Assembly: GCF_013822795.1 (NCBI RefSeq)
Contig: NZ_PNLB01000003.1
Coordinates: 212,270-276,269, forward strand
Length of the DNA stretch: 64,000 bases
Direction: 5' to 3'
From: Phenylobacterium sp.
Lineage (GTDB): Bacteria > Pseudomonadota > Alphaproteobacteria > Caulobacterales > Caulobacteraceae
The position numbers and the translations under genes were made by a program. The notes below the pieces were generated by a model. The model did not search any database. It was not told the origin of the DNA and saw only the letters and a program-made list of their open reading frames with translations. Positions 1-64,000 of the stretch are shown here, piece after piece; positions within the stretch are counted from its first letter, which is position 1, and every line of letters starts with the position of its first letter.

Positions 1-2
1 AG

Positions 3-89
3 GCGGAGTTGGCCGATGCGGTCGACCAGGTCGGACCACATCCCGTCGCCGTGGCGCTCAAGCTCGGTCGGCCAGAGGTGGTGATCTAA
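3..89 (+). CDS. C-terminal end of a truncated, unidentified protein
   Basis: The reading frame is open from the window edge to a TAA stop at 87-89 and encodes 28 residues ending in PEVVI. The rest of the gene lies to the left of the window. Codon use looks like its neighbours. The piece is too short to assign a family; it belongs to the same integrative element as the relaxase and integrase to the right. Confidence 0.45.
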   Translation, partial: AELADAVDQVGPHPVAVALKLGRPEVVI

Positions 90-200
90 GGCGCCCGGAG
101 CCTCAAAAGTTCTTGGATAGTGCACCGGGTCAGGAAGGTCTGGCCGCGCAAACGCGCCTTCCATAAGCTGAATCATTGGGCAGACCACCGGGGCGCGCAC

Positions 201-218
201 TACCGCAGAATTGCGGTA
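201..218. promoter_or_regulatory. Perfect 7-bp inverted repeat upstream of the small lipoprotein gene
   Basis: TACCGCA (201-207) and TGCGGTA (212-218) form a perfect inverted repeat around a GAAT spacer, 44 bp before the chosen ATG at 263. The size and position fit a repressor operator of an element-borne gene. A short RNA hairpin is the alternative. No regulator can be assigned. Confidence 0.35.
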
Positions 219-262
219 TGGAGCGCCAATGGGCGGCCTCGAACTTGGGACCTGGGGGCTCA

Positions 263-577
263 ATGAATCGATACCATTTGGTCTGCCTGATCCTGCTCGC
301 GGCCTGCAGCCCCGGTCAGACGCAAGAGGCCAATGGTAGGCAGGCGTCAGCTTTTCGGACCAACTTCGAAGCCTCGATGCTTGCGGCCTGTAAGCGCAAT
401 CTCACCGACATCGGCGTCCCCCAAGGCGAAGTCGAGTTCGCCTGCCGTTGCATAACGAAGGACGCCTTGGCTAACGCGCCAACAGATGCGGATCTCAACA
501 CGCGTGGCGAGGCGCTCGGGAATGCGGCCGTGCAGAAATGCGCATCGCTAGCCGATGAGCGGTTTCCGCGACCGTAG
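263..577 (+). CDS. Small putative lipoprotein, cysteine-rich, unknown function
   Basis: The protein has 104 residues when started at the ATG at 263. An in-frame ATG further upstream at 176 would put 29 unrelated residues in front of a clear signal sequence, so the inner start is preferred. Residues 1-17 are a lipoprotein signal (MNRY, a hydrophobic run, then the lipobox LLAACS), so the mature protein should be acylated at that Cys and held in a membrane. The rest is soluble with several Cys (ACKRN, ACRC, KCAS) that could form disulfides in the periplasm. No family is recognised. It is the first complete gene of the element's right end and reads opposite to the relaxase and integrase. Confidence 0.6.
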   Translation: MNRYHLVCLILLAACSPGQTQEANGRQASAFRTNFEASMLAACKRNLTDIGVPQGEVEFACRCITKDALANAPTDADLNTRGEALGNAAVQKCASLADERFPRP

Positions 578-591
578 GCCGCCTGAAACGC

Positions 592-624
592 AAAAAGACC
601 CGCCCCTCGGCAGAGAGACGGGCC
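592..624 (-). terminator. Rho-independent terminator, minus strand
   Basis: On the minus strand a stem of about 10 bp with some G-T pairs (arms 615-624 and 597-606) with an 8-nt loop is followed by five T (AAAAA at 592-596 on the plus strand). It lies just after the TAG at 636-638, so it probably ends a minus-strand transcript. Plus-strand transcription from the lipoprotein gene would meet the same stem. Confidence 0.6.
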
Positions 625-635
625 AGTTCAGGCGC

Positions 636-743
636 CTAGCTCCAGGTGATGTAGACCAGCCCTGCCGGCAGGCCGAGCCGGGCCGCGGTGGCCTCGCTAT
701 GACGCACGGGCCGGAACCATCCAGGTATCGAAACGCTCCCCAC
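636..743 (-). CDS. Possible short ORF or decayed gene end in front of a terminator
   Basis: A minus-strand frame ends in a plausible protein tail (ARLGLPAGLVYITWS then TAG) 12 bp before a good terminator. The only start found in this frame is a GTG at 743, giving 35 residues, with no ribosome binding site. Another frame just upstream reads equally protein-like (GERFDTWMVPA) and stops close by, so a one-base frameshift could have split a longer protein. Between 744 and 919 nothing else could be supported. Confidence 0.3.
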   Translation of the reverse strand: MGSVSIPGWFRPVRHSEATAARLGLPAGLVYITWS

Positions 744-919
744 GCCGAGGGACGCCCGCAAGGGCAACCGGAGGCGTGCAATAAGTGGTCAGTTCAATCG
801 AAATTCTCGCCAATTGGGCGATGATGGTGGTCGCGTTTGGTGCGGCCGGGGCCGCGATACGCCAGCGGCAAAACTGGCGCCTGGGCCGCAAGGAGTAAGG
901 AAATTCTTGCTGCCGGGAG

Positions 920-1099
920 CTAATCCACCCGGTGGCGCTCCACGATCGCCAGCGCTTGGCGCTGAGCGTCGATATCTGTCCAGGTGCGCACCAGATCGCG
1001 CAATCGTTCAAGCTCCGCAGCATTCGCGTGACTGAGCCACTCGTCTACTACGTCGCAGATGCTGATCCTCGGTGGCGGCCTTCCTCCTTGCCTTGCCAT
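920..1099 (-). CDS. Small acidic protein of the integrative element, unknown function
   Basis: The product has 59 residues, beginning MARQGGRP and ending AIVERHRVD. The ATG at 1099 is preceded by a near-perfect Shine-Dalgarno sequence (AGAAGGAG with a 4-nt spacer), which is the main reason for calling it real. Residues from about 16 on read as amphipathic helix (DEWLSHANAAELERLRDL, then DIDAQRQALAIVERH), so a small helical DNA- or protein-binding factor is possible. No family is recognised. A GC-rich hairpin lies directly upstream in the leader. Confidence 0.55.
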   Translation of the reverse strand: MARQGGRPPPRISICDVVDEWLSHANAAELERLRDLVRTWTDIDAQRQALAIVERHRVD

Positions 1100-1123
1100 A
1101 CAGCTCCTTCTGCAGAGAACTGA

Positions 1124-1148
1124 CCCGCTCCGGGGGTGGGGGAGCGGG
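1124..1148 (-). terminator. GC-rich hairpin in the leader of the 59-residue protein
   Basis: CCCGCTCC (1124-1131) pairs perfectly with GGAGCGGG (1141-1148) around a 9-nt loop. The arms are identical in sequence to those of the hairpin at 1309-1331, and the flanking bases are similar too. No T-run follows, so it may be an attenuator or a decayed copy of the element's terminator. Between here and 1307 no gene could be supported; an AT-rich stretch near 1235-1280 is a plausible promoter for the small gene. Confidence 0.4.
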
Positions 1149-1307
1149 CCGCTCACGTCGGATCGCACGCTCCCCCGAGATGCGTCCGAGGTGTCGCGAG
1201 CGCCAGGAACTGAGCGGCATTCGGGGCGCCTGTCAAATGTACGCAATTTCCACAATATGGATATTTTTCAGGTACATATAGGTCTCAGTCGCCGCGCAAA
1301 TGAAACA

Positions 1308-1332
1308 GCCCGCTCCCTTCGCTGGAGCGGGC
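1308..1332 (-). terminator. Terminator after the relaxase gene
   Basis: On the minus strand GCCCGCTCC pairs with GGAGCGGGC (plus-strand arms 1308-1316 and 1324-1332, 7-nt loop) and is followed by TGTTTCATTT. It lies about 40 bp after the relaxase stop and should end the integrase-relaxase transcript. Confidence 0.7.
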
Positions 1333-1369
1333 CACTCAGGCGATTAACGCCTATGCCGTGAGCTATCGA

Positions 1370-2590
1370 CTAGCGCCCAAGCCCATGCTCGACGCTGCTC
1401 GCCAACGGCCGCACCGATCCGAGCGAGAGAGCCACGTGGCGCCCAACCTCTAGCGGTTGCTGCCCGAGCTTTAGGGCGGCGTAGTACTCCACGCCCTGCT
1501 CCCGAACGATGGCGTAGGACGCCCCGCCCAACTCATCGTGGAAACCGCTCTTAACGACCTCGCCCCGCAGTAGACCGCTAAACTTGGCCTTCACGTCCAG
1601 GCCGGTCTCAAGCCGGCGCTGGTTCATCGTCCGGATGACGTCCATCCGCAGTTGGGCGGTGCGAAGCTCCATCTCGAGCCCATCGGCCAACCGATAGCGT
1701 CCCCCCACCTTCCGCGCCAATCCGAGAAGTTCCAGATGGCGAAGTCGCCCGCGGGTCAGCGCCGACCAGGAACCAGAGCGTCCGACGCCGTCGCTCACTG
1801 TGCCGTCTGCAAGTCGCTCGTCGAGCAGGCGCCGGTCCAGGCGGGTGAACCGGTTAGCCTGCGTCTCGCGCCATAGGCGCTGCTCGGCGTCGGCGCGTGC
1901 GAGATTTCCCAACTGTTCCTGGGCGACTTCCTGAGCGCGCGCCCGGACGCCATAGGAGATGTACTGGCGCGAAATTACGAGGTCGCTGGCGTCGGCCCTG
2001 CGACCTCGCAACAGCACGTGTGCGTGCGGCTGGTCGGTGTCGAAGTGGCAGGTCGCGATCCAATCAAGGTCCGGCTCCCCCAAGTCGCTCGCCACCCTTG
2101 CCATGACCTGGCGAACATAGCCGCGAAGATCGGGGATGCGATCCCCGAGCTCTGGCGAGACGATCAGCCGGAAGTGATGGCGATCGTCTTTCCAAGCGCG
2201 CGTGACGGCAAGATCCAGGCCCTCAGTTGAGCGGTCGAAAAAGGTCGCGCGTACGCCGTCACGACCTGCCCCCTGACGGCCAAGATAAGCCACATGCCGA
2301 GCAAGAGCCTCCCCTCGGGATGCGCCCATTGCGTGGCGCGAAACGAGCGCTTTGACGATGACCCGTTGGCTGAGATCCAGCCTCACGCGTGGAGCCCCGC
2401 TCCCAGACCCTAACGCCCGATCGCCCCGCGCAAAGCGCCTTGAAGCCGCAAGGCGCCTCAGAAGGCCACCACGTGCGCCTTCGCGCGCGCTCTTCAAGGC
2501 CTCAGGGAGCCGCAGCTCCGGCTTCTCCCGTCCCGGTTCTCCAACAGGAATGGGCTCCATGCGCGCCACGATCCGCTCACGAACAAGCAT
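1370..2590 (-). CDS. VirD2/DUF3363-type relaxase, mobilisation protein
   Basis: The protein has 406 residues and resembles DUF3363-type relaxases, which nick the transfer origin of conjugative and mobilisable elements and stay bound to the DNA 5' end. The three-histidine metal site is visible as HFDTDQPHAH (residues 182-191; His182, 189, 191), preceded by HFRLIVSPE (about 139-147) and followed by RGRRADASDLVISRQYIS. Tyr102 in HVAYLGRQG is a candidate nucleophile. The family is usually nearer 600 residues, so this is a short version. It starts 3 bp after the integrase stop, so the two are probably cotranscribed. Coupling protein and type IV secretion genes are not in the window, so self-transfer cannot be judged. 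Confidence 0.8.
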   Translation of the reverse strand: MLVRERIVARMEPIPVGEPGREKPELRLPEALKSAREGARGGLLRRLAASRRFARGDRALGSGSGAPRVRLDLSQRVIVKALVSRHAMGASRGEALARHVAYLGRQGAGRDGVRATFFDRSTEGLDLAVTRAWKDDRHHFRLIVSPELGDRIPDLRGYVRQVMARVASDLGEPDLDWIATCHFDTDQPHAHVLLRGRRADASDLVISRQYISYGVRARAQEVAQEQLGNLARADAEQRLWRETQANRFTRLDRRLLDERLADGTVSDGVGRSGSWSALTRGRLRHLELLGLARKVGGRYRLADGLEMELRTAQLRMDVIRTMNQRRLETGLDVKAKFSGLLRGEVVKSGFHDELGGASYAIVREQGVEYYAALKLGQQPLEVGRHVALSLGSVRPLASSVEHGLGR

Positions 2591-2593
2591 TCT

Positions 2594-3919
2594 CTACCCC
2601 GCGATCACCAGCCGCAGATGGCCTCGCGCTCCGGGAATGGCTGGTTCCTCTGGTATCGAGTGGAGTTCCAACAGATGCCGGGCCCATGCATTGAGCGCCT
2701 CGCGCTTCTCAGTCAGATACTCATTGCGATCGTAGACTGCGGTGATAGCCGCTCCGTCATTGGGCGTATGGCCAAGCAGCAGCCCAACGATGAACCGGCG
2801 CACGCGGTATCGCTCCCCGGTCAATACGGTCGCGCCAGTTCGGCGGAAGTCGTGCGGCGACCCCGGCGGCAGCTCAAAGCGCGAGCAAATGCGGTTGATC
2901 TTCCTCGTCAGAGCGTGCGGATCTAGGTGAGCCCCGTCCTTGGTCGCAGATGGGAAGATGAACTCGCTTGCCGAGCTTCGCCGGGCCTCATGCAACACCT
3001 CGATGGCCTCCGGCGACAAGGGCACTGTGTGGAACTGGTTGTTCTTCGTGCGGCTAGGCGGGATGTGCCAGGCTCTCGCAGCCAGATCGATTTCGCTCCA
3101 CCGTGCGCCAGCGGCCTCGGTTCTCCTCGCCAGAGTAAGGATCATGAAGCGAAGCGCCCTGGCCATCTGAGGCTCGAGGCGCGCGTAAGGGTCGAAGCGG
3201 CCATCTCTGGCGTTCGACGCGTCGTGGAGCTGGCGCAGGATCACGCTAAGCGCGTGATCGCTGAACAGCCTTGAACGCGATTGGGGGGCCAGCGGCCGGG
3301 TGAGACCCAACGTCGGATTGGCCTCAATCATGTCTTCGTGCAGCGCATAGGTAAAAATAGCCCTCAGAACATCTCCTATACTCGCAATGCTTGCCGCACT
3401 TAACTTCCCTTCGAGGACTATGCTTTGCATGAAAGCGCGTACGTCAGCGCGGCGAAACTCCTTGAAACGCCGCGGACCAATCTGCTCGGAGAGATGCCGT
3501 CTCCAGAGGACTTGCTGGCGCGCGAGCGTCGCTGGCCGCAGCGGACGCCTGCGTCCGCCATGCAGGCCGACAGCTGCGGCCGCCCAATACCGCGCCGCCA
3601 GATCTTCAAGCGTTTCACCCAGCCGCTTCTCGGCTTTGGCCGCCGCGCGCTCGGCGGCAGGATCGCGCCCGTCCAGAACCCTAACCCTTGCAGCGCCTGA
3701 CTTCATGCGCGCATCGAGCAGGCTTATAGCTGGATGATCACCAAGCTGAACGCGGCGCCTGGAGCCGTTCTCGGCCACATATCTGAAGACGAAGGTTTTG
3801 ACGCCATTTGGATGCACCAGCACCGAGAGGCCCCTCGCCCTTCCGATGGCGCGCTCGTATCGCTTGGACTGCGCAGTCAGCGCGTAGAGCTCTCTTTCAG
3901 TGTTGATCGCGACACCCAT
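2594..3919 (-). CDS. Tyrosine site-specific recombinase (integrase)
   Basis: The protein has 441 residues when started at the ATG at 3919 (MGVAINTERELY); an in-frame ATG at 3976 would add 19 residues with little support. The N-terminal third is the DUF4102-like arm-binding domain of tRNA-targeting integrases (PNGVKTFVFRY, about 37-47), followed by a core-binding domain (about 105-200). The catalytic domain shows Arg265 (LARRTEA), Lys292, HDFR at 356-359, His384 (LLGH) and Tyr396 (AVYDRNEY), so all active-site residues are present. The start faces the tRNA-derived attachment site about 165 bp away, the usual arrangement. It should catalyse integration and excision of the element. Confidence 0.9.
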   Translation of the reverse strand: MGVAINTERELYALTAQSKRYERAIGRARGLSVLVHPNGVKTFVFRYVAENGSRRRVQLGDHPAISLLDARMKSGAARVRVLDGRDPAAERAAAKAEKRLGETLEDLAARYWAAAAVGLHGGRRRPLRPATLARQQVLWRRHLSEQIGPRRFKEFRRADVRAFMQSIVLEGKLSAASIASIGDVLRAIFTYALHEDMIEANPTLGLTRPLAPQSRSRLFSDHALSVILRQLHDASNARDGRFDPYARLEPQMARALRFMILTLARRTEAAGARWSEIDLAARAWHIPPSRTKNNQFHTVPLSPEAIEVLHEARRSSASEFIFPSATKDGAHLDPHALTRKINRICSRFELPPGSPHDFRRTGATVLTGERYRVRRFIVGLLLGHTPNDGAAITAVYDRNEYLTEKREALNAWARHLLELHSIPEEPAIPGARGHLRLVIAG

Positions 3920-4082
3920 GAGTGACCCTCTCGCAAGTCCATTTTCCCTCGATTTTTGGGGGCAAATGGGGGGCAAGTAGAACGAAACTCATCTTATCAC
4001 GACGAAAACGGCAGAACACCCCACCACTGTTTTTGTTGGGTATTTTAACCGTCTGAAACGCCACGAATACAGTATTTAGAGC

Positions 4083-4127
4083 TTCACACCGAGGGGGTCA
4101 CAGGTTCAATCCCTGTCGCATCCACCA
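4083..4127 (+). mobile_element. Attachment site: duplicated 3' part of a tRNA gene (probably tRNA-Val, CAC)
   Basis: The sequence reads as a tRNA from the anticodon loop to CCA: loop TTCACAC, a 3' anticodon stem CGAGG, variable GGGTC, T-stem ACAGG (4100-4104), loop TTCAATC, CCTGT, acceptor strand CGCATCC, A, then CCA at 4125-4127. Upstream bases cannot form the matching 5' anticodon stem (CCTCG expected), and no 5' acceptor GGATGCG is present, so only the 3' part is here. That is what integration into a tRNA 3' end leaves at the far junction. The intact tRNA should lie at the other end of the element, left of this window. The Val identity rests only on the loop reading CAC. Confidence 0.75.
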
Positions 4128-4189
4128 TTCTTTTCCCTTGATCCGTAAGGCATCGAGCAACCGCTGACTGGCGGCGATCGCTCCTGGCC

Positions 4190-4990
4190 CTATTTGGCGA
4201 CCGCGGCCTGCGAAGACTTGCTGACCGCGATCGTCACGGTGACGCGCCGCGCCTCGGCGGCGTTCTTGGGCTCGTCGGGATCTTGCGCGACGGGCGCCGA
4301 GCCGAGGGCTGCGTTGGGGATGAAATTGGCCGGCGAGATCGCCGCTGATTGCTGCAGGTACTCAGTGACCGCGGCGGCGCGGGCTTCGCTCAGCCTTTGG
4401 TTCGCCGCAGCGTTTCCCGAACGGTCGGCCCGCCCGACCACGGCGATCCGATAGGCGCCCTTGATGCCCTTGGCCTGCTCGGCGATGGCTTGCAGGTCCT
4501 GCTTGCCCTTTTCCGAAATCGTGGCGCTGCCGACCGGGAAGAAGACCTTGGTCCGGCCGGCCGGGACCAGCAGCCCGACATTGTCGATCCGCTCGGAGTT
4601 GGCGGCGACGGCGGCGTCGGTGCTCACTAGGCCAGCGGAGATCTGCTGGGCGGTCTTCAGGTCGCTGGTCTTGAAGGTGACCTCGGACGCGGTGACGGCG
4701 TCGCCGTTCGGGGCGGTGACGACCTCGACGGGCAGCCCGCGGATCAGGGTGCTGGTCGGATAGTCGCTTCCGCGGACCCCCAGCACGCCGGTGACGCCGC
4801 GGACCTTGGTCTCGCCAGTGAGCTTCACGGGCGTGTCGCCGGCGTCGCTGCGCACGACCATGGTGGCGCCGTCGTTTGAGATGATCAGTCCCTTGAGCGG
4901 TGTGGGTTCTTGAGCCAGCGCCAGGCCAGGCGCGGCCCACAGAGTCGCGCCCATCAATCCGAGCGCCGCCAGTTTCTTCATTGATGCCAT
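4190..4990 (-). CDS. Exported OmpA-family C-terminal domain protein
   Basis: The protein has 266 residues with a signal peptide (MASMKKLAALG through GLALA/QEP). Residues about 30-110 form an OB-like region (KGLIISNDGATMVVRS, KVRGVTGVLGVRG), and about 145-258 match the OmpA-like peptidoglycan-binding domain: FFPVGSATIS, VVGRADRSGNAAANQRLSEARA and the closing EARRVTVTI. In this family conserved Asp and Arg residues grip diaminopimelate, so the protein probably sits in the periplasm bound to the wall. The first ATG is chosen because GAGGA lies 7-8 bases upstream. It is transcribed alone. Confidence 0.85.
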   Translation of the reverse strand: MASMKKLAALGLMGATLWAAPGLALAQEPTPLKGLIISNDGATMVVRSDAGDTPVKLTGETKVRGVTGVLGVRGSDYPTSTLIRGLPVEVVTAPNGDAVTASEVTFKTSDLKTAQQISAGLVSTDAAVAANSERIDNVGLLVPAGRTKVFFPVGSATISEKGKQDLQAIAEQAKGIKGAYRIAVVGRADRSGNAAANQRLSEARAAAVTEYLQQSAAISPANFIPNAALGSAPVAQDPDEPKNAAEARRVTVTIAVSKSSQAAVAK

Positions 4991-5107
4991 CTGAGGTCCT
5001 CGTTGCCGACCGCAGGGACAGGCGTCGCGAGCCTTGCGGAGTAAATCGAACCCCCAGATGAAAGCTCATGAACAGCGCAGGCAGTATCGGGCGAAACCCT
5101 CGATCTA

Positions 5108-5125
5108 GACCGGATTGATCTGGTC
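5108..5125. promoter_or_regulatory. Imperfect inverted repeat upstream of the OmpA-domain gene
   Basis: GACCGGAT (5108-5115) and ATCTGGTC (5118-5125) are inverted with one mismatch and a TG spacer, about 120 bp before the start at 4990. It has the size of a dimeric repressor operator. No regulator gene is adjacent. Confidence 0.3.
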
Positions 5126-5161
5126 CCTCGAACACGGCCCTTTCGGCGGATGAACGACGGG

Positions 5162-6034
5162 TCAGCTGTAAGGCGGAAGACGCAGGAAGAAATCGTCGTG
5201 CGCGAGTGAGACTTTGCGGGCGAACCACGCCCCGCTGAGCGCGATAGCCTGCTGGTCGCTGCGCCCCAGCAGGCGCGGACTGTCGCCGCCGTTGGTCCAA
5301 TCGATGTAGCGCCGGTAGTCAGCCACCCGATCGGGAAACTTGGTGGCGATAATCGTCGGGATGACGTGCTCTTCGCAGATGTAGGTCCCGACGAGGCGGC
5401 TCGATCCGTTCAGCTTGCGCAGTTCCACCGCGACCACCTGCAACGCCTCCTTGGGCAACGACCACCAAGTCTCCCCTTTGAACCACTGCCCCCAGGGCCG
5501 CGACCGGTCGCCGAGACGCCGGCGCCGGGCGTCCAGCCAGTGCGATAGGCGCTCGATGTACGGCTTCAGCCGGAAAGCCAGGGGTTCGCGCTCGGGGTCG
5601 GGCCGCAGCCAGCGGGCGTCGATGCGGAAGCCCTGCATCCGATCCTCTTCGCGCCCGCACTCCGCGTCGATGTAGCAGAGCGGCGGCTGGGCGGATTGAA
5701 GATCTCGCAAGATCTCCTGCCGCGATGCGACCGGCCAGTCCGCGCCGCTGACCAAATGCGCATAGTCAAAGTCGAAGTCTATCGCCCGATTGATGAGCAG
5801 CCCGATCGCCGATTGCAGACTCCGGTGGCCCCATCGCACCTTGACCGGGTTCTTGATGACGTGCACGCGCTCCGCATCTGCCGGAGGATGGTCGCGCAGA
5901 CTTCGCCACAGCTTCGAGCGGCGGTCCGCGTGAATGATGACCTTGTCCGAACTGCCCTCCGGAGCAAGCCGTTCAACTAATGCGTCGAGCTGCTCTCGAC
6001 CTTCGTGTACGAGCACCAGGTAGATCATCCGCAT
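5162..6034 (-). CDS. Family GT14 (core-2/I-branching type) glycosyltransferase
   Basis: The protein has 290 residues from the ATG at 6034 (MRMIYLVLVHEG); the upstream in-frame extension to 6145 is not protein-like and AAGGG precedes the inner start. The family is recognised from MIYLVLVHEG at the N terminus, the acceptor-loop motif VRWGHRSLQSA (about 66-77), HLVSGADWP (about 93-101) and GETWWSLPKEAL. GT14 enzymes transfer GlcNAc or xylose onto branched glycans; in bacteria the acceptor is usually unknown. No membrane segment is seen, so it is probably cytoplasmic. It stands alone, with no polysaccharide cluster around it. Confidence 0.75.
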   Translation of the reverse strand: MRMIYLVLVHEGREQLDALVERLAPEGSSDKVIIHADRRSKLWRSLRDHPPADAERVHVIKNPVKVRWGHRSLQSAIGLLINRAIDFDFDYAHLVSGADWPVASRQEILRDLQSAQPPLCYIDAECGREEDRMQGFRIDARWLRPDPEREPLAFRLKPYIERLSHWLDARRRRLGDRSRPWGQWFKGETWWSLPKEALQVVAVELRKLNGSSRLVGTYICEEHVIPTIIATKFPDRVADYRRYIDWTNGGDSPRLLGRSDQQAIALSGAWFARKVSLAHDDFFLRLPPYS

Positions 6035-6247
6035 CCGGACACCCTTGACGCCTGCCGACAGTAGAGACTGACGCAGCACGCCAAGCTGCTCAAACGAATT
6101 CTGTGGAGTTCCCTGGCTGCGCGAATGCTCTCGGACCAACTGCACGCGAGCCCCTCGCCTTGCCGACCACTACGGCCGGTGGCATCGGGCGGACTTCGGC
6201 CACCCTGAGGCCGTGGCGTCAATGTTCTTGTTTTGTTTTCATGCGCC

Positions 6248-6568
6248 ATGCCCCTCCCGCGCCCGCCAGATCGTAAGCTTCCCCTGCCCGCGGCCCGGCT
6301 TGAGCATGTCCGCCACTTTCCTGGCTGCGTCGTGCTGCTGTCGTGCACAGGCTGCGGCTGGCGACGGCGCTATGACCCGCTGCGGATCGCGCACCGGCTC
6401 TACACCCTGGGCGACGGCGGACTACAGACGCCGGTCGCCGACGTCGCCGCGCGGGTCAAGGCGGCCTGCGTGCGGTGCGGCGCGCGGCGCTGGGACGCCT
6501 GCCTAGCCTACCCGCCGGGGGTGGACGAGCGCGAGGCCATGCGGCTGCGCCGGCGTCTTCGCGACTAG
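6248..6568 (+). CDS. Small zinc-ribbon-like protein, unknown function
   Basis: The product has 106 residues from the ATG at 6248 (MPLPRPPDRK). It contains two CxxC knuckles, CTGC and CVRC, about 40 residues apart, which would make a four-Cys zinc site, with many Arg. A role in nucleic-acid or protein binding is a guess. Its stop overlaps the stop of the convergent DUF2478 gene by 4 bp. Confidence 0.6.
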   Translation: MPLPRPPDRKLPLPAARLEHVRHFPGCVVLLSCTGCGWRRRYDPLRIAHRLYTLGDGGLQTPVADVAARVKAACVRCGARRWDACLAYPPGVDEREAMRLRRRLRD

Positions 6569-7086
6569 GCCGCCTGCCTCCGCAAGCCGCGCCACCACGC
6601 CTCCATCGCCGCCAACTGCGGCGGCAGCATGACGAACAGCGGCGCGGCGAAGGCGGTCCACACCGGGTCGAACTTGGGCGCCACCGACGTCAGGATCGGG
6701 ACCTCGCCCGCCAGCCCGGCGGCGAAGGCGTCGCTGAGGCCGGTGCGCTCGGCCTCCAGCCGCCCGAACTTGCTCAGCACCACCAGATCGCATCCGGCCT
6801 CAATGTCGCCGCACACAGCCGCGCAGGCGGTCACGATGCTGTCGGCGTCGACGCTGCAGGCGCTTGAGCCGCGGCCCAGCGCCTGAAACACCTCGAACCG
6901 CCGCCCATCGGCCAGGCTGCGAAGCTGCGCATGGCCAGGGGCCGGCTCCTCCTCGATCACGCCCGCGACCCGGACCTGCGGGCCGAGCCGCGCGACGAAT
7001 TCGGCGAACAGGGCCTGGATCTGCGCCGTCGTCGCGCCGCGGACGACCGCGATCGGTGCGGAATGATCCACAGCCAGACGCCTCAA
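6565..7086 (-). CDS. DUF2478 family protein
   Basis: The protein has 173 residues and matches DUF2478, a P-loop-NTPase-like family often found near molybdate transport and molybdenum cofactor genes. Visible features are the N-terminal strand PIAVVRG, DADSI and CDLVVLSKFGRLEAERTGL (about 98-117), the most characteristic stretch. No molybdenum gene is present in this window, so the link is only by family. Its start lies 4 bp inside the end of the upstream aldo/keto reductase gene, so the two are probably cotranscribed and translationally coupled. Confidence 0.75.
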   Translation of the reverse strand: MRRLAVDHSAPIAVVRGATTAQIQALFAEFVARLGPQVRVAGVIEEEPAPGHAQLRSLADGRRFEVFQALGRGSSACSVDADSIVTACAAVCGDIEAGCDLVVLSKFGRLEAERTGLSDAFAAGLAGEVPILTSVAPKFDPVWTAFAAPLFVMLPPQLAAMEAWWRGLRRQAA

Positions 7087-8132
7087 GTCGTCGGCGTGAA
7101 GGGCGCTGGCACGCGCGCGCCGCCCTGGCGGGCGAACATCCAGCCCGGGTATTCGGCCGGAAGCTCGCTCACCGCGTCGAGGCGCAGGATCTCCTCAGGC
7201 GTCAGTTCGAGATCGACGGCGGCCAGGTTGTCGTCGAGCTGTTCGACGGTCTTTGCGCCGATGATCACGCTCATCACGTGCGGCTTTGCGAGCAGCCAGG
7301 CCAGAGCCACGCGGGCCACGGTGGCGCCGTGCGCCTGCGCCACCTCGCGCATGACCTCCACGCAAGCCCAAGCCCGGTCGAGATTGACGGGCGGGAAGTC
7401 GAAATTGGTGCGCCGGGCGTTTTCCGGATTGTTCGAACCCGGCCCGAACTTGCCCGACAGCAGGCCGCCGGCCAGCGGCGACCAGACCATCAGGCCCAGC
7501 TGCTCGGAGGTCAACATCGGGACCAGGTCGCGCTCCAGATCGCGGCCGGCGATGGTGTAGTAGGCCTGAAGCGTCTCGAAGCGCGCATAGCCCTTGGCCT
7601 CCGACAGGCCGAGCGCCTTGGCGATCTTCCAGGCCGCCCAGTTGGAGACGCCGACGTAGCGGACCAGACCCTGGCTCACCAGGTCGTCGAGCGCGCGCAG
7701 CGTCTCGTCGATCGGGGTGACGGTGTCGTTGCCGTGGATCTGGTAGAGGTCGATGTGGTCGGTCTGCAGGCGGTCCAGACTGGCCTTGACCGAGTCCATG
7801 ATGTGCCCGCGCGAGGCGCCGCGGTCGTTGGGCCCTGGCCCCATCTGGCCGAACACCTTGGTCGCCAGCACGACGTCGCTGCGCTTGACCCCGAGGTTCT
7901 TCAGCGACTGGCCGAGCCGCTGCTCAGAAGCCCCGAACGAATAGACGTCGGCGGTATCGAAGAAGTTCACCCCGGCGGCCAGCGCCTTGCCCATGATGGC
8001 GTCGACGTCGGCCTGGGGCAGCGAGCCGATGGCCTTCCAGATCCCGGCCTCCTCATTGCCGCCGAAGGTCATGGTCCCCAGGCAGATCTCGGATACGTAG
8101 AGGCCCGTCCGGCCAAGCTGCTTGAACTTCAT
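7083..8132 (-). CDS. Aldo/keto reductase, NADPH-dependent oxidoreductase
   Basis: The protein has 349 residues from the ATG at 8132 (MKFKQLGRTGL), preceded by AGGAG; an ATG at 8177 would add 15 unlikely residues. It is a TIM-barrel aldo/keto reductase: GVNFFDTADVYSFGASEQRLGQ carries catalytic Asp and Tyr, a downstream Lys lies in VVLATKVF, and His in YQIHG completes the tetrad. NADPH is bound by the C-terminal half (LSPEAKG-like and GAKTVEQLDDNLAAV). It reduces an aldehyde or ketone of unknown identity. Confidence 0.88.
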   Translation of the reverse strand: MKFKQLGRTGLYVSEICLGTMTFGGNEEAGIWKAIGSLPQADVDAIMGKALAAGVNFFDTADVYSFGASEQRLGQSLKNLGVKRSDVVLATKVFGQMGPGPNDRGASRGHIMDSVKASLDRLQTDHIDLYQIHGNDTVTPIDETLRALDDLVSQGLVRYVGVSNWAAWKIAKALGLSEAKGYARFETLQAYYTIAGRDLERDLVPMLTSEQLGLMVWSPLAGGLLSGKFGPGSNNPENARRTNFDFPPVNLDRAWACVEVMREVAQAHGATVARVALAWLLAKPHVMSVIIGAKTVEQLDDNLAAVDLELTPEEILRLDAVSELPAEYPGWMFARQGGARVPAPFTPTT

Positions 8133-8202
8133 GCGATGGCTCCTGGCGTTGTCACCCCAGCCTACATATCGGTTCATGACAGGCGCAAGACGGGCCCCGG
8201 CC

Positions 8203-8961
8203 CTATGGGCGCGAGATGATCAGTCGACGTGAGCCGTCATAGGCGGGCATGTCCCGCCAGCGGCCATAGCGGGCGTCCCAGGCGCCCGAGGCCAGGTCGG
8301 CCGAAAGGGCGGCGACGAACCGCGGCTCGACCTCGGGCGCGACAAAGCCCCAGGAGGACTGGGCGCGGCGCACGGCCGGGTCCAGCAGCCGCTCGGGCCG
8401 CGCATAGAAGGCCTCAGTGATGCCGTCCACGCAGTCGATGGCGATGGGAACCGTCTCGACGCTCAGTTGGCCGCCCAGGCCCCGCGCGATCGCCTCGATG
8501 GGCGGATAGCGCTGTTGTTCGGCGGCCAGGAGCTCGGGCGCGTAGTCGTTCAGCCACCATTGCGAGAGGACCGATCCGTCGAAGGCCGCAACCACCACCG
8601 GCCCGCGCGCCACCCGCCGCAGCTCCGCCAGCCCCTTCGCCAGGTCGCGCCACTGATGCACCGTGGCCACCGCCATCGCCGCGTCGACGCTGTCGTCATC
8701 GAGCGGCAGGCCCTCGGCGAAGCCCTCGATCGCGAGGCCCGCGCCCGGCCGCCGCTGGGCCCGCATCACCGCCGACGGCTCCACCGCCAGGACGTAGCAA
8801 TTCTCGGGTTCGTAAGACCCGGTCCCCGCCCCGACATTGAGCACCGTCCGCACCGGCCCCAGCGCCTGGCGGATGCGCGCGGCCAGCACCGGATCGGGCT
8901 GGCGCTGAGCGCCGTAGCCAGCGCCCGTACGCTCGTAATCGACATCTCCACCGACAGCCAT
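8203..8961 (-). CDS. Class I SAM-dependent methyltransferase
   Basis: The protein has 252 residues. Motif I for S-adenosylmethionine binding is VLNVGAGTGSYEP (about 40-52), followed by an acidic strand end (VLAVEPS) and the post-motif DDDSVDAAMAVATVHQW (about 88-104), as in UbiE/Methyltransf_11 enzymes. The substrate is unknown. It is divergent from a LysR-type gene with about 120 bp between, so that regulator may control it. Confidence 0.82.
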   Translation of the reverse strand: MAVGGDVDYERTGAGYGAQRQPDPVLAARIRQALGPVRTVLNVGAGTGSYEPENCYVLAVEPSAVMRAQRRPGAGLAIEGFAEGLPLDDDSVDAAMAVATVHQWRDLAKGLAELRRVARGPVVVAAFDGSVLSQWWLNDYAPELLAAEQQRYPPIEAIARGLGGQLSVETVPIAIDCVDGITEAFYARPERLLDPAVRRAQSSWGFVAPEVEPRFVAALSADLASGAWDARYGRWRDMPAYDGSRRLIISRP

Positions 8962-9080
8962 CCGTCACTTTTCCTCATGCTCGCTTCGACAAACGGACAT
9001 CTATTCCGCGATATGTGCTCGGAAAATCGAGTTCGGGTGGTGCTATATGTGAGCCAAATTCAATATCTAGGCCCGCCATC

Positions 9081-9962
9081 ATGCGCCCACGCCTGCCGCC
9101 GCTCGCCGCTCTACGCGCCTTTGAGGCCGTCGCCCGCCTGGGATCGGTCGGCCGCGCCGCCGAAGAGCTGGGGCGCACCCACGGTGCGGTCAGCAAGCAG
9201 CTGCAGGCGCTGCGCCTAGACGCCGGCGTTCCCCTGTTCGACAAGGTCGGGACCGGCCTGCAACCCAACGCCGCCGGCAAGCGGCTGGCCGCCGCGGTGG
9301 GCCTGGCGTTCGACGATCTGGGCCAGGCCTATGCCGAGGCGGTGCGCGAGGCGCGCGCGCCAGAGCTGCGCATCGCCTGCAGCGCCAGCTTTGCCATGGG
9401 CTGGCTGGTTCCGCATTTGCCGCGCTTCTCCGAACACCATCCGCAGGTGCGGCTGCAGCTCTCGATGACCTCCGCCAAGGAGATGCGCGAAGAGCGCGAC
9501 GCCGATCTGGTGATCCTCTGGGACCGCAGCGCCTATCCGCCCGAGGACCAGGCCCGCGCCATCCGCCTGGCCGACGCGCAGTTCGGACCGGTCGCGGCCC
9601 CAGACTATCCGGTTGAGCGCCTGGACGGCGTGCTGCGCGCCGGACGCCGCATCGGCCACGATCACACCACCGGGGCCTGGGCGCAGTGGAGCCGGCTGTC
9701 GGGCCTGTCCGTCGAGGCCCCGGCCCAGGTCAACTTTCCGCACACCCATCTCTGCCTGCAGGCCGCGGTCGCGGGCATGGGGGTGGCGGTGGCCGAGCGG
9801 CGACTGGCGAGCGCCGATCTCGCCGCTGGCCGGCTGACCGCGGTGGCGGACTTCGCGAGCTTCCCTGACGGCTTTGCGGCCATACCGCACCGAACCCGGC
9901 CGTTGTCGCCGCAGGCGCGGCTGTTCCTAGACTGGCTGGCGGCCGAGCTCGCCGGCAGCTAG
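9081..9962 (+). CDS. LysR-type transcriptional regulator (GcvA-like)
   Basis: The protein has 293 residues from the ATG at 9081 (MRPRLPPLAALRAFEAVARLG); an in-frame ATG at 9015 would add 22 residues unlike the family. The winged HTH is at about 1-60 (SVGRAAEELGRTHGAVSKQLQALR), followed by a periplasmic-binding-protein-like effector domain. The start pattern LPPLAALRAFEA is typical of the GcvA/AmpR branch. It is divergent from the methyltransferase gene, which LysR regulators often control. The effector is unknown. Confidence 0.88.
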   Translation: MRPRLPPLAALRAFEAVARLGSVGRAAEELGRTHGAVSKQLQALRLDAGVPLFDKVGTGLQPNAAGKRLAAAVGLAFDDLGQAYAEAVREARAPELRIACSASFAMGWLVPHLPRFSEHHPQVRLQLSMTSAKEMREERDADLVILWDRSAYPPEDQARAIRLADAQFGPVAAPDYPVERLDGVLRAGRRIGHDHTTGAWAQWSRLSGLSVEAPAQVNFPHTHLCLQAAVAGMGVAVAERRLASADLAAGRLTAVADFASFPDGFAAIPHRTRPLSPQARLFLDWLAAELAGS

Positions 9963-10012
9963 CGCCTGGCGTTCACCATCCCAAGAACCACAAGGGATGC
10001 GGCGACGTTTAA

Positions 10013-10198
10013 ATGGACATGACAATCGAGCGTGAGGCCCGTCAGCTGCCGGTCCGCCCGCCGCCTCGCGAGATCGGGGCGGTGCTGCTGGGCGACCTGC
10101 GCGCCACCGGACGGGCCTATCGCGCGCGGCTATGGCGCGAGGACGTGCGCGCGATCGAAACCCGGGACATCCGTCATCTGGTGGACCGAATAGTCTAG
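10013..10198 (+). CDS. Small basic hypothetical protein
   Basis: The product has 61 residues (MDMTIEREARQL to HLVDRIV), Arg-rich and helical in the second half. There are two possible ATG starts, at 10013 and 10019, and no strong Shine-Dalgarno sequence. Codon use fits the genome. No family is recognised. It stands 50 bp after the LysR gene and 46 bp before the DsbA-like gene. Confidence 0.5.
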   Translation: MDMTIEREARQLPVRPPPREIGAVLLGDLRATGRAYRARLWREDVRAIETRDIRHLVDRIV

Positions 10199-10244
10199 CC
10201 GACTGGAGCTAGACTACCCCCATGGCCACGCCTAACCCCGCTGC

Positions 10245-10934
10245 ATGAAGCGGCTTTTCGATTCCCTCGCCGACTGGGCGGACGCCCATCCCAAGCGGGT
10301 GCTGGCGATCGCCGTTGCGGTCGGGCTGGCGATCACCTTCGTCCTGCAGAACAGGCCGCCGCCGGCGCTGCCGCTGGAGCTGACGCCAGTGGTCGCCGGG
10401 GTCTTGGGCGACGCGGGCACACCGCGCGTGGGGCCAGCCGACGCCGACGTGGTGGTGGTGCTGTTCACCGACTACCGCTGCCCGATCTGCCGGCGGACCG
10501 ATCCGGCGCTGGAGCGGCTGCTGGCGCGCGATCCGAAGGTCCGAGTGCACTTCAAGGACTGGGCGATCCTGGGCGAGCAATCAACCATCGCGGCGCGCGC
10601 GGCGCTGGCCGCCGACCGACAGGGCAAGTACCTCGCCATGCACCGGGCGCTGATGGCCGACAACGCGCCATTGACCCCGGCCGAGGTTCGCCGGATCGCC
10701 GCCCAGGCAGGGCTCGATCCGGACCGGCTGGCGGCCGATTTAGTTCGACATGACAAAGAGATAGATCGCCAACTTGCGGCGCACGCCAACCAGGCGTTTG
10801 CGCTGGGCCTGAAGGGCACGCCGGCCTATCTGGTCGGCCCCCATCTCATCCAGGGCGGTCTGGACGACGCAGCCCTGGATGCGGCGGTCGCCCGGGCGCG
10901 TAAGGCCGGGCCGCCGAAGCCTCAGCCCGAGTGA
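10245..10934 (+). CDS. Membrane-anchored DsbA-family thioredoxin-like protein
   Basis: The protein has 229 residues. Residues 18-35 form a membrane anchor, so the catalytic domain should face the periplasm. The thioredoxin motif is CPIC at 79-82 in DYRCPICRRTD, and the cis-Pro loop is GTPAYLVG near 190. The helical insert between them is as in DsbA/DSBA-like oxidoreductases. It probably forms or isomerises disulfides. Its 3' end overlaps the stop of the convergent SnoaL-like gene by 13 bp. Confidence 0.85.
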   Translation: MKRLFDSLADWADAHPKRVLAIAVAVGLAITFVLQNRPPPALPLELTPVVAGVLGDAGTPRVGPADADVVVVLFTDYRCPICRRTDPALERLLARDPKVRVHFKDWAILGEQSTIAARAALAADRQGKYLAMHRALMADNAPLTPAEVRRIAAQAGLDPDRLAADLVRHDKEIDRQLAAHANQAFALGLKGTPAYLVGPHLIQGGLDDAALDAAVARARKAGPPKPQPE

Positions 10935-11353
10935 TCGGAGACGATCCGCCAGCCGTCGGCGGTCTTGTGGAACACCAGGCTGAACAGGCCAGTGGCCTTC
11001 TCGCCATTCGGCATGTCGAGATTGAACCTGCCGATCACGGCGGCGTAGTCGGCGCCCAGCGGATCGAAGTCGACGACCTCGGTCGAGAGCTTGGGCATGG
11101 CCTTGGGATCGGCGAAACGCGGGGCGTACATGGCCCGGATCGCGTCATAGCCCTGGATGACCTTTCCACCGCTAACATAGTTGATTTGCGGCGCTTTTTC
11201 GTAGCTGGCCATGAAGGTGTCGAGCTCGCCGCGGCTCCAGCCGGCGCTGGCGTCGGCCAGCACCTTGGCGACGTCGGCGCGGTCGTCGGCGAGGGCCGGA
11301 CCGGCTGCGAGAGCTATCGTCAGGGCGATGGCGGAAAGTGCGCTGAACTTCAC
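10922..11353 (-). CDS. Exported SnoaL/NTF2-fold protein (DUF4440-like)
   Basis: The protein has 143 residues with a clear signal peptide (MKFSALSAIALTIALAAGPALA/DD). The mature part is a single cone-shaped NTF2-like domain: VLADASAGWSRGELDTFMASY, the GYDAIRAMYAPRF helix and closing strands GLFSLVFHKTADGWRIVSDHSG. This family includes isomerases and binding proteins; no catalytic residue can be assigned here. It lies 10 bp after the cyclophilin gene on the same strand, so the two are probably cotranscribed. Confidence 0.8.
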   Translation of the reverse strand: MKFSALSAIALTIALAAGPALADDRADVAKVLADASAGWSRGELDTFMASYEKAPQINYVSGGKVIQGYDAIRAMYAPRFADPKAMPKLSTEVVDFDPLGADYAAVIGRFNLDMPNGEKATGLFSLVFHKTADGWRIVSDHSG

Positions 11354-11363
11354 AATCGGGCTC

Positions 11364-11987
11364 CTATTTGCGCCGTATCGTCAGGATTTCGACGGGACGT
11401 TCCAGAATCTGTCCTTTTACGAACACCACCGGCGGCGGCGCGTCGGACGGCTGGGACTGGATCTTGCGGACCACGTCCATGCCCTGGGTCACCCGGCCGA
11501 AGGCGGCGTAGCCCTGGCCGTCGGGATTGCGGGCGCCGCCGAAGTCGAGGCTGGTGTTATCGCCGACCGTGATGAAGAACTCGGAGGTCGCGGTGCCGGG
11601 ACCATCCCGCGCCATCGAGATGACGCCGTCGGTGTGGGTAAGGCCGGTCTTGGCGGTGGTCTCGTGGGCGATCGGCGGCAGCATCTGGCCGCGATGGGCG
11701 TCGGTGTCGATGCCGCCCTGGATCACCTGGATCGGGGCCTTGGGGTTCGGATCGGTCCCGGCGCGGACGACCCGGTAGAAGGTCGCGCCGTCGAAGCGGC
11801 CCTCGTCCACATAGCGCAGGAAGTTGGCGACGGTGACGGGCGCCTTGTCCGGATAGAGCTCCAGCTCCACGACGCCGAGGTCGGTGGTCATCACCACCGG
11901 AACAGCCGTCGCGGCGAGCGCATGGCCCGCCATCGCCAGGGTCAGAGCCGCGCCGAGCATGGCGCGTCGAACGAGTGTCACGGCCAA
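11364..11987 (-). CDS. Periplasmic cyclophilin-type peptidyl-prolyl isomerase
   Basis: The protein has 207 residues with a signal peptide ending near HALA/ATA. It is a cyclophilin: FDGATFYRVVRAG, VIQGGIDTDAH, GVISMARDGPGTATSEFFITVGDNTSLDFGG with the usual active-site Arg in FYRVV and the FFI core, then YAAFGRVTQGMDVV. It should assist folding of exported proteins by isomerising proline bonds. The first ATG is used; an inner one nine residues on would still leave a signal peptide. Confidence 0.88.
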   Translation of the reverse strand: MAVTLVRRAMLGAALTLAMAGHALAATAVPVVMTTDLGVVELELYPDKAPVTVANFLRYVDEGRFDGATFYRVVRAGTDPNPKAPIQVIQGGIDTDAHRGQMLPPIAHETTAKTGLTHTDGVISMARDGPGTATSEFFITVGDNTSLDFGGARNPDGQGYAAFGRVTQGMDVVRKIQSQPSDAPPPVVFVKGQILERPVEILTIRRK

Positions 11988-12014
11988 GGCGGGCCCTCCC
12001 CTAGTCAGGTCGAT

Positions 12015-12038
12015 GGCCGGCGGGTCGCCCCGCCGGCC
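12015..12038. terminator. Perfect 10-bp hairpin between TonB receptor and cyclophilin genes
   Basis: GGCCGGCGGG (12015-12024) and CCCGCCGGCC (12029-12038) pair perfectly around a 4-nt loop just after the receptor stop. There is no T-run on the minus strand, so it is a strong stem that may slow or protect the transcript rather than a classical terminator. Confidence 0.5.
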
Positions 12039-12045
12039 GGCAGTT

Positions 12046-14259
12046 TTAGAACGGCACCCGGATGTTCGCCCCGACGGTGCGCGGCACGATGCGGATGCGC
12101 GCCTCGGGATCGAACGGGCTGGCCGGCAGCGCGCGGATCACGCCGCGGCTGTCGAGCGCGTTGTTCGCGTAGACCGAGAACTCGATGCCCTCGTGGGTCA
12201 GGCCCGCGCGCAGGTTGACGACGTTGTAGGCGTCCATCTTGCGGTAGGCGGACTGGGTCTCGCTGAACTCCGTGGCGCGCTCGCCCATGTACTGGTAGCC
12301 GGCGTAGACGAAGCCGTCGAGCTCGTCGCTGATCGGGAACACGTACTCGGCCGAGCCGCTGAAGGTGAACTCGGGCACGAACGGCGCCTTGTCGCCCTTC
12401 TTGGCGTTGAGGTTCGCCACGTCGGTCGACAGCTTGGAGTCGATGTAGGCGCCGCCGGCGGTCAGGGTCAGGCCCTGGATCGGGTTGGCGGTGAGTTCCA
12501 GTTCGACGCCGTCGCTGGTCGCGCCGCCGACGTTCTCACGGAAGCCGAAGCCGCAGTCGAGACGGCGCTGGGTCTGCATGTCGTCCCAGACCAGGTGGAA
12601 GTAGGCGCCGTTCACGCGGACGCGGCCGTCGGCGAAGGAGCCCTTGCCGCCAACTTCGTAGTTCCAGACCTTGTCGGCCTCGAAGACGTTCGGGTCAGTG
12701 CCGGTGCGGCTGAAGTCGGCCAGCTCGGCGGCGCAGACGTCCTGCGGCACCGGGGTGTTGATGCCACCGTAGCGGAAGCCGCGCGCAGCCTGGGCGTAGA
12801 CCATGAAGTCGTCGTTCACGTCATAGGAGACGTTGAGCTTCGGGTTGTAGCCGTCCTCCTTGGAGGTGCGGCGCGGCGGGTCGCTGGGGACGGCGCCGTT
12901 GAAGAAGCCCGAGGCGTACAGCTTGTACTTCTGTTCCCAGTTGAAATAGCGCAGGCCGCCGGTGACGCTCCACTTGCCGATCTCGTAGGTCAGTTCGCCG
13001 AACAGGGCGTAGGTGCTCACCTCGAGGTCGTCGTAGCCCCAATAGGGGTTGTCGGTCGGGGCGCCGAAGTCGTTCGAGTCGATGCCCATGGCCGCATCGA
13101 AGCCCGGCACCGGGACGGTGTTCAGGTAGAAGATATCCTTCTTGTCGGCGAACGCGCCGACGACCCAGCTGAACGGACCATCGCCCTGCGAGGCCAGGCG
13201 GATCTCCTGGGCGAAGTAGGTCGAGTCCGTGGTGTCGACCAGCGGGCTGGGCTTCACGCCCGGGAACACCGACAGCAGGCCGTCGAGCGAGCGCTTGTTG
13301 ACGGTCGTGCGGTCGAAATACGAGGTCGACGAGACCAGGTTCGCGAAACCGAGGTCGTAGTTCAGGGTCAGGTTGTAGATGTCGAGCTTGTCGTCGAAGC
13401 CGTCGCTCGAGGTGTAGTCGCGGGCCAGGCCAGGCACGCGCTCCAGGTCCTCGGGGCGGCCGCCGTCCTTGTAGTGGTGCTTGAAGTACGACAGGTCGGC
13501 CGTGAAGTCGTCGGTGACCTGCAGGCGGGCCTCAACGCGGCCGCCGCGGGCCAGACCGTCATTGAGGTCCTTCTCGCCGGTGGTGACGTTGTCGATGTAG
13601 CCGGGGGTCTTGGTGTAGTAGCCCGAGGCGCGGATCGCGAGGCGGTCGTTGATCAGCGGAACGTTGACCAGGCCCTTGAGCGAGAAGCCGTCGCCGCCTT
13701 CGTTGACGCTCGACACGCCGTACTCGACCTTGCCGTCGAAGACGTTGAACTGCGGACGATGGGTGATCATCCGCACGGTGCCGGTCATGGAGCCGGCGCC
13801 GTAGAGGGTGCCTTGCGGACCGCGCAGCACTTCGATGCGCTCCAGGTCGAACAGCGCCAGTTCCGGGTTCAGGGCGCCCATCGAGATCGGGATTTCGTCG
13901 ATGTAGATGCCGACGGTTTCCTGGTTCTGGGTGTCGTTGTCGTTGCCGCCGCCATTGGTGACGCCGCGGATCGACAGGCGCGTGCGGCCCGGACCGTTCT
14001 GGTAGGCGGTCAGGCTGGGGACCGAGCCCAGCAGCGCGGTGTAGCTCTCGGCGCCCATGTTCTGAAGGGCCTGCTCGCCGACCACGTTGATGCTCATCGG
14101 CACGTCGAGCACGCTTTCGGTGCGCTTACGGGCGGTGACGACCAGCTCGTCGACGACGGCGCTGTCGCGAGCCGACTGCGCGTAGGACGGCGCGGCGGTC
14201 AGCGCCGTCGCCGAAATCAGAACCGAAGCGGCCAGCAGGCGCGTCTTGGTGCTCATCAT
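12046..14259 (-). CDS. TonB-dependent outer-membrane receptor
   Basis: The protein has 737 residues from the ATG at 14259 (MMSTKTRLLAAS), which follows GGGAGGGG; the open frame upstream to 14391 is unlikely. A signal peptide ends at APSYA/QS, followed by a TonB-box-like VDELVVTARKR, the plug domain (VPMSINVVGEQ, RGVTNGGGN, LRGPQGTLYGAGSMTGTVRM) and a 22-strand barrel ending in Phe (NIRVPF). Such receptors import siderophores, heme, cobalamin or plant and sugar compounds. The adjacent AraC and HtaA genes point to iron or heme, but this is inference. Confidence 0.88.
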   Translation of the reverse strand: MMSTKTRLLAASVLISATALTAAPSYAQSARDSAVVDELVVTARKRTESVLDVPMSINVVGEQALQNMGAESYTALLGSVPSLTAYQNGPGRTRLSIRGVTNGGGNDNDTQNQETVGIYIDEIPISMGALNPELALFDLERIEVLRGPQGTLYGAGSMTGTVRMITHRPQFNVFDGKVEYGVSSVNEGGDGFSLKGLVNVPLINDRLAIRASGYYTKTPGYIDNVTTGEKDLNDGLARGGRVEARLQVTDDFTADLSYFKHHYKDGGRPEDLERVPGLARDYTSSDGFDDKLDIYNLTLNYDLGFANLVSSTSYFDRTTVNKRSLDGLLSVFPGVKPSPLVDTTDSTYFAQEIRLASQGDGPFSWVVGAFADKKDIFYLNTVPVPGFDAAMGIDSNDFGAPTDNPYWGYDDLEVSTYALFGELTYEIGKWSVTGGLRYFNWEQKYKLYASGFFNGAVPSDPPRRTSKEDGYNPKLNVSYDVNDDFMVYAQAARGFRYGGINTPVPQDVCAAELADFSRTGTDPNVFEADKVWNYEVGGKGSFADGRVRVNGAYFHLVWDDMQTQRRLDCGFGFRENVGGATSDGVELELTANPIQGLTLTAGGAYIDSKLSTDVANLNAKKGDKAPFVPEFTFSGSAEYVFPISDELDGFVYAGYQYMGERATEFSETQSAYRKMDAYNVVNLRAGLTHEGIEFSVYANNALDSRGVIRALPASPFDPEARIRIVPRTVGANIRVPF

Positions 14260-14437
14260 AGGAATCCCCTCCCGAATGACAGGCGCGCGACGCCGCTCCA
14301 GCCGGCGCGCGCGAATTTTCGAGGCGGGACCATAGGCGTGTGACGCTTCTGCGAATGATGCGCCAAGCAGCCATTCTGATGCGCGATGCAATCAGTCGTC
14401 GCCGAACGGCAACCGCAGGTGCAGCACCCCCGCCGCG

Positions 14438-15439
14438 CTACCTTCGGCGGAAGTCCTTGGGCGCGGCGGCGAACCTGCGGCGGAACGCGGCGGTGAAGTT
14501 GGTCGGGTGCTCGTAGCCGACCGATTCGGCGATCTCGGCGATGGTCATGCCGCCCTCGCGCAGCAGATCCTTGGCCCGTTCCATGCGCCGTCCCTGGCAG
14601 AAGTCGAAAACCGTGGTCCCGAACGTCTCCTTGAAGCCGCCCTGCAGCTTGGTGCGATTGAGGCCGACGCGGCGGGCCAGCGCCTCGATGGTCGGCGGGT
14701 CGGCGAACTCGGCCATCAGGATCTCGCGCGCCTGGTAGAGGCTGTCGCGCTCGCTGCGGCGGACCGGCGAGGCGGCGCGGGGCCCCTGCTCGCCGCTCTC
14801 GACCGAGTCGACGAGCAGGCAGAGCATCTCCATGACCTTGGCCTCGAGATAGCGCTGGCGCAGCGCGCCCTTGAACGAGGCCCCGACAATGTCGCCGACC
14901 GCGCTGTGCATGGCCGGGGTCAGACGCATGCCCAGGTGATTGAACCCCTGCCCTGTGCGGTCGAGATCACGCAGCAGCTTGGGCAGTTCGTCGGGGGCCA
15001 GCCCCATGATCCGGGCCAGATTGCCGGCGTGGAAGTGGAGAGTCAGCGAAGCCAGCCGCTCGCGGCCGTGGATATGCAGGTCGTAGTCGCGCCCAGCCGG
15101 CAGGGTGAGCACCGAGGCGTAGCCCTTCTCGACCCGCACCGCATTGGGCCCGTCGTCGTGCACGCCGATGCCGCCGGCCAGCACGAAGCGCAGGGAGACC
15201 AGATCCTCCGGCGCGCGGATCGGCAGGGTGTAATGGTCGTCGTAGCTGCTGTCGGCGACGCAGACGAGCAGGTAGTCGTAGAGCCGCACGACGTCCCAAT
15301 GGCCGGCGCCGTGCTCGACCGGCAGCCGCGCCGAGGCCGCCGGCCCATGGCGCGGCGAACGCGGCCCTTCGACCACGTGTCCGTTGAACCCGTCATAGAT
15401 GTCGCGAACCTCGGCGCGCGACGACAGAAGGTCGACCAT
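14438..15439 (-). CDS. AraC-family transcriptional regulator (PchR-like)
   Basis: The protein has 333 residues from the ATG at 15439 (MVDLLSSRAEV), with GGAG upstream; an ATG at 15487 is possible. The two HTH motifs lie at about 240-333: PPTIEALARRVGLNRTKLQGGFKE and MTIAEIAESVGYEHPTNFTAAFRRR. The N-terminal half is a ligand-binding region. Regulators of this shape control TonB receptors in siderophore systems (PchR). It lies 180 bp before the receptor gene on the same strand and is divergent from the HtaA-domain gene, so it probably controls both. Confidence 0.85.
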   Translation of the reverse strand: MVDLLSSRAEVRDIYDGFNGHVVEGPRSPRHGPAASARLPVEHGAGHWDVVRLYDYLLVCVADSSYDDHYTLPIRAPEDLVSLRFVLAGGIGVHDDGPNAVRVEKGYASVLTLPAGRDYDLHIHGRERLASLTLHFHAGNLARIMGLAPDELPKLLRDLDRTGQGFNHLGMRLTPAMHSAVGDIVGASFKGALRQRYLEAKVMEMLCLLVDSVESGEQGPRAASPVRRSERDSLYQAREILMAEFADPPTIEALARRVGLNRTKLQGGFKETFGTTVFDFCQGRRMERAKDLLREGGMTIAEIAESVGYEHPTNFTAAFRRRFAAAPKDFRRR

Positions 15440-15579
15440 ACCCACTCCGCGCCGACCCATCGTCCGGCGGCCGGCAAACTGTCGCACAGCAAAGGAATTG
15501 TCACGACGCCGGCAAGCAACCGCTGCGGGTTTGGCGAGAGATGTTACTTTCCGGGCTCGGTATGGGGAGGGAGTCGACG

Positions 15580-16062
15580 ATGAGCGACCAGAACAAGCCG
15601 GCGGCGTCGCTGCAGTGGGGCGTCAAGCAGAGCTTTCGGAACTATGTCGCCATGACCGGCGGCACCACGGAGGTCGGCGGCGGCGCACAGACCGCCGAGG
15701 ACGGGGCGTTCGTCTTCGCCGCGGCGGATGGCGGGCTCAGCCTGGACGCCGACGGCCGGCTGCAGGGGCGCGGCGGCTTTCTTGGCGAGGTGAAATTCCA
15801 GGCCCATGGCGGCATGCTGTCGGTGTTCCTGGCCGACCCGGCGATCGAGGTCGACGACAAGGGCGCGGCGCTGACCGTCGCCGACACCCCCAAGCGCGAC
15901 TATCGGGTCGAGGTCGCGCGGCTGGACCTGGCCGCGGCGACGACCGAGGCGTCGGGCGAGCTGGTCATTCCGGTGGGACTGTCGATCGAGGGCAGCCGGC
16001 TGCTGGGCGACCACTATGCGCCGCGCACCGAGCTGGACCCGGTGCGGCTGCGGCTGGGCTAG
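15580..16062 (+). CDS. HtaA-domain protein, putative heme-binding
   Basis: The protein has 160 residues from the ATG at 15580 (MSDQNKPAASLQWG), preceded by GGGAGGGAG. It consists of one HtaA domain: LQWGVKQSFRNYV, the GGFLGEVKFQAHGGMLSVFLADPAIEV core and a closing VRLRLG. HtaA domains bind heme in corynebacterial uptake systems through Tyr and His residues; Tyr34 in FRNYVAM and His in QAHGG are candidates. No signal peptide is seen, so it may act in the cytoplasm, unlike the corynebacterial proteins. It is divergent from the AraC regulator and close to a TonB receptor gene. Confidence 0.75.
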   Translation: MSDQNKPAASLQWGVKQSFRNYVAMTGGTTEVGGGAQTAEDGAFVFAAADGGLSLDADGRLQGRGGFLGEVKFQAHGGMLSVFLADPAIEVDDKGAALTVADTPKRDYRVEVARLDLAAATTEASGELVIPVGLSIEGSRLLGDHYAPRTELDPVRLRLG

Positions 16063-16074
16063 GGGCGGCCGTCC

Positions 16075-16512
16075 ATGGCCGAGCCAAAGGAGTTCTGGCT
16101 ACGCGCCTTCGCCATCAAGGTCGAAGCTCACGCCGGGCGGCTATTGGTGACCAACGCCGCCTTCGTCGCCGGCAACTGGGCCTTGGACGGGCGCATGGAA
16201 ATTCTGCTGATGATCCTGGCGGGAGCGACGATGCTGCTTGGGTTGCCCGCCCTGCTGCTGTGGATGGCCAGGGACTTCACCCGTACGGGTCCTCGCGTCC
16301 CGCTGTTCAGCGGCGCCTGGGAGGCGTCGAACAAGGGTTTCGATCGACGCCTGACGATCCTGCTTTACGTCACCTTCGCCGGTCTTTTTGTCTGCATGGT
16401 CCTGCAGGCCCCCGAGGCCTCGATACTTCTGATGTTCACCACCGCCTGGACAATCGGAATGGGGCTGCATCGGAGCCGGCGGAAGCCTGGCTCCGAGACC
16501 GAGGCGAACTAG
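16075..16512 (+). CDS. Hypothetical inner-membrane protein
   Basis: The protein has 145 residues, starting 12 bp after the HtaA-domain gene, so the two are probably cotranscribed. It shows about three membrane segments (roughly 43-65, 94-112 and 115-132), and a basic C-terminal tail (HRSRRKPGSETEAN). No family is recognised. Its stop overlaps that of the convergent CoaD-family gene by 4 bp. Confidence 0.6.
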   Translation: MAEPKEFWLRAFAIKVEAHAGRLLVTNAAFVAGNWALDGRMEILLMILAGATMLLGLPALLLWMARDFTRTGPRVPLFSGAWEASNKGFDRRLTILLYVTFAGLFVCMVLQAPEASILLMFTTAWTIGMGLHRSRRKPGSETEAN

Positions 16513-17039
16513 CCCGCCGGCTCGCCGAACTTGGCCCGCAGCGCCCGCTCGACGCTGGGGGTCACCAGCCAGGAGACGTCTTCGCCGAGGCTGGCCAGTT
16601 CGCGGGCGGTGCTGGAGCTGACGTGCAGGAAGGTCTCGCGGCAGATGATGTGGATCATCGGCATGTTCGGCTCGAGCCGGCCAAGGATGCCGTGATAGCG
16701 GAACTCGTCGTCGAAGTCGGACGACTGGCGCAGGCCGCGGACGATGTGGGTGGCGCCGATGCGGTGGGCGTACTTGATGACGCTCTCGCCCTCGAAGGCG
16801 CCGATCTCGACCTGGGGCGGCAAGGTCCCCTGCCCGGCCAAGCCTAGATCGATGACCGACTGGGCGATCAGGTCCAGCCGCTCGTCGACGTCGAACAGGC
16901 CGGCCTTGAGCGGATTGATACCGACCGCCACGTGCACGACGTCGAAGGTGAGCAGCGCCTTCTGGATGATGTCCAGGTGACCGAACGTGATCGGGTCGAA
17001 CGAGCCGGCATAGATGGCCCGGGTGCGCGCAGGCTTCAT
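16509..17039 (-). CDS. coaD: CoaD-family phosphopantetheine adenylyltransferase
   Basis: The protein has 176 residues, slightly longer than the usual 160-165. The nucleotidyltransferase signature GSFDPITFGHLDII (12-25), the pantetheine-side stretch HIVRGLRQSSDFDDEF (about 97-112) and SSSTARELASLG (about 140-151) are present. It should transfer AMP from ATP to 4'-phosphopantetheine, making dephospho-CoA. Several family positions differ (SSSTARE where SSSxVRE is common, and a divergent middle), so it could be a second, specialised copy rather than the housekeeping enzyme. Confidence 0.78.
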   Translation of the reverse strand: MKPARTRAIYAGSFDPITFGHLDIIQKALLTFDVVHVAVGINPLKAGLFDVDERLDLIAQSVIDLGLAGQGTLPPQVEIGAFEGESVIKYAHRIGATHIVRGLRQSSDFDDEFRYHGILGRLEPNMPMIHIICRETFLHVSSSTARELASLGEDVSWLVTPSVERALRAKFGEPAG

Positions 17040-17070
17040 GCGCCCATTGGTCCAGCCGCAGGCTTGGCCG

Positions 17071-18537
17071 TCAAGGCGTCGGACTCCCCACCCCGGGGTT
17101 CTCGAACGCGCCGCCGTCGATCGCCACCGCTGGAGCGTAGGCGCCGGCCCGGGGCCGCGCGAAGATCATCCGGGTGTCCTCGCCCTCGGGCCGCAGCTCG
17201 ACCGGGCATCCGTCGGACAGACGCGCGCCGAGGCCGCTGAGCGTTACGCCGCGCACGAGCAGTTCGCGGCCCTCGACGGCGGTCAGCGGGATGATGTTGA
17301 GCCGCCCGCCGCGGGTGGTGAAGCGGACGGGCGCGCCGTCCTGCGTCTGCGCCTCTGCGATGCGCCAGGGCCGGGTCGCGTAGACCGCCTCGCCGTTGTC
17401 GCGCAGCCAAGCGCCGATGGCGTTGAGCCGCTCGATCTGCGGCGTGGGAATCTGGGCGTCGTCGCCGCGCGGGCCGATATTGAGCAGCAGGTTGCCGCCC
17501 TTGGAGACGCTGTCGACCAGTTCCAGCAGCAGGTGCTCGACGCTTTCGTAGTCGCTCTCGCCGTCATTGCGGTTGAAACCGAACGAGTGGCTCATGCCGC
17601 GCGTCGCCTCCCACTTGCGGTCCTGAATGTCGGCGAAGCGGACGTATTCGGGGGTGCGGAAGTCGCTGTGCGGCACCGGCGGCGGCACGACGCCGTCGGC
17701 CCCGCCGCCGGACTTGGCGGCGCGGGACTCGATCATCCGGTCGAGCACCAGCCGGGGCAGCTTATGGCGCAGCAACCGCGCGGTGAAGGTCGGGGTTTTC
17801 CAGCGATCGTTGACCACGCCGTCGGGCACGGCGGCGTAGTAGTCGTCGAACAGCGCGTCGAGCTCGCCCTGGGCGGTCGGCCAGGAGATGTCGTTCCACA
17901 GCACGCTAGGCTCGTAGCGCTCGACCAACTCGCGGGTCTGGGCCGTGGCGTAGGCCGGGTAGCGGCCGCCGGGCACCGAGCCGACGAAGTCCATCAGCGT
18001 GCGCAGCGGCTCGGGATTGAAGCTCCAGTCGATGCCGCCCGAATAGTAGACGCCGAAGCGCAGGCCGGCGCGGCGCACGGCGGCGGCCAGCTCGCCGACC
18101 ACGTCGCGCTCGGTGCGCCAGCCCTGAGCGTGCGGATGGGCCACCCGCGAGGGCCACAGGCAGTAGCCGTCGTGGTGTTTGGTGACCAACACGACGTAGC
18201 GCGCCCCGGAACCGGCGATCGCCTCAGCCCAAGCGTCGGGATCCCACTGGCTCAAACCCGCCAGGAACGGCTCGCGGAAGTCGCGATAGGGCGCGCCGCC
18301 ATAGGTGTCGCGGTGGAACGCGGCCGAGGGCGTGTCAGGCGACTTGATCGCGTTCTCGTACCACTCGGTATAGGGCGAAAGCGCCACCGCCCGGCGGTAG
18401 TCGGTCTTGAAGATGTCGGAGATCTTGCCGACCTTGGGCGCGAAGGCGGGGATCGAGAACAGGCCCCAATGGATGAAGACGCCGAACTTGGCGTCGTCAT
18501 ACCAGCCCGGCAACGCACGCCCCGCAAACGTCCCCAT
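17071..18537 (-). CDS. GH29 alpha-L-fucosidase family glycoside hydrolase
   Basis: The protein has 488 residues without a signal peptide. GH29 features are FGVFIHWG (18-25), VLVTKHHDGYCLWPS (about 116-130) and the nucleophile loop SVLWNDISWP (211-220) with Asp216 as the likely nucleophile. The enzyme releases fucose from glycans with retention of configuration. The absence of an export signal suggests it acts on imported oligosaccharides. A C-terminal beta domain follows the barrel from about 390. It has no carbohydrate-transport neighbours. Confidence 0.85.
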   Translation of the reverse strand: MGTFAGRALPGWYDDAKFGVFIHWGLFSIPAFAPKVGKISDIFKTDYRRAVALSPYTEWYENAIKSPDTPSAAFHRDTYGGAPYRDFREPFLAGLSQWDPDAWAEAIAGSGARYVVLVTKHHDGYCLWPSRVAHPHAQGWRTERDVVGELAAAVRRAGLRFGVYYSGGIDWSFNPEPLRTLMDFVGSVPGGRYPAYATAQTRELVERYEPSVLWNDISWPTAQGELDALFDDYYAAVPDGVVNDRWKTPTFTARLLRHKLPRLVLDRMIESRAAKSGGGADGVVPPPVPHSDFRTPEYVRFADIQDRKWEATRGMSHSFGFNRNDGESDYESVEHLLLELVDSVSKGGNLLLNIGPRGDDAQIPTPQIERLNAIGAWLRDNGEAVYATRPWRIAEAQTQDGAPVRFTTRGGRLNIIPLTAVEGRELLVRGVTLSGLGARLSDGCPVELRPEGEDTRMIFARPRAGAYAPAVAIDGGAFENPGVGSPTP

Positions 18538-18596
18538 GGCCGCCTCCCCGCGCCCCGGCCGGCGTCAGCGGCCGGCGGGGCTATCAGAGCCACGGG

Positions 18597-18619
18597 GCGG
18601 CGGCTTGGCAAGCCGCCGC
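18597..18619 (-). terminator. 10-bp stem after the monooxygenase gene
   Basis: GCGGCGGCTT (18597-18606) and AAGCCGCCGC (18610-18619) pair perfectly around a 3-nt loop, 15 bp after the stop of the monooxygenase gene. No T-run follows on the minus strand, so termination is probable but unproven. Confidence 0.5.
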
Positions 18620-18633
18620 ATATCGACGTTCGA

Positions 18634-20127
18634 TCAGGCGGCAAGATCCTGACTGGCCCGCGCCTGGGGCTTGGAGAACTGCATGACGCCGTCGTCGACC
18701 GAGCCGAAGCGCAGGCTGACGAGGTCCAGGGCGTAGTTCTGGTGCAGCTTCCACGGCTTCCTGGTTCCCTGCTTGGGGAACTGGTCGATGGAGCGCTGGA
18801 CGTAGCCGGAAGAGAAGTCGAGCCAGGGCGCCTCGCCGACGGTGGGATCGGGCTTGGGCGTGCAGATCGGCTGGCCGGTGCGGTCCATGTGGTTGAGCAG
18901 GCGGCAAACGTACTCGCAGGTCAGGTCGCACTTCAGCGTCCACGAGGCGTTGGTGTAGCCGAAGGCCGAGGCCAGGTTCGGCACGCCGCTGTACATCATG
19001 CCCTTGTAGCTCATGGTGCTGGCCATATTGACCGGCTCGCCGTCGACGCTGACCTGCAGACCGCTGAGCAGTTGCAGCTTCAGGCCCGTGGCGGTGACGA
19101 CCACGTCGGCGTCGAGCTCCTGGCCGGACTTCAGCTTCAGGCCGGTCTTGGTGAAGCCGTCGATCTGGTCGGTGACCACCGAGGCCGAGCCGTCCTTGAT
19201 CGCGTCGAACAGGTCGGCGTCCGGCACCAGGCACAGGCGCTGGTCCCAGGGGTTGTAGCGCGGGGTGAAGTGGGTCGCGACGTCGTAGTCCGGGCCCAGG
19301 TGCTGGCGCACCATGTCGATGATCTGCTGCTTGGTCTTTTCCGGCTTCTTGCGGGCCAGGTTGAAGAACAGCATGCCGAACAGCACGTTGCGCCAACGGG
19401 TGATGCCATAGGCCAGCTTGGCCGGCAGCTTGGCGCGCAGCCAGTTGGCGGCGGCGTCCTCGGCCGGGCGCGAGACCACGTAGGTCGGCGAGCGCTGCAG
19501 CATGGTCACGTGGGCCGCGGTCTTGGCCATTTCCGGCACCAGGGTGACGGCGGTGGCGCCGCTGCCGATCACCACGACCTTCTTGCCCGAATAGTCGAGG
19601 TCTTCCGGCCACTTCTGGGGATGGACGATCTGGCCCTGGAACTGGTCGGTCCCAGCGAACTGCGGGGTGTAGCCCTCGGCGTAGTCGTAGTAGCCGGTGC
19701 ACATGAAAAGGAAGTTGCAGGTCAGGCGGACCGCGTCCTTGTTCGGGCCGACCTCCGCCTCGATCGTCCAGCGGGCGTCGGCCGAGGACCACGAGGCGCG
19801 CTTCACCTGGTGGCCGAAGCGGATATGGCGGTCGATGCCGTTCTCGATGGCGGTGTCGCGCACGTACTTCAGGATCGAGGGACCATCGGCGATGGCCTTG
19901 GCCTCGCGCCAGGGCTTGAAGGCGTAGCCCAGGGTGTACATGTCGCTGTCGGAACGGATGCCCGGATAGCGGAACAGGTCCCAGGTGCCGCCGCTGGCCT
20001 CGCGGCCTTCCAGGATGGCGTAGGTCTTCCCCGGGCAATTGGCCTGCAGATGATAGCCCGCGCCAATGCCCGAGAGCCCGGCCCCGACGATCAGCACGTC
20101 GAAATGTTCGCTGCCCACCAATGTCAC
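18634..20127 (-). CDS. Flavin-dependent Baeyer-Villiger-type monooxygenase
   Basis: The protein has 497 residues. It carries an N-terminal FAD-binding GAGLSG (15-20), the Baeyer-Villiger fingerprint FQGQIVHPQKWP (163-174) and an NADPH-binding GSGATA (188-193). It belongs to the flavin-containing/EthA-like monooxygenase group, which oxidises ketones to esters or lactones or oxidises soft heteroatoms. The substrate is unknown. It is divergent from the NDH-2 gene with about 155 bp between. Confidence 0.85.
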   Translation of the reverse strand: MTLVGSEHFDVLIVGAGLSGIGAGYHLQANCPGKTYAILEGREASGGTWDLFRYPGIRSDSDMYTLGYAFKPWREAKAIADGPSILKYVRDTAIENGIDRHIRFGHQVKRASWSSADARWTIEAEVGPNKDAVRLTCNFLFMCTGYYDYAEGYTPQFAGTDQFQGQIVHPQKWPEDLDYSGKKVVVIGSGATAVTLVPEMAKTAAHVTMLQRSPTYVVSRPAEDAAANWLRAKLPAKLAYGITRWRNVLFGMLFFNLARKKPEKTKQQIIDMVRQHLGPDYDVATHFTPRYNPWDQRLCLVPDADLFDAIKDGSASVVTDQIDGFTKTGLKLKSGQELDADVVVTATGLKLQLLSGLQVSVDGEPVNMASTMSYKGMMYSGVPNLASAFGYTNASWTLKCDLTCEYVCRLLNHMDRTGQPICTPKPDPTVGEAPWLDFSSGYVQRSIDQFPKQGTRKPWKLHQNYALDLVSLRFGSVDDGVMQFSKPQARASQDLAA

Positions 20128-20282
20128 CTATGAAATCGCGTCCCGGCCCCCCGGCCAGGATTCCTCAAACAGTTGTTCGACATCATGCGCTCTCGGACAG
20201 CGTTCGCCAAATGCGGTTCGACGCCTTGCCGGATGCAGCCGCACGGCCTCTAGATGGGTGTGCGCCGCAACCGGAGATTTCC

Positions 20283-21536
20283 ATGTCCCAGGCCGACAAA
20301 CCCCGCGTCGTGATCGTGGGCGGCGGCTTTGGCGGACTGGAGGCGGCGCGGGCCCTGGCGCGGGCCGACTGCCAGATCACCCTTATCGACCAGCGCAACT
20401 ATCACCTGTTTCAGCCCCTGCTCTATCAGGTGGCGACCGCGGCGCTGTCGCCGTCGGAGATCGCCTGGCCGCTGCGCCACGTGCTGACCCGGCAGGCCAA
20501 TGCGCGGGTGGTGATGACCCGGGCCACGCGCGTCGACCTCGCAGCCCGCAGGGTGGTCACCGAGGCGGGGGAGTTTCCCTATGACTACCTGATCGTCGCC
20601 ACCGGGGCCGCCCACTCGTACTTCGGCAAGCCGCAGTGGGAGACGCACGCGCCTGGCCTGAAGAGCCTGGAGGACGCCACCGAGTTGCGCCGCCGGGTGC
20701 TGTCGGCGTTCGAGGAGGCCGAGACCGCCCCGCCGGAGCGCCGCGCGGCGCTGCTGACCTTCGTGGTGGTCGGCGGCGGGGCGACGGGTGTGGAAATGGC
20801 CGGGGCGGTGGCCGAACTGGCGCGCGACGCCCTGAGCCGCGACTTCCGCCAGATCGATCCGGGCCAGGCGCGGGTGCTGCTGGTCGAGGGCGGACCGCGG
20901 GTGTTGCCGGCCCTGTCGCCCGACCTCTCGGCCTATGCCGAGCGGGCGCTGGAAGGCCTCGGCGTGGAGGTGCGCACCGGGGCGATGGTCACCGACGTCG
21001 ACGCCGGGGGCGTGGTCCTGGGCGAGACCCGGGTCGCGGCCCGCACCATCGTCTGGGCGGCCGGGGTCGCCGCCTCGCCGCTGGCCGCAGAGCTGGCGGC
21101 CGAGCACGACCGCGCCGGACGGGTGAAAGTCGCCGCCGACCTGTCGCTGCCCGGCCATCCGGAGGTGTTCGTGGTCGGCGACGCTGCGGCCATGGCCAGC
21201 GGCGGCAAGCCCGTACCCGGCATCGCCCCGGCCGCCAAGCAGGCCGGCAAACACGCGGCCCGGCAGATCGCCGAGCGGCTGAACGGACGGCCCGGCGAGG
21301 CGCCGTTCAGCTATATGCACGCCGGAGACCTGGCCACCATCGGCCGGCACGCGGCGGCGGTGCAGATCGGGCAGGTCAAGCTGACCGGCTTCATCGGCTG
21401 GGTGTTCTGGGGCGTGGCCCACGTCTACTTCCTGATCGGCCTGCGCAATCGCATCGCGGTGGCCTTCGACTGGCTGTGGAGCTGGCTGACCCGCCAGCGC
21501 AACATCCGCCTGATCGTGCAGCATCGCGGCCGATAA
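20283..21536 (+). CDS. ndh: Type II NADH:quinone dehydrogenase
   Basis: The protein has 417 residues from the ATG at 20283 (MSQADKPRVVIVGGGFGG); an earlier in-frame ATG at 20121 would add 54 residues before the FAD site. It has two Rossmann folds, GGGFGG (13-18) for FAD and VVGGGATGVEMAG (about 158-170) for NADH, and the C-terminal membrane-associating stretch GWVFWGVAHVYFLIGLRNR typical of NDH-2. It passes electrons from NADH to quinone without pumping protons, at the cytoplasmic membrane surface. Confidence 0.88.
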   Translation: MSQADKPRVVIVGGGFGGLEAARALARADCQITLIDQRNYHLFQPLLYQVATAALSPSEIAWPLRHVLTRQANARVVMTRATRVDLAARRVVTEAGEFPYDYLIVATGAAHSYFGKPQWETHAPGLKSLEDATELRRRVLSAFEEAETAPPERRAALLTFVVVGGGATGVEMAGAVAELARDALSRDFRQIDPGQARVLLVEGGPRVLPALSPDLSAYAERALEGLGVEVRTGAMVTDVDAGGVVLGETRVAARTIVWAAGVAASPLAAELAAEHDRAGRVKVAADLSLPGHPEVFVVGDAAAMASGGKPVPGIAPAAKQAGKHAARQIAERLNGRPGEAPFSYMHAGDLATIGRHAAAVQIGQVKLTGFIGWVFWGVAHVYFLIGLRNRIAVAFDWLWSWLTRQRNIRLIVQHRGR

Positions 21537-21600
21537 GGCGAAGCTCAGCCGCCTGCCCGCTTGACCCTGTGGAAGACGCGCGGTGATGTAACTCGATACA

Positions 21601-21608
21601 GACCGGTC
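21601..21608. promoter_or_regulatory. Palindrome in the TetR promoter, putative autoregulatory operator
   Basis: GACCGGTC is an 8-bp palindrome 20 bp before the TetR-family ATG at 21628, in the context ACAGACCGGTCGCTCA. Several TetR-family operators contain an ACCGGTC core, so autoregulation is plausible. Confidence 0.4.
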
Positions 21609-21627
21609 GCTCACTGAAAGGCGGGAC

Positions 21628-22212
21628 ATGGCGGCGAGACCATCCAAGACGACGGACACCGCGCCGCGCTCGGCGCGCGACCGCATCTTCGAGGCGGCCC
21701 GGGACATGTTCTATCGCAAGGGCATCCGCGCGGTCGGCGTCGAGAGCATCGCCGCCGAGGCCGGGGCGACCAAGATGAGCCTCTATCGCAACTTCCCCTC
21801 CAAGGACGAGTTGGTCGCCGCGGTGCTGCGCGAGCAGTCGAAGGAAGGCTGGGCCTGGTGGGAGGAGATCATCGCGCGCTTCGACACGCCGCGGGCCCAG
21901 CTGGAGGGACTGTTCGACGCCTTCGCCGAGAGTTCGCAGACGCATGGCTGCGCGCTGTGCAACGCTGCGGTCGAGCTGCACGAACCCGACCATCCGGCGT
22001 TCCTGGTCGCCAAGGCCCACAAGATGGAGACGCGGCGGCGGCTGATCGAGCTGGCCCGCGCCGCGGGCGCCGCCGACGACGAGCTCGGCGACGGGCTGCT
22101 GCTGTTGCTCGAAGGCTCGCACATGGCCCGCATCACCTTGGGCGGCGAAGGCCCCGACCGCATGTTGCCGCGGACGGCGCGCGCCCTGATCCGCGAATAC
22201 CTCGACCGCTGA
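21628..22212 (+). CDS. TetR-family transcriptional regulator
   Basis: The protein has 194 residues. The HTH lies at about 18-62 (RDRIFEAARDMFYRKGIRAVGVESIAAEAGATKMSLYRNFPSKDELV). The ligand-binding C-terminal half contains a Cys-rich patch (HGCALCNAAVEL) that could sense electrophiles or oxidants, but that is a guess. It follows ndh by about 90 bp on the same strand. A bidirectional terminator closes the unit. Confidence 0.88.
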   Translation: MAARPSKTTDTAPRSARDRIFEAARDMFYRKGIRAVGVESIAAEAGATKMSLYRNFPSKDELVAAVLREQSKEGWAWWEEIIARFDTPRAQLEGLFDAFAESSQTHGCALCNAAVELHEPDHPAFLVAKAHKMETRRRLIELARAAGAADDELGDGLLLLLEGSHMARITLGGEGPDRMLPRTARALIREYLDR

Positions 22213-22222
22213 ACCCCACGAA

Positions 22223-22250
22223 AAAGGCCCGCTCGTTCGAGCGGGCCTTT
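22223..22250. terminator. Bidirectional rho-independent terminator
   Basis: AAAGGCCCGCTCG (22223-22235) and CGAGCGGGCCTTT (22238-22250) form a 13-bp perfect stem with extra A residues on the left. It sits between the stops of two convergent genes (TetR and PEP-CTERM) and can end both transcripts. Confidence 0.85.
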
Positions 22251-22273
22251 CACAATCAAGTCGCAGGCTGGGG

Positions 22274-23065
22274 TCAGACCGCCAGCATCTGACGGCGACG
22301 GGCCGAACGGACCATGGTCCCCACGCCGCCGAAGCCGATGATCATCATCGCCCAGGTGGCCGGTTCCGGCACGCCGCTGGCGACGCTGTAGAGGTCGATC
22401 TTGCCGCGGATGTAGGCGCTGTTGACCGCGCTCTCCTTGGTCCAGAAGCCGCCGCTGGGCGAGCCGTCAACCAGGAAGCCGTCGAGGTTCAGCGTGTACT
22501 GCTTGCCGCCGATCTGGAAGACCTGCGAGTTCGAGTTGAAGTTCATGGTCACGCGGTCGGCGCAGCCGTTCACATTGATGCCGCTGTTGTTCGGCTGACC
22601 GTTGGCGCACGGGTTCGACTGGTTCGTCGTCTCGTTGTGCGAGAAATTGTACTCGAAGGTCTTCGTGCCGAGGAACGAGCCGTCGGCCCAGACGTCGGTG
22701 GTGAAGCGCAGGCCGACGCCGGTGATCGCCCCGCCGCTGCTGATCGGGAAGTTCACGTGCTGGAACTCGCCGATGTTCACCGAGCCCGAAGAGTCGATGG
22801 CCTGGTCGAGGCTGGCCGAGAAGTCGGTGCCGACGAAGTTGTAGCCGCTCTGGCCGTAGCCGGTCGAATAGCCCCAGCGGATCGTGCCGTCGCCGCCGTT
22901 CGCAGAGGTGTTGAGGTTCACGCCGCCGACCGGGTCGAACCACACTCCCGCGACGTTCTTGAATTCGACCTGCACCGCCGCGGCGGCCGGAGTCGCGATC
23001 GCGGCCGCGAGAACCAGCGCCGAAATCACGGCCGGCGCCTTGACCTGAAATTTGAGCATATTCAC
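22274..23065 (-). CDS. Exported PEP-CTERM (PEPxxWAMM) protein
   Basis: The protein has 263 residues. A signal peptide ends near PAAAA/VQV. The body is a beta-sandwich-like domain with IRWGYSTGYGQSGYNF and FQHVNFPISSGG, resembling the THxN/choice-of-anchor-K type of PEP-CTERM proteins. The C terminus has the sorting tag VPEPATWAMMIIGFGG, a membrane segment and an Arg cluster (RSARRRQ). In organisms with exosortase the tag is cut and the protein is released or anchored at the surface. An exosortase gene is not in this window. The single inner Cys pair (NPCANG, NGCADR) could form a disulfide. Confidence 0.85.
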   Translation of the reverse strand: MNMLKFQVKAPAVISALVLAAAIATPAAAAVQVEFKNVAGVWFDPVGGVNLNTSANGGDGTIRWGYSTGYGQSGYNFVGTDFSASLDQAIDSSGSVNIGEFQHVNFPISSGGAITGVGLRFTTDVWADGSFLGTKTFEYNFSHNETTNQSNPCANGQPNNSGINVNGCADRVTMNFNSNSQVFQIGGKQYTLNLDGFLVDGSPSGGFWTKESAVNSAYIRGKIDLYSVASGVPEPATWAMMIIGFGGVGTMVRSARRRQMLAV

Positions 23066-23154
23066 GCAAACCCACCTTGTTGTTGTTCTAGATGGCAGTC
23101 GATTTGCGCCACAATTCCGCCACGCACAACAACATTGCTTAACATTTTACAATT

Positions 23155-23199
23155 GATCTGAACACTTCCCCTGACAGTTGTTTTTACTAAGTTCAGATC
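23155..23199. promoter_or_regulatory. Inverted repeat in the long PEP-CTERM upstream region
   Basis: GATCTGAAC (23155-23163) and GTTCAGATC (23191-23199) are perfect 9-bp inverted copies 36 bp apart start to start, about 90-135 bp before the PEP-CTERM start at 23065. A second inverted repeat, AGTCCG-TT-CGGACT, lies at 23220-23233. Both fit regulator binding sites. The rest of 23066-23489 holds no gene that could be supported. Confidence 0.4.
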
Positions 23200-23489
23200 G
23201 TCCAATACCCGACCAAACTAGTCCGTTCGGACTATCAGATGGCGGTCGGACGAACAGGCTCTATTGCGTCGAAACCTGACGTCGCGCGCATTTTCGCCAT
23301 CAGCATTTCGCAGCGGTCATGGGCGGCAAAACGCCGGCGACATCGCGCAGCTAGGCTGTATGGCCACACGGTCGCTCACCGTCCGGACACGCTCAGGCGT
23401 TCCTTCGCGCGGCCTTCACACGATCTGGATGCAGGCGCGCGACGCGGCAAAGCCGCGGTGCTCGCCGCGCCAGACTGACGAGAGGGACA

Positions 23490-23990
23490 ATGGAGAGACT
23501 TCAGCCGGCAGCCATCGAGGCCCCGCGTTTCGAGGAGCGCCCATGGACCTTTGCGGGCCTACGCCGCCGCCATGCCCGCAAAGAAGGCGTTTGGAACGCA
23601 TTGGACGAGCACTGGTGCGCGGCCTCCGAACGCTTCGCCAAGGTCGGCGGGCGCAAGGGCGGCGCGGGATACGGGCTCTACTACGACCTGTTCGCCCAGC
23701 GCGACGGGTTCGAGATGATCGCCGCGGTGGCCACCGACGACGAGGCCCGCCGGCCGGCCGCCTTCGAGCAGCTGCAGGTTCCGAGCCGCCGCTATGCGGT
23801 GTTCGCCCATCTCGGACCGGTGAGCCGGCTGCGCAGCACGATCTGGACCGCCTGGTACGGCTGGCTGCCGAACCTGGGCCTGCGCTCGGCCGGCGACAGC
23901 CTGACCCCCGACTTCATCGAGGTCTATGGCGACGACGCCGGCAACACCGGCCGGCCGGCGATCGAGGTCTGGTTTCCGGTCCGCGCCTGA
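23490..23990 (+). CDS. Stand-alone GyrI-like/effector-binding domain protein
   Basis: The protein has 166 residues and resembles the AraC/MerR effector-binding (GyrI-like) domain without a DNA-binding domain: GYGLYYDLFAQRDGFEMIAAV, VPSRRYAVFAHLGPVSRLRSTIWTAWYGWLP and the closing PAIEVWFPVRA. Such proteins bind amphipathic small molecules or hydrolyse them. The function here is unknown. It lies 92 bp before the PEP carboxylase gene on the same strand. Confidence 0.75.
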   Translation: MERLQPAAIEAPRFEERPWTFAGLRRRHARKEGVWNALDEHWCAASERFAKVGGRKGGAGYGLYYDLFAQRDGFEMIAAVATDDEARRPAAFEQLQVPSRRYAVFAHLGPVSRLRSTIWTAWYGWLPNLGLRSAGDSLTPDFIEVYGDDAGNTGRPAIEVWFPVRA

Positions 23991-24081
23991 GGCGCTCAAA
24001 CTCGCCCGCGACGGCGCGCCAAATCGCCTGTAGAGAACGCCGTGCATCGAATTGACGTAACGACATTCTGAAAGTGCGCGC

Positions 24082-26778
24082 GTGCCGGAAAGAGCTGCCA
24101 AGTCGCCGCCCTCGGAGCTGAGGGCCAGGGTTCGGGTTTTGGGCCGCGTGCTGGGGGACGTGATCAAATCCCAGGACGGCCAGACGCTGTTCGACCGCAT
24201 CGAGGACATCCGCAAAACCTCCGTCGCATTCCATCGCGAAGGCGGGGCGGCGAACGCTGCGCTGCTGGAGGAGCGGCTGCGCAGCCTGGACCTGCGCGAG
24301 ACGGTGCGCTTCGCCCACTCGTTCGCGTGCTTCCTGCAGATCACCAACATCGCCGAGGACTATGTTCAGCGCCGCAAGGCCGGCGACCCGCGCCCCGACA
24401 ACCTGGCCGGCAGCCTGGAGGCGCTGGCCAAGGAAGGCGTCTCGACGGCGCAGGTCGCCAAGATGCTGCAGACAGCGTTCATCGCCCCGGTGATCACCGC
24501 CCACCCGACCGAGGTGCGGCGCAAGAGCGTGCTGGACCGCACCGGCGCCATCGCCGCGGCGCTGAGCGCCCTGGAGCAGGCGAACGGCGAAGCTGCGCGG
24601 CACGACCGCGAGCTGGAGCTGCTGCGCGAAGTGGCGATCTTCTGGCGCACCCGGCTGCTGCGCGGCGTTCGCCTGGGTGTAATCGATGAGATCGAGACCG
24701 CAGTCTCGTATTTCGAGCGCAGCTTCCTGGCCGAGCTGCCCAAGCTCTACGCCCGCTGGACCCGCCAGTTGGACGCCCAGCTGCCCAGCTTCCTGCGCAT
24801 CGGCTCGTGGGTCGGCGGCGACCGCGACGGCAATCCGTTCGTCACCGATGCGGTCCAGCGCCAGGCGTTCGCCCGCCAGTCGCAGGCCGCGCTGCTGAAC
24901 TATCTGGAACGGATCCACGCCCTGGGCGCAGAGCTGTCGCTGTCCAGCACCCTGGCCCAGGTGACGCCGGCGCTGCAGGCGCTGGCGGACGCTTCGGGCG
25001 ACGTCTCGCCGCAGCGCGGCGACGAGCCCTATCGCCGGGCGCTGCGCGGCGTCTATGCGCGCTTGGCGGCGACCTATCCGATCCTGACCGGCGAGGCCCC
25101 GCCCCGCCCCTCGCCGCTGGCTGCCGCGCCCTACGCCAACGCCCAGGCGCTGAAGGCCGACCTGCAGACCATCCTCGACAGCTTGGTCGCCAACCACGGC
25201 GACACCTTCGCGAACGGCCCGCTGCCCGAGCTGATCCGGGCGGTCGATTGCTTCGGCTTCCACCTGGCGACGCTGGACCTGCGCCAGAACTCGGCGGTCC
25301 ACGCGCGCACGATCGCCGAGCTGATGGCGGTGGCCGGTGTCTGCCCCGACTATCAGGCGCTGGACGAACAGACCCGCCAGGACCTGCTGCTCTCGGAGCT
25401 GGCGCACGGTCGGCTGCTCTACTCGCCCTATGCCGAATACAGCGAGGAGACCCGCCGCGAGTACGCGGTGCTGGCCCAGGCGGCGCGCTCGCGCCAGCAG
25501 TACGGCCGCCAGGCGATCGTCGCCTACATCGTCTCCAACACCACCTCGGTCTCGGACCTGCTGGAGGTCTACATCCTGCTCAAGGAGGTCGGCCTGTTCC
25601 ATCCGGGCCGGACCCCGCGCACCGAAGTGTTCGCCGAGCCGCTGTTCGAAACCATCGGCGACCTGCGCGCCGCGCCGGAGACGATGCGCGAGTACCTGTC
25701 GCTGCCGCTGATCAAGTCGCTGCTGGCCGAGGGCCGGCTGCAGGAAGTGATGATCGGCTATTCGGACTCCAATAAGGACGGCAGCTACCTGACTTCGACC
25801 TGGGAACTGCACCAGGCCTCGCGGGCGCTGCTGGCCACCACCGAGGCGATGGGCCTTCGCCTGCAGCTGTTCCACGGCCGCGGCGGCACGGTCGGCCGCG
25901 GCGGCGGCTCGAGCTACGAGGCGCTGCTGGCCCAGCCCGAAGGCACCGTGCGCGGCCGCATCCGCATCACCGAGCAGGGCGAAGTCGTCGCCAACAAGTA
26001 CGCCGACCCGCAGCTGGCCGACCAGAGCCTGGAGACCATCACCGCCGGCGTGGTGCTGGCCTCGCTGCGCAAGGCCTCGGCCGAACGGCAGGGCGAGAAG
26101 CACGCCCCGGTGCTGGACAAGCTGTCCCAGGCCTCGATGGAGGCCTATCGCAACCTGGTCTACGAAACCCCTGGATTCGTGGACTATTTCTATGGCGCCA
26201 CGCCGCTGACCGAGATCGTCGAGCTGAACATCGGCAGCCGGCCGGCCTCGCGCCAGCCGACCCGCAGCATCGAGGGCCTGCGCGCCATCCCGTGGGTGTT
26301 CTCGTGGTCGCAATCGCGGACCATGCTGCCCGGCTGGTACGGCTTCGGCTCGGCCATCGAGGCGTCCGGCGCGTCGCTGAGCGAACTGAACGAACTGCAC
26401 GAAGCGTGGCCGTTCTTCGCCACGACGCTGGCCAACATGGAGATGGTGCTGGCCAAGAGCGACATGCTGATCGCCCGCCGCTATGCCGGCTTGGTCGAGG
26501 ACAAGGCCCTGGCGCAGACGATCTTCGGCCGTATCGAAGGCGAGTGGAACAAGACGGTCGAAGCGCTGCTGACCATCAGCGGCCAGAGCGCGCTGCTGGA
26601 CCGCCACCCGGACCTGGCCGAGGCGCTGCGCACCCGCCTGCCCTACATCGATCCGCTGAACCACCTGCAGATCGAGCTGATCCGCCGCCGCCGCGCCGGC
26701 GACGAGGCCGAGGCCGTCCGCGAGGGCATCCACCTGACCATCAACGGGGTCGCCGCCGGGCTGCGCAACAGCGGATAG
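24082..26778 (+). CDS. ppc: Phosphoenolpyruvate carboxylase
   Basis: The protein has 898 residues, the family's usual length, and starts with GTG at 24082. The catalytic motifs are present: ITAHPTEVRRKS (about 139-150, catalytic His), GYSDSNKDG (about 560), and FHGRGGTVGRGGGSSYEAL (about 599-617), the glycine-rich loop. It carboxylates PEP with bicarbonate to oxaloacetate, refilling the citric acid cycle. No phosphorylation site of the plant type is seen. It is transcribed with its neighbour or alone. Confidence 0.95.
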   Translation: MPERAAKSPPSELRARVRVLGRVLGDVIKSQDGQTLFDRIEDIRKTSVAFHREGGAANAALLEERLRSLDLRETVRFAHSFACFLQITNIAEDYVQRRKAGDPRPDNLAGSLEALAKEGVSTAQVAKMLQTAFIAPVITAHPTEVRRKSVLDRTGAIAAALSALEQANGEAARHDRELELLREVAIFWRTRLLRGVRLGVIDEIETAVSYFERSFLAELPKLYARWTRQLDAQLPSFLRIGSWVGGDRDGNPFVTDAVQRQAFARQSQAALLNYLERIHALGAELSLSSTLAQVTPALQALADASGDVSPQRGDEPYRRALRGVYARLAATYPILTGEAPPRPSPLAAAPYANAQALKADLQTILDSLVANHGDTFANGPLPELIRAVDCFGFHLATLDLRQNSAVHARTIAELMAVAGVCPDYQALDEQTRQDLLLSELAHGRLLYSPYAEYSEETRREYAVLAQAARSRQQYGRQAIVAYIVSNTTSVSDLLEVYILLKEVGLFHPGRTPRTEVFAEPLFETIGDLRAAPETMREYLSLPLIKSLLAEGRLQEVMIGYSDSNKDGSYLTSTWELHQASRALLATTEAMGLRLQLFHGRGGTVGRGGGSSYEALLAQPEGTVRGRIRITEQGEVVANKYADPQLADQSLETITAGVVLASLRKASAERQGEKHAPVLDKLSQASMEAYRNLVYETPGFVDYFYGATPLTEIVELNIGSRPASRQPTRSIEGLRAIPWVFSWSQSRTMLPGWYGFGSAIEASGASLSELNELHEAWPFFATTLANMEMVLAKSDMLIARRYAGLVEDKALAQTIFGRIEGEWNKTVEALLTISGQSALLDRHPDLAEALRTRLPYIDPLNHLQIELIRRRRAGDEAEAVREGIHLTINGVAAGLRNSG

Positions 26779-26876
26779 CCCCCGAGCGGGGCTATTTGTT
26801 CGACCCGCGCGGCGACGGCGCCTATGGTCGCTGGTCAGGCCCGCTTTGGCCGTGTTTCCAGGCTGAGGGGGCGCCC

Positions 26877-27284
26877 ATGTTCGACAACCTTCCCGACATT
26901 CTGCTGCGTCACCGGCGGATCGTCGGACTGCTCGCTATCGCCGTCGCCATCGCGACCTGGGGCGTCGATTGGGCGGGGCTCGTCTATCACTGCCCCTACT
27001 GCCGCACGCAGCGCACGGTGATCGGCCTGCTGGGGCTGCTGCTCCTGCTGCCGAACCCGGCCCATTGGATGGTCCGCTACCTGTCGGCGGTCTTCGCGAT
27101 CTTCGGCCTGTCGGTCGGCTCGACGCAGCACTTCCGTGGCTGGGCGAAGATCATGTCCGGCAAGTTCACCTGGGGCGAGCACTGGTACCTGAACGCCTGG
27201 ATGCTGTCGGGCTTTGCGATCCTGATCATCACGGCGCTGGTGCTGTTGATCTGGCGCTGGCGCAAGCCAGGCGCGTCTCACTAG
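26877..27284 (+). CDS. Four-helix membrane protein with a CPYC motif, DsbB-like
   Basis: The protein has 135 residues from the ATG at 26877 (MFDNLPDIL). Four membrane helices can be drawn (about 15-34, 49-62, 68-86 and 108-128). YHCPYCRTQRTVIG lies at the start of helix 2, as CxxC does in DsbB, which reoxidises DsbA with quinone. The second Cys pair of DsbB is absent, so either it works with a partner or it is a different thiol protein. A Trp-rich loop (GWAKIMSGKFTWGEHWYLNAW) separates helices 3 and 4. Confidence 0.6.
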   Translation: MFDNLPDILLRHRRIVGLLAIAVAIATWGVDWAGLVYHCPYCRTQRTVIGLLGLLLLLPNPAHWMVRYLSAVFAIFGLSVGSTQHFRGWAKIMSGKFTWGEHWYLNAWMLSGFAILIITALVLLIWRWRKPGASH

Positions 27285-27370
27285 GCGCCTCGCAGAATAA
27301 ATCGCGCGGCTGTCGGATCGGACGCCGCGCGAACGTCCTTTGGTCTGCACAACCCAAAGGAGGAAGTCCC

Positions 27371-27724
27371 ATGCCCTATGTCGACGGTTTCGTGCTCGCC
27401 GTGCCGAAGGCCAAGATCGAGGCCTACAAGGACATCGCCCGCAACGCCGGTGACGTCTGGAAGGATCACGGCGCGCTGGCCTATGTCGAATGCATCGGCG
27501 ACGACACGCCCTATGGCGAGGTGACCTCGTTCCCGCGCGCCGTCCAGGCCAAGGACGACGAAGTCGTGGTGTTCTCGTGGATCGTCTACGCCTCGCGCGC
27601 CAGCCGCGACGAGATCAACGCCAAGGTCATGGCCGATCCGCGCATCAAGATGGATCCGGCCCTGATGCCGTTCGACGGCAAGCGGATGATTTTTGGCGGG
27701 TTCGAGAGCTTCGTCGAACTCTGA
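27371..27724 (+). CDS. DUF1428 family protein (YbaA-like)
   Basis: The protein has 117 residues and matches DUF1428: MPYVDGFVLAVPKAKIEAYK, WKDHGALAYVECIGDD, VVVFSWIVYASRASRDEIN and PFDGKRMIFGGFE. It has a dimeric alpha-beta-barrel (ferredoxin-like) fold in known structures, with no known activity. A strong Shine-Dalgarno sequence (AAAGGAGG) precedes the ATG. Confidence 0.9.
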   Translation: MPYVDGFVLAVPKAKIEAYKDIARNAGDVWKDHGALAYVECIGDDTPYGEVTSFPRAVQAKDDEVVVFSWIVYASRASRDEINAKVMADPRIKMDPALMPFDGKRMIFGGFESFVEL

Positions 27725-27878
27725 CCCCACAGGTGGCGCCCGCAGCCTACCTTGGGGTCGCGGGCGTTACATTCGTTTACGTTATTTTTCAAATACTTGT
27801 TGGCGCACACATATCAAAGCGCGCCATACCCGCGTCCATGAAGGCCGCTTCCCGGCGGCTTGTCAGGACGTGACGCAG

Positions 27879-28091
27879 ATGTTGAAGCACTTGCCGGCGA
27901 CGCTGGCTTTCGCCGTCGCCATGGCGGCCTCCGCCAGCCCGGCCGTTGGCGGCCAGGACGCCGCCGTGAGCGCCGCGCGCGCGGCCGAGGTGTCGATCAT
28001 CTGGAGCGCCATGATCCTGGGTTTCGTGAGCGCGGGCGCCCTGCTCCGTCATGACCGCCGGGCGCGCCGCGTACCGGCCCTGACCGCCTGA
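27879..28091 (+). CDS. Small secreted protein with a PEP-CTERM-like tail lacking PEP
   Basis: The product has 70 residues from the ATG at 27879, with AGGA 9-12 bases upstream. Residues 1-24 form a signal peptide (MLKHLPATLAFAVAMAAS). Residues 42-61 (W-S-A-M to R-R) align without a gap to the tail of the PEP-CTERM protein at 22274-23065: shared Trp, Met, Ile, Gly-Phe, Gly, Arg and Arg-Arg at the same spacing. The PEP triplet itself is missing (AEVSIIW). Only about 17 residues lie between signal and tail. The upstream region is AT-rich. It may be a minimal anchor protein or a degenerate member. Confidence 0.6.
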   Translation: MLKHLPATLAFAVAMAASASPAVGGQDAAVSAARAAEVSIIWSAMILGFVSAGALLRHDRRARRVPALTA

Positions 28092-28150
28092 TAACACGCG
28101 CCAGCGACCCGCCGAGTTCTGGGGGCGAGCCTTTCGGGGCGCGCTCGCGG

Positions 28151-28217
28151 GGCGACGGGGAGCCGCGGGAACCCGCCAGACGGGTTCACCCAGCCCCCCC
28201 GCGGCTCCCCGTACGCC
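28151..28217. repeat. Large two-step inverted repeat, no gene
   Basis: ACGGGGAGCCGCGGG (28155-28169) pairs perfectly with CCCGCGGCTCCCCGT (28198-28212). The stem extends to 28151 and 28217 with one bulged base, and an inner hairpin GAACCCG/CGGGTTC (28169-28175, 28181-28187) fills the loop. It lies between convergent genes. There is no T-run on either side, so it may be a REP-like element, a transcript-end structure or a cruciform. Confidence 0.6.
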
Positions 28218-28280
28218 AAAGTTGGAGGCCTCGGCCGAAGGCAGACGTCTGGAAGGTCCAAAGTGGGTGGTTAGCCGACA

Positions 28281-28652
28281 TCAATCCACCCGATTGGCGA
28301 CCTGCACTCGGACGGGGACGACGCTGCCCCCCACCTTCGCGCCGGATGCCGACGTGAACACCCGCGCGGTCTGCGCCTCGATCATCAGGCTTGGACCGGA
28401 CCACTGTATGTTGAGGGCGGGGCTCACCTTGTCGGCGACAAAGATTGGTTCGCCTTTTGGGTTCGCGCCATGCGGTACGATGTAGACCCAATCGACAAAG
28501 CCCACGGTCGCGCCGGTCTTAGGCTGCGCATGCACCGCATCCAGTCGTCCATCCGGGCTAGGTAGGCGGGCGAGAACATCCACTCGTGGCGAGCAGGCCG
28601 CAAGTAACGAGCAGCCGAAAAGCACCGTAGCGGGCACAAATTGGTGGAGCAT
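28281..28652 (-). CDS. Putative lipoprotein, unknown function
   Basis: The protein has 123 residues from the ATG at 28652 (MLHQFVPATVLFGCSLL). The lipobox LLAACS places the mature Cys at about residue 20, so it should be lipid-anchored. The mature part has strands such as GFVDWVYIVPHGANPKGEPIFVADK and SLMIEAQTARVF. No family is recognised. An in-frame ATG at 28685 would put a poor extension before the signal. Confidence 0.65.
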   Translation of the reverse strand: MLHQFVPATVLFGCSLLAACSPRVDVLARLPSPDGRLDAVHAQPKTGATVGFVDWVYIVPHGANPKGEPIFVADKVSPALNIQWSGPSLMIEAQTARVFTSASGAKVGGSVVPVRVQVANRVD

Positions 28653-28754
28653 GGTTACGACCTTAGCCGCAGGTCCACGGGCCACAAGCCAATGTTCTGA
28701 TCGTCCGCAATGGGTCGATTGCGGTCGCGGACCTGATCGCCGACGGCGGACGCC

Positions 28755-29306
28755 CTACGCCAACCCCAACATGCGGCGCGCCGCCGGCGGCGCTTCGGCG
28801 ACGCGCCAGGCTTCGACGTTGTCCTTGGTCTGCTGCAGCTGACGTTCCCAGACCTTCTCGGACGTCTGGTAGTTGATGTCGTACCTGGCGGCCTTGCGGA
28901 ACTCGACGAACTCGACGCCGTCCTCGAGCGTCTCGAAGGTGTAGACCGCGCCGGCGGGAACGAACATGCCGTCCCCGGCCCTCAGAACTTCGCTGCCGTA
29001 CTGAAGGGCGCCGGAGATGACGTAGTAGAGGCAATCGGCGCTGTGGCTGTGGCGGGGCAAGGGGAAGCCCTGTTTGAACCACGCGTAGGTCAGGCTGAGG
29101 CCAAGCTCCTCACTGGAGAACAGCACCTTGACGACGTTGCCGCCTTCGTAGCCCGCCTCGACGACGTTCTGCAGGCCGCGGGCCTGGATGTCGTTCATGG
29201 GCGCGAACTGCATCGCCTCAAGGAGGTGCTTGCCCTCCTCGGCCCGATAGATGGTGATTTTCCTGGCCGGGCCCGCGGCGCCCTCGACCTGAGTTGCTTC
29301 CGTCAT
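28755..29306 (-). CDS. Cupin-domain protein
   Basis: The protein has 183 residues. The cupin core is KQGFPLPRHSHSADCLYYVISGALQYG (about 78-104) and GDGMFVPAGAVYTFETLEDGVEFVEF. His residues in PRHSHSADC could bind metal; the usual second-motif His is replaced (PAGAVY), so metal binding is uncertain. The product may be a small-molecule-binding or lyase-type protein. It is the leftmost gene of the catabolic region. Confidence 0.8.
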   Translation of the reverse strand: MTEATQVEGAAGPARKITIYRAEEGKHLLEAMQFAPMNDIQARGLQNVVEAGYEGGNVVKVLFSSEELGLSLTYAWFKQGFPLPRHSHSADCLYYVISGALQYGSEVLRAGDGMFVPAGAVYTFETLEDGVEFVEFRKAARYDINYQTSEKVWERQLQQTKDNVEAWRVAEAPPAARRMLGLA

Positions 29307-29412
29307 GGCGTCACTCCCTGGGCTGCTTGAGCCATCGCACGTGGCTCTTGCGCCAAATCTCAGAGCGCGCGCCGCGCCGTTGTCAACGAACCCGCAGCCG
29401 CGGACACGAAAA

Positions 29413-29440
29413 AGCCGGCGCCAGGGGAACGGCGCCGGCT
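29413..29440 (-). terminator. Terminator after the second TonB receptor
   Basis: AGCCGGCGCC (29413-29422) and GGCGCCGGCT (29431-29440) form a 10-bp stem; on the minus strand it is followed by a T-run (AAAAA at 29409-29413 on the plus strand). It lies 28 bp after the receptor stop. Confidence 0.85.
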
Positions 29441-29467
29441 CAGTCGTCAGCCCCGGGAGGCGGGCTG

Positions 29468-31690
29468 CTAGAACTCGTACTTCAGGTCCACGCCGTAGGT
29501 CTTGGGCGGGGCGTAGTAGTTCATCAGATCGCCGAAGAAGGTCTGGGCCGCGACGGCGTAGAGTTCGTCAGTGAGGTTCTTGCCCCACACCGTGACCGAC
29601 CAGGCCGCACCGGGCGGTTGGACGCGGAGCGAGGCGTCCCACAGGCCGAACGGCTCCTGGGCAAAGGTGTTGGCCGGCGTCCAGTAGCTCTTGCCCTGCT
29701 TGGTGTAGTTGGTCTGCAGGCTGAAGGCCTGGTCCCACTCGCCGATGCCGAACACGTAGTTGGCGCCGATGTCGAACTTGTACTCCGGCGAGCGCTGGAT
29801 CTGGTTGCCCGAGAACACCACCCCGGCCCCGTCGACGAAGTTCTTGTACTTGGCGTCGAGCCACGAGCCCGAGGCGGTCAGGGTCAGGTCCTCGTTGACC
29901 GCCCAGGTGCCTTCGGCTTCCAGGCCCTTGATCTCGGCGGTGCCGGCGTTGCTGGTGATCAGGCAGAGGCATTCCAGGACCAGCTGCTGGGACTGCAGGT
30001 CCTTGTAGTCCATCTTGAAGGCGGCGAGGTTCAGCCGCACCCGGCGGTCGAACAGGTCCGACTTCACGCCGATCTCGTAGTTGGTGGCCTTTTCCGGGTC
30101 ATAGCCGATGGCGGCGGCCGCGGCGGTCGACGGCAGGTGGTCCCAGCCGCCGCCCTTGAAGCCCTTGGCGACGCTGCCGTAGATCATGACGTTGTCGTTG
30201 GGGCGGTACTCGATGATCCCCTGCGGGGTCAGGGCGTTCCAGTCCTTGCCGTAGTTGACGGTGAAGGACTGGCCCTTGGCCAGCACCAGGGCCGCCACGC
30301 AGAGGCCGTCGCCGCCGTCCTCGAGACACTGGGCCAGGCGCGTGCCGCTCTTGTCGTCCATGGTGTAGCGCAGGCCGACCGTGGCCTTGAGCTGGTCGGT
30401 GAACTTGTAGCCGACCTGGCCGAAGACCGCGGACGTCTTGAGGTCGGCCTTGTTGGTGTAGAGGAAGGTGCCGCTGAGCGCCGGGATCGCCGTGTAGGTG
30501 GTGGCGACGTTGGAGTCGTAGCGCGTAACGTCGTCGCTCTGGTGGAACGCCCCGATGATCCAGTCGAAGCGGCTGTCAGGATTGTCCGACACCAGCCGCA
30601 GTTCCTGGCTGATCGTCTCAGGCTTCTCGGTGGTCGAATAGAAGGTGTCGGCCAGGCCGGGAGGCGAGCCGATGCCCAGCTGATTGAAGCCCATCACGCC
30701 CTTGGACGAGCGGTAGCCGGTGATCGAGGTCAGCTTGGCGCCCTCGAACACGCCCCAATCGACGCGCAGCATGGCCCCGCGGGTGATCCGGCGGCTGTAC
30801 TCATGCTCTGGGCTGGTGCCGTCGCGCGGGCCGAGGCCCCGCGCCGCGCGCCAGGCCGCAACCACGCCGGTGCCGGCGGCGAACGGGTCGTCGGTCATCA
30901 CCCGCGCCGTGCCGTCGGTCTCATCCCGGCCGTAGTCAAACGTCGCCAGCACCTGAAGGTCGGCGTCTGGCGCGCGATACAGCAGCTCGCCGCGCCCCTG
31001 ATAGGACTTCAGGTTGTCCATGTCGCCGCCGAGGATGACGTTCTGGCTGTAGCCCGAGCGGTTGCGGACCTGGAAGGCGACACGGCCGGCCAGGTCGTCG
31101 GTCAGCGGCCCGGTCACGTAGCCGTTGGCCATCACCGAGTCGTAGTTGCCGAACGAGACGGTGGTCGCCCCGGACGGGTCGAACTTGGGCTTGGCGGTGA
31201 TGACGCTGATCGCGCCGCCGACCACGTTCTTGCCCAGCAGCACGCCCTGCGGGCCGCGGATCACCTCGACCCGCTCCAGGTCGTAGAAGTCGGTGAAGGC
31301 CGAGCCCATCCGCGAGAGGTAGACTTCGTCGACGAACATCCCGACCGACGGCTCGGCGGTGGCGTCGAGGATCCGCACGCTGGTCACGCCGCGGATGCTG
31401 AGCTCCTTGCCCAGGGCCGAGCTCTCAGTCATCGAGAACGACGGCACCGTGGTCGACAGCGAGCTGAGATCGACGATGCGGCTGCGTTCCAGCGCCTGCT
31501 CGGTGATCGCGCTGATCGCCGAGGGGACGTCCTGCAGCTTCCGCTCGCGGCGGTCGGCGGTGACGATCACTTCCTCGACGGCGACGGGCCGGGCGCTGGC
31601 GGCCGGCGCGGTCTGGGCGACCGCCGTGGTCCCGGTCGAAAGCGCCCCGACGGCGCAGGTAGCCAACAGAATGAGCGCTTGCCTGGTCAT
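29468..31690 (-). CDS. TonB-dependent outer-membrane receptor, catabolic cluster
   Basis: The protein has 740 residues from the ATG at 31690 (MTRQALILLATCAVG). The open frame runs much further upstream but there it is only the antisense of the MFS gene. A signal peptide ends near AVAQ, then a TonB-box-like VEEVIVTADRRERK, the plug (VPSAISAITEQ, LSIRGVTSVRI, VEVIRGPQGVLLGKNVVGGAISV) and a barrel ending in Phe (LKYEF). It resembles the receptors of sphingomonads and caulobacters that take up hydrophobic or aromatic compounds rather than iron. Two copies of the cluster's direct-repeat motif lie between it and the divergent MFS gene. Confidence 0.88.
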   Translation of the reverse strand: MTRQALILLATCAVGALSTGTTAVAQTAPAASARPVAVEEVIVTADRRERKLQDVPSAISAITEQALERSRIVDLSSLSTTVPSFSMTESSALGKELSIRGVTSVRILDATAEPSVGMFVDEVYLSRMGSAFTDFYDLERVEVIRGPQGVLLGKNVVGGAISVITAKPKFDPSGATTVSFGNYDSVMANGYVTGPLTDDLAGRVAFQVRNRSGYSQNVILGGDMDNLKSYQGRGELLYRAPDADLQVLATFDYGRDETDGTARVMTDDPFAAGTGVVAAWRAARGLGPRDGTSPEHEYSRRITRGAMLRVDWGVFEGAKLTSITGYRSSKGVMGFNQLGIGSPPGLADTFYSTTEKPETISQELRLVSDNPDSRFDWIIGAFHQSDDVTRYDSNVATTYTAIPALSGTFLYTNKADLKTSAVFGQVGYKFTDQLKATVGLRYTMDDKSGTRLAQCLEDGGDGLCVAALVLAKGQSFTVNYGKDWNALTPQGIIEYRPNDNVMIYGSVAKGFKGGGWDHLPSTAAAAAIGYDPEKATNYEIGVKSDLFDRRVRLNLAAFKMDYKDLQSQQLVLECLCLITSNAGTAEIKGLEAEGTWAVNEDLTLTASGSWLDAKYKNFVDGAGVVFSGNQIQRSPEYKFDIGANYVFGIGEWDQAFSLQTNYTKQGKSYWTPANTFAQEPFGLWDASLRVQPPGAAWSVTVWGKNLTDELYAVAAQTFFGDLMNYYAPPKTYGVDLKYEF

Positions 31691-31757
31691 TGAGTTTCCC
31701 CCGTACGTGCAGCGCCGCCGGCGCCGATCCACTGGGCTCTGCGGCCCGTGACGAGAG

Positions 31758-31777
31758 ACTTGCATTACTGAACTGAA
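31758..31777 (+). promoter_or_regulatory. Cluster direct-repeat motif, copy 1 (TonB receptor/MFS divergon)
   Basis: ACTTGCATTACTGAACTG: ACTTGCA at 31758-31764 and ACT at 31772-31774, 14 bp apart. It lies between the divergent starts at 31690 and 31889. CAAGT at 31783-31787 is an inverted partner of the first ACTTG. Confidence 0.55.
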
Positions 31778-31813
31778 CCGCACAAGTCCTTTTTTGAAAG
31801 TCTCATTAGATTG

Positions 31814-31833
31814 GCTTGCATTTTGATACCATC
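31814..31833 (+). promoter_or_regulatory. Cluster direct-repeat motif, copy 2 (TonB receptor/MFS divergon)
   Basis: GCTTGCATTTTGATACC: GCTTGCA at 31814-31820 and ACC at 31828-31830, with the same 14-bp pitch, 75 bp before the MFS start. Confidence 0.5.
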
Positions 31834-31888
31834 GAGGTGACGGTGCGGTCGACGCCGCGCAGACGGCGGTGCCATTGGGGGCCGGGTA

Positions 31889-33277
31889 ATGCTTCAAAAG
31901 TCGATGTCGACCACAGCTCCGGCCCGAGATCCGGCAACGGATTCTTCCCTGCGTGCGACGCAGGTCACGGCCGTCGCCTGGCCCGCCCCTGCCCGCGCCT
32001 GGACGATGGTGCTGGTGCTCATGGCCGCCTATGCGGTGGGGTTCGTCGACCGCCAGATCCTGACTCTGCTGGTCGAGCCGCTGCGCCGCGACCTCGGCAT
32101 CACCGACACCCAGTTCAGCCTGCTGAGCGGGCTGGCCTTCACGTTGTTCTACACCCTGATGGGCGTGCCGCTGGCCTGGCTGGCCGACCGCGGCTCGCGC
32201 CGTAACCTGATCATGGTCAGCATCGGGGTGTGGAGCGCGATGACCGCGGCCTGCGGCCTGGCCGGGTCGTTTGTGTCGCTGTTCGCCGCGCGCGTCGGCG
32301 TCGGCATCGGCGAGGCCGGGCTGTCGCCGGCCGCCTATTCGATGATCGCCGACTCCTTTCCCCCGGCCAAGCGGGCGCGGGCGATGGGGGTCTATGCGAT
32401 CGGCTCGATCGCCGGGGTCGGCATGGCGCTGATCATCGGCGGCGCGGTGATCGAATGGGCGGCCACCGCCCCGCCGGTCAGCTTGCCGCTGGTCGGACTG
32501 CTGAAGGGCTGGCAGATCGCGTTCATGCTGGTCAGCCTGCCCGGGCCCGTGCTGATCGCCGCGATGCTGTTCCTGCGCGAACCGGCCCGCCAGGGCGCGG
32601 GCGCGGCGCCATCCGCTCCGCTCGGCCCCTACCTGCGCCGCCGCTGGCTGGTGTTCACCCTGCTGGCGGCCGGCTACTCGCTGGTCGGGGTGGTGATCGC
32701 CGCCTACCTGACCTGGGCGCCGGCCTTCCTGATGCGCGCGCACGGCTGGCCGGTCGGCAAGGTCGGCGCCGTCTACGGGACCATCCTGCTGGTCGGCAGC
32801 ACGCTCGGCGTGCTGATCGGCGGCTGGTGGACCGACCGCTTCGCCGCCGCCGGCCGCAAGGACGCGGTGCTGCGCGTGGCGATCATCGGCGCGACCCTCG
32901 CCTTCCCGTTCGCCTTGGCGGCGCCGATGATGGCGACCGGCGAGCTGGCGGCGGCGATGCTGGCGCTGATGTGCCTGGGCTTTGGCCTGACCCAGGGCCT
33001 GCCGGCGGTCTCGTTCCAGGCGGTGACGCCCAACCGCGTGCGCGCCCGGGTGATCGCCCTCTACCTGCTGATCGGCAACATCGTCGCCTTCACGGTCGGG
33101 CCGACGGCGGTGGCGCTGATCAGCGACCACTGGCTGAAGGATCCCAAAAAGATCGGCGTCGCCGTGGCTGTGGTCACCGCCGTGGTGCTGCCACTTGGGG
33201 TCACAGCGCTGATCGCGGCGATCAAGCCCTATGTCCGCGCCGCGCAGGAAGAGGCCGCCGAAGCGTCCGATCACTGA
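31889..33277 (+). CDS. MFS transporter
   Basis: The protein has 462 residues, with 12 probable membrane helices. Helix 1 is AYAVGFVDRQILTLL, and the loop 2-3 signature is visible as WLADRGSRRNLIMVSIGVW; GVGIGEAGLSPAAYSMIADSFPP is typical of the hexuronate/aromatic-acid and spinster-like branches. A long N-terminal segment (about 40 residues) precedes helix 1; an inner ATG at 31904 is possible. It probably moves a substrate or product of the catabolic cluster over the inner membrane and forms an uptake pair with the divergent TonB receptor. Confidence 0.88.
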   Translation: MLQKSMSTTAPARDPATDSSLRATQVTAVAWPAPARAWTMVLVLMAAYAVGFVDRQILTLLVEPLRRDLGITDTQFSLLSGLAFTLFYTLMGVPLAWLADRGSRRNLIMVSIGVWSAMTAACGLAGSFVSLFAARVGVGIGEAGLSPAAYSMIADSFPPAKRARAMGVYAIGSIAGVGMALIIGGAVIEWAATAPPVSLPLVGLLKGWQIAFMLVSLPGPVLIAAMLFLREPARQGAGAAPSAPLGPYLRRRWLVFTLLAAGYSLVGVVIAAYLTWAPAFLMRAHGWPVGKVGAVYGTILLVGSTLGVLIGGWWTDRFAAAGRKDAVLRVAIIGATLAFPFALAAPMMATGELAAAMLALMCLGFGLTQGLPAVSFQAVTPNRVRARVIALYLLIGNIVAFTVGPTAVALISDHWLKDPKKIGVAVAVVTAVVLPLGVTALIAAIKPYVRAAQEEAAEASDH

Positions 33278-33380
33278 CGTTTGTAGATTGCGAGTTTGCA
33301 CCGCCAGCGAAAGCGGTGCAGCCTGCTGAACGGACCCGCAAGAAGGTCCGTGACTAGACAAATACATGGGAGGAAGGCGC

Positions 33381-33632
33381 GTGAGATTCGTCGCCTTGAT
33401 CGCCGCCCTCGGCCTGATAGCCGCCGGGACGGCGTCCGCGCAGAGCAGCGGACAGGTGCGCCACGACGTGAAGTCGAGCGGCCTGCTGATGGCCGCCACC
33501 TATAAGACCGCGCCAGCCAGGACCACGACCGACAACACCGTCAGGTTCACCGCCAAGCCGGCCAGCGCCGCCAAGCCGCAGCTCTACATCTACAAGGCCC
33601 CGATGGCCGTGAAGCCGCTGAAGACCTGGTAG
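33381..33632 (+). CDS. Small secreted protein, unknown function
   Basis: The product has 83 residues from the GTG at 33381, which sits right after GGAGGAAGG; an ATG at 33366 would lie inside that ribosome binding site. A signal peptide (VRFVALIAALGLIAAGTASA) is followed by a short Ala/Lys/Thr-rich basic mature part (QLYIYKAPMAVKPLKTW). No family is recognised. It lies 100 bp after the MFS gene. Confidence 0.6.
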   Translation: MRFVALIAALGLIAAGTASAQSSGQVRHDVKSSGLLMAATYKTAPARTTTDNTVRFTAKPASAAKPQLYIYKAPMAVKPLKTW

Positions 33633-33645
33633 GCGGACACAAGAA

Positions 33646-33674
33646 GTCCCGGCCTGCGCAGCACAGACCGGGAC
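33646..33674. terminator. Hairpin between convergent genes
   Basis: GTCCCGG (33646-33652) and CCGGGAC (33668-33674) form a 7-bp stem after the small secreted protein gene and before the convergent oxygenase stop. There is no clear T-run. Confidence 0.4.
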
Positions 33675-33722
33675 CCGACCAGTCGCCCGGAGCCGTCGAG
33701 CAGACCCCGGACTTGCTGATGC

Positions 33723-35195
33723 CTACTTCCCTTGCGCCGCGCGGATCGCCTGCCCCTGCCCCCAGGTCGCGTGGGTGCCGCTGGACATGCGCCCCGGCAG
33801 CACGATCCGGCAGACCGGACCCTCGGCCAGCTTCTTGGCGTCGTAGACCACGCATTCCGAGCGGTCGGCGATCATGTCGGTGACGAAGGTGACGAGATAG
33901 CCGTCGTCCTCGTCCACGGCGCCGACGCGGGGGGCGAAGCCCGGCTCGCTGCCGTAGCGCTCCTCGCCGAAGTCGATCGCCCAGCTCTCGCCGGACTTCA
34001 GGTCGTGCTTGACGAGGCCGGTGAACAGGAACCAGCCCGGCTTCGACACGGCGCTGTAGCCGTAGCGGTACGGCAGGCCGGCGTATTGGTTGTTGATGAC
34101 CCCGAACTCGAGGATGCGGTCGTCGAGGCGCTGTTCCTGGGTCTCACCGGTCTTCATGTTGAAGCGCCAGCGGTGCAGCTTCGGCCGCAGCTCGTTCTGG
34201 TCGAGGAAGGCCATGATCCGCTCATAGCCGGCCGGGGCGCTGTTGGACGACTTCGGCTCCGGGTTCTCCTCGAAGTAGCCGTCGAGCACGACCTCGTCGC
34301 CGTCCTCGAAGGCGTTGAGGAAGTGCAGCACGTAGGTCGGATCGGCCTCGAACCACTTGATGTCTTCCGGCTTGCCGTAGCGCGGCAGGATGCCGAAGCG
34401 CGAGCGCATCTCGCGGTGGAACCGCACCACGTGCAGGTTCTTCTCCAGCAGTTCGGGCTCCCAGAACACCGGCAGGTCGTTGAGGATCGAGTAGTTGGTG
34501 GTGAAGGCCATGTCGTGCGGCAGGCGCGGGCCCGGCAGCGGCACGGGGATGTAGTGCTTGAGCTTGTTGTCCGCGCCGACCACGCCGTAGTGCATGTAGG
34601 GCGCGTGCTTGGAGTAGTTGAAGAACAGCAGCTCGCCGGTGTGCTCGTCGACCTTGGGGTGGGCGGAGATGCCGTCGATCGGCGTCCAGCTCTCGATGCC
34701 CTCCTGCTCCAGCGAATAGGGGTCGAGGCGGTAGCCTTCGCCGCACTGGTAGAAGGTCGAGAGGATCTTGCCGGCGTGAACGACGACGTCGGTCGAGGAC
34801 GAGTCCTTCAGCCGCTCGTGCGCGCCCCAGCCCGGGCGGGTCGACTTGGCGGGGTTTTCGGCGAGGCCCGCCCACAGCGCGCGGCCAGCCTCCGCCTCGG
34901 CCTGGAAGCCCTTGGTGCGGACGAAGCGGTTGCGATAGGCCGCCTTGCCGTCCTTGAAGCTCATCACGTGCAGCATGCCGTCGCCGTCGAACGGGTGATA
35001 GCGGCCAAGCGGCTCGTGGACCGGGTTCTCGGTGTTGCGGACATAGACGCCGTCGATGTCGGCCGGGATCTGGCCGATCACTTCCAGCCCCTCGCCGTTG
35101 AACTCCTCGTGCTGCGGGGTCCAGGCGCCGTTCATATAGGGGTGGTCGTTCGGCTCGATGGTGCTGTGGACCCGGTTCACCAGTTCGACGGGCAT
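33723..35195 (-). CDS. Carotenoid-cleavage/lignostilbene-type dioxygenase
   Basis: The protein has 490 residues from the ATG at 35195 (MPVELVNRVHST), preceded by AAGGGAG; an in-frame ATG at 35327 is unlikely. It belongs to the RPE65/carotenoid oxygenase family: GVYVRNTENPVHEPLGRYHPFDGDGMLHVMSF near the start, SAHPKVDEHTGELLFFNYS, LPHDMAFTTNYSI and a C-terminal GTHATWGQG. Four His bind the iron in the seven-bladed propeller; His in SAHPK, LPHDM and SGTHA are candidates. The enzyme cleaves C=C bonds of apocarotenoids or stilbenes. It is divergent from an acyl-CoA ligase gene, which suggests the cleavage product is activated with CoA. Confidence 0.88.
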   Translation of the reverse strand: MPVELVNRVHSTIEPNDHPYMNGAWTPQHEEFNGEGLEVIGQIPADIDGVYVRNTENPVHEPLGRYHPFDGDGMLHVMSFKDGKAAYRNRFVRTKGFQAEAEAGRALWAGLAENPAKSTRPGWGAHERLKDSSSTDVVVHAGKILSTFYQCGEGYRLDPYSLEQEGIESWTPIDGISAHPKVDEHTGELLFFNYSKHAPYMHYGVVGADNKLKHYIPVPLPGPRLPHDMAFTTNYSILNDLPVFWEPELLEKNLHVVRFHREMRSRFGILPRYGKPEDIKWFEADPTYVLHFLNAFEDGDEVVLDGYFEENPEPKSSNSAPAGYERIMAFLDQNELRPKLHRWRFNMKTGETQEQRLDDRILEFGVINNQYAGLPYRYGYSAVSKPGWFLFTGLVKHDLKSGESWAIDFGEERYGSEPGFAPRVGAVDEDDGYLVTFVTDMIADRSECVVYDAKKLAEGPVCRIVLPGRMSSGTHATWGQGQAIRAAQGK

Positions 35196-35252
35196 GTCGC
35201 TCTCCCTTGCTGGACGGCTCGCGGCCATCCTCATTGGCGCATGATAGGCGCA

Positions 35253-35272
35253 TTTAGTTTCAATTTGCCAGT
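35253..35272 (-). promoter_or_regulatory. Cluster direct-repeat motif, copy 3 (oxygenase side)
   Basis: On the minus strand ACTGGCAAATTGAAACTAAA: first half with one change (G for T), then ACT 14 bp later. It lies 57 bp upstream of the oxygenase start at 35195 and points toward it. Confidence 0.45.
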
Positions 35273-35319
35273 TTGATTCCGACAAGCCGACATCTGAGCC
35301 GATCGCCGCACCGAATATC

Positions 35320-35339
35320 ACTTTCATTTTGAAACTGAT
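35320..35339 (+). promoter_or_regulatory. Cluster direct-repeat motif, copy 4 (ligase side)
   Basis: ACTTTCATTTTGAAACTGAT fits the consensus, 84 bp before the ligase start at 35423. The same bases (35319-35337) also form an imperfect inverted repeat, CACTTTCA-TTT-TGAAACTG, so a palindrome-binding regulator cannot be excluded. Confidence 0.5.
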
Positions 35340-35422
35340 TTGATGTATCTCAAATCAAGCGCGAGGGCAGCGCCGCCGACCGAAGCGGCCGCCTGGCGCC
35401 AGAGTCTGGTTGGAGGAAACCC

Positions 35423-37048
35423 ATGTCCCATCCCGTCTGGTTCGACCAGAAAGCCGCGCCGAGCGCCGCCGACTGCGTCGTCCCCCGACTGATCGACCGG
35501 CACGCGAAGGCGACGCCCGACAAGGTGTTCCTGCGGTTCGAGACCGGCGAGGAATGGACCTGGGCCCAGACCCGCGAAATCGCACTGGCCACGGCCGCAG
35601 CGCTGCAGGCGCGCGGCGTGAAGCCCGGCGACATCGTGGCGGCCTGGGCGCCCAACTCCGCCGCCCTCTGCCGGGCCTGGTTCGGGGCCAACTACGCCGG
35701 GGCGGCGCTGGCCCCGATCAACACCAGCTTCCGCGGCCGGCTGCTGGAGCACGCGGTCAACAAGACCGGGGCGAAGGTGGCGGTGATCCACCCTGACCTG
35801 GCCCCACGGCTGGCGGGCCTGAACCTGCCGGCGCTGGAGCGAGTGATCCTGACCGCGCCGGGCCCCAATGCGCTGGATCTGAGCCAGGCGATCGAGCCGC
35901 CGTCGGCGCTGAACGGAGACGCCCGCCAGGCGGCGCCAGCCGATCCGCAGCCCTGGGACACGCCGGTGATCATCTTCACGTCCGGCACCACCGGGCCCTC
36001 GAAGGCGGTGGTCACCTCCTACGTCCAGGAATGGACCACGGCCCGCGTCACCTACGGCTACATGCGCGCCGACGACCGGATGCTGGTCAACCTGCCGATG
36101 TTCCATGTCGGCGGGATCAGCGGGATCATGGCCGCGCTGGCCAGCGGCGGGTCGATCGCCCTGTTCGAGGCATTCGACACGCGCCGCTTCTGGGACCTGG
36201 TGCGCGAGACCGGATCGACCACCTGCAGCGGGTTCATCGGGGCGCTGACCAGCTTCCTGCACAAGGAGCCGCCGCGCGCCGACGACAAGGACAATCCGCT
36301 GCGGATCTGCACCCTGTCGCCAGTGTCCGAGGAGACGGTGGCCTTGGCCGAGCGGTTCGGCTTCGAATACGTCTCCGGCTTCAACATGACCGAGGTCTCC
36401 TCGCCGCTGATCAGCGAAGTCAACGAGAAGACCATGCGCAGCTGCGGGCGACCGCGGGCCGGCGTGCAGTGCCGGCTGGTCGACGCCTTCGACCAGGAAG
36501 TTCCGGTCGGCGAGGTCGGCGAGCTGACCATCCGCACCGACCGGCCTTGGGAGCTGTTCAAGGAGTATCTGGGCGATCCCGCCGCCACCGCCGAGGCCTG
36601 GCGCAACGGCTGGTTCCACACCGGCGACCTGTTGTGGCGCGACGCCGAGGGGCTGTTCTACTTCGTCGACCGCAAGAAGGACGCGATCCGCCGCCGCGGC
36701 GAGAACATGTCGTCGCTGGAGATCGAGATCGAGGTCAGCGCCTATGAGCACGTGCGCGAAGTGGCCGCCTATGGCGTCGACCTGCCGGGCGGCGAGCAAG
36801 AGGTGATGATCTGCGTGGCTCCGCGCGAAGGTTCAACAGTCGACCCCAAGGCGTTGATCGAGTTCCTGATTCCGCGCATGGCCCACTTCATGGTGCCGCG
36901 GTATGTGCGGGTCGAGGCAGAGCTGCCCAAGACCCCGACCAACAAGATCCAGAAGGTCGAGCTGCGCAAGGAAGGCGTCACCGCCCAGACCTGGGATCGC
37001 GAGGCCGCCGGCATCCGCGTCAAGCGCGAGAAGCTGTCGACGCACTAG
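35423..37048 (+). CDS. Acyl-CoA synthetase/AMP-dependent CoA ligase
   Basis: The protein has 541 residues. The AMP/Pi-binding loop is IIFTSGTTGPSKAVV (about 183-197), followed by FNMTEVSSPL and the hinge region WFHTGDLLWRDAEGLFYFVDRKKDAIRRRGENMSS. The catalytic Lys lies in PTNKIQKVELR. It resembles the CaiC/crotonobetaine-CoA ligase branch and should activate a carboxylic acid as AMP-ester, then CoA-thioester. It is divergent from the oxygenase gene and carries the cluster motif upstream. Confidence 0.88.
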   Translation: MSHPVWFDQKAAPSAADCVVPRLIDRHAKATPDKVFLRFETGEEWTWAQTREIALATAAALQARGVKPGDIVAAWAPNSAALCRAWFGANYAGAALAPINTSFRGRLLEHAVNKTGAKVAVIHPDLAPRLAGLNLPALERVILTAPGPNALDLSQAIEPPSALNGDARQAAPADPQPWDTPVIIFTSGTTGPSKAVVTSYVQEWTTARVTYGYMRADDRMLVNLPMFHVGGISGIMAALASGGSIALFEAFDTRRFWDLVRETGSTTCSGFIGALTSFLHKEPPRADDKDNPLRICTLSPVSEETVALAERFGFEYVSGFNMTEVSSPLISEVNEKTMRSCGRPRAGVQCRLVDAFDQEVPVGEVGELTIRTDRPWELFKEYLGDPAATAEAWRNGWFHTGDLLWRDAEGLFYFVDRKKDAIRRRGENMSSLEIEIEVSAYEHVREVAAYGVDLPGGEQEVMICVAPREGSTVDPKALIEFLIPRMAHFMVPRYVRVEAELPKTPTNKIQKVELRKEGVTAQTWDREAAGIRVKREKLSTH

Positions 37049-37064
37049 GGGTTTGATCCCACCT

Positions 37065-37174
37065 CCGCTCACCCCGGCGAAGGCCGGGGCCCAAGCGGCC
37101 CCTTGGCCAAAGCTGGAGCGCCGCTGGCTTGTTTGCGATTCAGCTTGGGTCCCGGCCTTCGCCGGGATGAGCGG
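37065..37174. repeat. REP-like pair of inverted GC-rich units
   Basis: Two units of about 32 bp (37065-37096 and 37143-37174) are near-perfect inverted copies; each contains its own small palindrome CCGGCGAAGGCCGG or the reverse. The pair lies between convergent genes. The units share CCCGG...CCGGGxCCCA with the pair at 55814-55951, so this is a dispersed repeat family of the genome. Confidence 0.75.
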
Positions 37175-37180
37175 GGTTTG

Positions 37181-37825
37181 TTACTCCGCTAGCGCCGCTG
37201 CAACGCCCTGCAGGAAGGTCCGGACCTTCAGTTCGACCATCCCGTCCGCCGGCGGGACGCCGAGCCCGAAGACATGTTCGCGGATGCCGACGAAGAAGAT
37301 CGCCGCATGCAGGCCCCAGACGGCTTCGACCTCGTTCTGTGAGGCCGGGCGCTCTGCGAGCGACGGGCGGCCGTAGTGTGCGCGCAGCTCGTCGATGACG
37401 ACCGGATAGATCTCGGCCGCGATCCTGGCGAACAGGCGCTCGTGGTAGTTCACGCCGCCCAGCGCCGAGAACATCAGCAGACGCGTGTAGTCGTGGCCGA
37501 GGATCAGCCCGGCATAGTCGCGATAGAAGGCGATCAGCCGCGTCTCAAGCGGCTGTGACCGGTCGGCCACCAGGCTGAGATTCGGCCTCCACTCCTTGCT
37601 GAAGACCTCCTCGTAGACCCGCTCGATCAGGTCTTCCTTGGTCGGGAAGTAGCGGAAGATCAGCGCCTGGGAGACGCCCATCGCCCGGGCCAGTTCGCGC
37701 GTCTGCCCGCCAAAGCCGTTTTCCGCGAAGAAGCCGATGGCCGCGCGCACGATCTCGTGCTCGCGCGCCTCCGGCGACAGCCGCGTGCGTCGCCGTCCGG
37801 TTTCATCGCCCTGCGTTCCCGACAT
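37181..37825 (-). CDS. TetR-family regulator, divergent from a hydrolase
   Basis: The protein has 214 residues. The HTH is at about 22-66 (REHEIVRAAIGFFAENGFGGQTRELARAMGVSQALIFRYFPTKEDLI). The rest is an all-helical ligand domain. It is divergent from the alpha/beta hydrolase gene at 37914; a perfect 20-bp palindrome lies between, so it probably represses that hydrolase and itself until an inducer is bound. Confidence 0.88.
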   Translation of the reverse strand: MSGTQGDETGRRRTRLSPEAREHEIVRAAIGFFAENGFGGQTRELARAMGVSQALIFRYFPTKEDLIERVYEEVFSKEWRPNLSLVADRSQPLETRLIAFYRDYAGLILGHDYTRLLMFSALGGVNYHERLFARIAAEIYPVVIDELRAHYGRPSLAERPASQNEVEAVWGLHAAIFFVGIREHVFGLGVPPADGMVELKVRTFLQGVAAALAE

Positions 37826-37871
37826 GCCCTGGCCCTACCACGCCCGCGCCGCAGCCTTGACACTCATTTCT

Positions 37872-37891
37872 TATTGATCAATTGATCAATA
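37872..37891. promoter_or_regulatory. Perfect 20-bp palindrome, likely TetR operator
   Basis: TATTGATCAATTGATCAATA is fully palindromic and AT-rich within GC-rich DNA. It lies 46 bp from the TetR start and 22 bp from the hydrolase start, a place where a bound repressor would block both promoters. Confidence 0.75.
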
Positions 37892-37913
37892 GTGAACTTC
37901 ACACCAGCGGCGG

Positions 37914-39155
37914 ATGATTGCGATGCTCGAACTCGTGCCCTTCTCGGCGGCGACCTATTGGCTGAACTACGCGGCCCACAACGCCTCGGCGGCGGGCGCG
38001 ACCATGGGCGATCTGGAGCGCGCGATGCGGCCCTATCTGGCCCACGTGGAGGCCAATCGGGCGGTGTTCGAACGGGCCAAGGCCGTGGCGCCGCTGACCT
38101 TCGACGGCCGCGCGGCCGCGGTCCCGCCCGACGTGACGCCGGTGCTGCTGGAGGGCAATCCAATCTGGTGCGCCGGCTGGCTGGCCGAGGGCGAGCGGCT
38201 GGCCGCCATCGCTGACGGCTTCCGCGCCAAGGGCCAGAACCTGACGGCGGCGGACATCTACCGTCGAGCCTCAGCGCTGATCGCCTATGCCGAGTGGACG
38301 ATGCTGCTGAGCCCCGAGAAGTACAAAGCCTTTGATCGCGGGCGCGAGCTCTGCCTGGCCGCCATCGAACTGTCGGGAGAACGCTTCGAGGCGGTGAAAA
38401 TCCCCTATCAGGGCGTTGAACTGGAAGGCATGTTCTGGCCCGCGCCGGGCGGCGGCAGACGCCCGACGGCGGTCTGTTTCAATGGGCTGCACTCGTCGAT
38501 GGAGTGGTTCTGGCAGGTTGGGCTGATCCGTGAACTGAACCGGCGCGGGGTGTCGGTGCTGGTGTTCGATTGCCCAGGCTCGGGAACCTCCCGCTTCCAT
38601 CTGGACGTCCACATGGAGCCGGAGACCGAGCGCTACGCCAAGCCGGCGATGGACTATGTGCTGTCGCGCCACGACGTCGATCCGGACCGGGTGGCGGCGG
38701 TCGGCTGCAGCTTCGGCGGCTATCGGACCGTGCGGGCGGCGTCGACAGACCCTCGCTATCGCATGTGCCTGGCCTGGGGCGCGCTTTACGGCATCAAGCC
38801 GGCCCAGGACGGCGGCGAAGGTTCGGCCGGGATGAACGGCCTGGACGCCAGGACCATGGCCTGGTTCTTCGGCGCCAAGAGCCTCGAGGACATCGTCGCC
38901 AAGGTTCCGCGCTTCACGCTGACCCCGGTGATCGGCGAGCTGGCCTGCGACCTGGTGGTGTTCCACGGCGCGGCCGACATGCAGGTGCCGGTCGCCCAGG
39001 CCCGGCAGGTCGTCGCCGAGGCGATGAAGGCGCGCAGCACCGAACTGCATGTCTATACGGCGCAGGACGGTGGCGAGCAGCACTGCCACCTGGACAATGT
39101 CGGCACCGCGATGGGGCACATGACCGACCGCGTCGCGGCGCTGCTCGCGGCCTAG
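37914..39155 (+). CDS. Alpha/beta hydrolase (FrsA/pseudooxynicotine-hydrolase-like)
   Basis: The protein has 413 residues; the ATG at 37923 is an alternative start. A helical N-terminal domain of about 150 residues (PYLAHVEANRAVFERAKAV, IYRRASALIAYAEWTML) is followed by a hydrolase core with nucleophile elbow GCSFGG (about 262-267) and a late His (GEQHCHLDN, about 385). This two-domain layout is that of 2,6-dihydropseudooxynicotine hydrolase-like C-C or ester hydrolases. Asp in LACDLVVFHGAAD may complete the triad. Substrate unknown. Confidence 0.8.
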   Translation: MIAMLELVPFSAATYWLNYAAHNASAAGATMGDLERAMRPYLAHVEANRAVFERAKAVAPLTFDGRAAAVPPDVTPVLLEGNPIWCAGWLAEGERLAAIADGFRAKGQNLTAADIYRRASALIAYAEWTMLLSPEKYKAFDRGRELCLAAIELSGERFEAVKIPYQGVELEGMFWPAPGGGRRPTAVCFNGLHSSMEWFWQVGLIRELNRRGVSVLVFDCPGSGTSRFHLDVHMEPETERYAKPAMDYVLSRHDVDPDRVAAVGCSFGGYRTVRAASTDPRYRMCLAWGALYGIKPAQDGGEGSAGMNGLDARTMAWFFGAKSLEDIVAKVPRFTLTPVIGELACDLVVFHGAADMQVPVAQARQVVAEAMKARSTELHVYTAQDGGEQHCHLDNVGTAMGHMTDRVAALLAA

Positions 39156-39159
39156 CGGC

Positions 39160-39561
39160 TCACGCCGCGGCGGCCTCCATCCGCGCATAGAACGCCGCCT
39201 GTTGGGCGCCGTTGATGTAGACGTCCTTGCGGGTCACCTCGCCGGCGTCATTGACGTCGACGACGTCCAGCAGGTCGACGCTGGCGGATCCGCCGCCCGG
39301 CAGCGGCATGGTCATCGCCCACTCGAACACCCAGTGGCGTTCGCCGAAGATCGTCCGGCGCATCTCGAAGCCGAAGCCGGGCAGCTTGCGGAACAGTTCG
39401 GCGAAGTCGGCTTCCAGCGCCGCGCGGCCATGCACGCGGGCCGAGCCGTCGTGCAGGATGAAGCCGGAATCCTCGGAATGCAGCGATGCGATGCGGGCCG
39501 GATCCTTGGCCTCCCACGCAGCGTGGTAGCGGGCGAACAGGGCCGCGGTGTCGATAGCCAT
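39160..39561 (-). CDS. SnoaL/NTF2-fold protein
   Basis: The protein has 133 residues from the ATG at 39561 (MAIDTAALFARYH), preceded by GGAGGAG. It is a single NTF2-like domain: ARYHAAWEAKDPARIASLHSEDSGFILHD, ALEADFAELFRKLPGF, VFEWAMTMPLPGGGSASVDLLDVVDV. Related proteins are ketosteroid-isomerase-like enzymes or hydratases in catabolic clusters. Its stop lies 4 bp after that of the convergent hydrolase. An inverted TTGCATAC pair and a half site of the cluster motif lie upstream. Confidence 0.8.
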   Translation of the reverse strand: MAIDTAALFARYHAAWEAKDPARIASLHSEDSGFILHDGSARVHGRAALEADFAELFRKLPGFGFEMRRTIFGERHWVFEWAMTMPLPGGGSASVDLLDVVDVNDAGEVTRKDVYINGAQQAAFYARMEAAAA

Positions 39562-39579
39562 GACGTCTCCTCCGTTAGG

Positions 39580-39623
39580 TTGCATACTTTCAGTCTGTTT
39601 TTGCAGACCGTCGGTATGCAAGT
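39580..39623 (-). promoter_or_regulatory. Inverted TTGCATAC pair with a half site of the cluster motif
   Basis: TTGCATAC (39580-39587) and GTATGCAA (39614-39621) are inverted copies. On the minus strand ACTTGCATACC (39613-39623) matches the first half of the cluster motif, but the second half (ACY 14 bp later) is missing. It lies 19-62 bp upstream of the SnoaL start. Confidence 0.4.
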
Positions 39624-39637
39624 CAACGAAAGACCGT

Positions 39638-40222
39638 TCAGGCGGGTCGAAGCCCGCGCAGCAGACGGGTCAGCGAGACCCCGTAATCGACCGCCGAAGC
39701 CCCCTCGTCGGCGGCGTCGCCGAGCGCCAGCGCCGCCTCCATGACCGCGCCGAGCACGAGACGCGCGGCGGCGTCGACCTCGACGGCCGAGGCCTGCGGT
39801 CCCATCAGCCGCGCCGCCCCGGCGCGCACCATGCCGGCGAAGTGGGCGTCGTCGATCTGCCGCCAGCGCCGCCAGCCGAGCACCACCGGCCCGTCGATCA
39901 GCAGGATCCGTCGCACGTCCGGCCGGTTGGCCGCGGCGAGATAGGCGCCGATGGCGCCGGCCATGACGTCCTCGCCCTCGCCCGTCGCCGGCGGCCGGCT
40001 GGAGACTTCGGCGGCGATCTCGGCCTGAACGTCGTCGACCAACTGGTCGAAGATCGCCTGCTTGGTCGGAAAGTGGTGGTAGAAGGCGCCCTTGGTGCAA
40101 CCGGCCGCCGCGGCGATGTCGTCGATGCTGACGGCCTCGTAGCCCTCGGCCCGGAAGAGGTCGCGCGCCGCCGCCAGGATCGCCGCGCTGGTCGCCGCCC
40201 GTCGTTCCGCCTGCCTCGCCAT
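39638..40222 (-). CDS. TetR-family transcriptional regulator
   Basis: The protein has 194 residues from the ATG at 40222 (MARQAERRAATSAAIL); the much longer open frame upstream is antisense to the hydrolase gene. The HTH is at about 8-52 (AAARDLFRAEGYEAVSIDDIAAAAGCTKGAFYHHFPTKQAIF). It is divergent from the alpha/beta hydrolase gene at 40370, a possible target. Confidence 0.88.
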   Translation of the reverse strand: MARQAERRAATSAAILAAARDLFRAEGYEAVSIDDIAAAAGCTKGAFYHHFPTKQAIFDQLVDDVQAEIAAEVSSRPPATGEGEDVMAGAIGAYLAAANRPDVRRILLIDGPVVLGWRRWRQIDDAHFAGMVRAGAARLMGPQASAVEVDAAARLVLGAVMEAALALGDAADEGASAVDYGVSLTRLLRGLRPA

Positions 40223-40369
40223 CGCTCGCCCCTTCGCCCGCGGCGCACGCCGCCGCCGGCCAGGGGAAACTAGCCGCGCCATGCCGGCGCCGTCGAGCCG
40301 GCTGGCCCAACACGCCGCCAGTGCTGGTCGAGGGCGACAGCTAAGGCCGGCCCGCGTTAGAACCGCGGC

Positions 40370-41065
40370 ATGCTCCCCATCGTCTTCATCCCCGGCCTGC
40401 TCTGCGACGAGCGGCTGTGGCGCGACCAACGCGATTCCCTGTCGGATATGGCCCCGTCGAGCATCGCCGACGTGACGCTGGACGACAGCGTCGAGGCCAT
40501 GGCCGGCCGGTTGCTGGCCGCCGCCCCGCCCCGCTTCACGTTGGTCGCCCTGTCGATGGGCGGCTACGTCGCCTTTGAAGTGCTGCGCCAGGCGCGCGAT
40601 CGGGTCGCGGCGGCCGCGTTGCTCGACACCAGCGCCGCGCCCGACGCGCCGGGGCGCTCGGCCGAGCGCGAGGCGGCGCTGGCCTCGCTGTCGCGCGGCC
40701 GGTTCGCCGGCGTCACCGACCGGCTGCTGCCGCGGCTGGTCGACGAGCAGCACCTGGGCGGCCCGGTCGGCGAGGAGTTGAAGGCCATGGCCCAGCGGGT
40801 CGGCGGCGCGGCGTTCGTGCGGCAACAGACGGCGATCCTCAACCGGCCCGACAGCCGCCCGCTGCTGAGCTCGCTCGACATTCCGGTGCTGGTGGCCGTG
40901 GGCGACGGCGACGTGCTGACCCCGCCGGCCGAGTCGGTGGCGATGTTCCGAGCCCTGCCCCGCCCCTCGTTCCACCTGTTCCACCGATGCGGCCACCTGC
41001 CGGCGATCGAACAGCCGGACGAGACCAGCGCGGTCTTGCGCCAGTGGCTGACGACCACCACCTGA
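40370..41065 (+). CDS. Alpha/beta hydrolase
   Basis: The protein has 231 residues. The oxyanion stretch is FIPGLLCDERLW (about 4-15), the nucleophile elbow LSMGGYVAFE (about 62-71; Ser63), the acid Asp in VAVGDGDVLTPP and the His in FHRCGHLPAIEQP. It belongs to the small esterase/lipase-like group and is cytoplasmic. It lies 52 bp before a TetR gene on the same strand. Confidence 0.85.
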   Translation: MLPIVFIPGLLCDERLWRDQRDSLSDMAPSSIADVTLDDSVEAMAGRLLAAAPPRFTLVALSMGGYVAFEVLRQARDRVAAAALLDTSAAPDAPGRSAEREAALASLSRGRFAGVTDRLLPRLVDEQHLGGPVGEELKAMAQRVGGAAFVRQQTAILNRPDSRPLLSSLDIPVLVAVGDGDVLTPPAESVAMFRALPRPSFHLFHRCGHLPAIEQPDETSAVLRQWLTTTT

Positions 41066-41090
41066 CGTTACGGCAACGGTCGTTGCAAAT

Positions 41091-41106
41091 TACCGTCCAG
41101 TTGGTA
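41091..41106. promoter_or_regulatory. TACC-N8-GGTA, putative TetR operator
   Basis: TACC (41091-41094) and GGTA (41103-41106) are inverted around 8 bases, ending 10 bp before the TetR-family start at 41117. The AcrR-like group often uses this kind of site. Autoregulation is likely. Confidence 0.4.
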
Positions 41107-41116
41107 TGTAACGGTC

Positions 41117-41692
41117 ATGACCCAGCCCCGCCGACGCCAGCCTGAAGCCACCCGCGCCCAGATCATGGGGGCGGCGATGCAGACATTGCAGGAGAGCGGC
41201 GCGGCCGGCTTCACGCTCGACGCCGTGGTCGCCCGGCTGCCACTGAGCAAGGGCGCGCTGCTGCACCACTTCCCCAGCAAGGCCGAGCTGCTGAAGGCGC
41301 TGGTCGACGAGGCCGGCGAGAAGTTCGTCAACAATATCGAGGCGCTGGCCGCCAAGGACCCGCACCCGGTGGGCCGCTATTCCCGCGCCTACCTGGCCGC
41401 CACCGTGCAGCTGACCATGAGCGAGGACGAGGTGCGCACCAGCAAGGTGGTGCTGGTCGCCTGCTTGCTGGAGCCGAGCCTCGCCGACCGCTGGCAGTGG
41501 TGGACCGACCAGATCACCCGCGACGAGCCGAACGACGTGGTCGGGGCCGACGACGCCCTGCTGCAGCGGCTGGTCGCCGATGGCCTGTGGCTGTCGGACG
41601 TGTTTGGTAACAAGCCGGTGCCGATGGAGCAGCGGCGGGTCATCGGCGCGCTGATGGGCGCCTCGCCGCCGCCCCTGGAAGCGGACGCCTAG
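41117..41692 (+). CDS. TetR-family regulator
   Basis: The protein has 191 residues. The HTH is at about 9-55 (EATRAQIMGAAMQTLQESGAAGFTLDAVVARLPLSKGALLHHFPSKAELL), and the C-terminal part resembles the TetR_C_37-like group (LVACLLEPSLADRWQWW). Its stop overlaps that of the convergent flavoprotein gene by 4 bp. Its target is unknown. Confidence 0.88.
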   Translation: MTQPRRRQPEATRAQIMGAAMQTLQESGAAGFTLDAVVARLPLSKGALLHHFPSKAELLKALVDEAGEKFVNNIEALAAKDPHPVGRYSRAYLAATVQLTMSEDEVRTSKVVLVACLLEPSLADRWQWWTDQITRDEPNDVVGADDALLQRLVADGLWLSDVFGNKPVPMEQRRVIGALMGASPPPLEADA

Positions 41693-42606
41693 CGAGCCTT
41701 CGCGGCGGCGTATTCGTCGACCAGCTGATCGACGATGGCGCCGACCTGCTCGATGGCGCGGACCGCGCCGACGCCCTGCCCCGCCGACCAGACGTCCTTC
41801 CAGCGCTTGGCGTCGTTGTCTTCGGGACGTCCGAGATCGATATCGGCCTTGGCGCCCATGGCGGCCGGATCGAAGCCGGCGGCGACCAGGCTGCCCTTCA
41901 GCCAGTTGGCCGGCACGCCGGTCAGCGAGGCCGAGAGGATGATCTCGTCGGCGCTCGCCTCGACCAGCATGGTCTTGTAGTCGGGGTGCGCCATGCTCTC
42001 TTCCGAGGCGATCAGCCGGGTTCCGAGATAGGCGTAGTCGGCGCCGAGGATCTCGGCGGCGCGCACCGCCTCGCCCGAGCCGATGGCCCCGCCCAGCACG
42101 ATGACCCCATCAAAGAACTCGCGCACCGCCGGCACGAAGGCGAAGGCCGAGAGCTGGCCGGTGTGGCCGCCGGCGCCGGCGGAGATCAGCACCAGGCCGT
42201 CGACGCCCGCCTCGGCCGCCTTCCTGGCGTAGGAGATCGAGTTGACGTCGGCCAGCACCTTGCCGCCGTAGGCCTGCACCTGCGCCACCAGTTCCTTAGG
42301 GCTGCCGAGCGCGGTGATCACGATCGGCGGCTTGTGCTTCATGACCAGCTCGAGCTCTTCGGCCATGCGCTCATAGGTCCGGTGGACCATGATGTTGATC
42401 GCCCACGGCGCGTCGCCGACGGCGGCCTTGATGTCGACCAGCCACTGGTCGAGCACCTCGATGGTGCGGGCGTTGTTGGCAGGGAACGAGCCGACGATCC
42501 CGGCCTTGCACGCCGCCAGCACCAGCTCCGGCCCCGAGACCAGGAACATCGGCGCGGCGATGGCCGGCAGCCGCAGCCGCCCCTTGAGCGAAACCAGATC
42601 CTGCAT
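41689..42606 (-). CDS. Nitronate monooxygenase-like flavoprotein
   Basis: The protein has 305 residues. It is a TIM-barrel FMN enzyme of the nitronate monooxygenase/2-nitropropane dioxygenase group: IAAPMFLVSGPELVLAACKAGIVGSFPANNART, LISAGAGGHTG (about 140-150) and GGAIGSGEAVRAAEILGADYAYLGTR. The His in GGHTG is the usual catalytic residue. In catabolic clusters similar proteins often act as enoate-type reductases or on unknown substrates. It is divergent from the tandem SnoaL genes and shares two motif copies with them. Confidence 0.85.
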   Translation of the reverse strand: MQDLVSLKGRLRLPAIAAPMFLVSGPELVLAACKAGIVGSFPANNARTIEVLDQWLVDIKAAVGDAPWAINIMVHRTYERMAEELELVMKHKPPIVITALGSPKELVAQVQAYGGKVLADVNSISYARKAAEAGVDGLVLISAGAGGHTGQLSAFAFVPAVREFFDGVIVLGGAIGSGEAVRAAEILGADYAYLGTRLIASEESMAHPDYKTMLVEASADEIILSASLTGVPANWLKGSLVAAGFDPAAMGAKADIDLGRPEDNDAKRWKDVWSAGQGVGAVRAIEQVGAIVDQLVDEYAAAKAR

Positions 42607-42665
42607 CGCGTATCCTTACATCCCCAGGCGCGAACCCCCCGCGCCTCCAAAAGCCGCAAGCCTTG

Positions 42666-42685
42666 ACTTGCAAATAGCAACTTAT
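42666..42685 (+). promoter_or_regulatory. Cluster direct-repeat motif, copy 5
   Basis: ACTTGCAAATAGCAACTTAT: ACTTGCA and ACTTATT 14 bp apart, 60 bp before the flavoprotein start at 42606. Confidence 0.55.
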
Positions 42686-42723
42686 TGGCCGCTCGCAGCG
42701 GCGTCAACCGCTCCAGCGTTGTT

Positions 42724-42743
42724 ACTTGCATAATCGAACTTAT
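42724..42743 (+). promoter_or_regulatory. Cluster direct-repeat motif, copy 6
   Basis: ACTTGCATAATCGAACTTAT: ACTTGCA and ACTTATG 14 bp apart, the clearest direct repeat, 43 bp before the SnoaL start at 42786. It is spaced 58 bp from copy 5. Confidence 0.6.
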
Positions 42744-42785
42744 GCCAATAGCCTGCGGCCAAAGAAACGCAGGAGGGACGCGGTC

Positions 42786-43178
42786 ATGAGCGAAAACATG
42801 AAGACGCTGGAGGCGATGATCGCCGCCTCCAAAAGGAAGGATCACGACGCCTTCCTCGCCACGCTCGCCGACGACTTCGAGTATCACTGGCGCGTCGGGA
42901 CCAAGCCGATCTCCGACAAGGCCACCATGCTCAAGTTCATCCGCAACTACGAGCAGGGCTTCGACCAGCGCGAATGGACCGTGCTGAACTGGGCCGAAAA
43001 GGGCGACACGCTGTTGGTCGAGGGGCTGGAGCAGCTCTACGACCGCGCCCGCAAGGTGCTGATCGACAACCCCTTCATGCAGGCCATCGAGTTCCGCGAG
43101 GGCAAGGTCCGCAAGCTGCGTGACTACTACGACTCGGCCCGTTTCCAGGCCGCCCCCAACCAGGAGAGCGCCGCGTGA
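42786..43178 (+). CDS. SnoaL/NTF2-fold protein, first of a tandem pair
   Basis: The protein has 130 residues from the ATG at 42786 (MSENMKTLEAMI). It is an NTF2-like domain: ASKRKDHDAFLATLADDFEYHWRVGTKPI, MLKFIRNYEQGF and IEFREGKVRKLRDYYDSARF. It resembles the next protein (shared DFEYHW/EVEYHY, VGT, RDYY), so the two arose by duplication and may form a heterodimer. The genes overlap by 4 bp, which implies translational coupling. Confidence 0.82.
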   Translation: MSENMKTLEAMIAASKRKDHDAFLATLADDFEYHWRVGTKPISDKATMLKFIRNYEQGFDQREWTVLNWAEKGDTLLVEGLEQLYDRARKVLIDNPFMQAIEFREGKVRKLRDYYDSARFQAAPNQESAA

Positions 43179-43552
43179 GCGAAGCCAAGATCGACCTCAT
43201 CCGCCGTCTGCAGCAGGCCATCGCCGCCAAGGACAAGGCCGGCTTCCTCGACTTCTTCGCCCCGGAGGTGGAGTACCACTATCACGTCGGCACCCGCCCG
43301 CTGATGGGCCGCGACTGGGTCGAAAAGTTCATCACCAAGTACTGGGCCGACAACTCGGGCTCGACCTGGGTGATCGAGCGCCATGCCGAGACCGACACCC
43401 ATCTCTTCACCGAGGGCCGCGAGGAGTACGTCAACGCCAGCGGCCAGACCGTGACCCACCCCTATATGGGGATCATCGAGTTCAAGCCGGACGGCAAGAT
43501 CATCGGCTGGCGCGACTACTTCCAGATGGCCGACCCGAACGCCACGCACTGA
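43175..43552 (+). CDS. SnoaL/NTF2-fold protein, second of a tandem pair
   Basis: The protein has 125 residues and starts with GTG at 43175 inside the GTGA overlap with the preceding stop. The domain shows RRLQQAIAAKDKAGFLDFFAPEVEYHYHVGTRPLMGRD and GIIEFKPDGKIIGWRDYFQM. The family includes ketosteroid-isomerase-like and epoxide-hydrolase-like enzymes as well as non-catalytic proteins; residues cannot decide here. Confidence 0.82.
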   Translation: MSEAKIDLIRRLQQAIAAKDKAGFLDFFAPEVEYHYHVGTRPLMGRDWVEKFITKYWADNSGSTWVIERHAETDTHLFTEGREEYVNASGQTVTHPYMGIIEFKPDGKIIGWRDYFQMADPNATH

Positions 43553-43565
43553 CCAGCGGGCCTGT

Positions 43566-43592
43566 CTTCCGCCGCGCGGAAGACAGGCCTAC
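43566..43592. terminator. Strong hairpin between convergent genes
   Basis: GGCCTGTCTTCCG and CGGAAGACAGGCC form a 13-bp perfect stem with a short loop, 7 bp or so after the SnoaL pair. No T-run is present, but the stem lies between convergent stops (43552 and 43589) and should mark the end of both transcripts. Coordinates are within a few bases. Confidence 0.6.
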
Positions 43593-44119
43593 CAGCCGGC
43601 GGCGTTGCGCAGCCGGATCCCGCTGGCGTGCAGCGTCGTGTCCCAGACCCCGCGCAGGGGCGTCAGGCTGTCGACGACCCGCAGCTCGGCGTCACAGGCG
43701 GCCAGCGCGGCCGGCAGGTCGGCGATCTCTTCGACGGAGAACGGCGTAACCGGCTCGCGCGACACCCACATGCCGGCGTCGTCCAGGCAGTCGAACGAGT
43801 CGGGCGGCAGTTCGTAGCGATAGAGGCGCGCGCTCGTCAGGACCTCCAGCCAGCGCTGCTCGACATGAGCCAACATGCGCGCCGCGCTCTCGCCCCACCA
43901 GGCGGCGCGATCCTGCGGCGTGGTGGCCGCGGTCGGCCAGAGCAGGATGCGCGGGCAGTCGCGCGGAAACAGGTACATCGCCTGATGTGGCTCATCGATC
44001 GCCCAGACCAGCGGGCCGTTCAGCCACTCTCGGCCCGGCGGCCGCGCCGACGGCGTGCGCACCGGCCGCGGTTCGAACCGCGCGATCCCCGGATCCTCGC
44101 TGAAATGAAAGAGGCGCAT
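43589..44119 (-). CDS. DUF6886-like protein
   Basis: The protein has 176 residues from the ATG at 44119 (MRLFHFSEDPGIARF). Family-typical stretches are HFSEDPGIARFEPRP, VWAIDEPHQAMYLFPRDCPRILLW and WVSREPVTPFSVEEI. The function is unknown. The start is very close to that of the divergent phosphotransferase (44199), so the two promoters overlap. Confidence 0.75.
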   Translation of the reverse strand: MRLFHFSEDPGIARFEPRPVRTPSARPPGREWLNGPLVWAIDEPHQAMYLFPRDCPRILLWPTAATTPQDRAAWWGESAARMLAHVEQRWLEVLTSARLYRYELPPDSFDCLDDAGMWVSREPVTPFSVEEIADLPAALAACDAELRVVDSLTPLRGVWDTTLHASGIRLRNAAGW

Positions 44120-44198
44120 GGCCCGATTAGGCGGCGCCCGCGCCGACGCGTCCACGCCGATTGACCTGCGCGGCGAACACGTGCGCGATCGCCCGATC

Positions 44199-45230
44199 AT
44201 GGCGGGCGATCCTTTGAACCTCATCGCGGACGCGCAGCGGGACGTGGCTGAGGCGACGCTGCGCGCAGCGATCGGCCAGGCCGCGGTGCTCGACGTAACG
44301 CCGATCAGCGGCGGCGCGTCGGGGGCGGCGCTCTATCGGATCGAGGCGGCCGGCCGCCGGCCGCTGCTGCTGCGGGTGGACGGGCCAGAGAGCCCGCTGC
44401 TGCGCCGTAATCCCCACCGCTACACCTGCCTGATCGCCGCCGCCGAGGCCGGGATCGCGCCGCCGGTGCACCATGTCGACGCGGCGGCCGGCGTCGCGGT
44501 CACCGACTTCATCGCCCAACAACCGCTGAGCGCTTTTCCGGGCGGCGGCGCGGCCCTTGCGCAGGCGCTCGGCGAGCTGGTCGGCCGATTGCAGGCGAGC
44601 ACGACCTTTCCGCCGCTGATCGACTATCGCGACCTGCTCGAAGACATGCTGGGCAAGGTCCACGCCTCGCGCGCCTTCGCGGACGGCCTGCTCGATGATC
44701 ACCTCGCCCAGCTCGCCGATCTTCGCGCCCGCTACAACTGGCGCGAGGATACGGCGCGGTCGAGCCACAACGACCCCAACCCCGGCAATGTCCTGTTCGA
44801 CGGCCGCCGGCTGTGGCTGATCGACTGGGAGTCGGCCTATCGCAACGATCCGCTGATCGACCTCGCCATCCTGGCAGACGGCCTGGCGCCGACGCCCGAA
44901 TTGACGGAGCGGCTGCTGGCCGGCTGGCTGGGCCGCCCGCCGGACCCCGCGCTGCGCGAGAAGCTCAACCTGACCCGGCGTATGACCCGGCTCTACTACG
45001 CCTGCTTCCTGATCAACGCCGCGGCGTCGGCCGGACACCCGCTGCTGGAGAGCGAGATCGACGCGCCGGACGCAGAGACCATCGAGCGCGACGTCGCCAG
45101 TGATGAGCTTGCACCCGGCGGCGCCAAGGCGATCCACCTGCTGGGCCGGATGTACCTGGAAGGCTTTCGCAGCGGTCGGCTCGATCCGCGCCAGCAGGCG
45201 GCCGCCGACGCGGTCACCGGCCGCCCCTAG
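44199..45230 (+). CDS. Aminoglycoside-phosphotransferase-fold (APH) kinase
   Basis: The protein has 343 residues from the ATG at 44199 (MAGDPLNLIADAQ). The kinase-like fold shows the catalytic loop SSHNDPNPGNVLFDG (Asp in HND) and the metal-binding WLIDWESAYRNDPLIDLAI. Related proteins phosphorylate choline, homoserine or drugs; the substrate here is unknown. Its stop overlaps that of the convergent gene by 4 bp. Confidence 0.83.
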   Translation: MAGDPLNLIADAQRDVAEATLRAAIGQAAVLDVTPISGGASGAALYRIEAAGRRPLLLRVDGPESPLLRRNPHRYTCLIAAAEAGIAPPVHHVDAAAGVAVTDFIAQQPLSAFPGGGAALAQALGELVGRLQASTTFPPLIDYRDLLEDMLGKVHASRAFADGLLDDHLAQLADLRARYNWREDTARSSHNDPNPGNVLFDGRRLWLIDWESAYRNDPLIDLAILADGLAPTPELTERLLAGWLGRPPDPALREKLNLTRRMTRLYYACFLINAAASAGHPLLESEIDAPDAETIERDVASDELAPGGAKAIHLLGRMYLEGFRSGRLDPRQQAAADAVTGRP

Positions 45231-45799
45231 AAGGCCCAGGCGCAGCCTATGCCGACGGCGGCGCCCTGCTTGCCGGCCGGATCGGCGTCGCCCCCTGCCC
45301 GCGCCTTGCAGCCGTTCTTCGGCCGGCGGGCCAGGTAGGGATCGGGGTCGCGGTCGAAGTCGCCGCGGACATCGAGGTCGAGCTTACGGCCGATCCGGTC
45401 CTCGACCGCGGCCAGGCGCTCGTCGCAGCGCTGGCGTTCCTCGTCGGTGAGGTCGGCGAGACGGCAAGCGATCAGACCGCGCAGCGCCCGCCGCAAGGCC
45501 GGCGGCGCAGGCGGCGCGGCCTCGCCCGAGCCGGCTGGCCGGGCGGCGACATCTTGGTCCTGGCGTTGCACGGGCGCGCGTTCAGGTGACCTGGCTGGGT
45601 GCGGCCGCGGCGGCGGCTCAGCGCGTCGCTGGGGCTCGTGTGGCAGACGACGGAAGATCGGCGGCGCGAGCAGCACTTCCATGGCGGGCGTTTCCCGGGG
45701 CGTCGGCACATGGCGCTGGACCATCAGCCAGCCCAGAACGACAGCATGCGCGCCGACCGACACGGCCAGCAGCAGAAGCCGTTGCTGCGCGCGCGCCAT
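45227..45799 (-). CDS. Hypothetical membrane-anchored, proline/arginine-rich protein
   Basis: The protein has 190 residues from the ATG at 45799 (MARAQQRLLLLAVSV). A single N-terminal membrane helix (about 8-28) is followed by a Pro/Arg/Glu-rich stretch (about 50-100), as in TonB-like proteins, and then a Cys-containing soluble part (IACRLADLTDEERQRC). No TonB C-terminal domain could be recognised. Its function is unknown. Confidence 0.6.
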   Translation of the reverse strand: MARAQQRLLLLAVSVGAHAVVLGWLMVQRHVPTPRETPAMEVLLAPPIFRRLPHEPQRRAEPPPRPHPARSPERAPVQRQDQDVAARPAGSGEAAPPAPPALRRALRGLIACRLADLTDEERQRCDERLAAVEDRIGRKLDLDVRGDFDRDPDPYLARRPKNGCKARAGGDADPAGKQGAAVGIGCAWAF

Positions 45800-45852
45800 T
45801 TCCACCCTCTCGCGAACTTACGCCCGGATGCTCGCGACGGCTGAAGGTGGAA

Positions 45853-46293
45853 TTATGGCAGAGCTTGAACGGCGCCCCGGTCCAGCGCCCCGCTCGCCGC
45901 CAACGGCGCGATCAGGCCGGCGATGAAGATCGTGTTGGGGATCAGGTTGAGGCCAAAGCCGGTGGCGAGCGACAGCGCGCTGTCGATGACGAACCAGACG
46001 AGACCGCTCGCCAGGATCATCCGCCAGACCGGCGCACCCAGGGGCCCCAGCCGCATCGCGGCGTCGATGGCGGCGAAGAGCGTCAGGCTCCAGCCGATGG
46101 TCACCGCGCCGAGCACGGCCAGGCCAAAGCGCATTGGGCCTTCGATCTGCAGGGGCTCAGGCCCATTGAGCAGGTCGAGCAAGGCACGAACCGGACCGCT
46201 GGTCGCCTCCGCTGCGCCGCCGGCCAGCACGACCCCGAACAGCGCCACCACCGCGCACCACCCGTTCAACCACTTCCGCCAGAACCCGTTCAT
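45853..46293 (-). CDS. Hypothetical membrane protein
   Basis: The protein has 146 residues with four probable membrane helices (about 9-30, 55-78, 90-109 and 117-136). No family is recognised. Its ribosome binding site (GGAGCAGG) lies inside an 8-bp hairpin, suggesting translational control. Confidence 0.65.
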   Translation of the reverse strand: MNGFWRKWLNGWCAVVALFGVVLAGGAAEATSGPVRALLDLLNGPEPLQIEGPMRFGLAVLGAVTIGWSLTLFAAIDAAMRLGPLGAPVWRMILASGLVWFVIDSALSLATGFGLNLIPNTIFIAGLIAPLAASGALDRGAVQALP

Positions 46294-46295
46294 CG

Positions 46296-46320
46296 CCTGC
46301 TCCGTTGAGTTTGGAGCAGG
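46296..46320 (-). promoter_or_regulatory. Hairpin that covers the ribosome binding site of the membrane-protein gene
   Basis: CCTGCTCC (46296-46303 on plus) and GGAGCAGG (46313-46320) pair perfectly. In the minus-strand mRNA the downstream arm, GGAGCAGG, contains the Shine-Dalgarno sequence two bases before the ATG at 46293, so the stem would hide it. Confidence 0.5.
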
Positions 46321-46340
46321 CTAGGCGCGGGCCCTCGCCG

Positions 46341-46367
46341 CGGCCATGACCTGCGAGGTCATGGCCG
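46341..46367 (-). terminator. 12-bp hairpin after the acyl-CoA ligase operon
   Basis: CGGCCATGACCT (46341-46352) and AGGTCATGGCCG (46356-46367) pair perfectly around GCG, 9 bp after the ligase stop at 46377. There is no T-run. It probably defines the 3' end of the operon. Confidence 0.6.
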
Positions 46368-46376
46368 AACGCGCAA

Positions 46377-47873
46377 TCAGGCCTCGGTCTTGGCGCGCTG
46401 GTCACGCAGGGCGCTGCGGCGGACCTTGCCGGCGTCGTCGCGCAGGCGCTCGTGGGTGACCTCCAGGCTGCGCGGGATCTTGTAGGGGGCGATGCGCTCG
46501 GCCAGGAACGCCTTGACCTGCGCCTCGTCCAGCGGCGGGCCGCCAGGCGCCATCTCGAGGATCGCGTGGACAGCCTGGCCCAGGTCGTCATGCGGCAGGC
46601 CGACGACGACGCTGGAGAGCACGCCCGGATAGGCGTCGACAGCGGCCTCGACCTCAGCCGGGTAGATGTTCGCCCCGCCGGAGATGATCAGGTCAGTGCG
46701 CCGGTCGGCGAGGTAGAGGTAGCCCTCCTCGTCGATGTGGCCCATGTCGCCGAAGGTCTCCCACTCGCCCTTCGCCCGCGGTTCGGCGCCGATGTAGTGG
46801 TAGGTCGCGCCGCGGCCGCCGGCCGGTAGGAAGAACACCTCACCGACTTCGCCCGCTGGAGCCTGGGTCCCGTCCTCGCGCAGGATGCGGATCTCGCTGC
46901 CGGGCATCAGTCGGCCGACCGAGCCCTTATGGGTCAGCCATTCACGGCCGCCGATCGAGGTGCCGCCCATGGCCTCGGTGCCGGAATAGACCTCCCAGAC
47001 CGCGTCGGGGCCCAGCCACTCGATCCACTTCTCCTTGAGCCAGACCGGACAGGCCGAGGCGATGTGGACGATCATCTCCAGGCTGGAGACGTCGGCGGCG
47101 GCGCGCTCGGCGTCCGGCAGCCGCCAGATGCGGTGCATCATGGTCGGGACCAGATAGGCCCACTGGACCTTGTGCTCGCCAATCAGGCGCAGGGTCTCGG
47201 AGGGCTCAAAGCGCTTGGTGACCACCAGATGGCAGCCCCAACACAGCGCCATGTAGGCCAGGCCGAACGGGGCGGCGTGATAGAGCGGCCCGGGGATGAT
47301 CACCGTGTCGCCGAGCTGCATGCCGAGCGAGGCGGCGTCCGGGTCGATGATCGAGGGGGCGTGGTCGACGATGACCTTGGGGCGGCCGGTGCTGCCGCCG
47401 CTGGCGATCGCTTTGACGTGCTTGGCGGTCAGCTCGGGCAGCGGATCGGCGGAGGTCGCCTCGTCGTGGGTCGTCGCCTCGTCCAGGAAGTCGACGCCCG
47501 CGGCGCGGGTGGCCTCACCGCCGATGACGACGCGCGGCTGCATCAGCTCGATGATCGCCTTCAGCTCGGGCGCCGGCAGGCGGTAGGAGACCGGCGCCGG
47601 CGTCGCGCCCAGGGTCCAGGCCGCGAAGGCCAGTTCCAGGAAGGCCGGGCCGTTGGGCAGGGCGATGGCGACAAAGTCCCCTTCCCGCACGCCGTGAGCG
47701 GCCAGCCCGCGGGCGCGGCGGTTCACCCGTGCGGCGAACTGCGCGCGGGTCAGGGTCTTGCCCTCGCAGGTGATAGCCGGGGCGTCCGGGTCGCGGGCCG
47801 CATGCAGGCCCGGCAGGGTCCCGATCGGACGTGGGGCCGGCGGGGCGATGGTGGGCGACAGCAGAGTCCTCAC
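46377..47873 (-). CDS. Acyl-CoA synthetase/AMP-dependent CoA ligase
   Basis: The protein has 498 residues. The AMP-binding loop is a variant, IASGGSTGRPKVIV (about 155-168), followed by VYSGTEAMGGTSI, GDMGHIDEEGYLYLADRRTDLIISGGANIYPAEVE and the late Lys in DDAGKVRRSALR. It resembles bile-acid- and fatty-acid-type CoA ligases. It is the third gene of an operon SDR-DUF1295-ligase; its start overlaps the DUF1295 stop by 4 bp. Confidence 0.88.
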   Translation of the reverse strand: MRTLLSPTIAPPAPRPIGTLPGLHAARDPDAPAITCEGKTLTRAQFAARVNRRARGLAAHGVREGDFVAIALPNGPAFLELAFAAWTLGATPAPVSYRLPAPELKAIIELMQPRVVIGGEATRAAGVDFLDEATTHDEATSADPLPELTAKHVKAIASGGSTGRPKVIVDHAPSIIDPDAASLGMQLGDTVIIPGPLYHAAPFGLAYMALCWGCHLVVTKRFEPSETLRLIGEHKVQWAYLVPTMMHRIWRLPDAERAAADVSSLEMIVHIASACPVWLKEKWIEWLGPDAVWEVYSGTEAMGGTSIGGREWLTHKGSVGRLMPGSEIRILREDGTQAPAGEVGEVFFLPAGGRGATYHYIGAEPRAKGEWETFGDMGHIDEEGYLYLADRRTDLIISGGANIYPAEVEAAVDAYPGVLSSVVVGLPHDDLGQAVHAILEMAPGGPPLDEAQVKAFLAERIAPYKIPRSLEVTHERLRDDAGKVRRSALRDQRAKTEA

Positions 47874-48697
47874 GAGGCGCTCCCGTCGAGGCGCTTCGGC
47901 GGCCAGGGGATCAGGGAGCTGGTGCGGCGGATGTAGTCGTCATAGCCCGGCCGCTGGTGGGTCAGGCGCTTCTCGTACGACGGGCCCCCGCTCCAGCGGG
48001 TCAGCAGGAAGATCAGCAGCAGCGGACCGGGCAGCGCCCACAGGCCGAGCTGCGTCTCCGCGGCGATCAGGTAGAAGCCCACCCAGGTGCAGATGTCGCC
48101 GAAGTAGTTGGGGTGACGGGTGTAGCGCCAGAGGCCGGAGGCGAGCACCTGGCCCTTGTTGGCCGGGTTCGCCTTGAAGCGCTTGAGCTGGGAGTCGGCG
48201 GTGGTTTCGAAGGCGATGCCGAACAGCGACAGCCCCGCGCCGATCCAGCCGAGGGCGCCAATGGCGGCCGGCTGGGCCGAGATCTGGCCGAGCTGGACCG
48301 GCAGGCTGACCACCCAGAGCAGCGGCGCCTGGAAGGCGAAGACCATGCGCAGCGAGGCGTGGGCGTAGCTCCAGCCTTTGTCGGCCTTGGCCCGGTCCAT
48401 CATCTTCACATAGCGGCGGTCCGGCCCCTCGTGGCGCCAGCGGCCGAGGATGTGCAGGCCCAGCCGCAGGCCCCAGAGCAGCGCCAGGCCAGTCAGCAGA
48501 TAGCGGCGCGTCTGCGCACCGTCCGGCGTCTGGAAGAAGCTCGCCACCGCCATGCTGGCCAGACCCAGGCCCCAGCAGGCGTCGACGAAGGTGACATCCT
48601 TGATCGCCGTCCCGATCATCCAGAGGATCAGGAAGCCGGCGACCAGAAGGCCGAAGTTGACCGCGAGCAAGGTCGCGATCTGAGTGAGTTCAGGCAT
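47870..48697 (-). CDS. DUF1295 (steroid 5-alpha-reductase-like) membrane protein
   Basis: The protein has 275 residues with about seven membrane helices. The C-terminal SGLWRYTRHPNYFGDICTWVGFYL and SYEKRLTHQRPGYDDYIRRTS match DUF1295, whose relatives reduce the C=C bond of 3-oxo-4-ene steroids or related enones with NADPH. The position between an SDR gene and a CoA ligase gene supports a role in substrate reduction. Confidence 0.85.
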   Translation of the reverse strand: MPELTQIATLLAVNFGLLVAGFLILWMIGTAIKDVTFVDACWGLGLASMAVASFFQTPDGAQTRRYLLTGLALLWGLRLGLHILGRWRHEGPDRRYVKMMDRAKADKGWSYAHASLRMVFAFQAPLLWVVSLPVQLGQISAQPAAIGALGWIGAGLSLFGIAFETTADSQLKRFKANPANKGQVLASGLWRYTRHPNYFGDICTWVGFYLIAAETQLGLWALPGPLLLIFLLTRWSGGPSYEKRLTHQRPGYDDYIRRTSSLIPWPPKRLDGSAS

Positions 48698-48709
48698 CGG
48701 CGTTTCCCC

Positions 48710-49468
48710 CTACCGGCCGGTCGAAATTTCAGTCGCCTTGAGCATCTTGGCCATCTGGCGCTCCAGGCCCTTCGGATCGCGGGCCTGGGCGGCGCGCGTC
48801 TCAATGGCCATGCGGTCGGTGTCGACCTCGTCCTGGCCGCGCTCGACGGCCTTGATGCCGGCCTTGGCGATCACCGAGGGCGGCTCCTTGGCGCCCTTCA
48901 CGTGCTCGGCCATGCGGGTGTCGACCGAGCCGACGATCAGCGCCGAGACGGTGGTGCCCTGGTCGGCCAGCTCGGCGCGGATGCACTGGGTGGCGGCGCG
49001 CATGGCGAACTTCGAGGGGCTGTAGCCGCCCATGTTCGGGGCCGCCAGAATGCCGCCGACCGACAGCACGTTGATGATCCCGCCGCCGCCGTGCTTGGCG
49101 AGCGCAGGCGCGAAAGCGCGGCACATGGCGACGGGGCCGAAGTAGTTGACCTCCATCTCCTCGCGCGCGCCGGCCAGGGTGTCGGAGCCGATCAGCAGAC
49201 CGTGAGTGAAGGCCCCGGCGTTGTTGACGATCAACGAAACGTCGGGCCGCGCGGCGGCGATCGCCGCGATCTGGTCAGGCTGGCTGACGTCGAGCCCGAC
49301 CGCCGTCACCTTGCCGGGGTAGTCGGCCTCCAGATGCTTGGCCGAGGCCGGGTCGCGCGCGGCGGCGTAGACGTGGGCAGCGCCGGCGGCGACCAATTCG
49401 CGCACGAACGCCTCGCCGATGCCGCGGTTAGCCCCGGTGACCAGGGCGACGGAATCCTTGACCTGCAT
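48710..49468 (-). CDS. Short-chain dehydrogenase/reductase
   Basis: The protein has 252 residues. The cofactor motif is TGANRGIG (about 13-20), NNAGA (about 85-89) and the active site YSPSKFA with Tyr and Lys. It is the first gene of the operon, 12 bp before the DUF1295 gene, and should oxidise or reduce a hydroxyl or ketone of the cluster's substrate. Confidence 0.88.
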   Translation of the reverse strand: MQVKDSVALVTGANRGIGEAFVRELVAAGAAHVYAAARDPASAKHLEADYPGKVTAVGLDVSQPDQIAAIAAARPDVSLIVNNAGAFTHGLLIGSDTLAGAREEMEVNYFGPVAMCRAFAPALAKHGGGGIINVLSVGGILAAPNMGGYSPSKFAMRAATQCIRAELADQGTTVSALIVGSVDTRMAEHVKGAKEPPSVIAKAGIKAVERGQDEVDTDRMAIETRAAQARDPKGLERQMAKMLKATEISTGR

Positions 49469-49516
49469 GAAGGCCCCTCAAGCTGCATGAGCGCGCGTTT
49501 CCTCCCCGCGCCGTTT

Positions 49517-49536
49517 TTAGTCTTTATATGAAAGCT
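49517..49536 (-). promoter_or_regulatory. Cluster direct-repeat motif, copy 7 (SDR-DUF1295-ligase operon)
   Basis: On the minus strand GCTTTCATATAAAGACTAAA: GCTTTCA and ACTAAAA 14 bp apart, 48 bp before the operon's first ATG at 49468. It aligns closely with the copy at 52877. Confidence 0.5.
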
Positions 49537-49569
49537 ACACGAACGATGCTGCGGTGCAAGGGGCTTGGG

Positions 49570-50391
49570 CTAGCGATCCACGTACGCGGTCCACGGCGCG
49601 GCCGGGTCGCGGTGGTCGGTGCTGAACCAGCGCGGGAAGCCGTGCAGGGTCTGGCCGCCGTCGACCAGCAGGCTGGTCCCGGTGACGTAGCCGGACGCCG
49701 AACTGCACAGGAAGGCGGAGGCCTGCGCCACCTCCTCCGGGCGGCCGGCGCGACCGAGCGGCGTGGCCTTGGCCAGGGTCTCGGAGACGCCGGGCTCGGC
49801 CAGCAGGCTCTCGGTCATCGGGGTCTCGATAACGCCGGGCAGCACGGCGTTGACCCTGATTCCATAGGCCCCGAGCTCGGAAGCCAGGATCTTGGCCAGC
49901 ATCACCAGCCCGGCCTTGGAGGCGCAGTATGCTGAGAGCAGATCGGTCGGAAACGCCGCCCCGGACGAGGCGTTGATGACGATGGCGCCGCCGCTCTGGC
50001 GCATCCGCCGCGCCGCCGCCTGGACGACCAGGAACGTGCCGTCGAGGTTGATCGCGGTGTGCCGCTTCCACTCCTTGGCCTCGATCTCCATGACCGGGCG
50101 ATAGCGGCCGTAGCCGGCGTTGGCGAAGCAGAAGTCGAGCCGCGCGCCGGTGAAGCCGTCCACCTGCTCGAACACCGCCGCGATGCTGTCCGGATCGCCC
50201 TGGTCGTAGCCGGCGATCTCGACGGAGAGCCCCTCCCCGCGCCAAGTTTCGGCCAGCTCGCTCAGGTCCTCCAGCCGCCGGTCGAGGGCCACGACCTTGG
50301 CCCCGCGCTGCGCGAACAGCCGCACCGCCGCCGCGCCCATGCCGCCGGCCGCCCCGGTGACCACGCCTGTCCTGCCCTCGAAATCCCGCAT
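49570..50391 (-). CDS. Short-chain dehydrogenase/reductase
   Basis: The protein has 273 residues from the ATG at 50391 (MRDFEGRTGVVTGAAGGMG); an ATG at 50451 would add 20 residues and run into the motif site. The cofactor motif is TGAAGGMG (about 12-19), with DRRLEDLSE next, so NAD+ is likely, and the active site is SAYCASKAG. It is divergent from the SCP-x-type thiolase gene. Confidence 0.88.
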   Translation of the reverse strand: MRDFEGRTGVVTGAAGGMGAAAVRLFAQRGAKVVALDRRLEDLSELAETWRGEGLSVEIAGYDQGDPDSIAAVFEQVDGFTGARLDFCFANAGYGRYRPVMEIEAKEWKRHTAINLDGTFLVVQAAARRMRQSGGAIVINASSGAAFPTDLLSAYCASKAGLVMLAKILASELGAYGIRVNAVLPGVIETPMTESLLAEPGVSETLAKATPLGRAGRPEEVAQASAFLCSSASGYVTGTSLLVDGGQTLHGFPRWFSTDHRDPAAPWTAYVDR

Positions 50392-50407
50392 GCCGGCCTC
50401 CCTATAA

Positions 50408-50427
50408 CTTGCATTTACGAACCGATA
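50408..50427 (+). promoter_or_regulatory. Cluster direct-repeat motif, copy 8 (SDR/thiolase divergon)
   Basis: ACTTGCATTTACGAACCGAT: ACTTGCA and ACCGATA 14 bp apart, between the SDR start at 50391 and the thiolase start at 50475. It lies only 16 bp from the SDR start. Confidence 0.55.
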
Positions 50428-50474
50428 CCTTAGGCTCGCCGGCAAGATCACGAAAGATCAGGTTGGAGGAAGCC

Positions 50475-51704
50475 ATGGCGATCTATCTTCTGGGCGGTCA
50501 TCAGAGCGACTTCGCCCGCGCCTGGTCGCGCGAGGGCCTCGACCTGTCGGACATCCTGCGCGACGGCATCCTGGGCGCGCTGGACGCCTGTAAGCTGGAC
50601 GCCTCCGACATCGACGCCGTCCACGTCGGCAACGCCTTCGGCGAGCTCTATCGCGGCCAGGGCCACCTGGCGGCGATGGTCGCTCAGGTGGTTCCCGAGT
50701 TGCACGGCGTTCCGGCCATGCGCCACGAAGCGGCCTGCGCCTCGGCCTCCATCGCCGTGCTGACCGCCACCGCCGAGATCGAAGCCGGCCGCTACGACTG
50801 CGTGCTGATCGTCGGCGCCGAGGAAGAGAAGAACCTGCCGGGCGACGAGGCCTCCAAGGTCCAGAACGCCGCCTCCTGGCAGGGCCGCGAAGGCATCGAC
50901 TGCCGCTTCATGTGGCCGGCGGTGTTCGGTCGCCTCTCCCAGGAGTACGGCGAGCGCTACGGCCTGGACCGGCGGCACCTGAACCGGATCGCCGAGATCA
51001 ACCTGACCAACGCCAAGCGCAATCCGCTGTCGCAGACCCGCAAGTGGGCGTTCACGCCCGAGAACTTCACCGACGACGATGCGGCCAACCCGATCATCGA
51101 GCCGGGCACCCGGCGCATGGACTGCGGCCAGATCACCGACGGGACCAGCGCCATCGTGCTGTGCTCGGACCGCTTCATGGAGCGCTACGCGGCCCGCCGC
51201 GGGGTGAAGGCGAGCGACTTCCCGCAGATCCTCGGCTGGGGCCACACCAACGCCGGCATCCGCTTCCTCGACAAGATCGAGCGCTCGAAGGGCCAGGACT
51301 ACATCTTCCCGCACGTGCGCAAGGCGATCACCGACGCCTGGGGCCGGGCCGGCATCGCCGGGCCGCAGGATCTGTCGGGCGTCGAGACCCACGACTGCTT
51401 CACCTCGACCGAGTACATGGCCATCGACCACCTGGGCCTGACCGCGCCCGGGCAATCCTGGCAGGCGGTGGAGAGCGGCCTGATCGAGCTGGGCGGCAAG
51501 TGCCCGGTCAACGCCTCCGGTGGGCTGATCGGCGTCGGCCACCCGGTCGGGGCCACCGGCGCCCGGATGCTGCTGGACGCCGGCCGCCAGGTCACCGGCA
51601 CCGCCGGCGACTACCAGGTCGAGGGCGCGCGCACCTACCAGACCCTGAACATCGGCGGCTCGCTGGGCACCGTGGTCAGCTTCGTCGTCGGGCGGGCGGG
51701 GTAG
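50475..51704 (+). CDS. Thiolase/SCP-x-type acetyl-CoA acetyltransferase
   Basis: The protein has 409 residues from the ATG at 50475 (MAIYLLGGHQSDFARAW), preceded by GGAGGA. The nucleophile Cys88 lies in HEAACASASIAV; HDCFTSTEY (about 313-321) and GGLIGVGHPVGATG hold the other catalytic residues. It resembles SCP-x/Ltp2-like thiolases that cleave or lack a beta-keto side chain in sterol degradation. The substrate here is unknown. Confidence 0.85.
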   Translation: MAIYLLGGHQSDFARAWSREGLDLSDILRDGILGALDACKLDASDIDAVHVGNAFGELYRGQGHLAAMVAQVVPELHGVPAMRHEAACASASIAVLTATAEIEAGRYDCVLIVGAEEEKNLPGDEASKVQNAASWQGREGIDCRFMWPAVFGRLSQEYGERYGLDRRHLNRIAEINLTNAKRNPLSQTRKWAFTPENFTDDDAANPIIEPGTRRMDCGQITDGTSAIVLCSDRFMERYAARRGVKASDFPQILGWGHTNAGIRFLDKIERSKGQDYIFPHVRKAITDAWGRAGIAGPQDLSGVETHDCFTSTEYMAIDHLGLTAPGQSWQAVESGLIELGGKCPVNASGGLIGVGHPVGATGARMLLDAGRQVTGTAGDYQVEGARTYQTLNIGGSLGTVVSFVVGRAG

Positions 51705-51714
51705 CTCCCAATTC

Positions 51715-51817
51715 CTCCCCCGCTGGGGGAGGTGGCGCGCAAAGCGCGACGGAGGGGGACTGCTGAGTCATCAAGCCCCCTCAGTCAGCTTCGCTGACAG
51801 CTCCCCCAGCGGGGGAG
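51715..51817. repeat. Pair of inverted GC-rich repeat units (second repeat family)
   Basis: CTCCCCCGCTGGGGGAG (51715-51731) and CTCCCCCAGCGGGGGAG (51801-51817) are inverted copies, each nearly a palindrome. GCGCGCAAAGCGCG and TCAGCTTCGCTGA are further small hairpins inside. The block lies between convergent genes and looks like a dispersed intergenic element distinct from the family at 37065. Confidence 0.75.
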
Positions 51818-51827
51818 CAATTTTGGC

Positions 51828-52850
51828 CTAGCCCCGCCACAGCCCCGGCGGCGCGGCGATCACCTGGGGGATCGCGGCCAGGACCATGCCGGCAACGGCG
51901 TACTGCTCGGGTTTGGTGCGGACGCCTGGATCCGGAGTCTCGGTCAGATCCATGGAGAGACGCACGCCGGGCAAGCCAGTCACTTCGATCGCCCAGTGCG
52001 GTTTGCTGGCGAAGGCCGGCAGGCTCATGTCCATCACCCAGTTGACCGCATGGGTGATGCGTCGCACGCCGCCGACTAGACCGTGCATGCGCCAGGTGGT
52101 CGCCGCCACCGTCCCGGCCCGCACGACCCCGGCGCGGACGTCGAGGTCGTGGTCAGCCAGGGTGACGGCGTGGTCGGCCTCGATGGCGTCGAGTTCGATC
52201 CCGAGCCTCTGAGCCAGGGCCGCGACCGACTGGGCGTACATGTCGGTGAAGGTCCGGGCGAGCGGACCGTCCTTGAGGTCCAGGCCAGCGGGATCGGCGC
52301 CCATGCCCAGCGCGCCGAACACATAGGCGGCGTTGGGGATGCCCGAGCAGTCGATGACTTCGCTCGTCGTGACGTGGTCCATCCGCAGCGAGATCCCAGC
52401 CACCGCCGCGGCGACCTTTTCGGCCGCCCAGCCGGGATTGACGCCGACGCCGGCCAGGGTCGCCCCGCCCCTGCGCGCGCTAGTCTCCAGGTCCTGCGCA
52501 TAGGCCGCGCCCAGCGCCCAGGGGTGGAAGTAGTTGTTGATCGAGATGACGTTCTTGCCGCTTTCCAGCAGCCGCTTCACGTCGGCGTCGTGGCCGTCAT
52601 AAGGGCTGGCCAACATCGGACAGTGCAGCACGACGTCGGCGTCGAGGGCGAGGATCTCGTCGATCGAGCTAGTCGCCACGACGCCCGTCGCCGGCCGTCG
52701 GGCGATCTCGCCGGCGTCGACGCCCGCCTTCGCGGGCGAATAGACATAGAGCCCGACAAGCTCCAGATCGGGCGCGTCCAGCACGGCCCGCAGGCAGGTC
52801 TTCCCCATCGATCCGGTCGCCCACTGCACGACCCTAGCCTTGCGCGCCAT
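51828..52850 (-). CDS. DapB-like NAD(P)-dependent dehydrogenase
   Basis: The protein has 340 residues from the ATG at 52850 (MARKARVVQWATGSMGK), which has GGGGAG upstream. It shows the N-terminal Rossmann start VVQWATGSMGKTCLRAVLDAPDLELVG and GVGVNPGW (about 125-132). It resembles the dihydrodipicolinate reductase/2,4-diaminopentanoate dehydrogenase-like group common in steroid and terpenoid catabolic clusters, where its role is not known. It is divergent from the second thiolase gene. Confidence 0.75.
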   Translation of the reverse strand: MARKARVVQWATGSMGKTCLRAVLDAPDLELVGLYVYSPAKAGVDAGEIARRPATGVVATSSIDEILALDADVVLHCPMLASPYDGHDADVKRLLESGKNVISINNYFHPWALGAAYAQDLETSARRGGATLAGVGVNPGWAAEKVAAAVAGISLRMDHVTTSEVIDCSGIPNAAYVFGALGMGADPAGLDLKDGPLARTFTDMYAQSVAALAQRLGIELDAIEADHAVTLADHDLDVRAGVVRAGTVAATTWRMHGLVGGVRRITHAVNWVMDMSLPAFASKPHWAIEVTGLPGVRLSMDLTETPDPGVRTKPEQYAVAGMVLAAIPQVIAAPPGLWRG

Positions 52851-52876
52851 GCCCGCTCCCCGCTCACCTTTCGTTA

Positions 52877-52896
52877 GCTTGCATTCCAAGACTTAT
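52877..52896 (+). promoter_or_regulatory. Cluster direct-repeat motif, copy 9 (dehydrogenase/thiolase divergon)
   Basis: GCTTGCATTCCAAGACTTAT: GCTTGCA and ACTTATC 14 bp apart, 26 bp from the dehydrogenase start at 52850 and 63 bp from the thiolase start at 52959. Confidence 0.55.
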
Positions 52897-52958
52897 CGTG
52901 GCAAGCCGGAGCATGGCCAGACGCCCGATCAAGGGCGCGGCCGGGAGGAAACACGCAC

Positions 52959-54113
52959 GTGGACGCCTGGATCTACGACGCCGTCCGCACCCCGCGCGGC
53001 AAGGCCCGCCCGGACGGATCGCTGGCCGCCAACAAGCCGCAGGAACTGGTAGGAGCGCTTGTCGATGCCCTGGAGGCCCGCGGCCACGATCCCCGCGCCA
53101 GCCAGGCCATGGTGCTGGGCTGCGTCGGCCAGGTCGGCGACCAGGGGGCCAATATCGCCCTGGTGTCCAAGCTGCATTCCGGCGTCTCCGAGGACGCTTA
53201 CGCCTTCACGCTCAACAACTACTGCGTCTCGGGCCTGACCGCGATCGGCCATGCGGCGACCATGGTCGCCGGCGGCGCGATCGACCGCGCGTTGGCCGGC
53301 GGCGTCGAGATGATGTCGCGCGTGCCGTTCATGGGCGACAACGCCGGCTACTATACCGACGACAGCTTCCCGAAGCGCTCGCGCTACATCCCGGTGGTGG
53401 TCGCCGCGGACCGGCTGGCCCAGGCCGAGGGCGTCACACGCGAGGCATTGGACGCCGTCGCCCTCGCCTCCCAGGTCCGCACCGGCCAGGCGGAGGCGAA
53501 CCCGGCCCTGATCGCCTCGCGCATCGCCGTCGGCGCGGCCGGCGTCGAGGAGTGCGCTCGGCCGCAGACGACCGCCGTGTCCCTCGCCGCCATGCCCGCC
53601 GCCTTCGCCCCGCTGGCGGCGACCTATGCGCAGGCGCTGGAAGGCCCGATCGACCACCGCCACACCATCGCCCACGCCCCACCGGTCTGCGACGGCGCTG
53701 GACTGGCGCTCGTCGGCGGCGCACCGAGCGGCGGCCGCAAGGCCCGCGCCCGCATCCTCGCCTACGCCGAATCCGGCGGCGACCCGCAGGCCTCGCTGCT
53801 GGCCGGGTTCTCGGCGATGGACAAGGCGCTGGAGAGAGCCGGTCTGAACCTGGGCGACATGGACCGCATCGAGTTCATGGAGGCCTTCGCCGTCACCATC
53901 GCCAAGTTCCTACGCGATCGCCCCGCTGACCCGGCCAAGGTCAATGTCGGCGGCGGCCACCTGGCCAAGGGCCACCCGATGGGGGCGACCGGCGCGATCC
54001 TGCTGTCGTCGCTACTGGACGCCCTGGACGCCGCCGAGGGCCGCCTGGGCCTTGTCGTCGCCACCGGCGCGGCCGGGGTCGGCGCGGCCATGGTGGTCGA
54101 ACGCCTCGCCTGA
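52959..54113 (+). CDS. Thiolase (acetyl-CoA acyltransferase), second Cys missing
   Basis: The protein has 384 residues and starts with GTG at 52959 (MDAWIYDAVRTPRGKA). The nucleophile Cys89 is in LNNYCVSGLTAIG, and GGHLAKGHPMGATG holds the catalytic His. FMEAFAV replaces the usual NEAFA. At the C terminus the usual CxGGGMG is VATGAAGVG, so the second catalytic Cys, which activates the first, is absent. The enzyme may therefore have a changed or degradative-only role. It is followed after 12 bp by the third CoA ligase gene. Confidence 0.85.
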   Translation: MDAWIYDAVRTPRGKARPDGSLAANKPQELVGALVDALEARGHDPRASQAMVLGCVGQVGDQGANIALVSKLHSGVSEDAYAFTLNNYCVSGLTAIGHAATMVAGGAIDRALAGGVEMMSRVPFMGDNAGYYTDDSFPKRSRYIPVVVAADRLAQAEGVTREALDAVALASQVRTGQAEANPALIASRIAVGAAGVEECARPQTTAVSLAAMPAAFAPLAATYAQALEGPIDHRHTIAHAPPVCDGAGLALVGGAPSGGRKARARILAYAESGGDPQASLLAGFSAMDKALERAGLNLGDMDRIEFMEAFAVTIAKFLRDRPADPAKVNVGGGHLAKGHPMGATGAILLSSLLDALDAAEGRLGLVVATGAAGVGAAMVVERLA

Positions 54114-54125
54114 TCGGAGCCGACG

Positions 54126-55808
54126 ATGATCCTTGTTCCTGCCGACCACATCGCCGCGTACCGCGCCAAGGGCTGGTGGGGCGAGACCACGATGGTTGAC
54201 CTGCTGGACCGCCACGTAGCCGAACGGCCCGGCGACGACGCGCTGATCGATCCGCCGAACACCGGGGCCATTATCGGCCGACCTCCGCGCCGCCTGACCT
54301 GGCGCGAGCTCGGCGCCGAAGTCGATCGTCTGTCCGCTGTGTTGCACTGCGCGGGGCTGGCCAAGGACGATATCCTACTGGTCCAGTTGCCCAACGTGGT
54401 CGAACTGACCCTCGCCTACCTCGCCGCCTTCAAGCTGGGGGTCATCGTCACCCCTGCCCCGGTGCAATACCGCGAGAACGAGCTCTCCAGCATCGTGCGC
54501 CGCACCGCGGCCAAGGCAGCGATCACCGGCGCCGTTATCGGCGGGCACGACCACGTCGCCCAGCTTCGCGGCCTGCCGCTGGACCATATCTTCAGCGTCG
54601 GCGCGGCGCCCGGCGCGCAGGAGCTCGGCGCGGCCATGGCCGGCGCGCCCCCTGAACTGCTTGCCGCGGCCCAGGCCGCCGCCTCAGCCGCCGCGATCAC
54701 CGCCGACGACGTGGCGACCATCTGCTGGACCTCCGGCACCGAGGCCGAGCCCAAGGGCGTGCCGCGCAGCCACAACGAGTGGCTGATCATGGCGCAGGGC
54801 GTGGTCGCCGCCGGCCGCCTGTCGACAGGCGCGCGGCTGCTGAACCCGTTTCCGATGGTCAATATGGGCGGCGTCTCGACGGCGCTGGCCGGCTGGCTGC
54901 TGATCGGCGGGACCCTGATCCAGCACCATCCGTTCGACCTGGCCGTGATGCTGCAGCAGATGCGCGAGCACGCCATCGACTACACTGTGGCGCCGCCGGC
55001 GGTGCTGAACCTGCTGGCGCACGACCCCAAGCTGCTGGAGGGCGTGGACTTCGGCCGTCTGCGCGCGATCGGCTCAGGCTCAGCGCCGCTGTCGGAAGCG
55101 ATGATCCGCGCCTTCCATGACCGCTACGACGTCGAGATCGTCAATTACTTCGGCTCCAACGAGGGCATGTCGCTGTGCGGCACGTCCGACGACATTCCCG
55201 GGCACGGCGAGCGGGCGACGTTCTTCCCGCGGGTCGGCGCGCCGGGCTTCGACTGGGCCTACCCGCTCAACGACCGGTTCTTCACCCGTCTCGTCGATCC
55301 GGACACCGAGGAAGAGATCACGCAGCCCGGCCGTCACAGCGAGATGCGGATCAAGGGGCCGACCGTCTTCGCCGGCTACTGGCGCGCGCCAGAGCTGACC
55401 GCCAAGGCGTTCGACGCCGACGGCTGGTTCCGCACCGGCGACCTGTTCGAGATCGCCGGCGACCAGGCGCAGTACTACCGCTTCGTCGGGCGGTTGAAGG
55501 ACATCATCATTCGGGGCGGGATGAACATCTCGTCCGAGGAGATCGAGAGCCACCTGATGGCCCACCCGGAGGTGGCCGACGCCGCGGTGGTCGGTTCGCC
55601 CGACGCGCGGCTGGGCGAGCGGGTCTGCGCCTTCGTCGTGCCGCGGCCGGGCAAGGCCCTGGACCGCGAGGCGATCAACGCCTTCCTGACCGACGAGCGC
55701 AAGGTTGCGGTGTTCAAGCAGATCGAGCGGCTGGAGATTCTGCCCGCCCTGCCCCGCAATCCGGTCGGCAAGGTGCTGAAGCGCGACCTGCGGGCGACGC
55801 TGGTCTAG
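54126..55808 (+). CDS. Acyl-CoA synthetase/AMP-dependent CoA ligase
   Basis: The protein has 560 residues. The AMP-binding loop is a variant, ICWTSGTEAEPKGVPRSHNEW (about 199-219; usual form SGTTGxPKG). Other features are NYFGSNEGMSLCG, WFRTGDLFEIAGDQAQYYRFVGRLKDIIIRGGMNISSEEIE and NPVGKVLKRDLR. It is cotranscribed with the thiolase. It should load a carboxylic acid on CoA; the odd loop makes activity less certain. Confidence 0.87.
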   Translation: MILVPADHIAAYRAKGWWGETTMVDLLDRHVAERPGDDALIDPPNTGAIIGRPPRRLTWRELGAEVDRLSAVLHCAGLAKDDILLVQLPNVVELTLAYLAAFKLGVIVTPAPVQYRENELSSIVRRTAAKAAITGAVIGGHDHVAQLRGLPLDHIFSVGAAPGAQELGAAMAGAPPELLAAAQAAASAAAITADDVATICWTSGTEAEPKGVPRSHNEWLIMAQGVVAAGRLSTGARLLNPFPMVNMGGVSTALAGWLLIGGTLIQHHPFDLAVMLQQMREHAIDYTVAPPAVLNLLAHDPKLLEGVDFGRLRAIGSGSAPLSEAMIRAFHDRYDVEIVNYFGSNEGMSLCGTSDDIPGHGERATFFPRVGAPGFDWAYPLNDRFFTRLVDPDTEEEITQPGRHSEMRIKGPTVFAGYWRAPELTAKAFDADGWFRTGDLFEIAGDQAQYYRFVGRLKDIIIRGGMNISSEEIESHLMAHPEVADAAVVGSPDARLGERVCAFVVPRPGKALDREAINAFLTDERKVAVFKQIERLEILPALPRNPVGKVLKRDLRATLV

Positions 55809-55813
55809 CGCCA

Positions 55814-55951
55814 TGTGCCATCCCGGTTTGCGAAGCAAGACCGGGACCCATGAACACCGTACTGGCAGTCAGCAGCACGACCGCGCCACGGCCGGCCCAC
55901 ACATGAGCGAATGGGTCCCGGACAAGCGCTGCGCGCTTTCCGGGATGACAC
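55814..55951. repeat. REP-like pair of inverted units (first repeat family)
   Basis: The unit at 55814-55853 (ATCCCGG...CCGGGACCCAT) and its inverse at 55911-55951 (ATGGGTCCCGG...CCGGGAT) belong to the same family as 37065-37174. They lie between the ligase and acyl-CoA dehydrogenase genes. No gene lies in 55809-56048. Confidence 0.7.
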
Positions 55952-56006
55952 CCTTAGAAATGTCGCCAGCGAGGGGCCTCACCCATTGCCCCACCCCGTG
56001 CGCGCC

Positions 56007-56026
56007 ATTAGTATCATTTCGCAAGT
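56007..56026 (-). promoter_or_regulatory. Cluster direct-repeat motif, copy 10 (acyl-CoA dehydrogenase)
   Basis: On the minus strand ACTTGCGAAATGATACTAAT: ACTTGCG and ACTAATG 14 bp apart, 23 bp before the start at 56049. It is oriented opposite to the gene, unlike copies 4 and 6. Confidence 0.45.
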
Positions 56027-56048
56027 AACAAGTCGGGAGGACGAACTG

Positions 56049-57236
56049 ATGGCTGCGGCGGACAAACCTCGCCTGGATTTCGATGGGCTGCGCCCGCCGA
56101 GCCCGTTCCTGACTGAGAAGCACGACGCCTGGCGCCAGCAGCTGCGCACCTTCATCGAGGCGGAGATCAACCCGAACCTCGACGCCTGGGACGCGGCGGC
56201 GACTTTCCCCGACGAGCTCTACGTGAAGGCCGCCAAGGCCGGGGTCCTGGGCATGGGCTTCTCCGAGGACCTGGGCGGCACAGGCGAGGACATCGACCTC
56301 TACCATCGCATCATCTTCGCCGAAGAGTTCTTCCGGGCCGGCTCGGGCGTGGTGTTCGCCGACCTGGCCACCCACTGGATCGCCCTGCCGCCGATCATCG
56401 CCTTCGGCCCCGAAGAGATGCGCGAGCGCGTCGCCAAGCCGATCCTGCGCGGCGAGAAGAAGATCGCCTTCGCGGTCACCGAGCCGTCCGGCGGATCGGA
56501 CGTTGGCGCCTTCCAGACCACCGCCGAGAAGCGCGGCGACACCTACATCGTCAACGGCGGCAAGACACTGATCTCGGGCGCCACCCGCGCCGACTTCCTA
56601 CTGACAGCAGTGCGTACCGGCGGTCCTGGCGTCGGCGGGCTGTCGCTGCTGATGATCGAGGCTGACCGCCCTGGCGTCTCCAGCGCCCCGGTCAAGGGCC
56701 TCGGCTGGTACAACGGCAACAACGGAACGCTCACCTTCGACAATGTCGAGGTGCCGGCCGCCAACCTGATCGGCGTCGAGAACCGCGGCTTCGCGGGGCT
56801 GGCCAATCAGTTCAACATCGAGCGCTTCAGCGGCATCGCCGCCACCCTGGCCATGGCCCGCACCGCCATCGCCGAGGCCATCGACTGGTCCCGCCAACGT
56901 CACACCTTCGGCCAACGGCTGATCGACCACCAGGCCATCCGCCACAAGATCGTCGAGATGATCCAGCGGGTGAACGCCTGCTACGCCTTCCTCGACATCC
57001 TGGTCTGGCGCTTCCACCGCGGCGAGACCCCAGTGGCCGAACTGGCCATGATGAAAGTCCAGGCGACGACGACCCTGGAGTTCGTCGCCCGCGAGAGCCT
57101 GCAGGTGCTGGGCGGTCGCGCCTATACCGGCGACAACCGCGTCGAGCGGATCTATCGCGAGGCCCGCATCTTCGTGATCGGCGGGGGCTCGGAAGAGATT
57201 CTGCGCGATCTGGCCGGACGGCAGCTCGGGTTCTGA
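56049..57236 (+). CDS. Acyl-CoA dehydrogenase
   Basis: The protein has 395 residues from the ATG at 56049 (MAAADKPRLDFDGL), preceded by GGGAGGA. FAD-dependent ACAD features are GMGFSEDLGGTGEDIDLYH, FAVTEPSGGSDVGAFQTTAEK, RQRHTFGQRLIDHQAIRHKIVEM and a C-terminal REARIFVIGGGSEEILRDLAGRQLGF. The medium-chain-type Glu (YEGT) is replaced by GGGS, as in several long- and branched-chain enzymes whose base lies elsewhere. It introduces the alpha-beta double bond in an acyl-CoA of unknown identity. Confidence 0.9.
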   Translation: MAAADKPRLDFDGLRPPSPFLTEKHDAWRQQLRTFIEAEINPNLDAWDAAATFPDELYVKAAKAGVLGMGFSEDLGGTGEDIDLYHRIIFAEEFFRAGSGVVFADLATHWIALPPIIAFGPEEMRERVAKPILRGEKKIAFAVTEPSGGSDVGAFQTTAEKRGDTYIVNGGKTLISGATRADFLLTAVRTGGPGVGGLSLLMIEADRPGVSSAPVKGLGWYNGNNGTLTFDNVEVPAANLIGVENRGFAGLANQFNIERFSGIAATLAMARTAIAEAIDWSRQRHTFGQRLIDHQAIRHKIVEMIQRVNACYAFLDILVWRFHRGETPVAELAMMKVQATTTLEFVARESLQVLGGRAYTGDNRVERIYREARIFVIGGGSEEILRDLAGRQLGF

Positions 57237-57241
57237 GGCGT

Positions 57242-57278
57242 CGGCGGGCCTCGAGGTCGCCAGCCTACGGGCCCGCCG
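57242..57278 (+). terminator. Stem-loop after the acyl-CoA dehydrogenase gene
   Basis: CGGCGGGCC (57242-57250) and GGCCCGCCG (57270-57278) form a 9-bp stem 5 bp after the stop, followed by GATTTGCTTTC. It should terminate the transcript before the HxlR promoter. Confidence 0.55.
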
Positions 57279-57283
57279 GATTT

Positions 57284-57303
57284 GCTTTCAAAAATGGACT
57301 TTC
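57284..57303 (+). promoter_or_regulatory. Cluster direct-repeat motif, copy 11 (double-HxlR gene)
   Basis: GCTTTCAAAAATGGACTTTC: GCTTTCA and ACTTTCA 14 bp apart, 83 bp before the HxlR-type start. Its presence fits autoregulation. Confidence 0.5.
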
Positions 57304-57305
57304 AG

Positions 57306-57346
57306 TGTCCAGTTGGGGCCTCGCGGCGGCCAATCCCAACTGGACA
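57306..57346. promoter_or_regulatory. 12-bp inverted repeat upstream of the double-HxlR gene
   Basis: TGTCCAGTTGGG (57306-57317) and CCCAACTGGACA (57335-57346) are perfect inverted copies 17 bp apart, 40 bp before the start at 57386. It may be an operator or an mRNA hairpin in the leader. Confidence 0.6.
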
Positions 57347-57385
57347 TAGGGGTTGTGCGGCTATACGCCTGGATGCAGGAGACCC

Positions 57386-58330
57386 ATGGCCCGCACCCGC
57401 AAGATCATCAAGAACTCCGTCCACCGAGCGCTGAACACGATCGGCGACCGCTGGAGTCAGCTGATCATCCAGGAGGCGTTCCGCGGGGCGACCCGCTATG
57501 AGGAATTCCGCGCCCGCACCGGCGCGCCGCGCAACACCCTGTCCAACCGCCTGCGTGGCCTGGTCGCCAGCGGCATCTTCGAACAACGCGCCCATCGCGA
57601 GGGCGCGGCCCGTCAGTCGTACCACCTGACGCCGATGGGCCTGGACCTGTTCGACTCGGTGCTGATCGCCTGGTGCTGGGGCATTCGCTGGGACGCCACC
57701 GCGCCCAATGGCCCGGCCGGGCTGGTCCACACAGAGTGCGGCAAGTCGATGCTGCCGATGATGGTCTGCCGCCACTGCGGCGGCGACATCTCGCTGCATA
57801 CCTGCAGCCATCATCCGGGACCGGGAGCCGGCTACGAAGAGGTCGAGATCGCTCGCCTGCACCGCCGCCGCCAGTCAGGCGCGGAGGACGCCGCTCGACC
57901 GGTGGCCGACGTCGTCGACATGACCGGCGACCGCTGGACGGGCCTGGTCATCTCGACCCAGTACTTCGGCATTCACCGGTTCGATGACATCCAGTCGATG
58001 CTGGACATCGCCACCAACATCCTGACCGACCGGCTGCGCGTGTTGGTGACCAATGGCGTGTTCGAGCGGCGGCTCTACGAGATGTCGCCGCCGCGCTACG
58101 AGTACTGGCTGACCAAGAAGGGCAAGGACCTCTATCCGCACGCCCTGGCCCTGCTGGTCTGGGCCGACAAGTGGCTGCTGGAAGACGATCAGCCGCCGGT
58201 CATAGTCACCCACAACCAGTGCGGCCACCCCGTCGACAGCGTGGTCATCTGCAGCGAGTGCCGTCACCCGCTCACCCCCGAGACGGTGACCGAGCGTCGA
58301 ACCAAGGACCGCAAGGCCAGCGCGGCCTAG
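57386..58330 (+). CDS. Fused double-HxlR regulator with two zinc-ribbon-like modules
   Basis: The protein has 314 residues from the ATG at 57386 (MARTRKIIKNS). Two winged-HTH HxlR domains lie in tandem: about 10-105 (LNTIGDRWSQLIIQEAF, APRNTLSNRLRGLVASGIFE) and about 173-265 (VVDMTGDRWTGLVISTQYF, ATNILTDRLRVLVTNGVFE). Each is followed by a Cys cluster: Cys118 with CRHC (128-131), and Cys279 with CSEC (289-292), each with a nearby His. HxlR proteins normally dimerise; here two units are fused. It closes the catabolic cluster and has the shared motif and an inverted repeat upstream, so it is the best candidate for its regulator. Confidence 0.85.
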   Translation: MARTRKIIKNSVHRALNTIGDRWSQLIIQEAFRGATRYEEFRARTGAPRNTLSNRLRGLVASGIFEQRAHREGAARQSYHLTPMGLDLFDSVLIAWCWGIRWDATAPNGPAGLVHTECGKSMLPMMVCRHCGGDISLHTCSHHPGPGAGYEEVEIARLHRRRQSGAEDAARPVADVVDMTGDRWTGLVISTQYFGIHRFDDIQSMLDIATNILTDRLRVLVTNGVFERRLYEMSPPRYEYWLTKKGKDLYPHALALLVWADKWLLEDDQPPVIVTHNQCGHPVDSVVICSECRHPLTPETVTERRTKDRKASAA

Positions 58331-58388
58331 CGCGCCGCGGGATCGAACAGCCTAGCTAGGCGTTCCCCACGCGAAATGGAGGGACGCC

Positions 58389-58736
58389 ATGAGCCTGGAC
58401 AGCCTGATGATCCGTAGCGCCAACCTGCTGGGCGCGCCGTTGAAGGACGCTTCCGGCAAGAAGCTAGGCACGATCCGCGAGATCTACTTCGAGCGCGACA
58501 CCGGCAAGGCGCGCTTCGTGGCGCTGGAGTTCGGCGGGCTGTTCGGGACGAGCGGCAAGTTCCACCCGATCCCCTGGCGGGCGTTGCGCTACGACGAGCC
58601 GTCGGACAGCTATCTCACCGACCTGACCAAGGACCTGCTGAAGAACAGCCCGGCCTACGACCGCGAGCAGTTGAACGACACCGCCTACGGATGGAGCGAG
58701 CAGGCCGAGCGCTACTTCCGCGCCGATCCAGTCTAA
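58389..58736 (+). CDS. PRC-barrel domain protein
   Basis: The protein has 115 residues. The PRC-barrel is at about 8-80: NLLGAPLKDASGKKLGTIREIYFERDTGKARFVALEFG, then FHPIPWRALRYDE. Such domains are adaptors in RNA processing and photosystem assembly, and stress proteins; the role is unknown. A good ribosome binding site (GGAGGGA) precedes the ATG. Confidence 0.85.
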   Translation: MSLDSLMIRSANLLGAPLKDASGKKLGTIREIYFERDTGKARFVALEFGGLFGTSGKFHPIPWRALRYDEPSDSYLTDLTKDLLKNSPAYDREQLNDTAYGWSEQAERYFRADPV

Positions 58737-58842
58737 CCGGCCTGGAGCTGGGCGGCGGGCGGCGCGACGCGTAGTAATGCCTTGAGTGAAAATCTGTGCG
58801 GGCGTGAGCGATTTCTCAACCTCTACGCGCCAGGATTGCGTC

Positions 58843-59304
58843 ATGGCGTCCCAAAACGACCATCAAGACGTTCTGACAGCGGCCCCCAGCTGGAAGCTGG
58901 CGAGCTTCGACCTGCTGCGCTTTGCGCGGTTCCTGGGCGTCGGTGGCCTGGCTGCGGGCACGAACTTCACCTCGCGCTTCGCCTGGAGCCTGGTGCTGCC
59001 GTTCGAGGCGGCTGTGATCTGCGCCTACGCCACCGGCATGGCGCTCGCCTTCGTGCTGTTCCGGGTCCTGGTGTTCCCCGGCTCGCCGCTGCCAATCGCC
59101 GTGCAGGCGCGCAACTTCCTGATCGTCAACGCGATCGGCGCGACCCTGACCTTCCTGACCGCCACGCTGCTGGTGCGCGGAGTGTTCCCGATGATCGGCT
59201 TCACCTGGCACGCAGAGACCATCGGCCACGCCATGGCGATCGCCGTGCCGGTGGCGACCAGCTGGATCGGCCACCGCCGCTTCACCTTCGCGCGCAACGG
59301 CTGA
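58843..59304 (+). CDS. GtrA-like membrane protein
   Basis: The protein has 153 residues from the ATG at 58843 (MASQNDHQDVL), with AGGA upstream; an in-frame ATG at 58786 is possible. Four membrane helices fit the GtrA family: RFLGVGGLAAGTNFTSRFAW at helix 1, YATGMALAFVLFRVLVFP, and VATSWIGHRRFTF at the end. GtrA-like proteins flip lipid-linked sugars in O-antigen or wall modification. Confidence 0.8.
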   Translation: MASQNDHQDVLTAAPSWKLASFDLLRFARFLGVGGLAAGTNFTSRFAWSLVLPFEAAVICAYATGMALAFVLFRVLVFPGSPLPIAVQARNFLIVNAIGATLTFLTATLLVRGVFPMIGFTWHAETIGHAMAIAVPVATSWIGHRRFTFARNG

Positions 59305-59414
59305 GCACCCGACCTTTACGTTTCCCTTATGCGCGGCGGGCGGGTCCCGTCTCGAACCCTGACGCTTGAGGGGCGCATCCTCCTGGCCTGAACCTGGCTA
59401 TGGAGGCTTCTGCC

Positions 59415-59498
59415 TTGGCGGATCTCATTTTTCTCGGCGTCGGCGCGGGGGCGTTCGCCCTGTTCGCGCTGTTCGTCGTCGGATTGAGGCGCATCTGA
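59415..59498 (+). CDS. Tiny membrane peptide at the head of the kdp operon
   Basis: The product has 27 residues if started at the TTG at 59415 (MADLIFLGVGAGAF), which has GGAGG 8 bases upstream. An ATG at 59400 would give 32 residues but overlaps that Shine-Dalgarno sequence. It is a single membrane helix ending in VVGLRRI. It ends 2 bp before kdpF, so it is in the operon. It may be a small accessory subunit of the Kdp pump. Confidence 0.55.
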   Translation: MADLIFLGVGAGAFALFALFVVGLRRI

Positions 59499-59500
59499 AG

Positions 59501-59587
59501 ATGCTCGTCGATCTTCTCTGGGCGGGCGGCGCGATCGCCGTGGCCGTCTACATGCTCGCCGCGCTGCTGCGCCCCGAGCGCTTCTGA
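59501..59587 (+). CDS. kdpF: KdpF, small subunit of the potassium pump
   Basis: The product has 28 residues (MLVDLLWAGGAIAVAVYMLAALLRPERF), in one membrane helix ending in the typical LLRPERF. KdpF stabilises the KdpFABC complex between KdpA and KdpB. The gene lies 12 bp before kdpA. Confidence 0.88.
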   Translation: MLVDLLWAGGAIAVAVYMLAALLRPERF

Positions 59588-59599
59588 CGGATCACTGAC

Positions 59600-61309
59600 A
59601 TGACTTGGCAAGGATGGGCGGAGATCGCCCTGACGCTGGCCGTGGCCATTGGGCTCGGCTGGCCTCTCGGCGTCTATATGTCCCGGGTCTGGAATGGGGA
59701 ACGCACCTGGCTCGACCCGGTGCTGCGTCCCGTCGAGCGGCTGGTCTATGCCGGCTGCGGCGTGGATGCGAACAAGAGCCAGACCTGGTTCGGATATGCC
59801 GCCGCGCTGCTGGCGTTCAACGCTGCCGGCTTCTTCCTGGTGTACGCGATCCTGCGGCTGCAGGGCGGACTGCCGCTGAACCCGCAGGGGTTCTCGGGCG
59901 TCAGCGAGCACCTGGCCTTTAACACCGCGGTGAGTTTCGTCACCAACACCAACTGGCAGTCCTATGGCGGCGAGACGACCATGTCTCAGTTCAGCCAGAT
60001 GGCCGCCCTGACAGTGCAGAACTTCGTCTCCGCCGCCACCGGCGCGGCGATCGCCGCGGCCCTGGCCCGCGCCTTCATCGGCCATCGCGCCGAGGGCGTC
60101 GGCAACTTCTGGGCCGACCTCGTCCGCACCACGCTCTACGTCCTGCTGCCCTGCTCGATCGTGCTGGCCCTGACGCTGGTCGCCCTGGGCGTGCCGCAGA
60201 CCCTGCAAGCCTCGGCCATCGCTTCGACGGTCGAAGGCGGCGAGCAGAAGCTGTCGCTGTTCGCCGTCGCCAGCCAACTGGCGATCAAGCAGCTCGGCAT
60301 CAACGGCGGCGGCATCTTCAACGTCAACTCGGCCCACCCGTTCGAGAACCCGACCCCGCTCACCAACTTCCTGACCGCGGTTTCGATCAACGTCCTCGGC
60401 TGGGCCGCGTTCTTCGCCTTCGGCCGCTCAGCCCGCGCCTTCAAGGACATCCGCGCCCTAGTCGCCGCCGCAGCCGTGCTGCTCTCGCTCGGCGCGTCCG
60501 GAATCTATGCCGCCGAGACCCAGGCCCCGCCAGCTCTGGTCGCCGCCCACGTCGACGCCAGCGCCAACATGGAAGGCAAGGAGGTCCGCTTTGGTCCTGC
60601 CGCCTCGGCCGCCTGGACCGCCCAGACCACCGGCGCCTCGAACGGCTCGGTCAACGCCATGCACGGCAGCTACATGCCGCTGGGCGGCGGCATCGCGATG
60701 TTCCTGATGATGCTGGGCGAGATCTTGCCCGGCGGCATCGGTTCGGGCATCGCCATCATGGTGGTGATGGCCTTGCTGGCGGTGTTCATCGCCGGGCTGA
60801 TGGTCGGCCGCACGCCCGAGTATCTGGGCAAGAAGGTCGAGGCCAAGGAGATCAAGCTGGCCATGCTGGCGGTGCTGGTCGTGCCGCTGTCGATGCTCGG
60901 CTTCTCGGCCATCGCCGCGGTGCTGCCGGAGGCGCTCAAGGGTTTGCTGAACCAAGGCCCCCACGGCCTGTCGGAGATCCTCTACGCCTACGTCTCGACC
61001 ACGGCCAACAACGGCTCGGCCTTCGCCGGCCTGACGGCCAATGCGCCCTGGTGGAACACCACGCTCGGCCTGGCCATGCTGATGGGCCGCTTCGTGCCGA
61101 TCGTGGCGGTGCTGGCCATCGCCGGCTCGCTGGTCGCCAAGCCCAAGCTGGCCCCGTCCGCCGGCACCCTGCCCACCGACAGCGGCCAGTTCGTCGGCCT
61201 GCTGATCGGCGTGATCCTCATCCTCGGCGGGCTGCAGTTCTTCCCGGCCCTCGCCCTCGGCCCGATCGTCGAGCACTTCCAAGTGCTCGGCGCCGTGGCC
61301 GGCCGCTAA
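59600..61309 (+). CDS. kdpA: KdpA, potassium-translocating subunit
   Basis: The protein has 569 residues, the usual length. It is the channel-like subunit of the ATP-driven, high-affinity K+ pump. Selectivity-filter-like stretches are visible in [24 protein letters not shown] and in the later repeats ([43 protein letters not shown]). It lies in the inner membrane with kdpB following after 20 bp. Confidence 0.96.
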
Positions 61310-61329
61310 TCTTCGCAAGGCGTCAGAAA

Positions 61330-63399
61330 ATGACCGCGTCCTACGCACCGCAAGGCGAGAGCCGCCGCAAGGCCTCGACCCTCGCCACCAGCCTTTCGGG
61401 TCCGATGATCGCCCGCGCCGCGCGCGATGCGGTGGTCAAGCTCGACCCCCGCAAGTTGACCGGCAACCCGGTGATCTTCGCCACCTGGATCGTGGCCCTG
61501 CTGGCCACCGCCTCGACGATCAACGAGATCGCCGCTGGCCGGGACTTCGGCTTCGAGATCCAGATCGCGCTCTGGCTCTGGGCCACCGTGCTCTTCGCCA
61601 ACCTGGCCGAGAGCGTCGCCGAGGGCCGGGGCAAGGCGGCGGCCGACTCCCTGCGCGCCGCCCGCGTCACCACCAAGGCCAAGCTGATCGTCGACCCGAC
61701 GACCGGCACGGTCGTTCCCACCCCGGCCCACAAGCTGGGCGTCGGCGAGGTGGTGCTGGTCGAGGCCGGCGACGTGATCCCCGCCGACGGCGAGATCATC
61801 GAGGGCGTCGCCTCGGTCAATGAGGCCGCCATCACCGGCGAGTCCGCGCCGGTGATCCGGGAAAGCGGCGGTGACCGCTCGGCCGTCACCGGCGGCACCA
61901 CTGTCGTCTCGGACTGGATCAAGGTCCGCATCACCTCGGAGGCCGGCCAGACCTTCCTCGACCGCATGATCGCGATGGTCGAGGGCGCCGACCGCCGCAA
62001 GACGCCCAACGAGGTCGCCCTGGCCGTGCTGCTGGCCGGCCTGACCCTGATCTTCCTGATCGCGGTGGCGACCCTGCTGGGCCTGGGCAAGTACTCCGGC
62101 GTGGTGCTGTCGCCGATGGTGCTGGGCGCCCTCTTCATCACCTTGATCCCCACGACCATCGGCGGGCTGCTGTCGGCCGTCGGCATCGCCGGCATGGACC
62201 GGCTGCTGAAGGTCAACGTGCTGGCCACGTCGGGTCGGGCCGTCGAGGCGGCCGGCGACGTCGACACCCTGCTGCTCGACAAGACCGGCACGATCACCTT
62301 CGGCAACCGCATGGCCACCGAGGTCATCCCCGCCCCCGGCGTGCGCCCGGAAGTCGCCATGCGCGCCACCCTGATGGCCTCGCTCGGCGACGAGACCCCG
62401 GAAGGCCGCTCGATCGTCGAGCTGGCCCGCGCCGAGGGCTTTGACCACGAAGCGCCCGCGCACGGCACGATCATCCCGTTCAGCGCCACGACCCGCCAAT
62501 CTGGGCTCGACGCCGACGGTCAGTCGTGGCGCAAGGGCGCGGTGGACGCGGTGATCCGCAGCCTGGACCTCGCCCCCGAGCAGGTTCCGGCCGAACTGTC
62601 GGCGAGCGTCGACCGCATCGCCCGCTCGGGCGGCACGCCGCTCGCGGTCAGCGAGAACGGCGTCCTGGTCGGGGTGATCCACCTCAAGGACGTGGTGAAG
62701 CCCAACGTGAAGGAGCGGTTCGCCGACCTCCGCCGCATGGGCCTGCGGACGGTGATGATCACCGGCGACAATCCAGTCACCGCCGCGGCCATCGCCTCCG
62801 AAGCCGGGGTCGACGATTTCCTGGCCGAGGCCACGCCGGAGGACAAGCTGCGGCTGATCCGCGAGGAGCAGGCCAAAGGCCGGCTGGTCGCCATGTGCGG
62901 CGACGGCGCCAACGACGCCCCCGCCCTGGCGCAATCCGACGTCGGCGTGGCCATGCAAACCGGGGCCCAGGCTGCCCGCGAGGCCGGCAACATGGTCGAC
63001 CTGGACAGCGACCCGACCAAGGTCATCGAGATCGTCGAGGTCGGGAAGCAGATGCTGATCACCCGTGGCGCGCTGACCACCTTCTCGATCGCCAACGACG
63101 TGGCCAAGTACTTCGCGATCATCCCGGCGATGTTTGTGGCCGCTCTACCCGCGTTGGGAGCCCTTAACATCATGGGCCTGTCGAGCCCGGAGAGCGCCAT
63201 CCTGTCAGCGGTGATCTTCAACGCCCTGATCATCGTGGCGCTGATCCCGCTCGCGCTTCGCGGCGTGCGATACCAGGCGATCGGCGCAGCCAAGCTGCTG
63301 TCGCGCAACCTGCTGCTCTACGGCCTGGGCGGCCTCGTCGCCCCGTTCGTCGGCATCAAGCTGATCGACCTCGCCATCTCCGGCCTGGGGCTCGCCTGA
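61330..63399 (+). CDS. kdpB: KdpB, P-type ATPase subunit
   Basis: The protein has 689 residues from the ATG at 61330 ([13 protein letters not shown]). The phosphorylation motif DKTGT starts at Asp317, and TGES (actuator), and [10 protein letters not shown] (hinge Asp) are present, so the pump should be active. It hydrolyses ATP to drive K+ uptake through KdpA. kdpC is expected downstream, beyond the window. Confidence 0.96.
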
Positions 63400-63479
63400 T
63401 GGTCATGCGCGAAACCCTCGTCTCGCTCGGGCTGATCGCCCTGCTCTTCGCCTGCGCCTTCCTGGGCGCGGTCATCTGA
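63399..63479 (+). CDS. Tiny membrane peptide after kdpB
   Basis: The product has 26 residues ([16 protein letters not shown] to GAVI), one membrane helix. Its ATG overlaps the kdpB stop (TGATG), so it should be translated by coupling. Together with the peptide at 59415 it makes a second small extra peptide in this operon. It is too short for a family call. Confidence 0.5.
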   Translation: MVMRETLVSLGLIALLFACAFLGAVI

Positions 63480-63514
63480 ACGCCCCTTCAGAAATCCAAT
63501 CTAGGACCCGCTTA

Positions 63515-64000
63515 ATGTTTTCGTTCCGCCTCAGCCTCGCCGCCGCCAGCCTGTCCGCCGCGTCGCTGTTCTCCCTCCCCGCCTTCGCCCAGGATGACAG
63601 TGGCCCGCTCGACCTTTCGTTCAACGTCGGAGCCGCCACCGACTATGTCTGGCGCGGCGTCAGCCAGACCGACGAGAACCCGCAGATCTCGGGCGGCGTC
63701 GACGCGACTGTCGGCGGCATGGTCTACGGCGGCGCCTGGCTATCGAACGTCGACTTCGGCGACGATACGGACTTCGAGCTCGACCTCTACGCCGGCGTCA
63801 AGCCGCAGCTTGGCCCGGTGAACCTCGACTTCGGCATCATCTACTACGGCTACATCAACGCACCGACGGGCTCGGACCAGGACTTCGTCGAGTTCAAGGC
63901 CGCCGGCTCGACGCCAGTGGGACCGGCGACCCTCGGCGCCGCCGTCTACTACTCGGACAACTTCTTCGGCGACACCGGTCCGGCGACCTATGTCGAGCTC
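63515..64000 (+). CDS. TorF-family putative porin, 5' part
   Basis: The gene is cut by the window edge; 162 residues are visible from the ATG at 63515. A signal peptide (MFSFRLSLAAASLSAAS to AFA/QDD) is followed by LSFNVGAATDYVWRGVSQT, typical of the TorF-like outer-membrane family, and beta strands such as FELDLYAGVKPQLG and LGAAVYYSDNFFG. Its place after kdpB suggests it helps K+ or small-solute entry under K+ limitation. Confidence 0.82.
   Translation, partial: MFSFRLSLAAASLSAASLFSLPAFAQDDSGPLDLSFNVGAATDYVWRGVSQTDENPQISGGVDATVGGMVYGGAWLSNVDFGDDTDFELDLYAGVKPQLGPVNLDFGIIYYGYINAPTGSDQDFVEFKAAGSTPVGPATLGAAVYYSDNFFGDTGPATYVEL

Follow-up and report, generated by a model that had tools for sequence, protein, structure and literature searches.

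A 25-bp asymmetric motif in a Phenylobacterium catabolic cluster and its likely reader, a double-HxlR protein

Which protein reads the short motif that recurs in the promoter gaps of a catabolic gene cluster of Phenylobacterium sp.? The window analysed here is a stretch of 64 kb. A sequence-only reading of it had listed eleven copies of a direct repeat, taken as the operator of one regulator or, alternatively, as a promoter element resembling a -35 box. The genes of the cluster include those for a TonB-dependent receptor (29468..31690, minus strand; identified from its translated sequence, without Pfam on that strand) and an MFS transporter (31889..33277, plus). The following genes, identified with Pfam, encode an RPE65 / carotenoid-oxygenase family enzyme (33723..35195, minus; RPE65 matched on a longer ORF, start estimated from a Shine-Dalgarno-like stretch), an AMP-dependent acyl-CoA ligase (35423..37048, plus), three TetR proteins (37181, 39638 and 41117), a nitronate-monooxygenase-family (NMO) flavoprotein (41689..42606, minus) and two SnoaL-like proteins (42786..43552, plus). 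Beyond these lie an SDR, a DUF1295 (steroid-5-alpha-reductase-like) protein and an AMP ligase in what is likely one operon (46377..49468, minus), an SCPx-type thiolase (50475..51704, plus; Pfam on the ORF from 50409), a thiolase with an AMP ligase (52959..55808, plus) and an acyl-CoA dehydrogenase (56048..57236, plus; Pfam on the ORF from 55911, start set separately). A search of the open-access literature found no paper combining three of the five terms of the cluster pathway.

The strict pattern RCTTKCAWNNNNRNACY is matched exactly nine times in the window, where 0.13 matches would be expected, and none of 100 shuffles reached nine or more. The motif is not a product of chance. A looser pattern adds three sites at 35256 (minus), 42666 (plus) and 56010 (minus), each one base off the strict pattern, which gives twelve in total. 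A 25-nt weight matrix built from the twelve recovers them and nothing more in the window at a score of at least 16, and their leave-one-out scores range from 19.4 to 32.2. Each of the twelve is a copy of a single asymmetric 25-bp sequence, AGTnACTTGCATAAcRAkACTnACT. All eleven sites of the sequence-only reading are among them (eight strict, three with one mismatch), some displaced by one to three bases (49517 becomes 49519, 50408 becomes 50407, 35253 becomes 35256 and 56007 becomes 56010); the strict match at 31785 (minus) had been overlooked. A half site proposed at 39561 belongs to a different, nested inverted repeat and is not a copy of the 25-bp sequence.

Numbered along the window, sites 1 to 3 share the divergent gap between the TonB receptor and MFS genes. 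Site 1 (31754..31778, plus) scores 26.8, site 2 (31781..31805, minus) is the newly added one and points to the receptor, and site 3 (31810..31834, plus) precedes the MFS start at 31889; sites 2 and 3 are strict matches also found by the matrix. Site 4 (35252..35276, minus; matrix, one mismatch to the strict pattern) belongs to the RPE65-family oxygenase, and site 5 (35316..35340, plus) to the ligase that starts at 35423. Site 5 is nearly palindromic, with scores of 34.0 forward and 23.4 in reverse. The NMO/SnoaL divergent gap holds site 6 (42662..42686, plus; matrix) and, 58 bp from it, site 7 (42720..42744, plus; 35.4) before the SnoaL pair. Site 8 (49515..49539, minus; 34.3) precedes the SDR operon, which starts at 49468, and site 9 (50403..50427, plus; 31.1) precedes the SCPx-type thiolase with its likely start at 50475. 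The matrix also finds site 10 (52873..52897, plus) between the thiolase starting at 52959 and a divergent DapB-like gene, and site 11 (56006..56030, minus), upstream of the acyl-CoA dehydrogenase (likely start 56048) and pointing against it. Site 12 (57280..57304, plus; matrix) lies before the gene of a double-HxlR protein at 57386..58330.

The motif does not occur at an equal rate upstream of unrelated genes. The genome of 4.41 Mb holds 13 strict matches, nine of them in the 26 kb of the cluster, against three for the reversed pattern; the scan used the strict pattern, which itself misses three of the twelve window sites, so that more sites may exist elsewhere. The earlier statement that the motif is not seen outside the cluster thus holds for most of these matches and fails for two strong ones, C4:17891 (score 35.8) and C11:99673 (30.8), which are as strong as the cluster sites. 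The other two outside matches are likely chance, one on contig C5 (12.5) and one on C10 (5.3) within a CBS-domain ORF.

The double-HxlR gene (plus strand; ORF from 57353) is the single full-length copy in the genome. Its product has 314 aa and matches HxlR (PF01638, E 2.5e-35) over two stretches, and by eye each domain is followed by a Cys-containing, zinc-ribbon-like tail. An AlphaFold2 model (pLDDT 84.7, pTM 0.84) suggests that the two halves are held in a fixed arrangement. By Foldseek the model matches PA1607, HypR, YodB and HxlR (2f2e_A, E 1.1e-05, TM 0.85 by target length). The recognition helices of the two fused domains differ (segments APRNTLSNRL and IATNILTDRL), as an alignment of 27 and a separate listing of recognition helices show. 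Neither N-terminal dimer helix, KNSVHRALNTIG or PVADVVDMTG, contains a cysteine, and the Cys-based redox or electrophile sensing of several family members is therefore absent here. Within the genus, 24 of the 26 other such proteins are only 36-41% identical to this one.

The distribution of the motif follows this gene. Double-HxlR proteins are encoded in 18 of 60 Phenylobacterium genomes, the present one included, and these 18 hold 102 strict matches against 38 for the reversed control (89 against 35 when the genome itself is left out). The 42 genomes without such a gene hold 62 against 70. In other Phenylobacterium genomes, the 431 kb around double-HxlR genes contain 81 sites with a score of at least 16, at 26 of 27 loci, as compared with one in 504 kb of comparison stretches elsewhere. 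A stricter pattern was run across 200 Caulobacterales genomes and gave 14 matches in 12 genomes (reversed control 4). Eleven of these 12 have a full-length double-HxlR gene, as against 41 of the 200 overall (hypergeometric 8e-8), and ten of the 14 matches lie within 15 kb of it, with distances read by hand. This pattern finds nothing in the genome that the window comes from, and 30 of the 41 genomes that carry the gene escape it.

The association extends beyond the family. Outside Phenylobacterium-like loci and records named Caulobacteraceae, 28 of 38 double-HxlR loci carry a site at 16 or above (58 sites in 603 kb), although the clusters are homologous and the site and locus counts are not independent events. 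An unseeded EM search beside 40 double-HxlR genes, in records not named Caulobacteraceae, returned TnACTTGCATAAcnAaACT with about 42 sites, and this is the same sequence as the window motif. Ten of the 38 distant loci have no site at score 16. Five actinobacterial doubles (L155, L157, L161, L164 and L169) have no match even at 11, and among the actinobacterial ones a Mycobacterium double-HxlR alone has sites; double-HxlR subfamilies must therefore differ. Relatives of the RPE65-family enzyme (median 63% identical) and of the NMO flavoprotein occur in 20 and 21, respectively, of 33 non-Phenylobacterium loci with a site; these loci are stretches of at most 10 kb per side, some shortened by contig ends. 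From 77 loci, 61 full-length double-HxlR genes were obtained and 55 were translated. Alignment A2 holds 46 of these and the window's own, and excludes six whose matched range contains a stop, as well as three divergent actinobacterial ones. Near-duplicates were removed by hand from the downstream genes, of which 84 of 121 were kept, and 201 sites were thinned by similarity to 167 non-redundant ones. Loci that repeat genus genomes were omitted from the counts of downstream genes, pair symmetry and site spacing. HxlR genes make up five of the 84 genes behind sites in relatives, and in the window the regulator's own gene is preceded by site 12.

The shape of the site is unusual for the family. 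A palindromic operator is typical of HxlR / DUF24 proteins, and the window sequence is asymmetric; the protein is placed in the family because of its domain and fold, not because of operator shape. Among the 167 sites, chosen by the matrix trained on the window, asymmetry falls at pairs 6/20, 8/18 and 9/17, and pair 6/20 is C-C in 152. A share of single-HxlR genes has AGT-N11-ACT upstream and the double-HxlR site has ACT-N11-ACT in the same frame, so that the proposed direct repeat is more aptly seen as a palindromic HxlR frame with broken symmetry. The contrast between doubles and singles at positions 5-7 is built in by the way single sites were picked; pairs 8/18 and 9/17 alone escape this bias. 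In addition, the 46 upstream regions counted as single include at least two, L204 and L205, that come from second domains of double proteins. A score of 16 or more is also reached at five of 15 single-HxlR loci and at L167 outside that list, and most of these sites are palindromes. Upstream of double-HxlR genes alone ACT-N11-ACT is weakly raised, with six at spacing 11 against 0-4 at others in 49 regions. Covariation of recognition helix and half-site was tried and set aside: L140, a Pseudolabrys double with near-identical recognition helices, keeps a palindrome, but L137 and L165, with like helices, have neither form upstream save one weak ACT-N11-ACT in L165. The duplex in the HxlR-DNA crystal is a palindrome with half-site AGTATCC (PMC7835342), and the right half of the window sequence, AGTATCG, comes close to it.

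In relatives most sites are oriented in the direction of transcription, with tallies of 37 to 9 and 55 to 18 (that is, 9 of 46 and 18 of 73 against it); the second tally keeps loci that repeat genus genomes, so the two overlap. For the window itself orientation was discarded as evidence, because ten of the twelve sites occupy divergent gaps and face a gene whichever way they point; the other two, in tandem gaps, are split, site 12 with its gene and site 11 against. A TAnnnT hexamer shows a clear peak at 16, 17 and 18 bp behind TTGCAT, in 14, 14 and 6 of the 167 sites, where the control strand gives 0-4 at each position. Only about a fifth of sites have a recognisable -10 at a suitable distance, and in the window three of twelve do: TATCAT (35241..35246, minus) 18 bp behind the -35-like letters of site 4, TAGCCT (42749..42754, plus) 17 bp behind TTGCAT of site 7, and TAGGCT (50431..50436, plus) 16 bp behind that of site 9. 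The left half of the site is likely the -35 hexamer of some promoters beneath it, and the hexamers together with the orientation bias suggest repression by covering the promoter. Pairs of sites recur at 58 bp (five pairs in four loci), 18 bp (four on the same strand) and 114-117 bp (four).

The comparative evidence supports the proposal of a single regulator, for which the double-HxlR protein, already named for testing in the sequence-only reading, is the best candidate; the 25-bp site is probably its operator. This single-chain pseudo-dimer would lie over the -35 region and bind each site, its two winged helices reading two unlike half-sites. Once bound it would repress the cluster rather than activate it, until a pathway compound, probably an intermediate, acts as inducer and releases it. 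Fusion and divergence of the two domains would have made the operator lopsided and hence directional.

That the motif is instead a promoter element, the -35 box of either a housekeeping or an alternative sigma factor, agrees with the position of TTGCAT and with the orientation bias. Part of that earlier suggestion survives in the likely -35 role of the left half. The motif is no housekeeping element, since the genome has hardly any copies outside the cluster and since, in genus genomes without the double-HxlR gene, it is no commoner than its reversed control. The conserved block of 25-26 nt in relatives extends beyond any -35, with ACTnA conserved in the spacer, and presence of the motif tracks the gene of a DNA-binding protein. 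A promoter element in place of an operator is thus very improbable. A sigma-54 (-24/-12) promoter was rejected by eye, as no GG element stands at the correct distance before TTGC in the listed sites. It is harder still to credit that another regulator of the cluster owns the sites. Its three TetR genes are the obvious candidates, but TetR sites are palindromes as a rule and the window site is not one; no relative of the three was found by tblastn (E 1e-10) in the 33 site-bearing loci outside Phenylobacterium. A resemblance to XylS/AraC and LysR (T-N11-A) sites was also considered. Pfam matched no AraC- or LysR-family protein in the 30 window ORFs submitted to it, and these readings were dropped once the double-HxlR protein emerged.

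Two further alternatives keep the double-HxlR protein as the reader. It may activate, as B. subtilis HxlR does (PMC7835342). The sites in relatives are restricted in orientation and in their distance from the start codon, as activator sites are. However, arithmetic from the -10 spacing would place the block at about -41 to -17, a region in which bound proteins usually obstruct polymerase, and the spacing is a normal 16-18 bp, which leaves nothing that a MerR-like twist would need to correct. We regard activation as unlikely. It is more doubtful again that two chains pair with like domains facing, each pair reading a palindrome. The recurrent pairing of sites makes higher-order binding likely, but this arrangement predicts palindromes and each site is asymmetric. 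For Mce3R of Mycobacterium tuberculosis it was one of two models once weighed and was rejected on the basis of structure (PMC11667970).

The proposed repression by the fused HxlR chain finds its closest parallel in the same Mce3R, described there as a double TetR repressor of lipid-type catabolism with asymmetric 25-bp operators in pairs 53 bp apart (PMC11667970). Both proteins have two fused, diverged DNA-binding halves with non-identical recognition helices; a lopsided operator of about 25 bp, paired at 58 bp in several loci here, and control of lipid-type catabolism are predicted for ours. Unlike Mce3R, with its TetR fold, the present protein has an HxlR fold by Pfam and Foldseek, and it would work like Mce3R without being a member. 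It is found mostly in proteobacteria, with more candidate operators per cluster and a visible symmetric counterpart at single-domain genes. By sequence and fold it belongs to the HxlR / DUF24 (MarR/DUF24) family, which includes B. subtilis HxlR, HypR, YodB, QsrR and PA1607, and its proposed site shares AGTATC with the crystal duplex. Family members bind as dimers of single-domain chains (PMC7835342), and all 13 solved structures matched in sequence have chains of 107-168 aa that match over a single stretch, unlike this protein. No natural double HxlR was found in the open-access literature searched. The sole HxlR parallel met there is the engineered formaldehyde sensor HxlR-cpYFP-HxlR (PMC7835342). 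It too is a single chain with two HxlR units and indicates that the fold tolerates a helix 5-to-helix 1 fusion, but its two units are identical and flank a fluorescent protein, unlike the natural regulator proposed here, and no trial of it on an asymmetric operator was met.

These results give a likely regulator and regulon for a conserved CoA-dependent catabolic cluster (RPE65-family oxygenase, NMO flavoprotein, thiolases, ligases and DUF1295) and a sequence signature by which such a cluster may be found elsewhere. They also point to a natural experiment, in which fusing a homodimer into one chain frees its two half-sites to change apart. The protein is probably a natural single-chain HxlR dimer whose fusion let the winged helices diverge, so that AGT-N11-ACT became a directional ACT-N11-ACT embedding a -35 box. 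If this is true, the breaking of operator symmetry would be readable as a series running through the single and double HxlR proteins of different bacteria.

The strict pattern RCTTKCAW-N4-RNACY proposed by the sequence-only reading is matched exactly nine times in the window (0.13 expected), a count that no shuffle out of 100 reaches. Three further sites on its list each deviate from the pattern by one base, so the window contains 12 sites; one of these, at 31785 (minus), had been overlooked. The leave-one-out scores of the 12 sites are 19.4 to 32.2 under a 25-nt weight matrix built from them, and a scan of the window with the matrix finds no other site scoring at least 16. In the 4.41 Mb of the whole genome the strict pattern matches 13 times and the pattern read backwards three times. 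Nine of the 13 are in the catabolic cluster, outside which the sequence-only reading had not seen the motif by eye. Two of the four outlying matches are full-strength sites. One, on contig C4 (locus L020, around 9892), precedes an abhydrolase gene that diverges from one for an acyl-CoA dehydrogenase; the other, on contig C11 (L023, around 9974), lies ahead of a SnoaL/beta-lactamase-family pair. Near-identical matches to both are listed for G023, the closest relative searched, in a comparison of the sites themselves.

The product of the gene at 57386-58330 (+) is a single chain carrying two HxlR domains (double-HxlR). Its genome has no second full-length copy; the five other matches there span one domain each. 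Two HxlR matches about 1.1 kb apart on the same strand are also seen in this genome (G000:C28:22476-24313, locus L039). Among named relatives, the regulator is closest to proteins of Phenylobacterium sp. Root1290 (97% identity) and Root700 (88%). Relatives at E 1e-50 are found in 18 of 60 genomes of the genus, its own included, and eight of the 18 have two or three doubles, mostly sharing one contig. In the order, 41 of 200 genomes encode a full-length double, listed by hand as a match over most of a 298-position model. Doubles also occur in Gammaproteobacteria, sphingomonads, Pseudovibrio and one Mycobacterium, and the protein database holds 268 proteins at E 1e-30. The two recognition segments within the doubles are unlike each other (e.g. 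PRNTLSNRL vs ATNILTDRL), and the second is better conserved than the first. An AlphaFold2 model of the regulator is confident (pLDDT 84.7, pTM 0.84) and has two domains; it matches PA1607 and HypR chains along one domain length. The modelled fold is consistent with a fixed pseudo-dimer.

The motif is probably read by the double-HxlR protein, a prediction made because the motif tracks the gene, emerges unseeded, holds when approached from the motif side, and is found in distant loci where no relatives of the rival TetR proteins were detected. The strict pattern occurs 102 times vs 38 for the reversed control across the 18 double-bearing genomes of the genus (89 vs 35 without the genome studied here), whereas in the 42 genomes without a double the counts are 62 and 70. 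With the matrix trained on the window alone, DNA beside doubles in other genomes of the genus has 81 sites scoring at least 16 in 431 kb, spread over 26 of 27 loci. The 27 comparison stretches, 16 from the own genome and 11 from relatives, have one such site in 504 kb. Expectation maximization, initialized with random words and applied to 189 noncoding stretches from 40 loci in records not named Caulobacteraceae, recovered TnACTTGCATAAcnAaACT as the best motif and shifted versions of it as the next two. The interpretation of the motif as the operator of one regulator is supported by the comparative evidence.

From the motif side, a stricter pattern derived from the relatives' sites matches 14 times in 12 of 200 genomes of the order (reversed control, four). 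Eleven of these 12 genomes have a double, compared with 41 of the 200 overall (8e-8), and ten of the 14 matches are within 15 kb of one, with distances taken by hand. This pattern has no match in the window's own genome and is absent from 30 of the 41 double-bearing genomes. The rival readers are the three TetR proteins of the window; tblastn at E 1e-10 finds no relative of any of them in the 33 site-bearing loci from outside Phenylobacterium. Counting against the double-HxlR protein are ten of 38 distant loci with no site scoring at least 16, and five actinobacterial doubles with no match even at a score of 11.

The conserved block, measured over 167 non-redundant sites, spans 25-26 nt with sharp edges on both sides. 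Its outer letters, most often AGTnA and TnACT, mirror each other. The symmetry fails at pair 6/20, where 152 of the 167 sites have C at both positions, and pairs 8/18 and 9/17 match in only 22% and 20%. In 17 single-HxlR sites these two pairs match in 94% and 82%, while pairs 5-7 match by selection of the sites. In 46 regions upstream of single-HxlR matches, a set that includes at least two halves of doubles and four regions of near-identical Burkholderia, the spacing between AGT and ACT is 11 nt ten times vs 0-4 times for each other spacing from 0 to 25. Of 28 alphaproteobacterial loci, at least two of which are doubles, nine have AGT-N11-ACT upstream (L214, L216, L217, L221, L223, L224, L226, L229 and L232). 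Three of the nine have two copies; the other 19 loci have none. In L232 the palindromes are 66 and 89 nt before the HxlR match. The one or two such palindromes ahead of some single-HxlR genes (L232, L223, L224) are likely a family operator. The DNA crystallised with Bacillus subtilis HxlR is a palindrome with the half-site AGTATCC (PMC7835342), which resembles the right half AGTATCG here, although the crystal palindrome is one bp wider. Taken together, the symmetry of the double and single-HxlR sites and the crystal palindrome argue that the motif is an HxlR palindrome frame whose left half is altered from AGT to ACT. The ACT-N11-ACT letters of the proposed direct repeat are present, but they are better read in this way. 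Among doubles with like recognition segments, L140 (near-identical segments) has one palindromic and one asymmetric site, and the upstream regions of L137 and L165 have no good site of either kind.

Across 121 cases the site centre precedes the called start by 43 to 70 nt (interquartile range). In relatives, orientation follows the gene for 37 of 46 and 55 of 73 sites that have a single flanking promoter, counts from two overlapping sets in which homologous clusters are non-independent. Orientation in the window is uninformative because ten sites occupy divergent gaps and, of the remaining two, one points with its gene and one against. TAnnnT is enriched 16, 17 and 18 bp behind TTGCAT (14, 14 and 6 of 167 sites) over a background of 0-4 per position, both on the control strand and at other distances of at least 10 bp on the same strand; the hexamer is present for three of the 12 window sites. 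With this spacing a bound protein would cover -41 to -17 of the promoter, the usual location of a repressor. B. subtilis HxlR is described as an activator (PMC7835342). Five site pairs are spaced by exactly 58 bp, in L106 (7323/7381/7439, three in a row), L127 (3275/3333), L068 (6730/6788) and the window (42662/42720); two of these four loci are the window and its 97% relative. Other pairs are spaced by 18 bp (four, on the same strand, where neighbouring sites have letters in common) or 114-117 bp (four). Between operator 12 (57280-57304), the last site of the window, and the double-HxlR start, an 11-bp inverted repeat GTCCAGTTGGG...CCCAACTGGAC (57307-57345) may be terminator-like or else a second operator.

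The cluster includes a TonB receptor (judged by translation) and an MFS transporter, together with an RPE65-family oxygenase, several AMP-dependent ligases, two thiolases, an NMO-family flavoprotein, SnoaL proteins, an SDR, a DUF1295 protein and an acyl-CoA dehydrogenase. The oxygenase (33723-35195) is below the cut-off of every NCBIfam model matched; the best matches are an apocarotenoid-cleaving model (241 bits, cut-off 675) and a lignostilbene dioxygenase model (231 bits, cut-off 800). A nested inverted repeat (39580-39621), TTGCATAC...GTATGCAA with inner AGTCTG...CAGAC, immediately precedes the probable SnoaL start (39561) and is perhaps the operator of another regulator, e.g. the nearby TetR. 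The 84 genes directly behind sites, after removal of near-duplicates from 121, include 16 thiolases, 12 AMP ligases, 11 RPE65-family oxygenases, 11 DUF1295 proteins, eight TonB receptors, seven DapB-like and five HxlR proteins. In the 33 non-Phenylobacterium loci, relatives are found of the thiolase at 50475 (27 loci), the flavoprotein (21 loci, with a median identity of 59%) and the oxygenase (20 loci, 63%).

A natural double HxlR was not found in the literature searched, and a single-chain HxlR has already been made as an engineered sensor (PMC7835342). The nearest working parallel is Mce3R, a double TetR that occurs naturally. Its chain forms an asymmetric unit on a non-palindromic operator of 25 bp, and two operators are 53 bp apart (PMC11667970). 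The double-HxlR protein would act like this TetR-family regulator, yet it belongs to the HxlR family.
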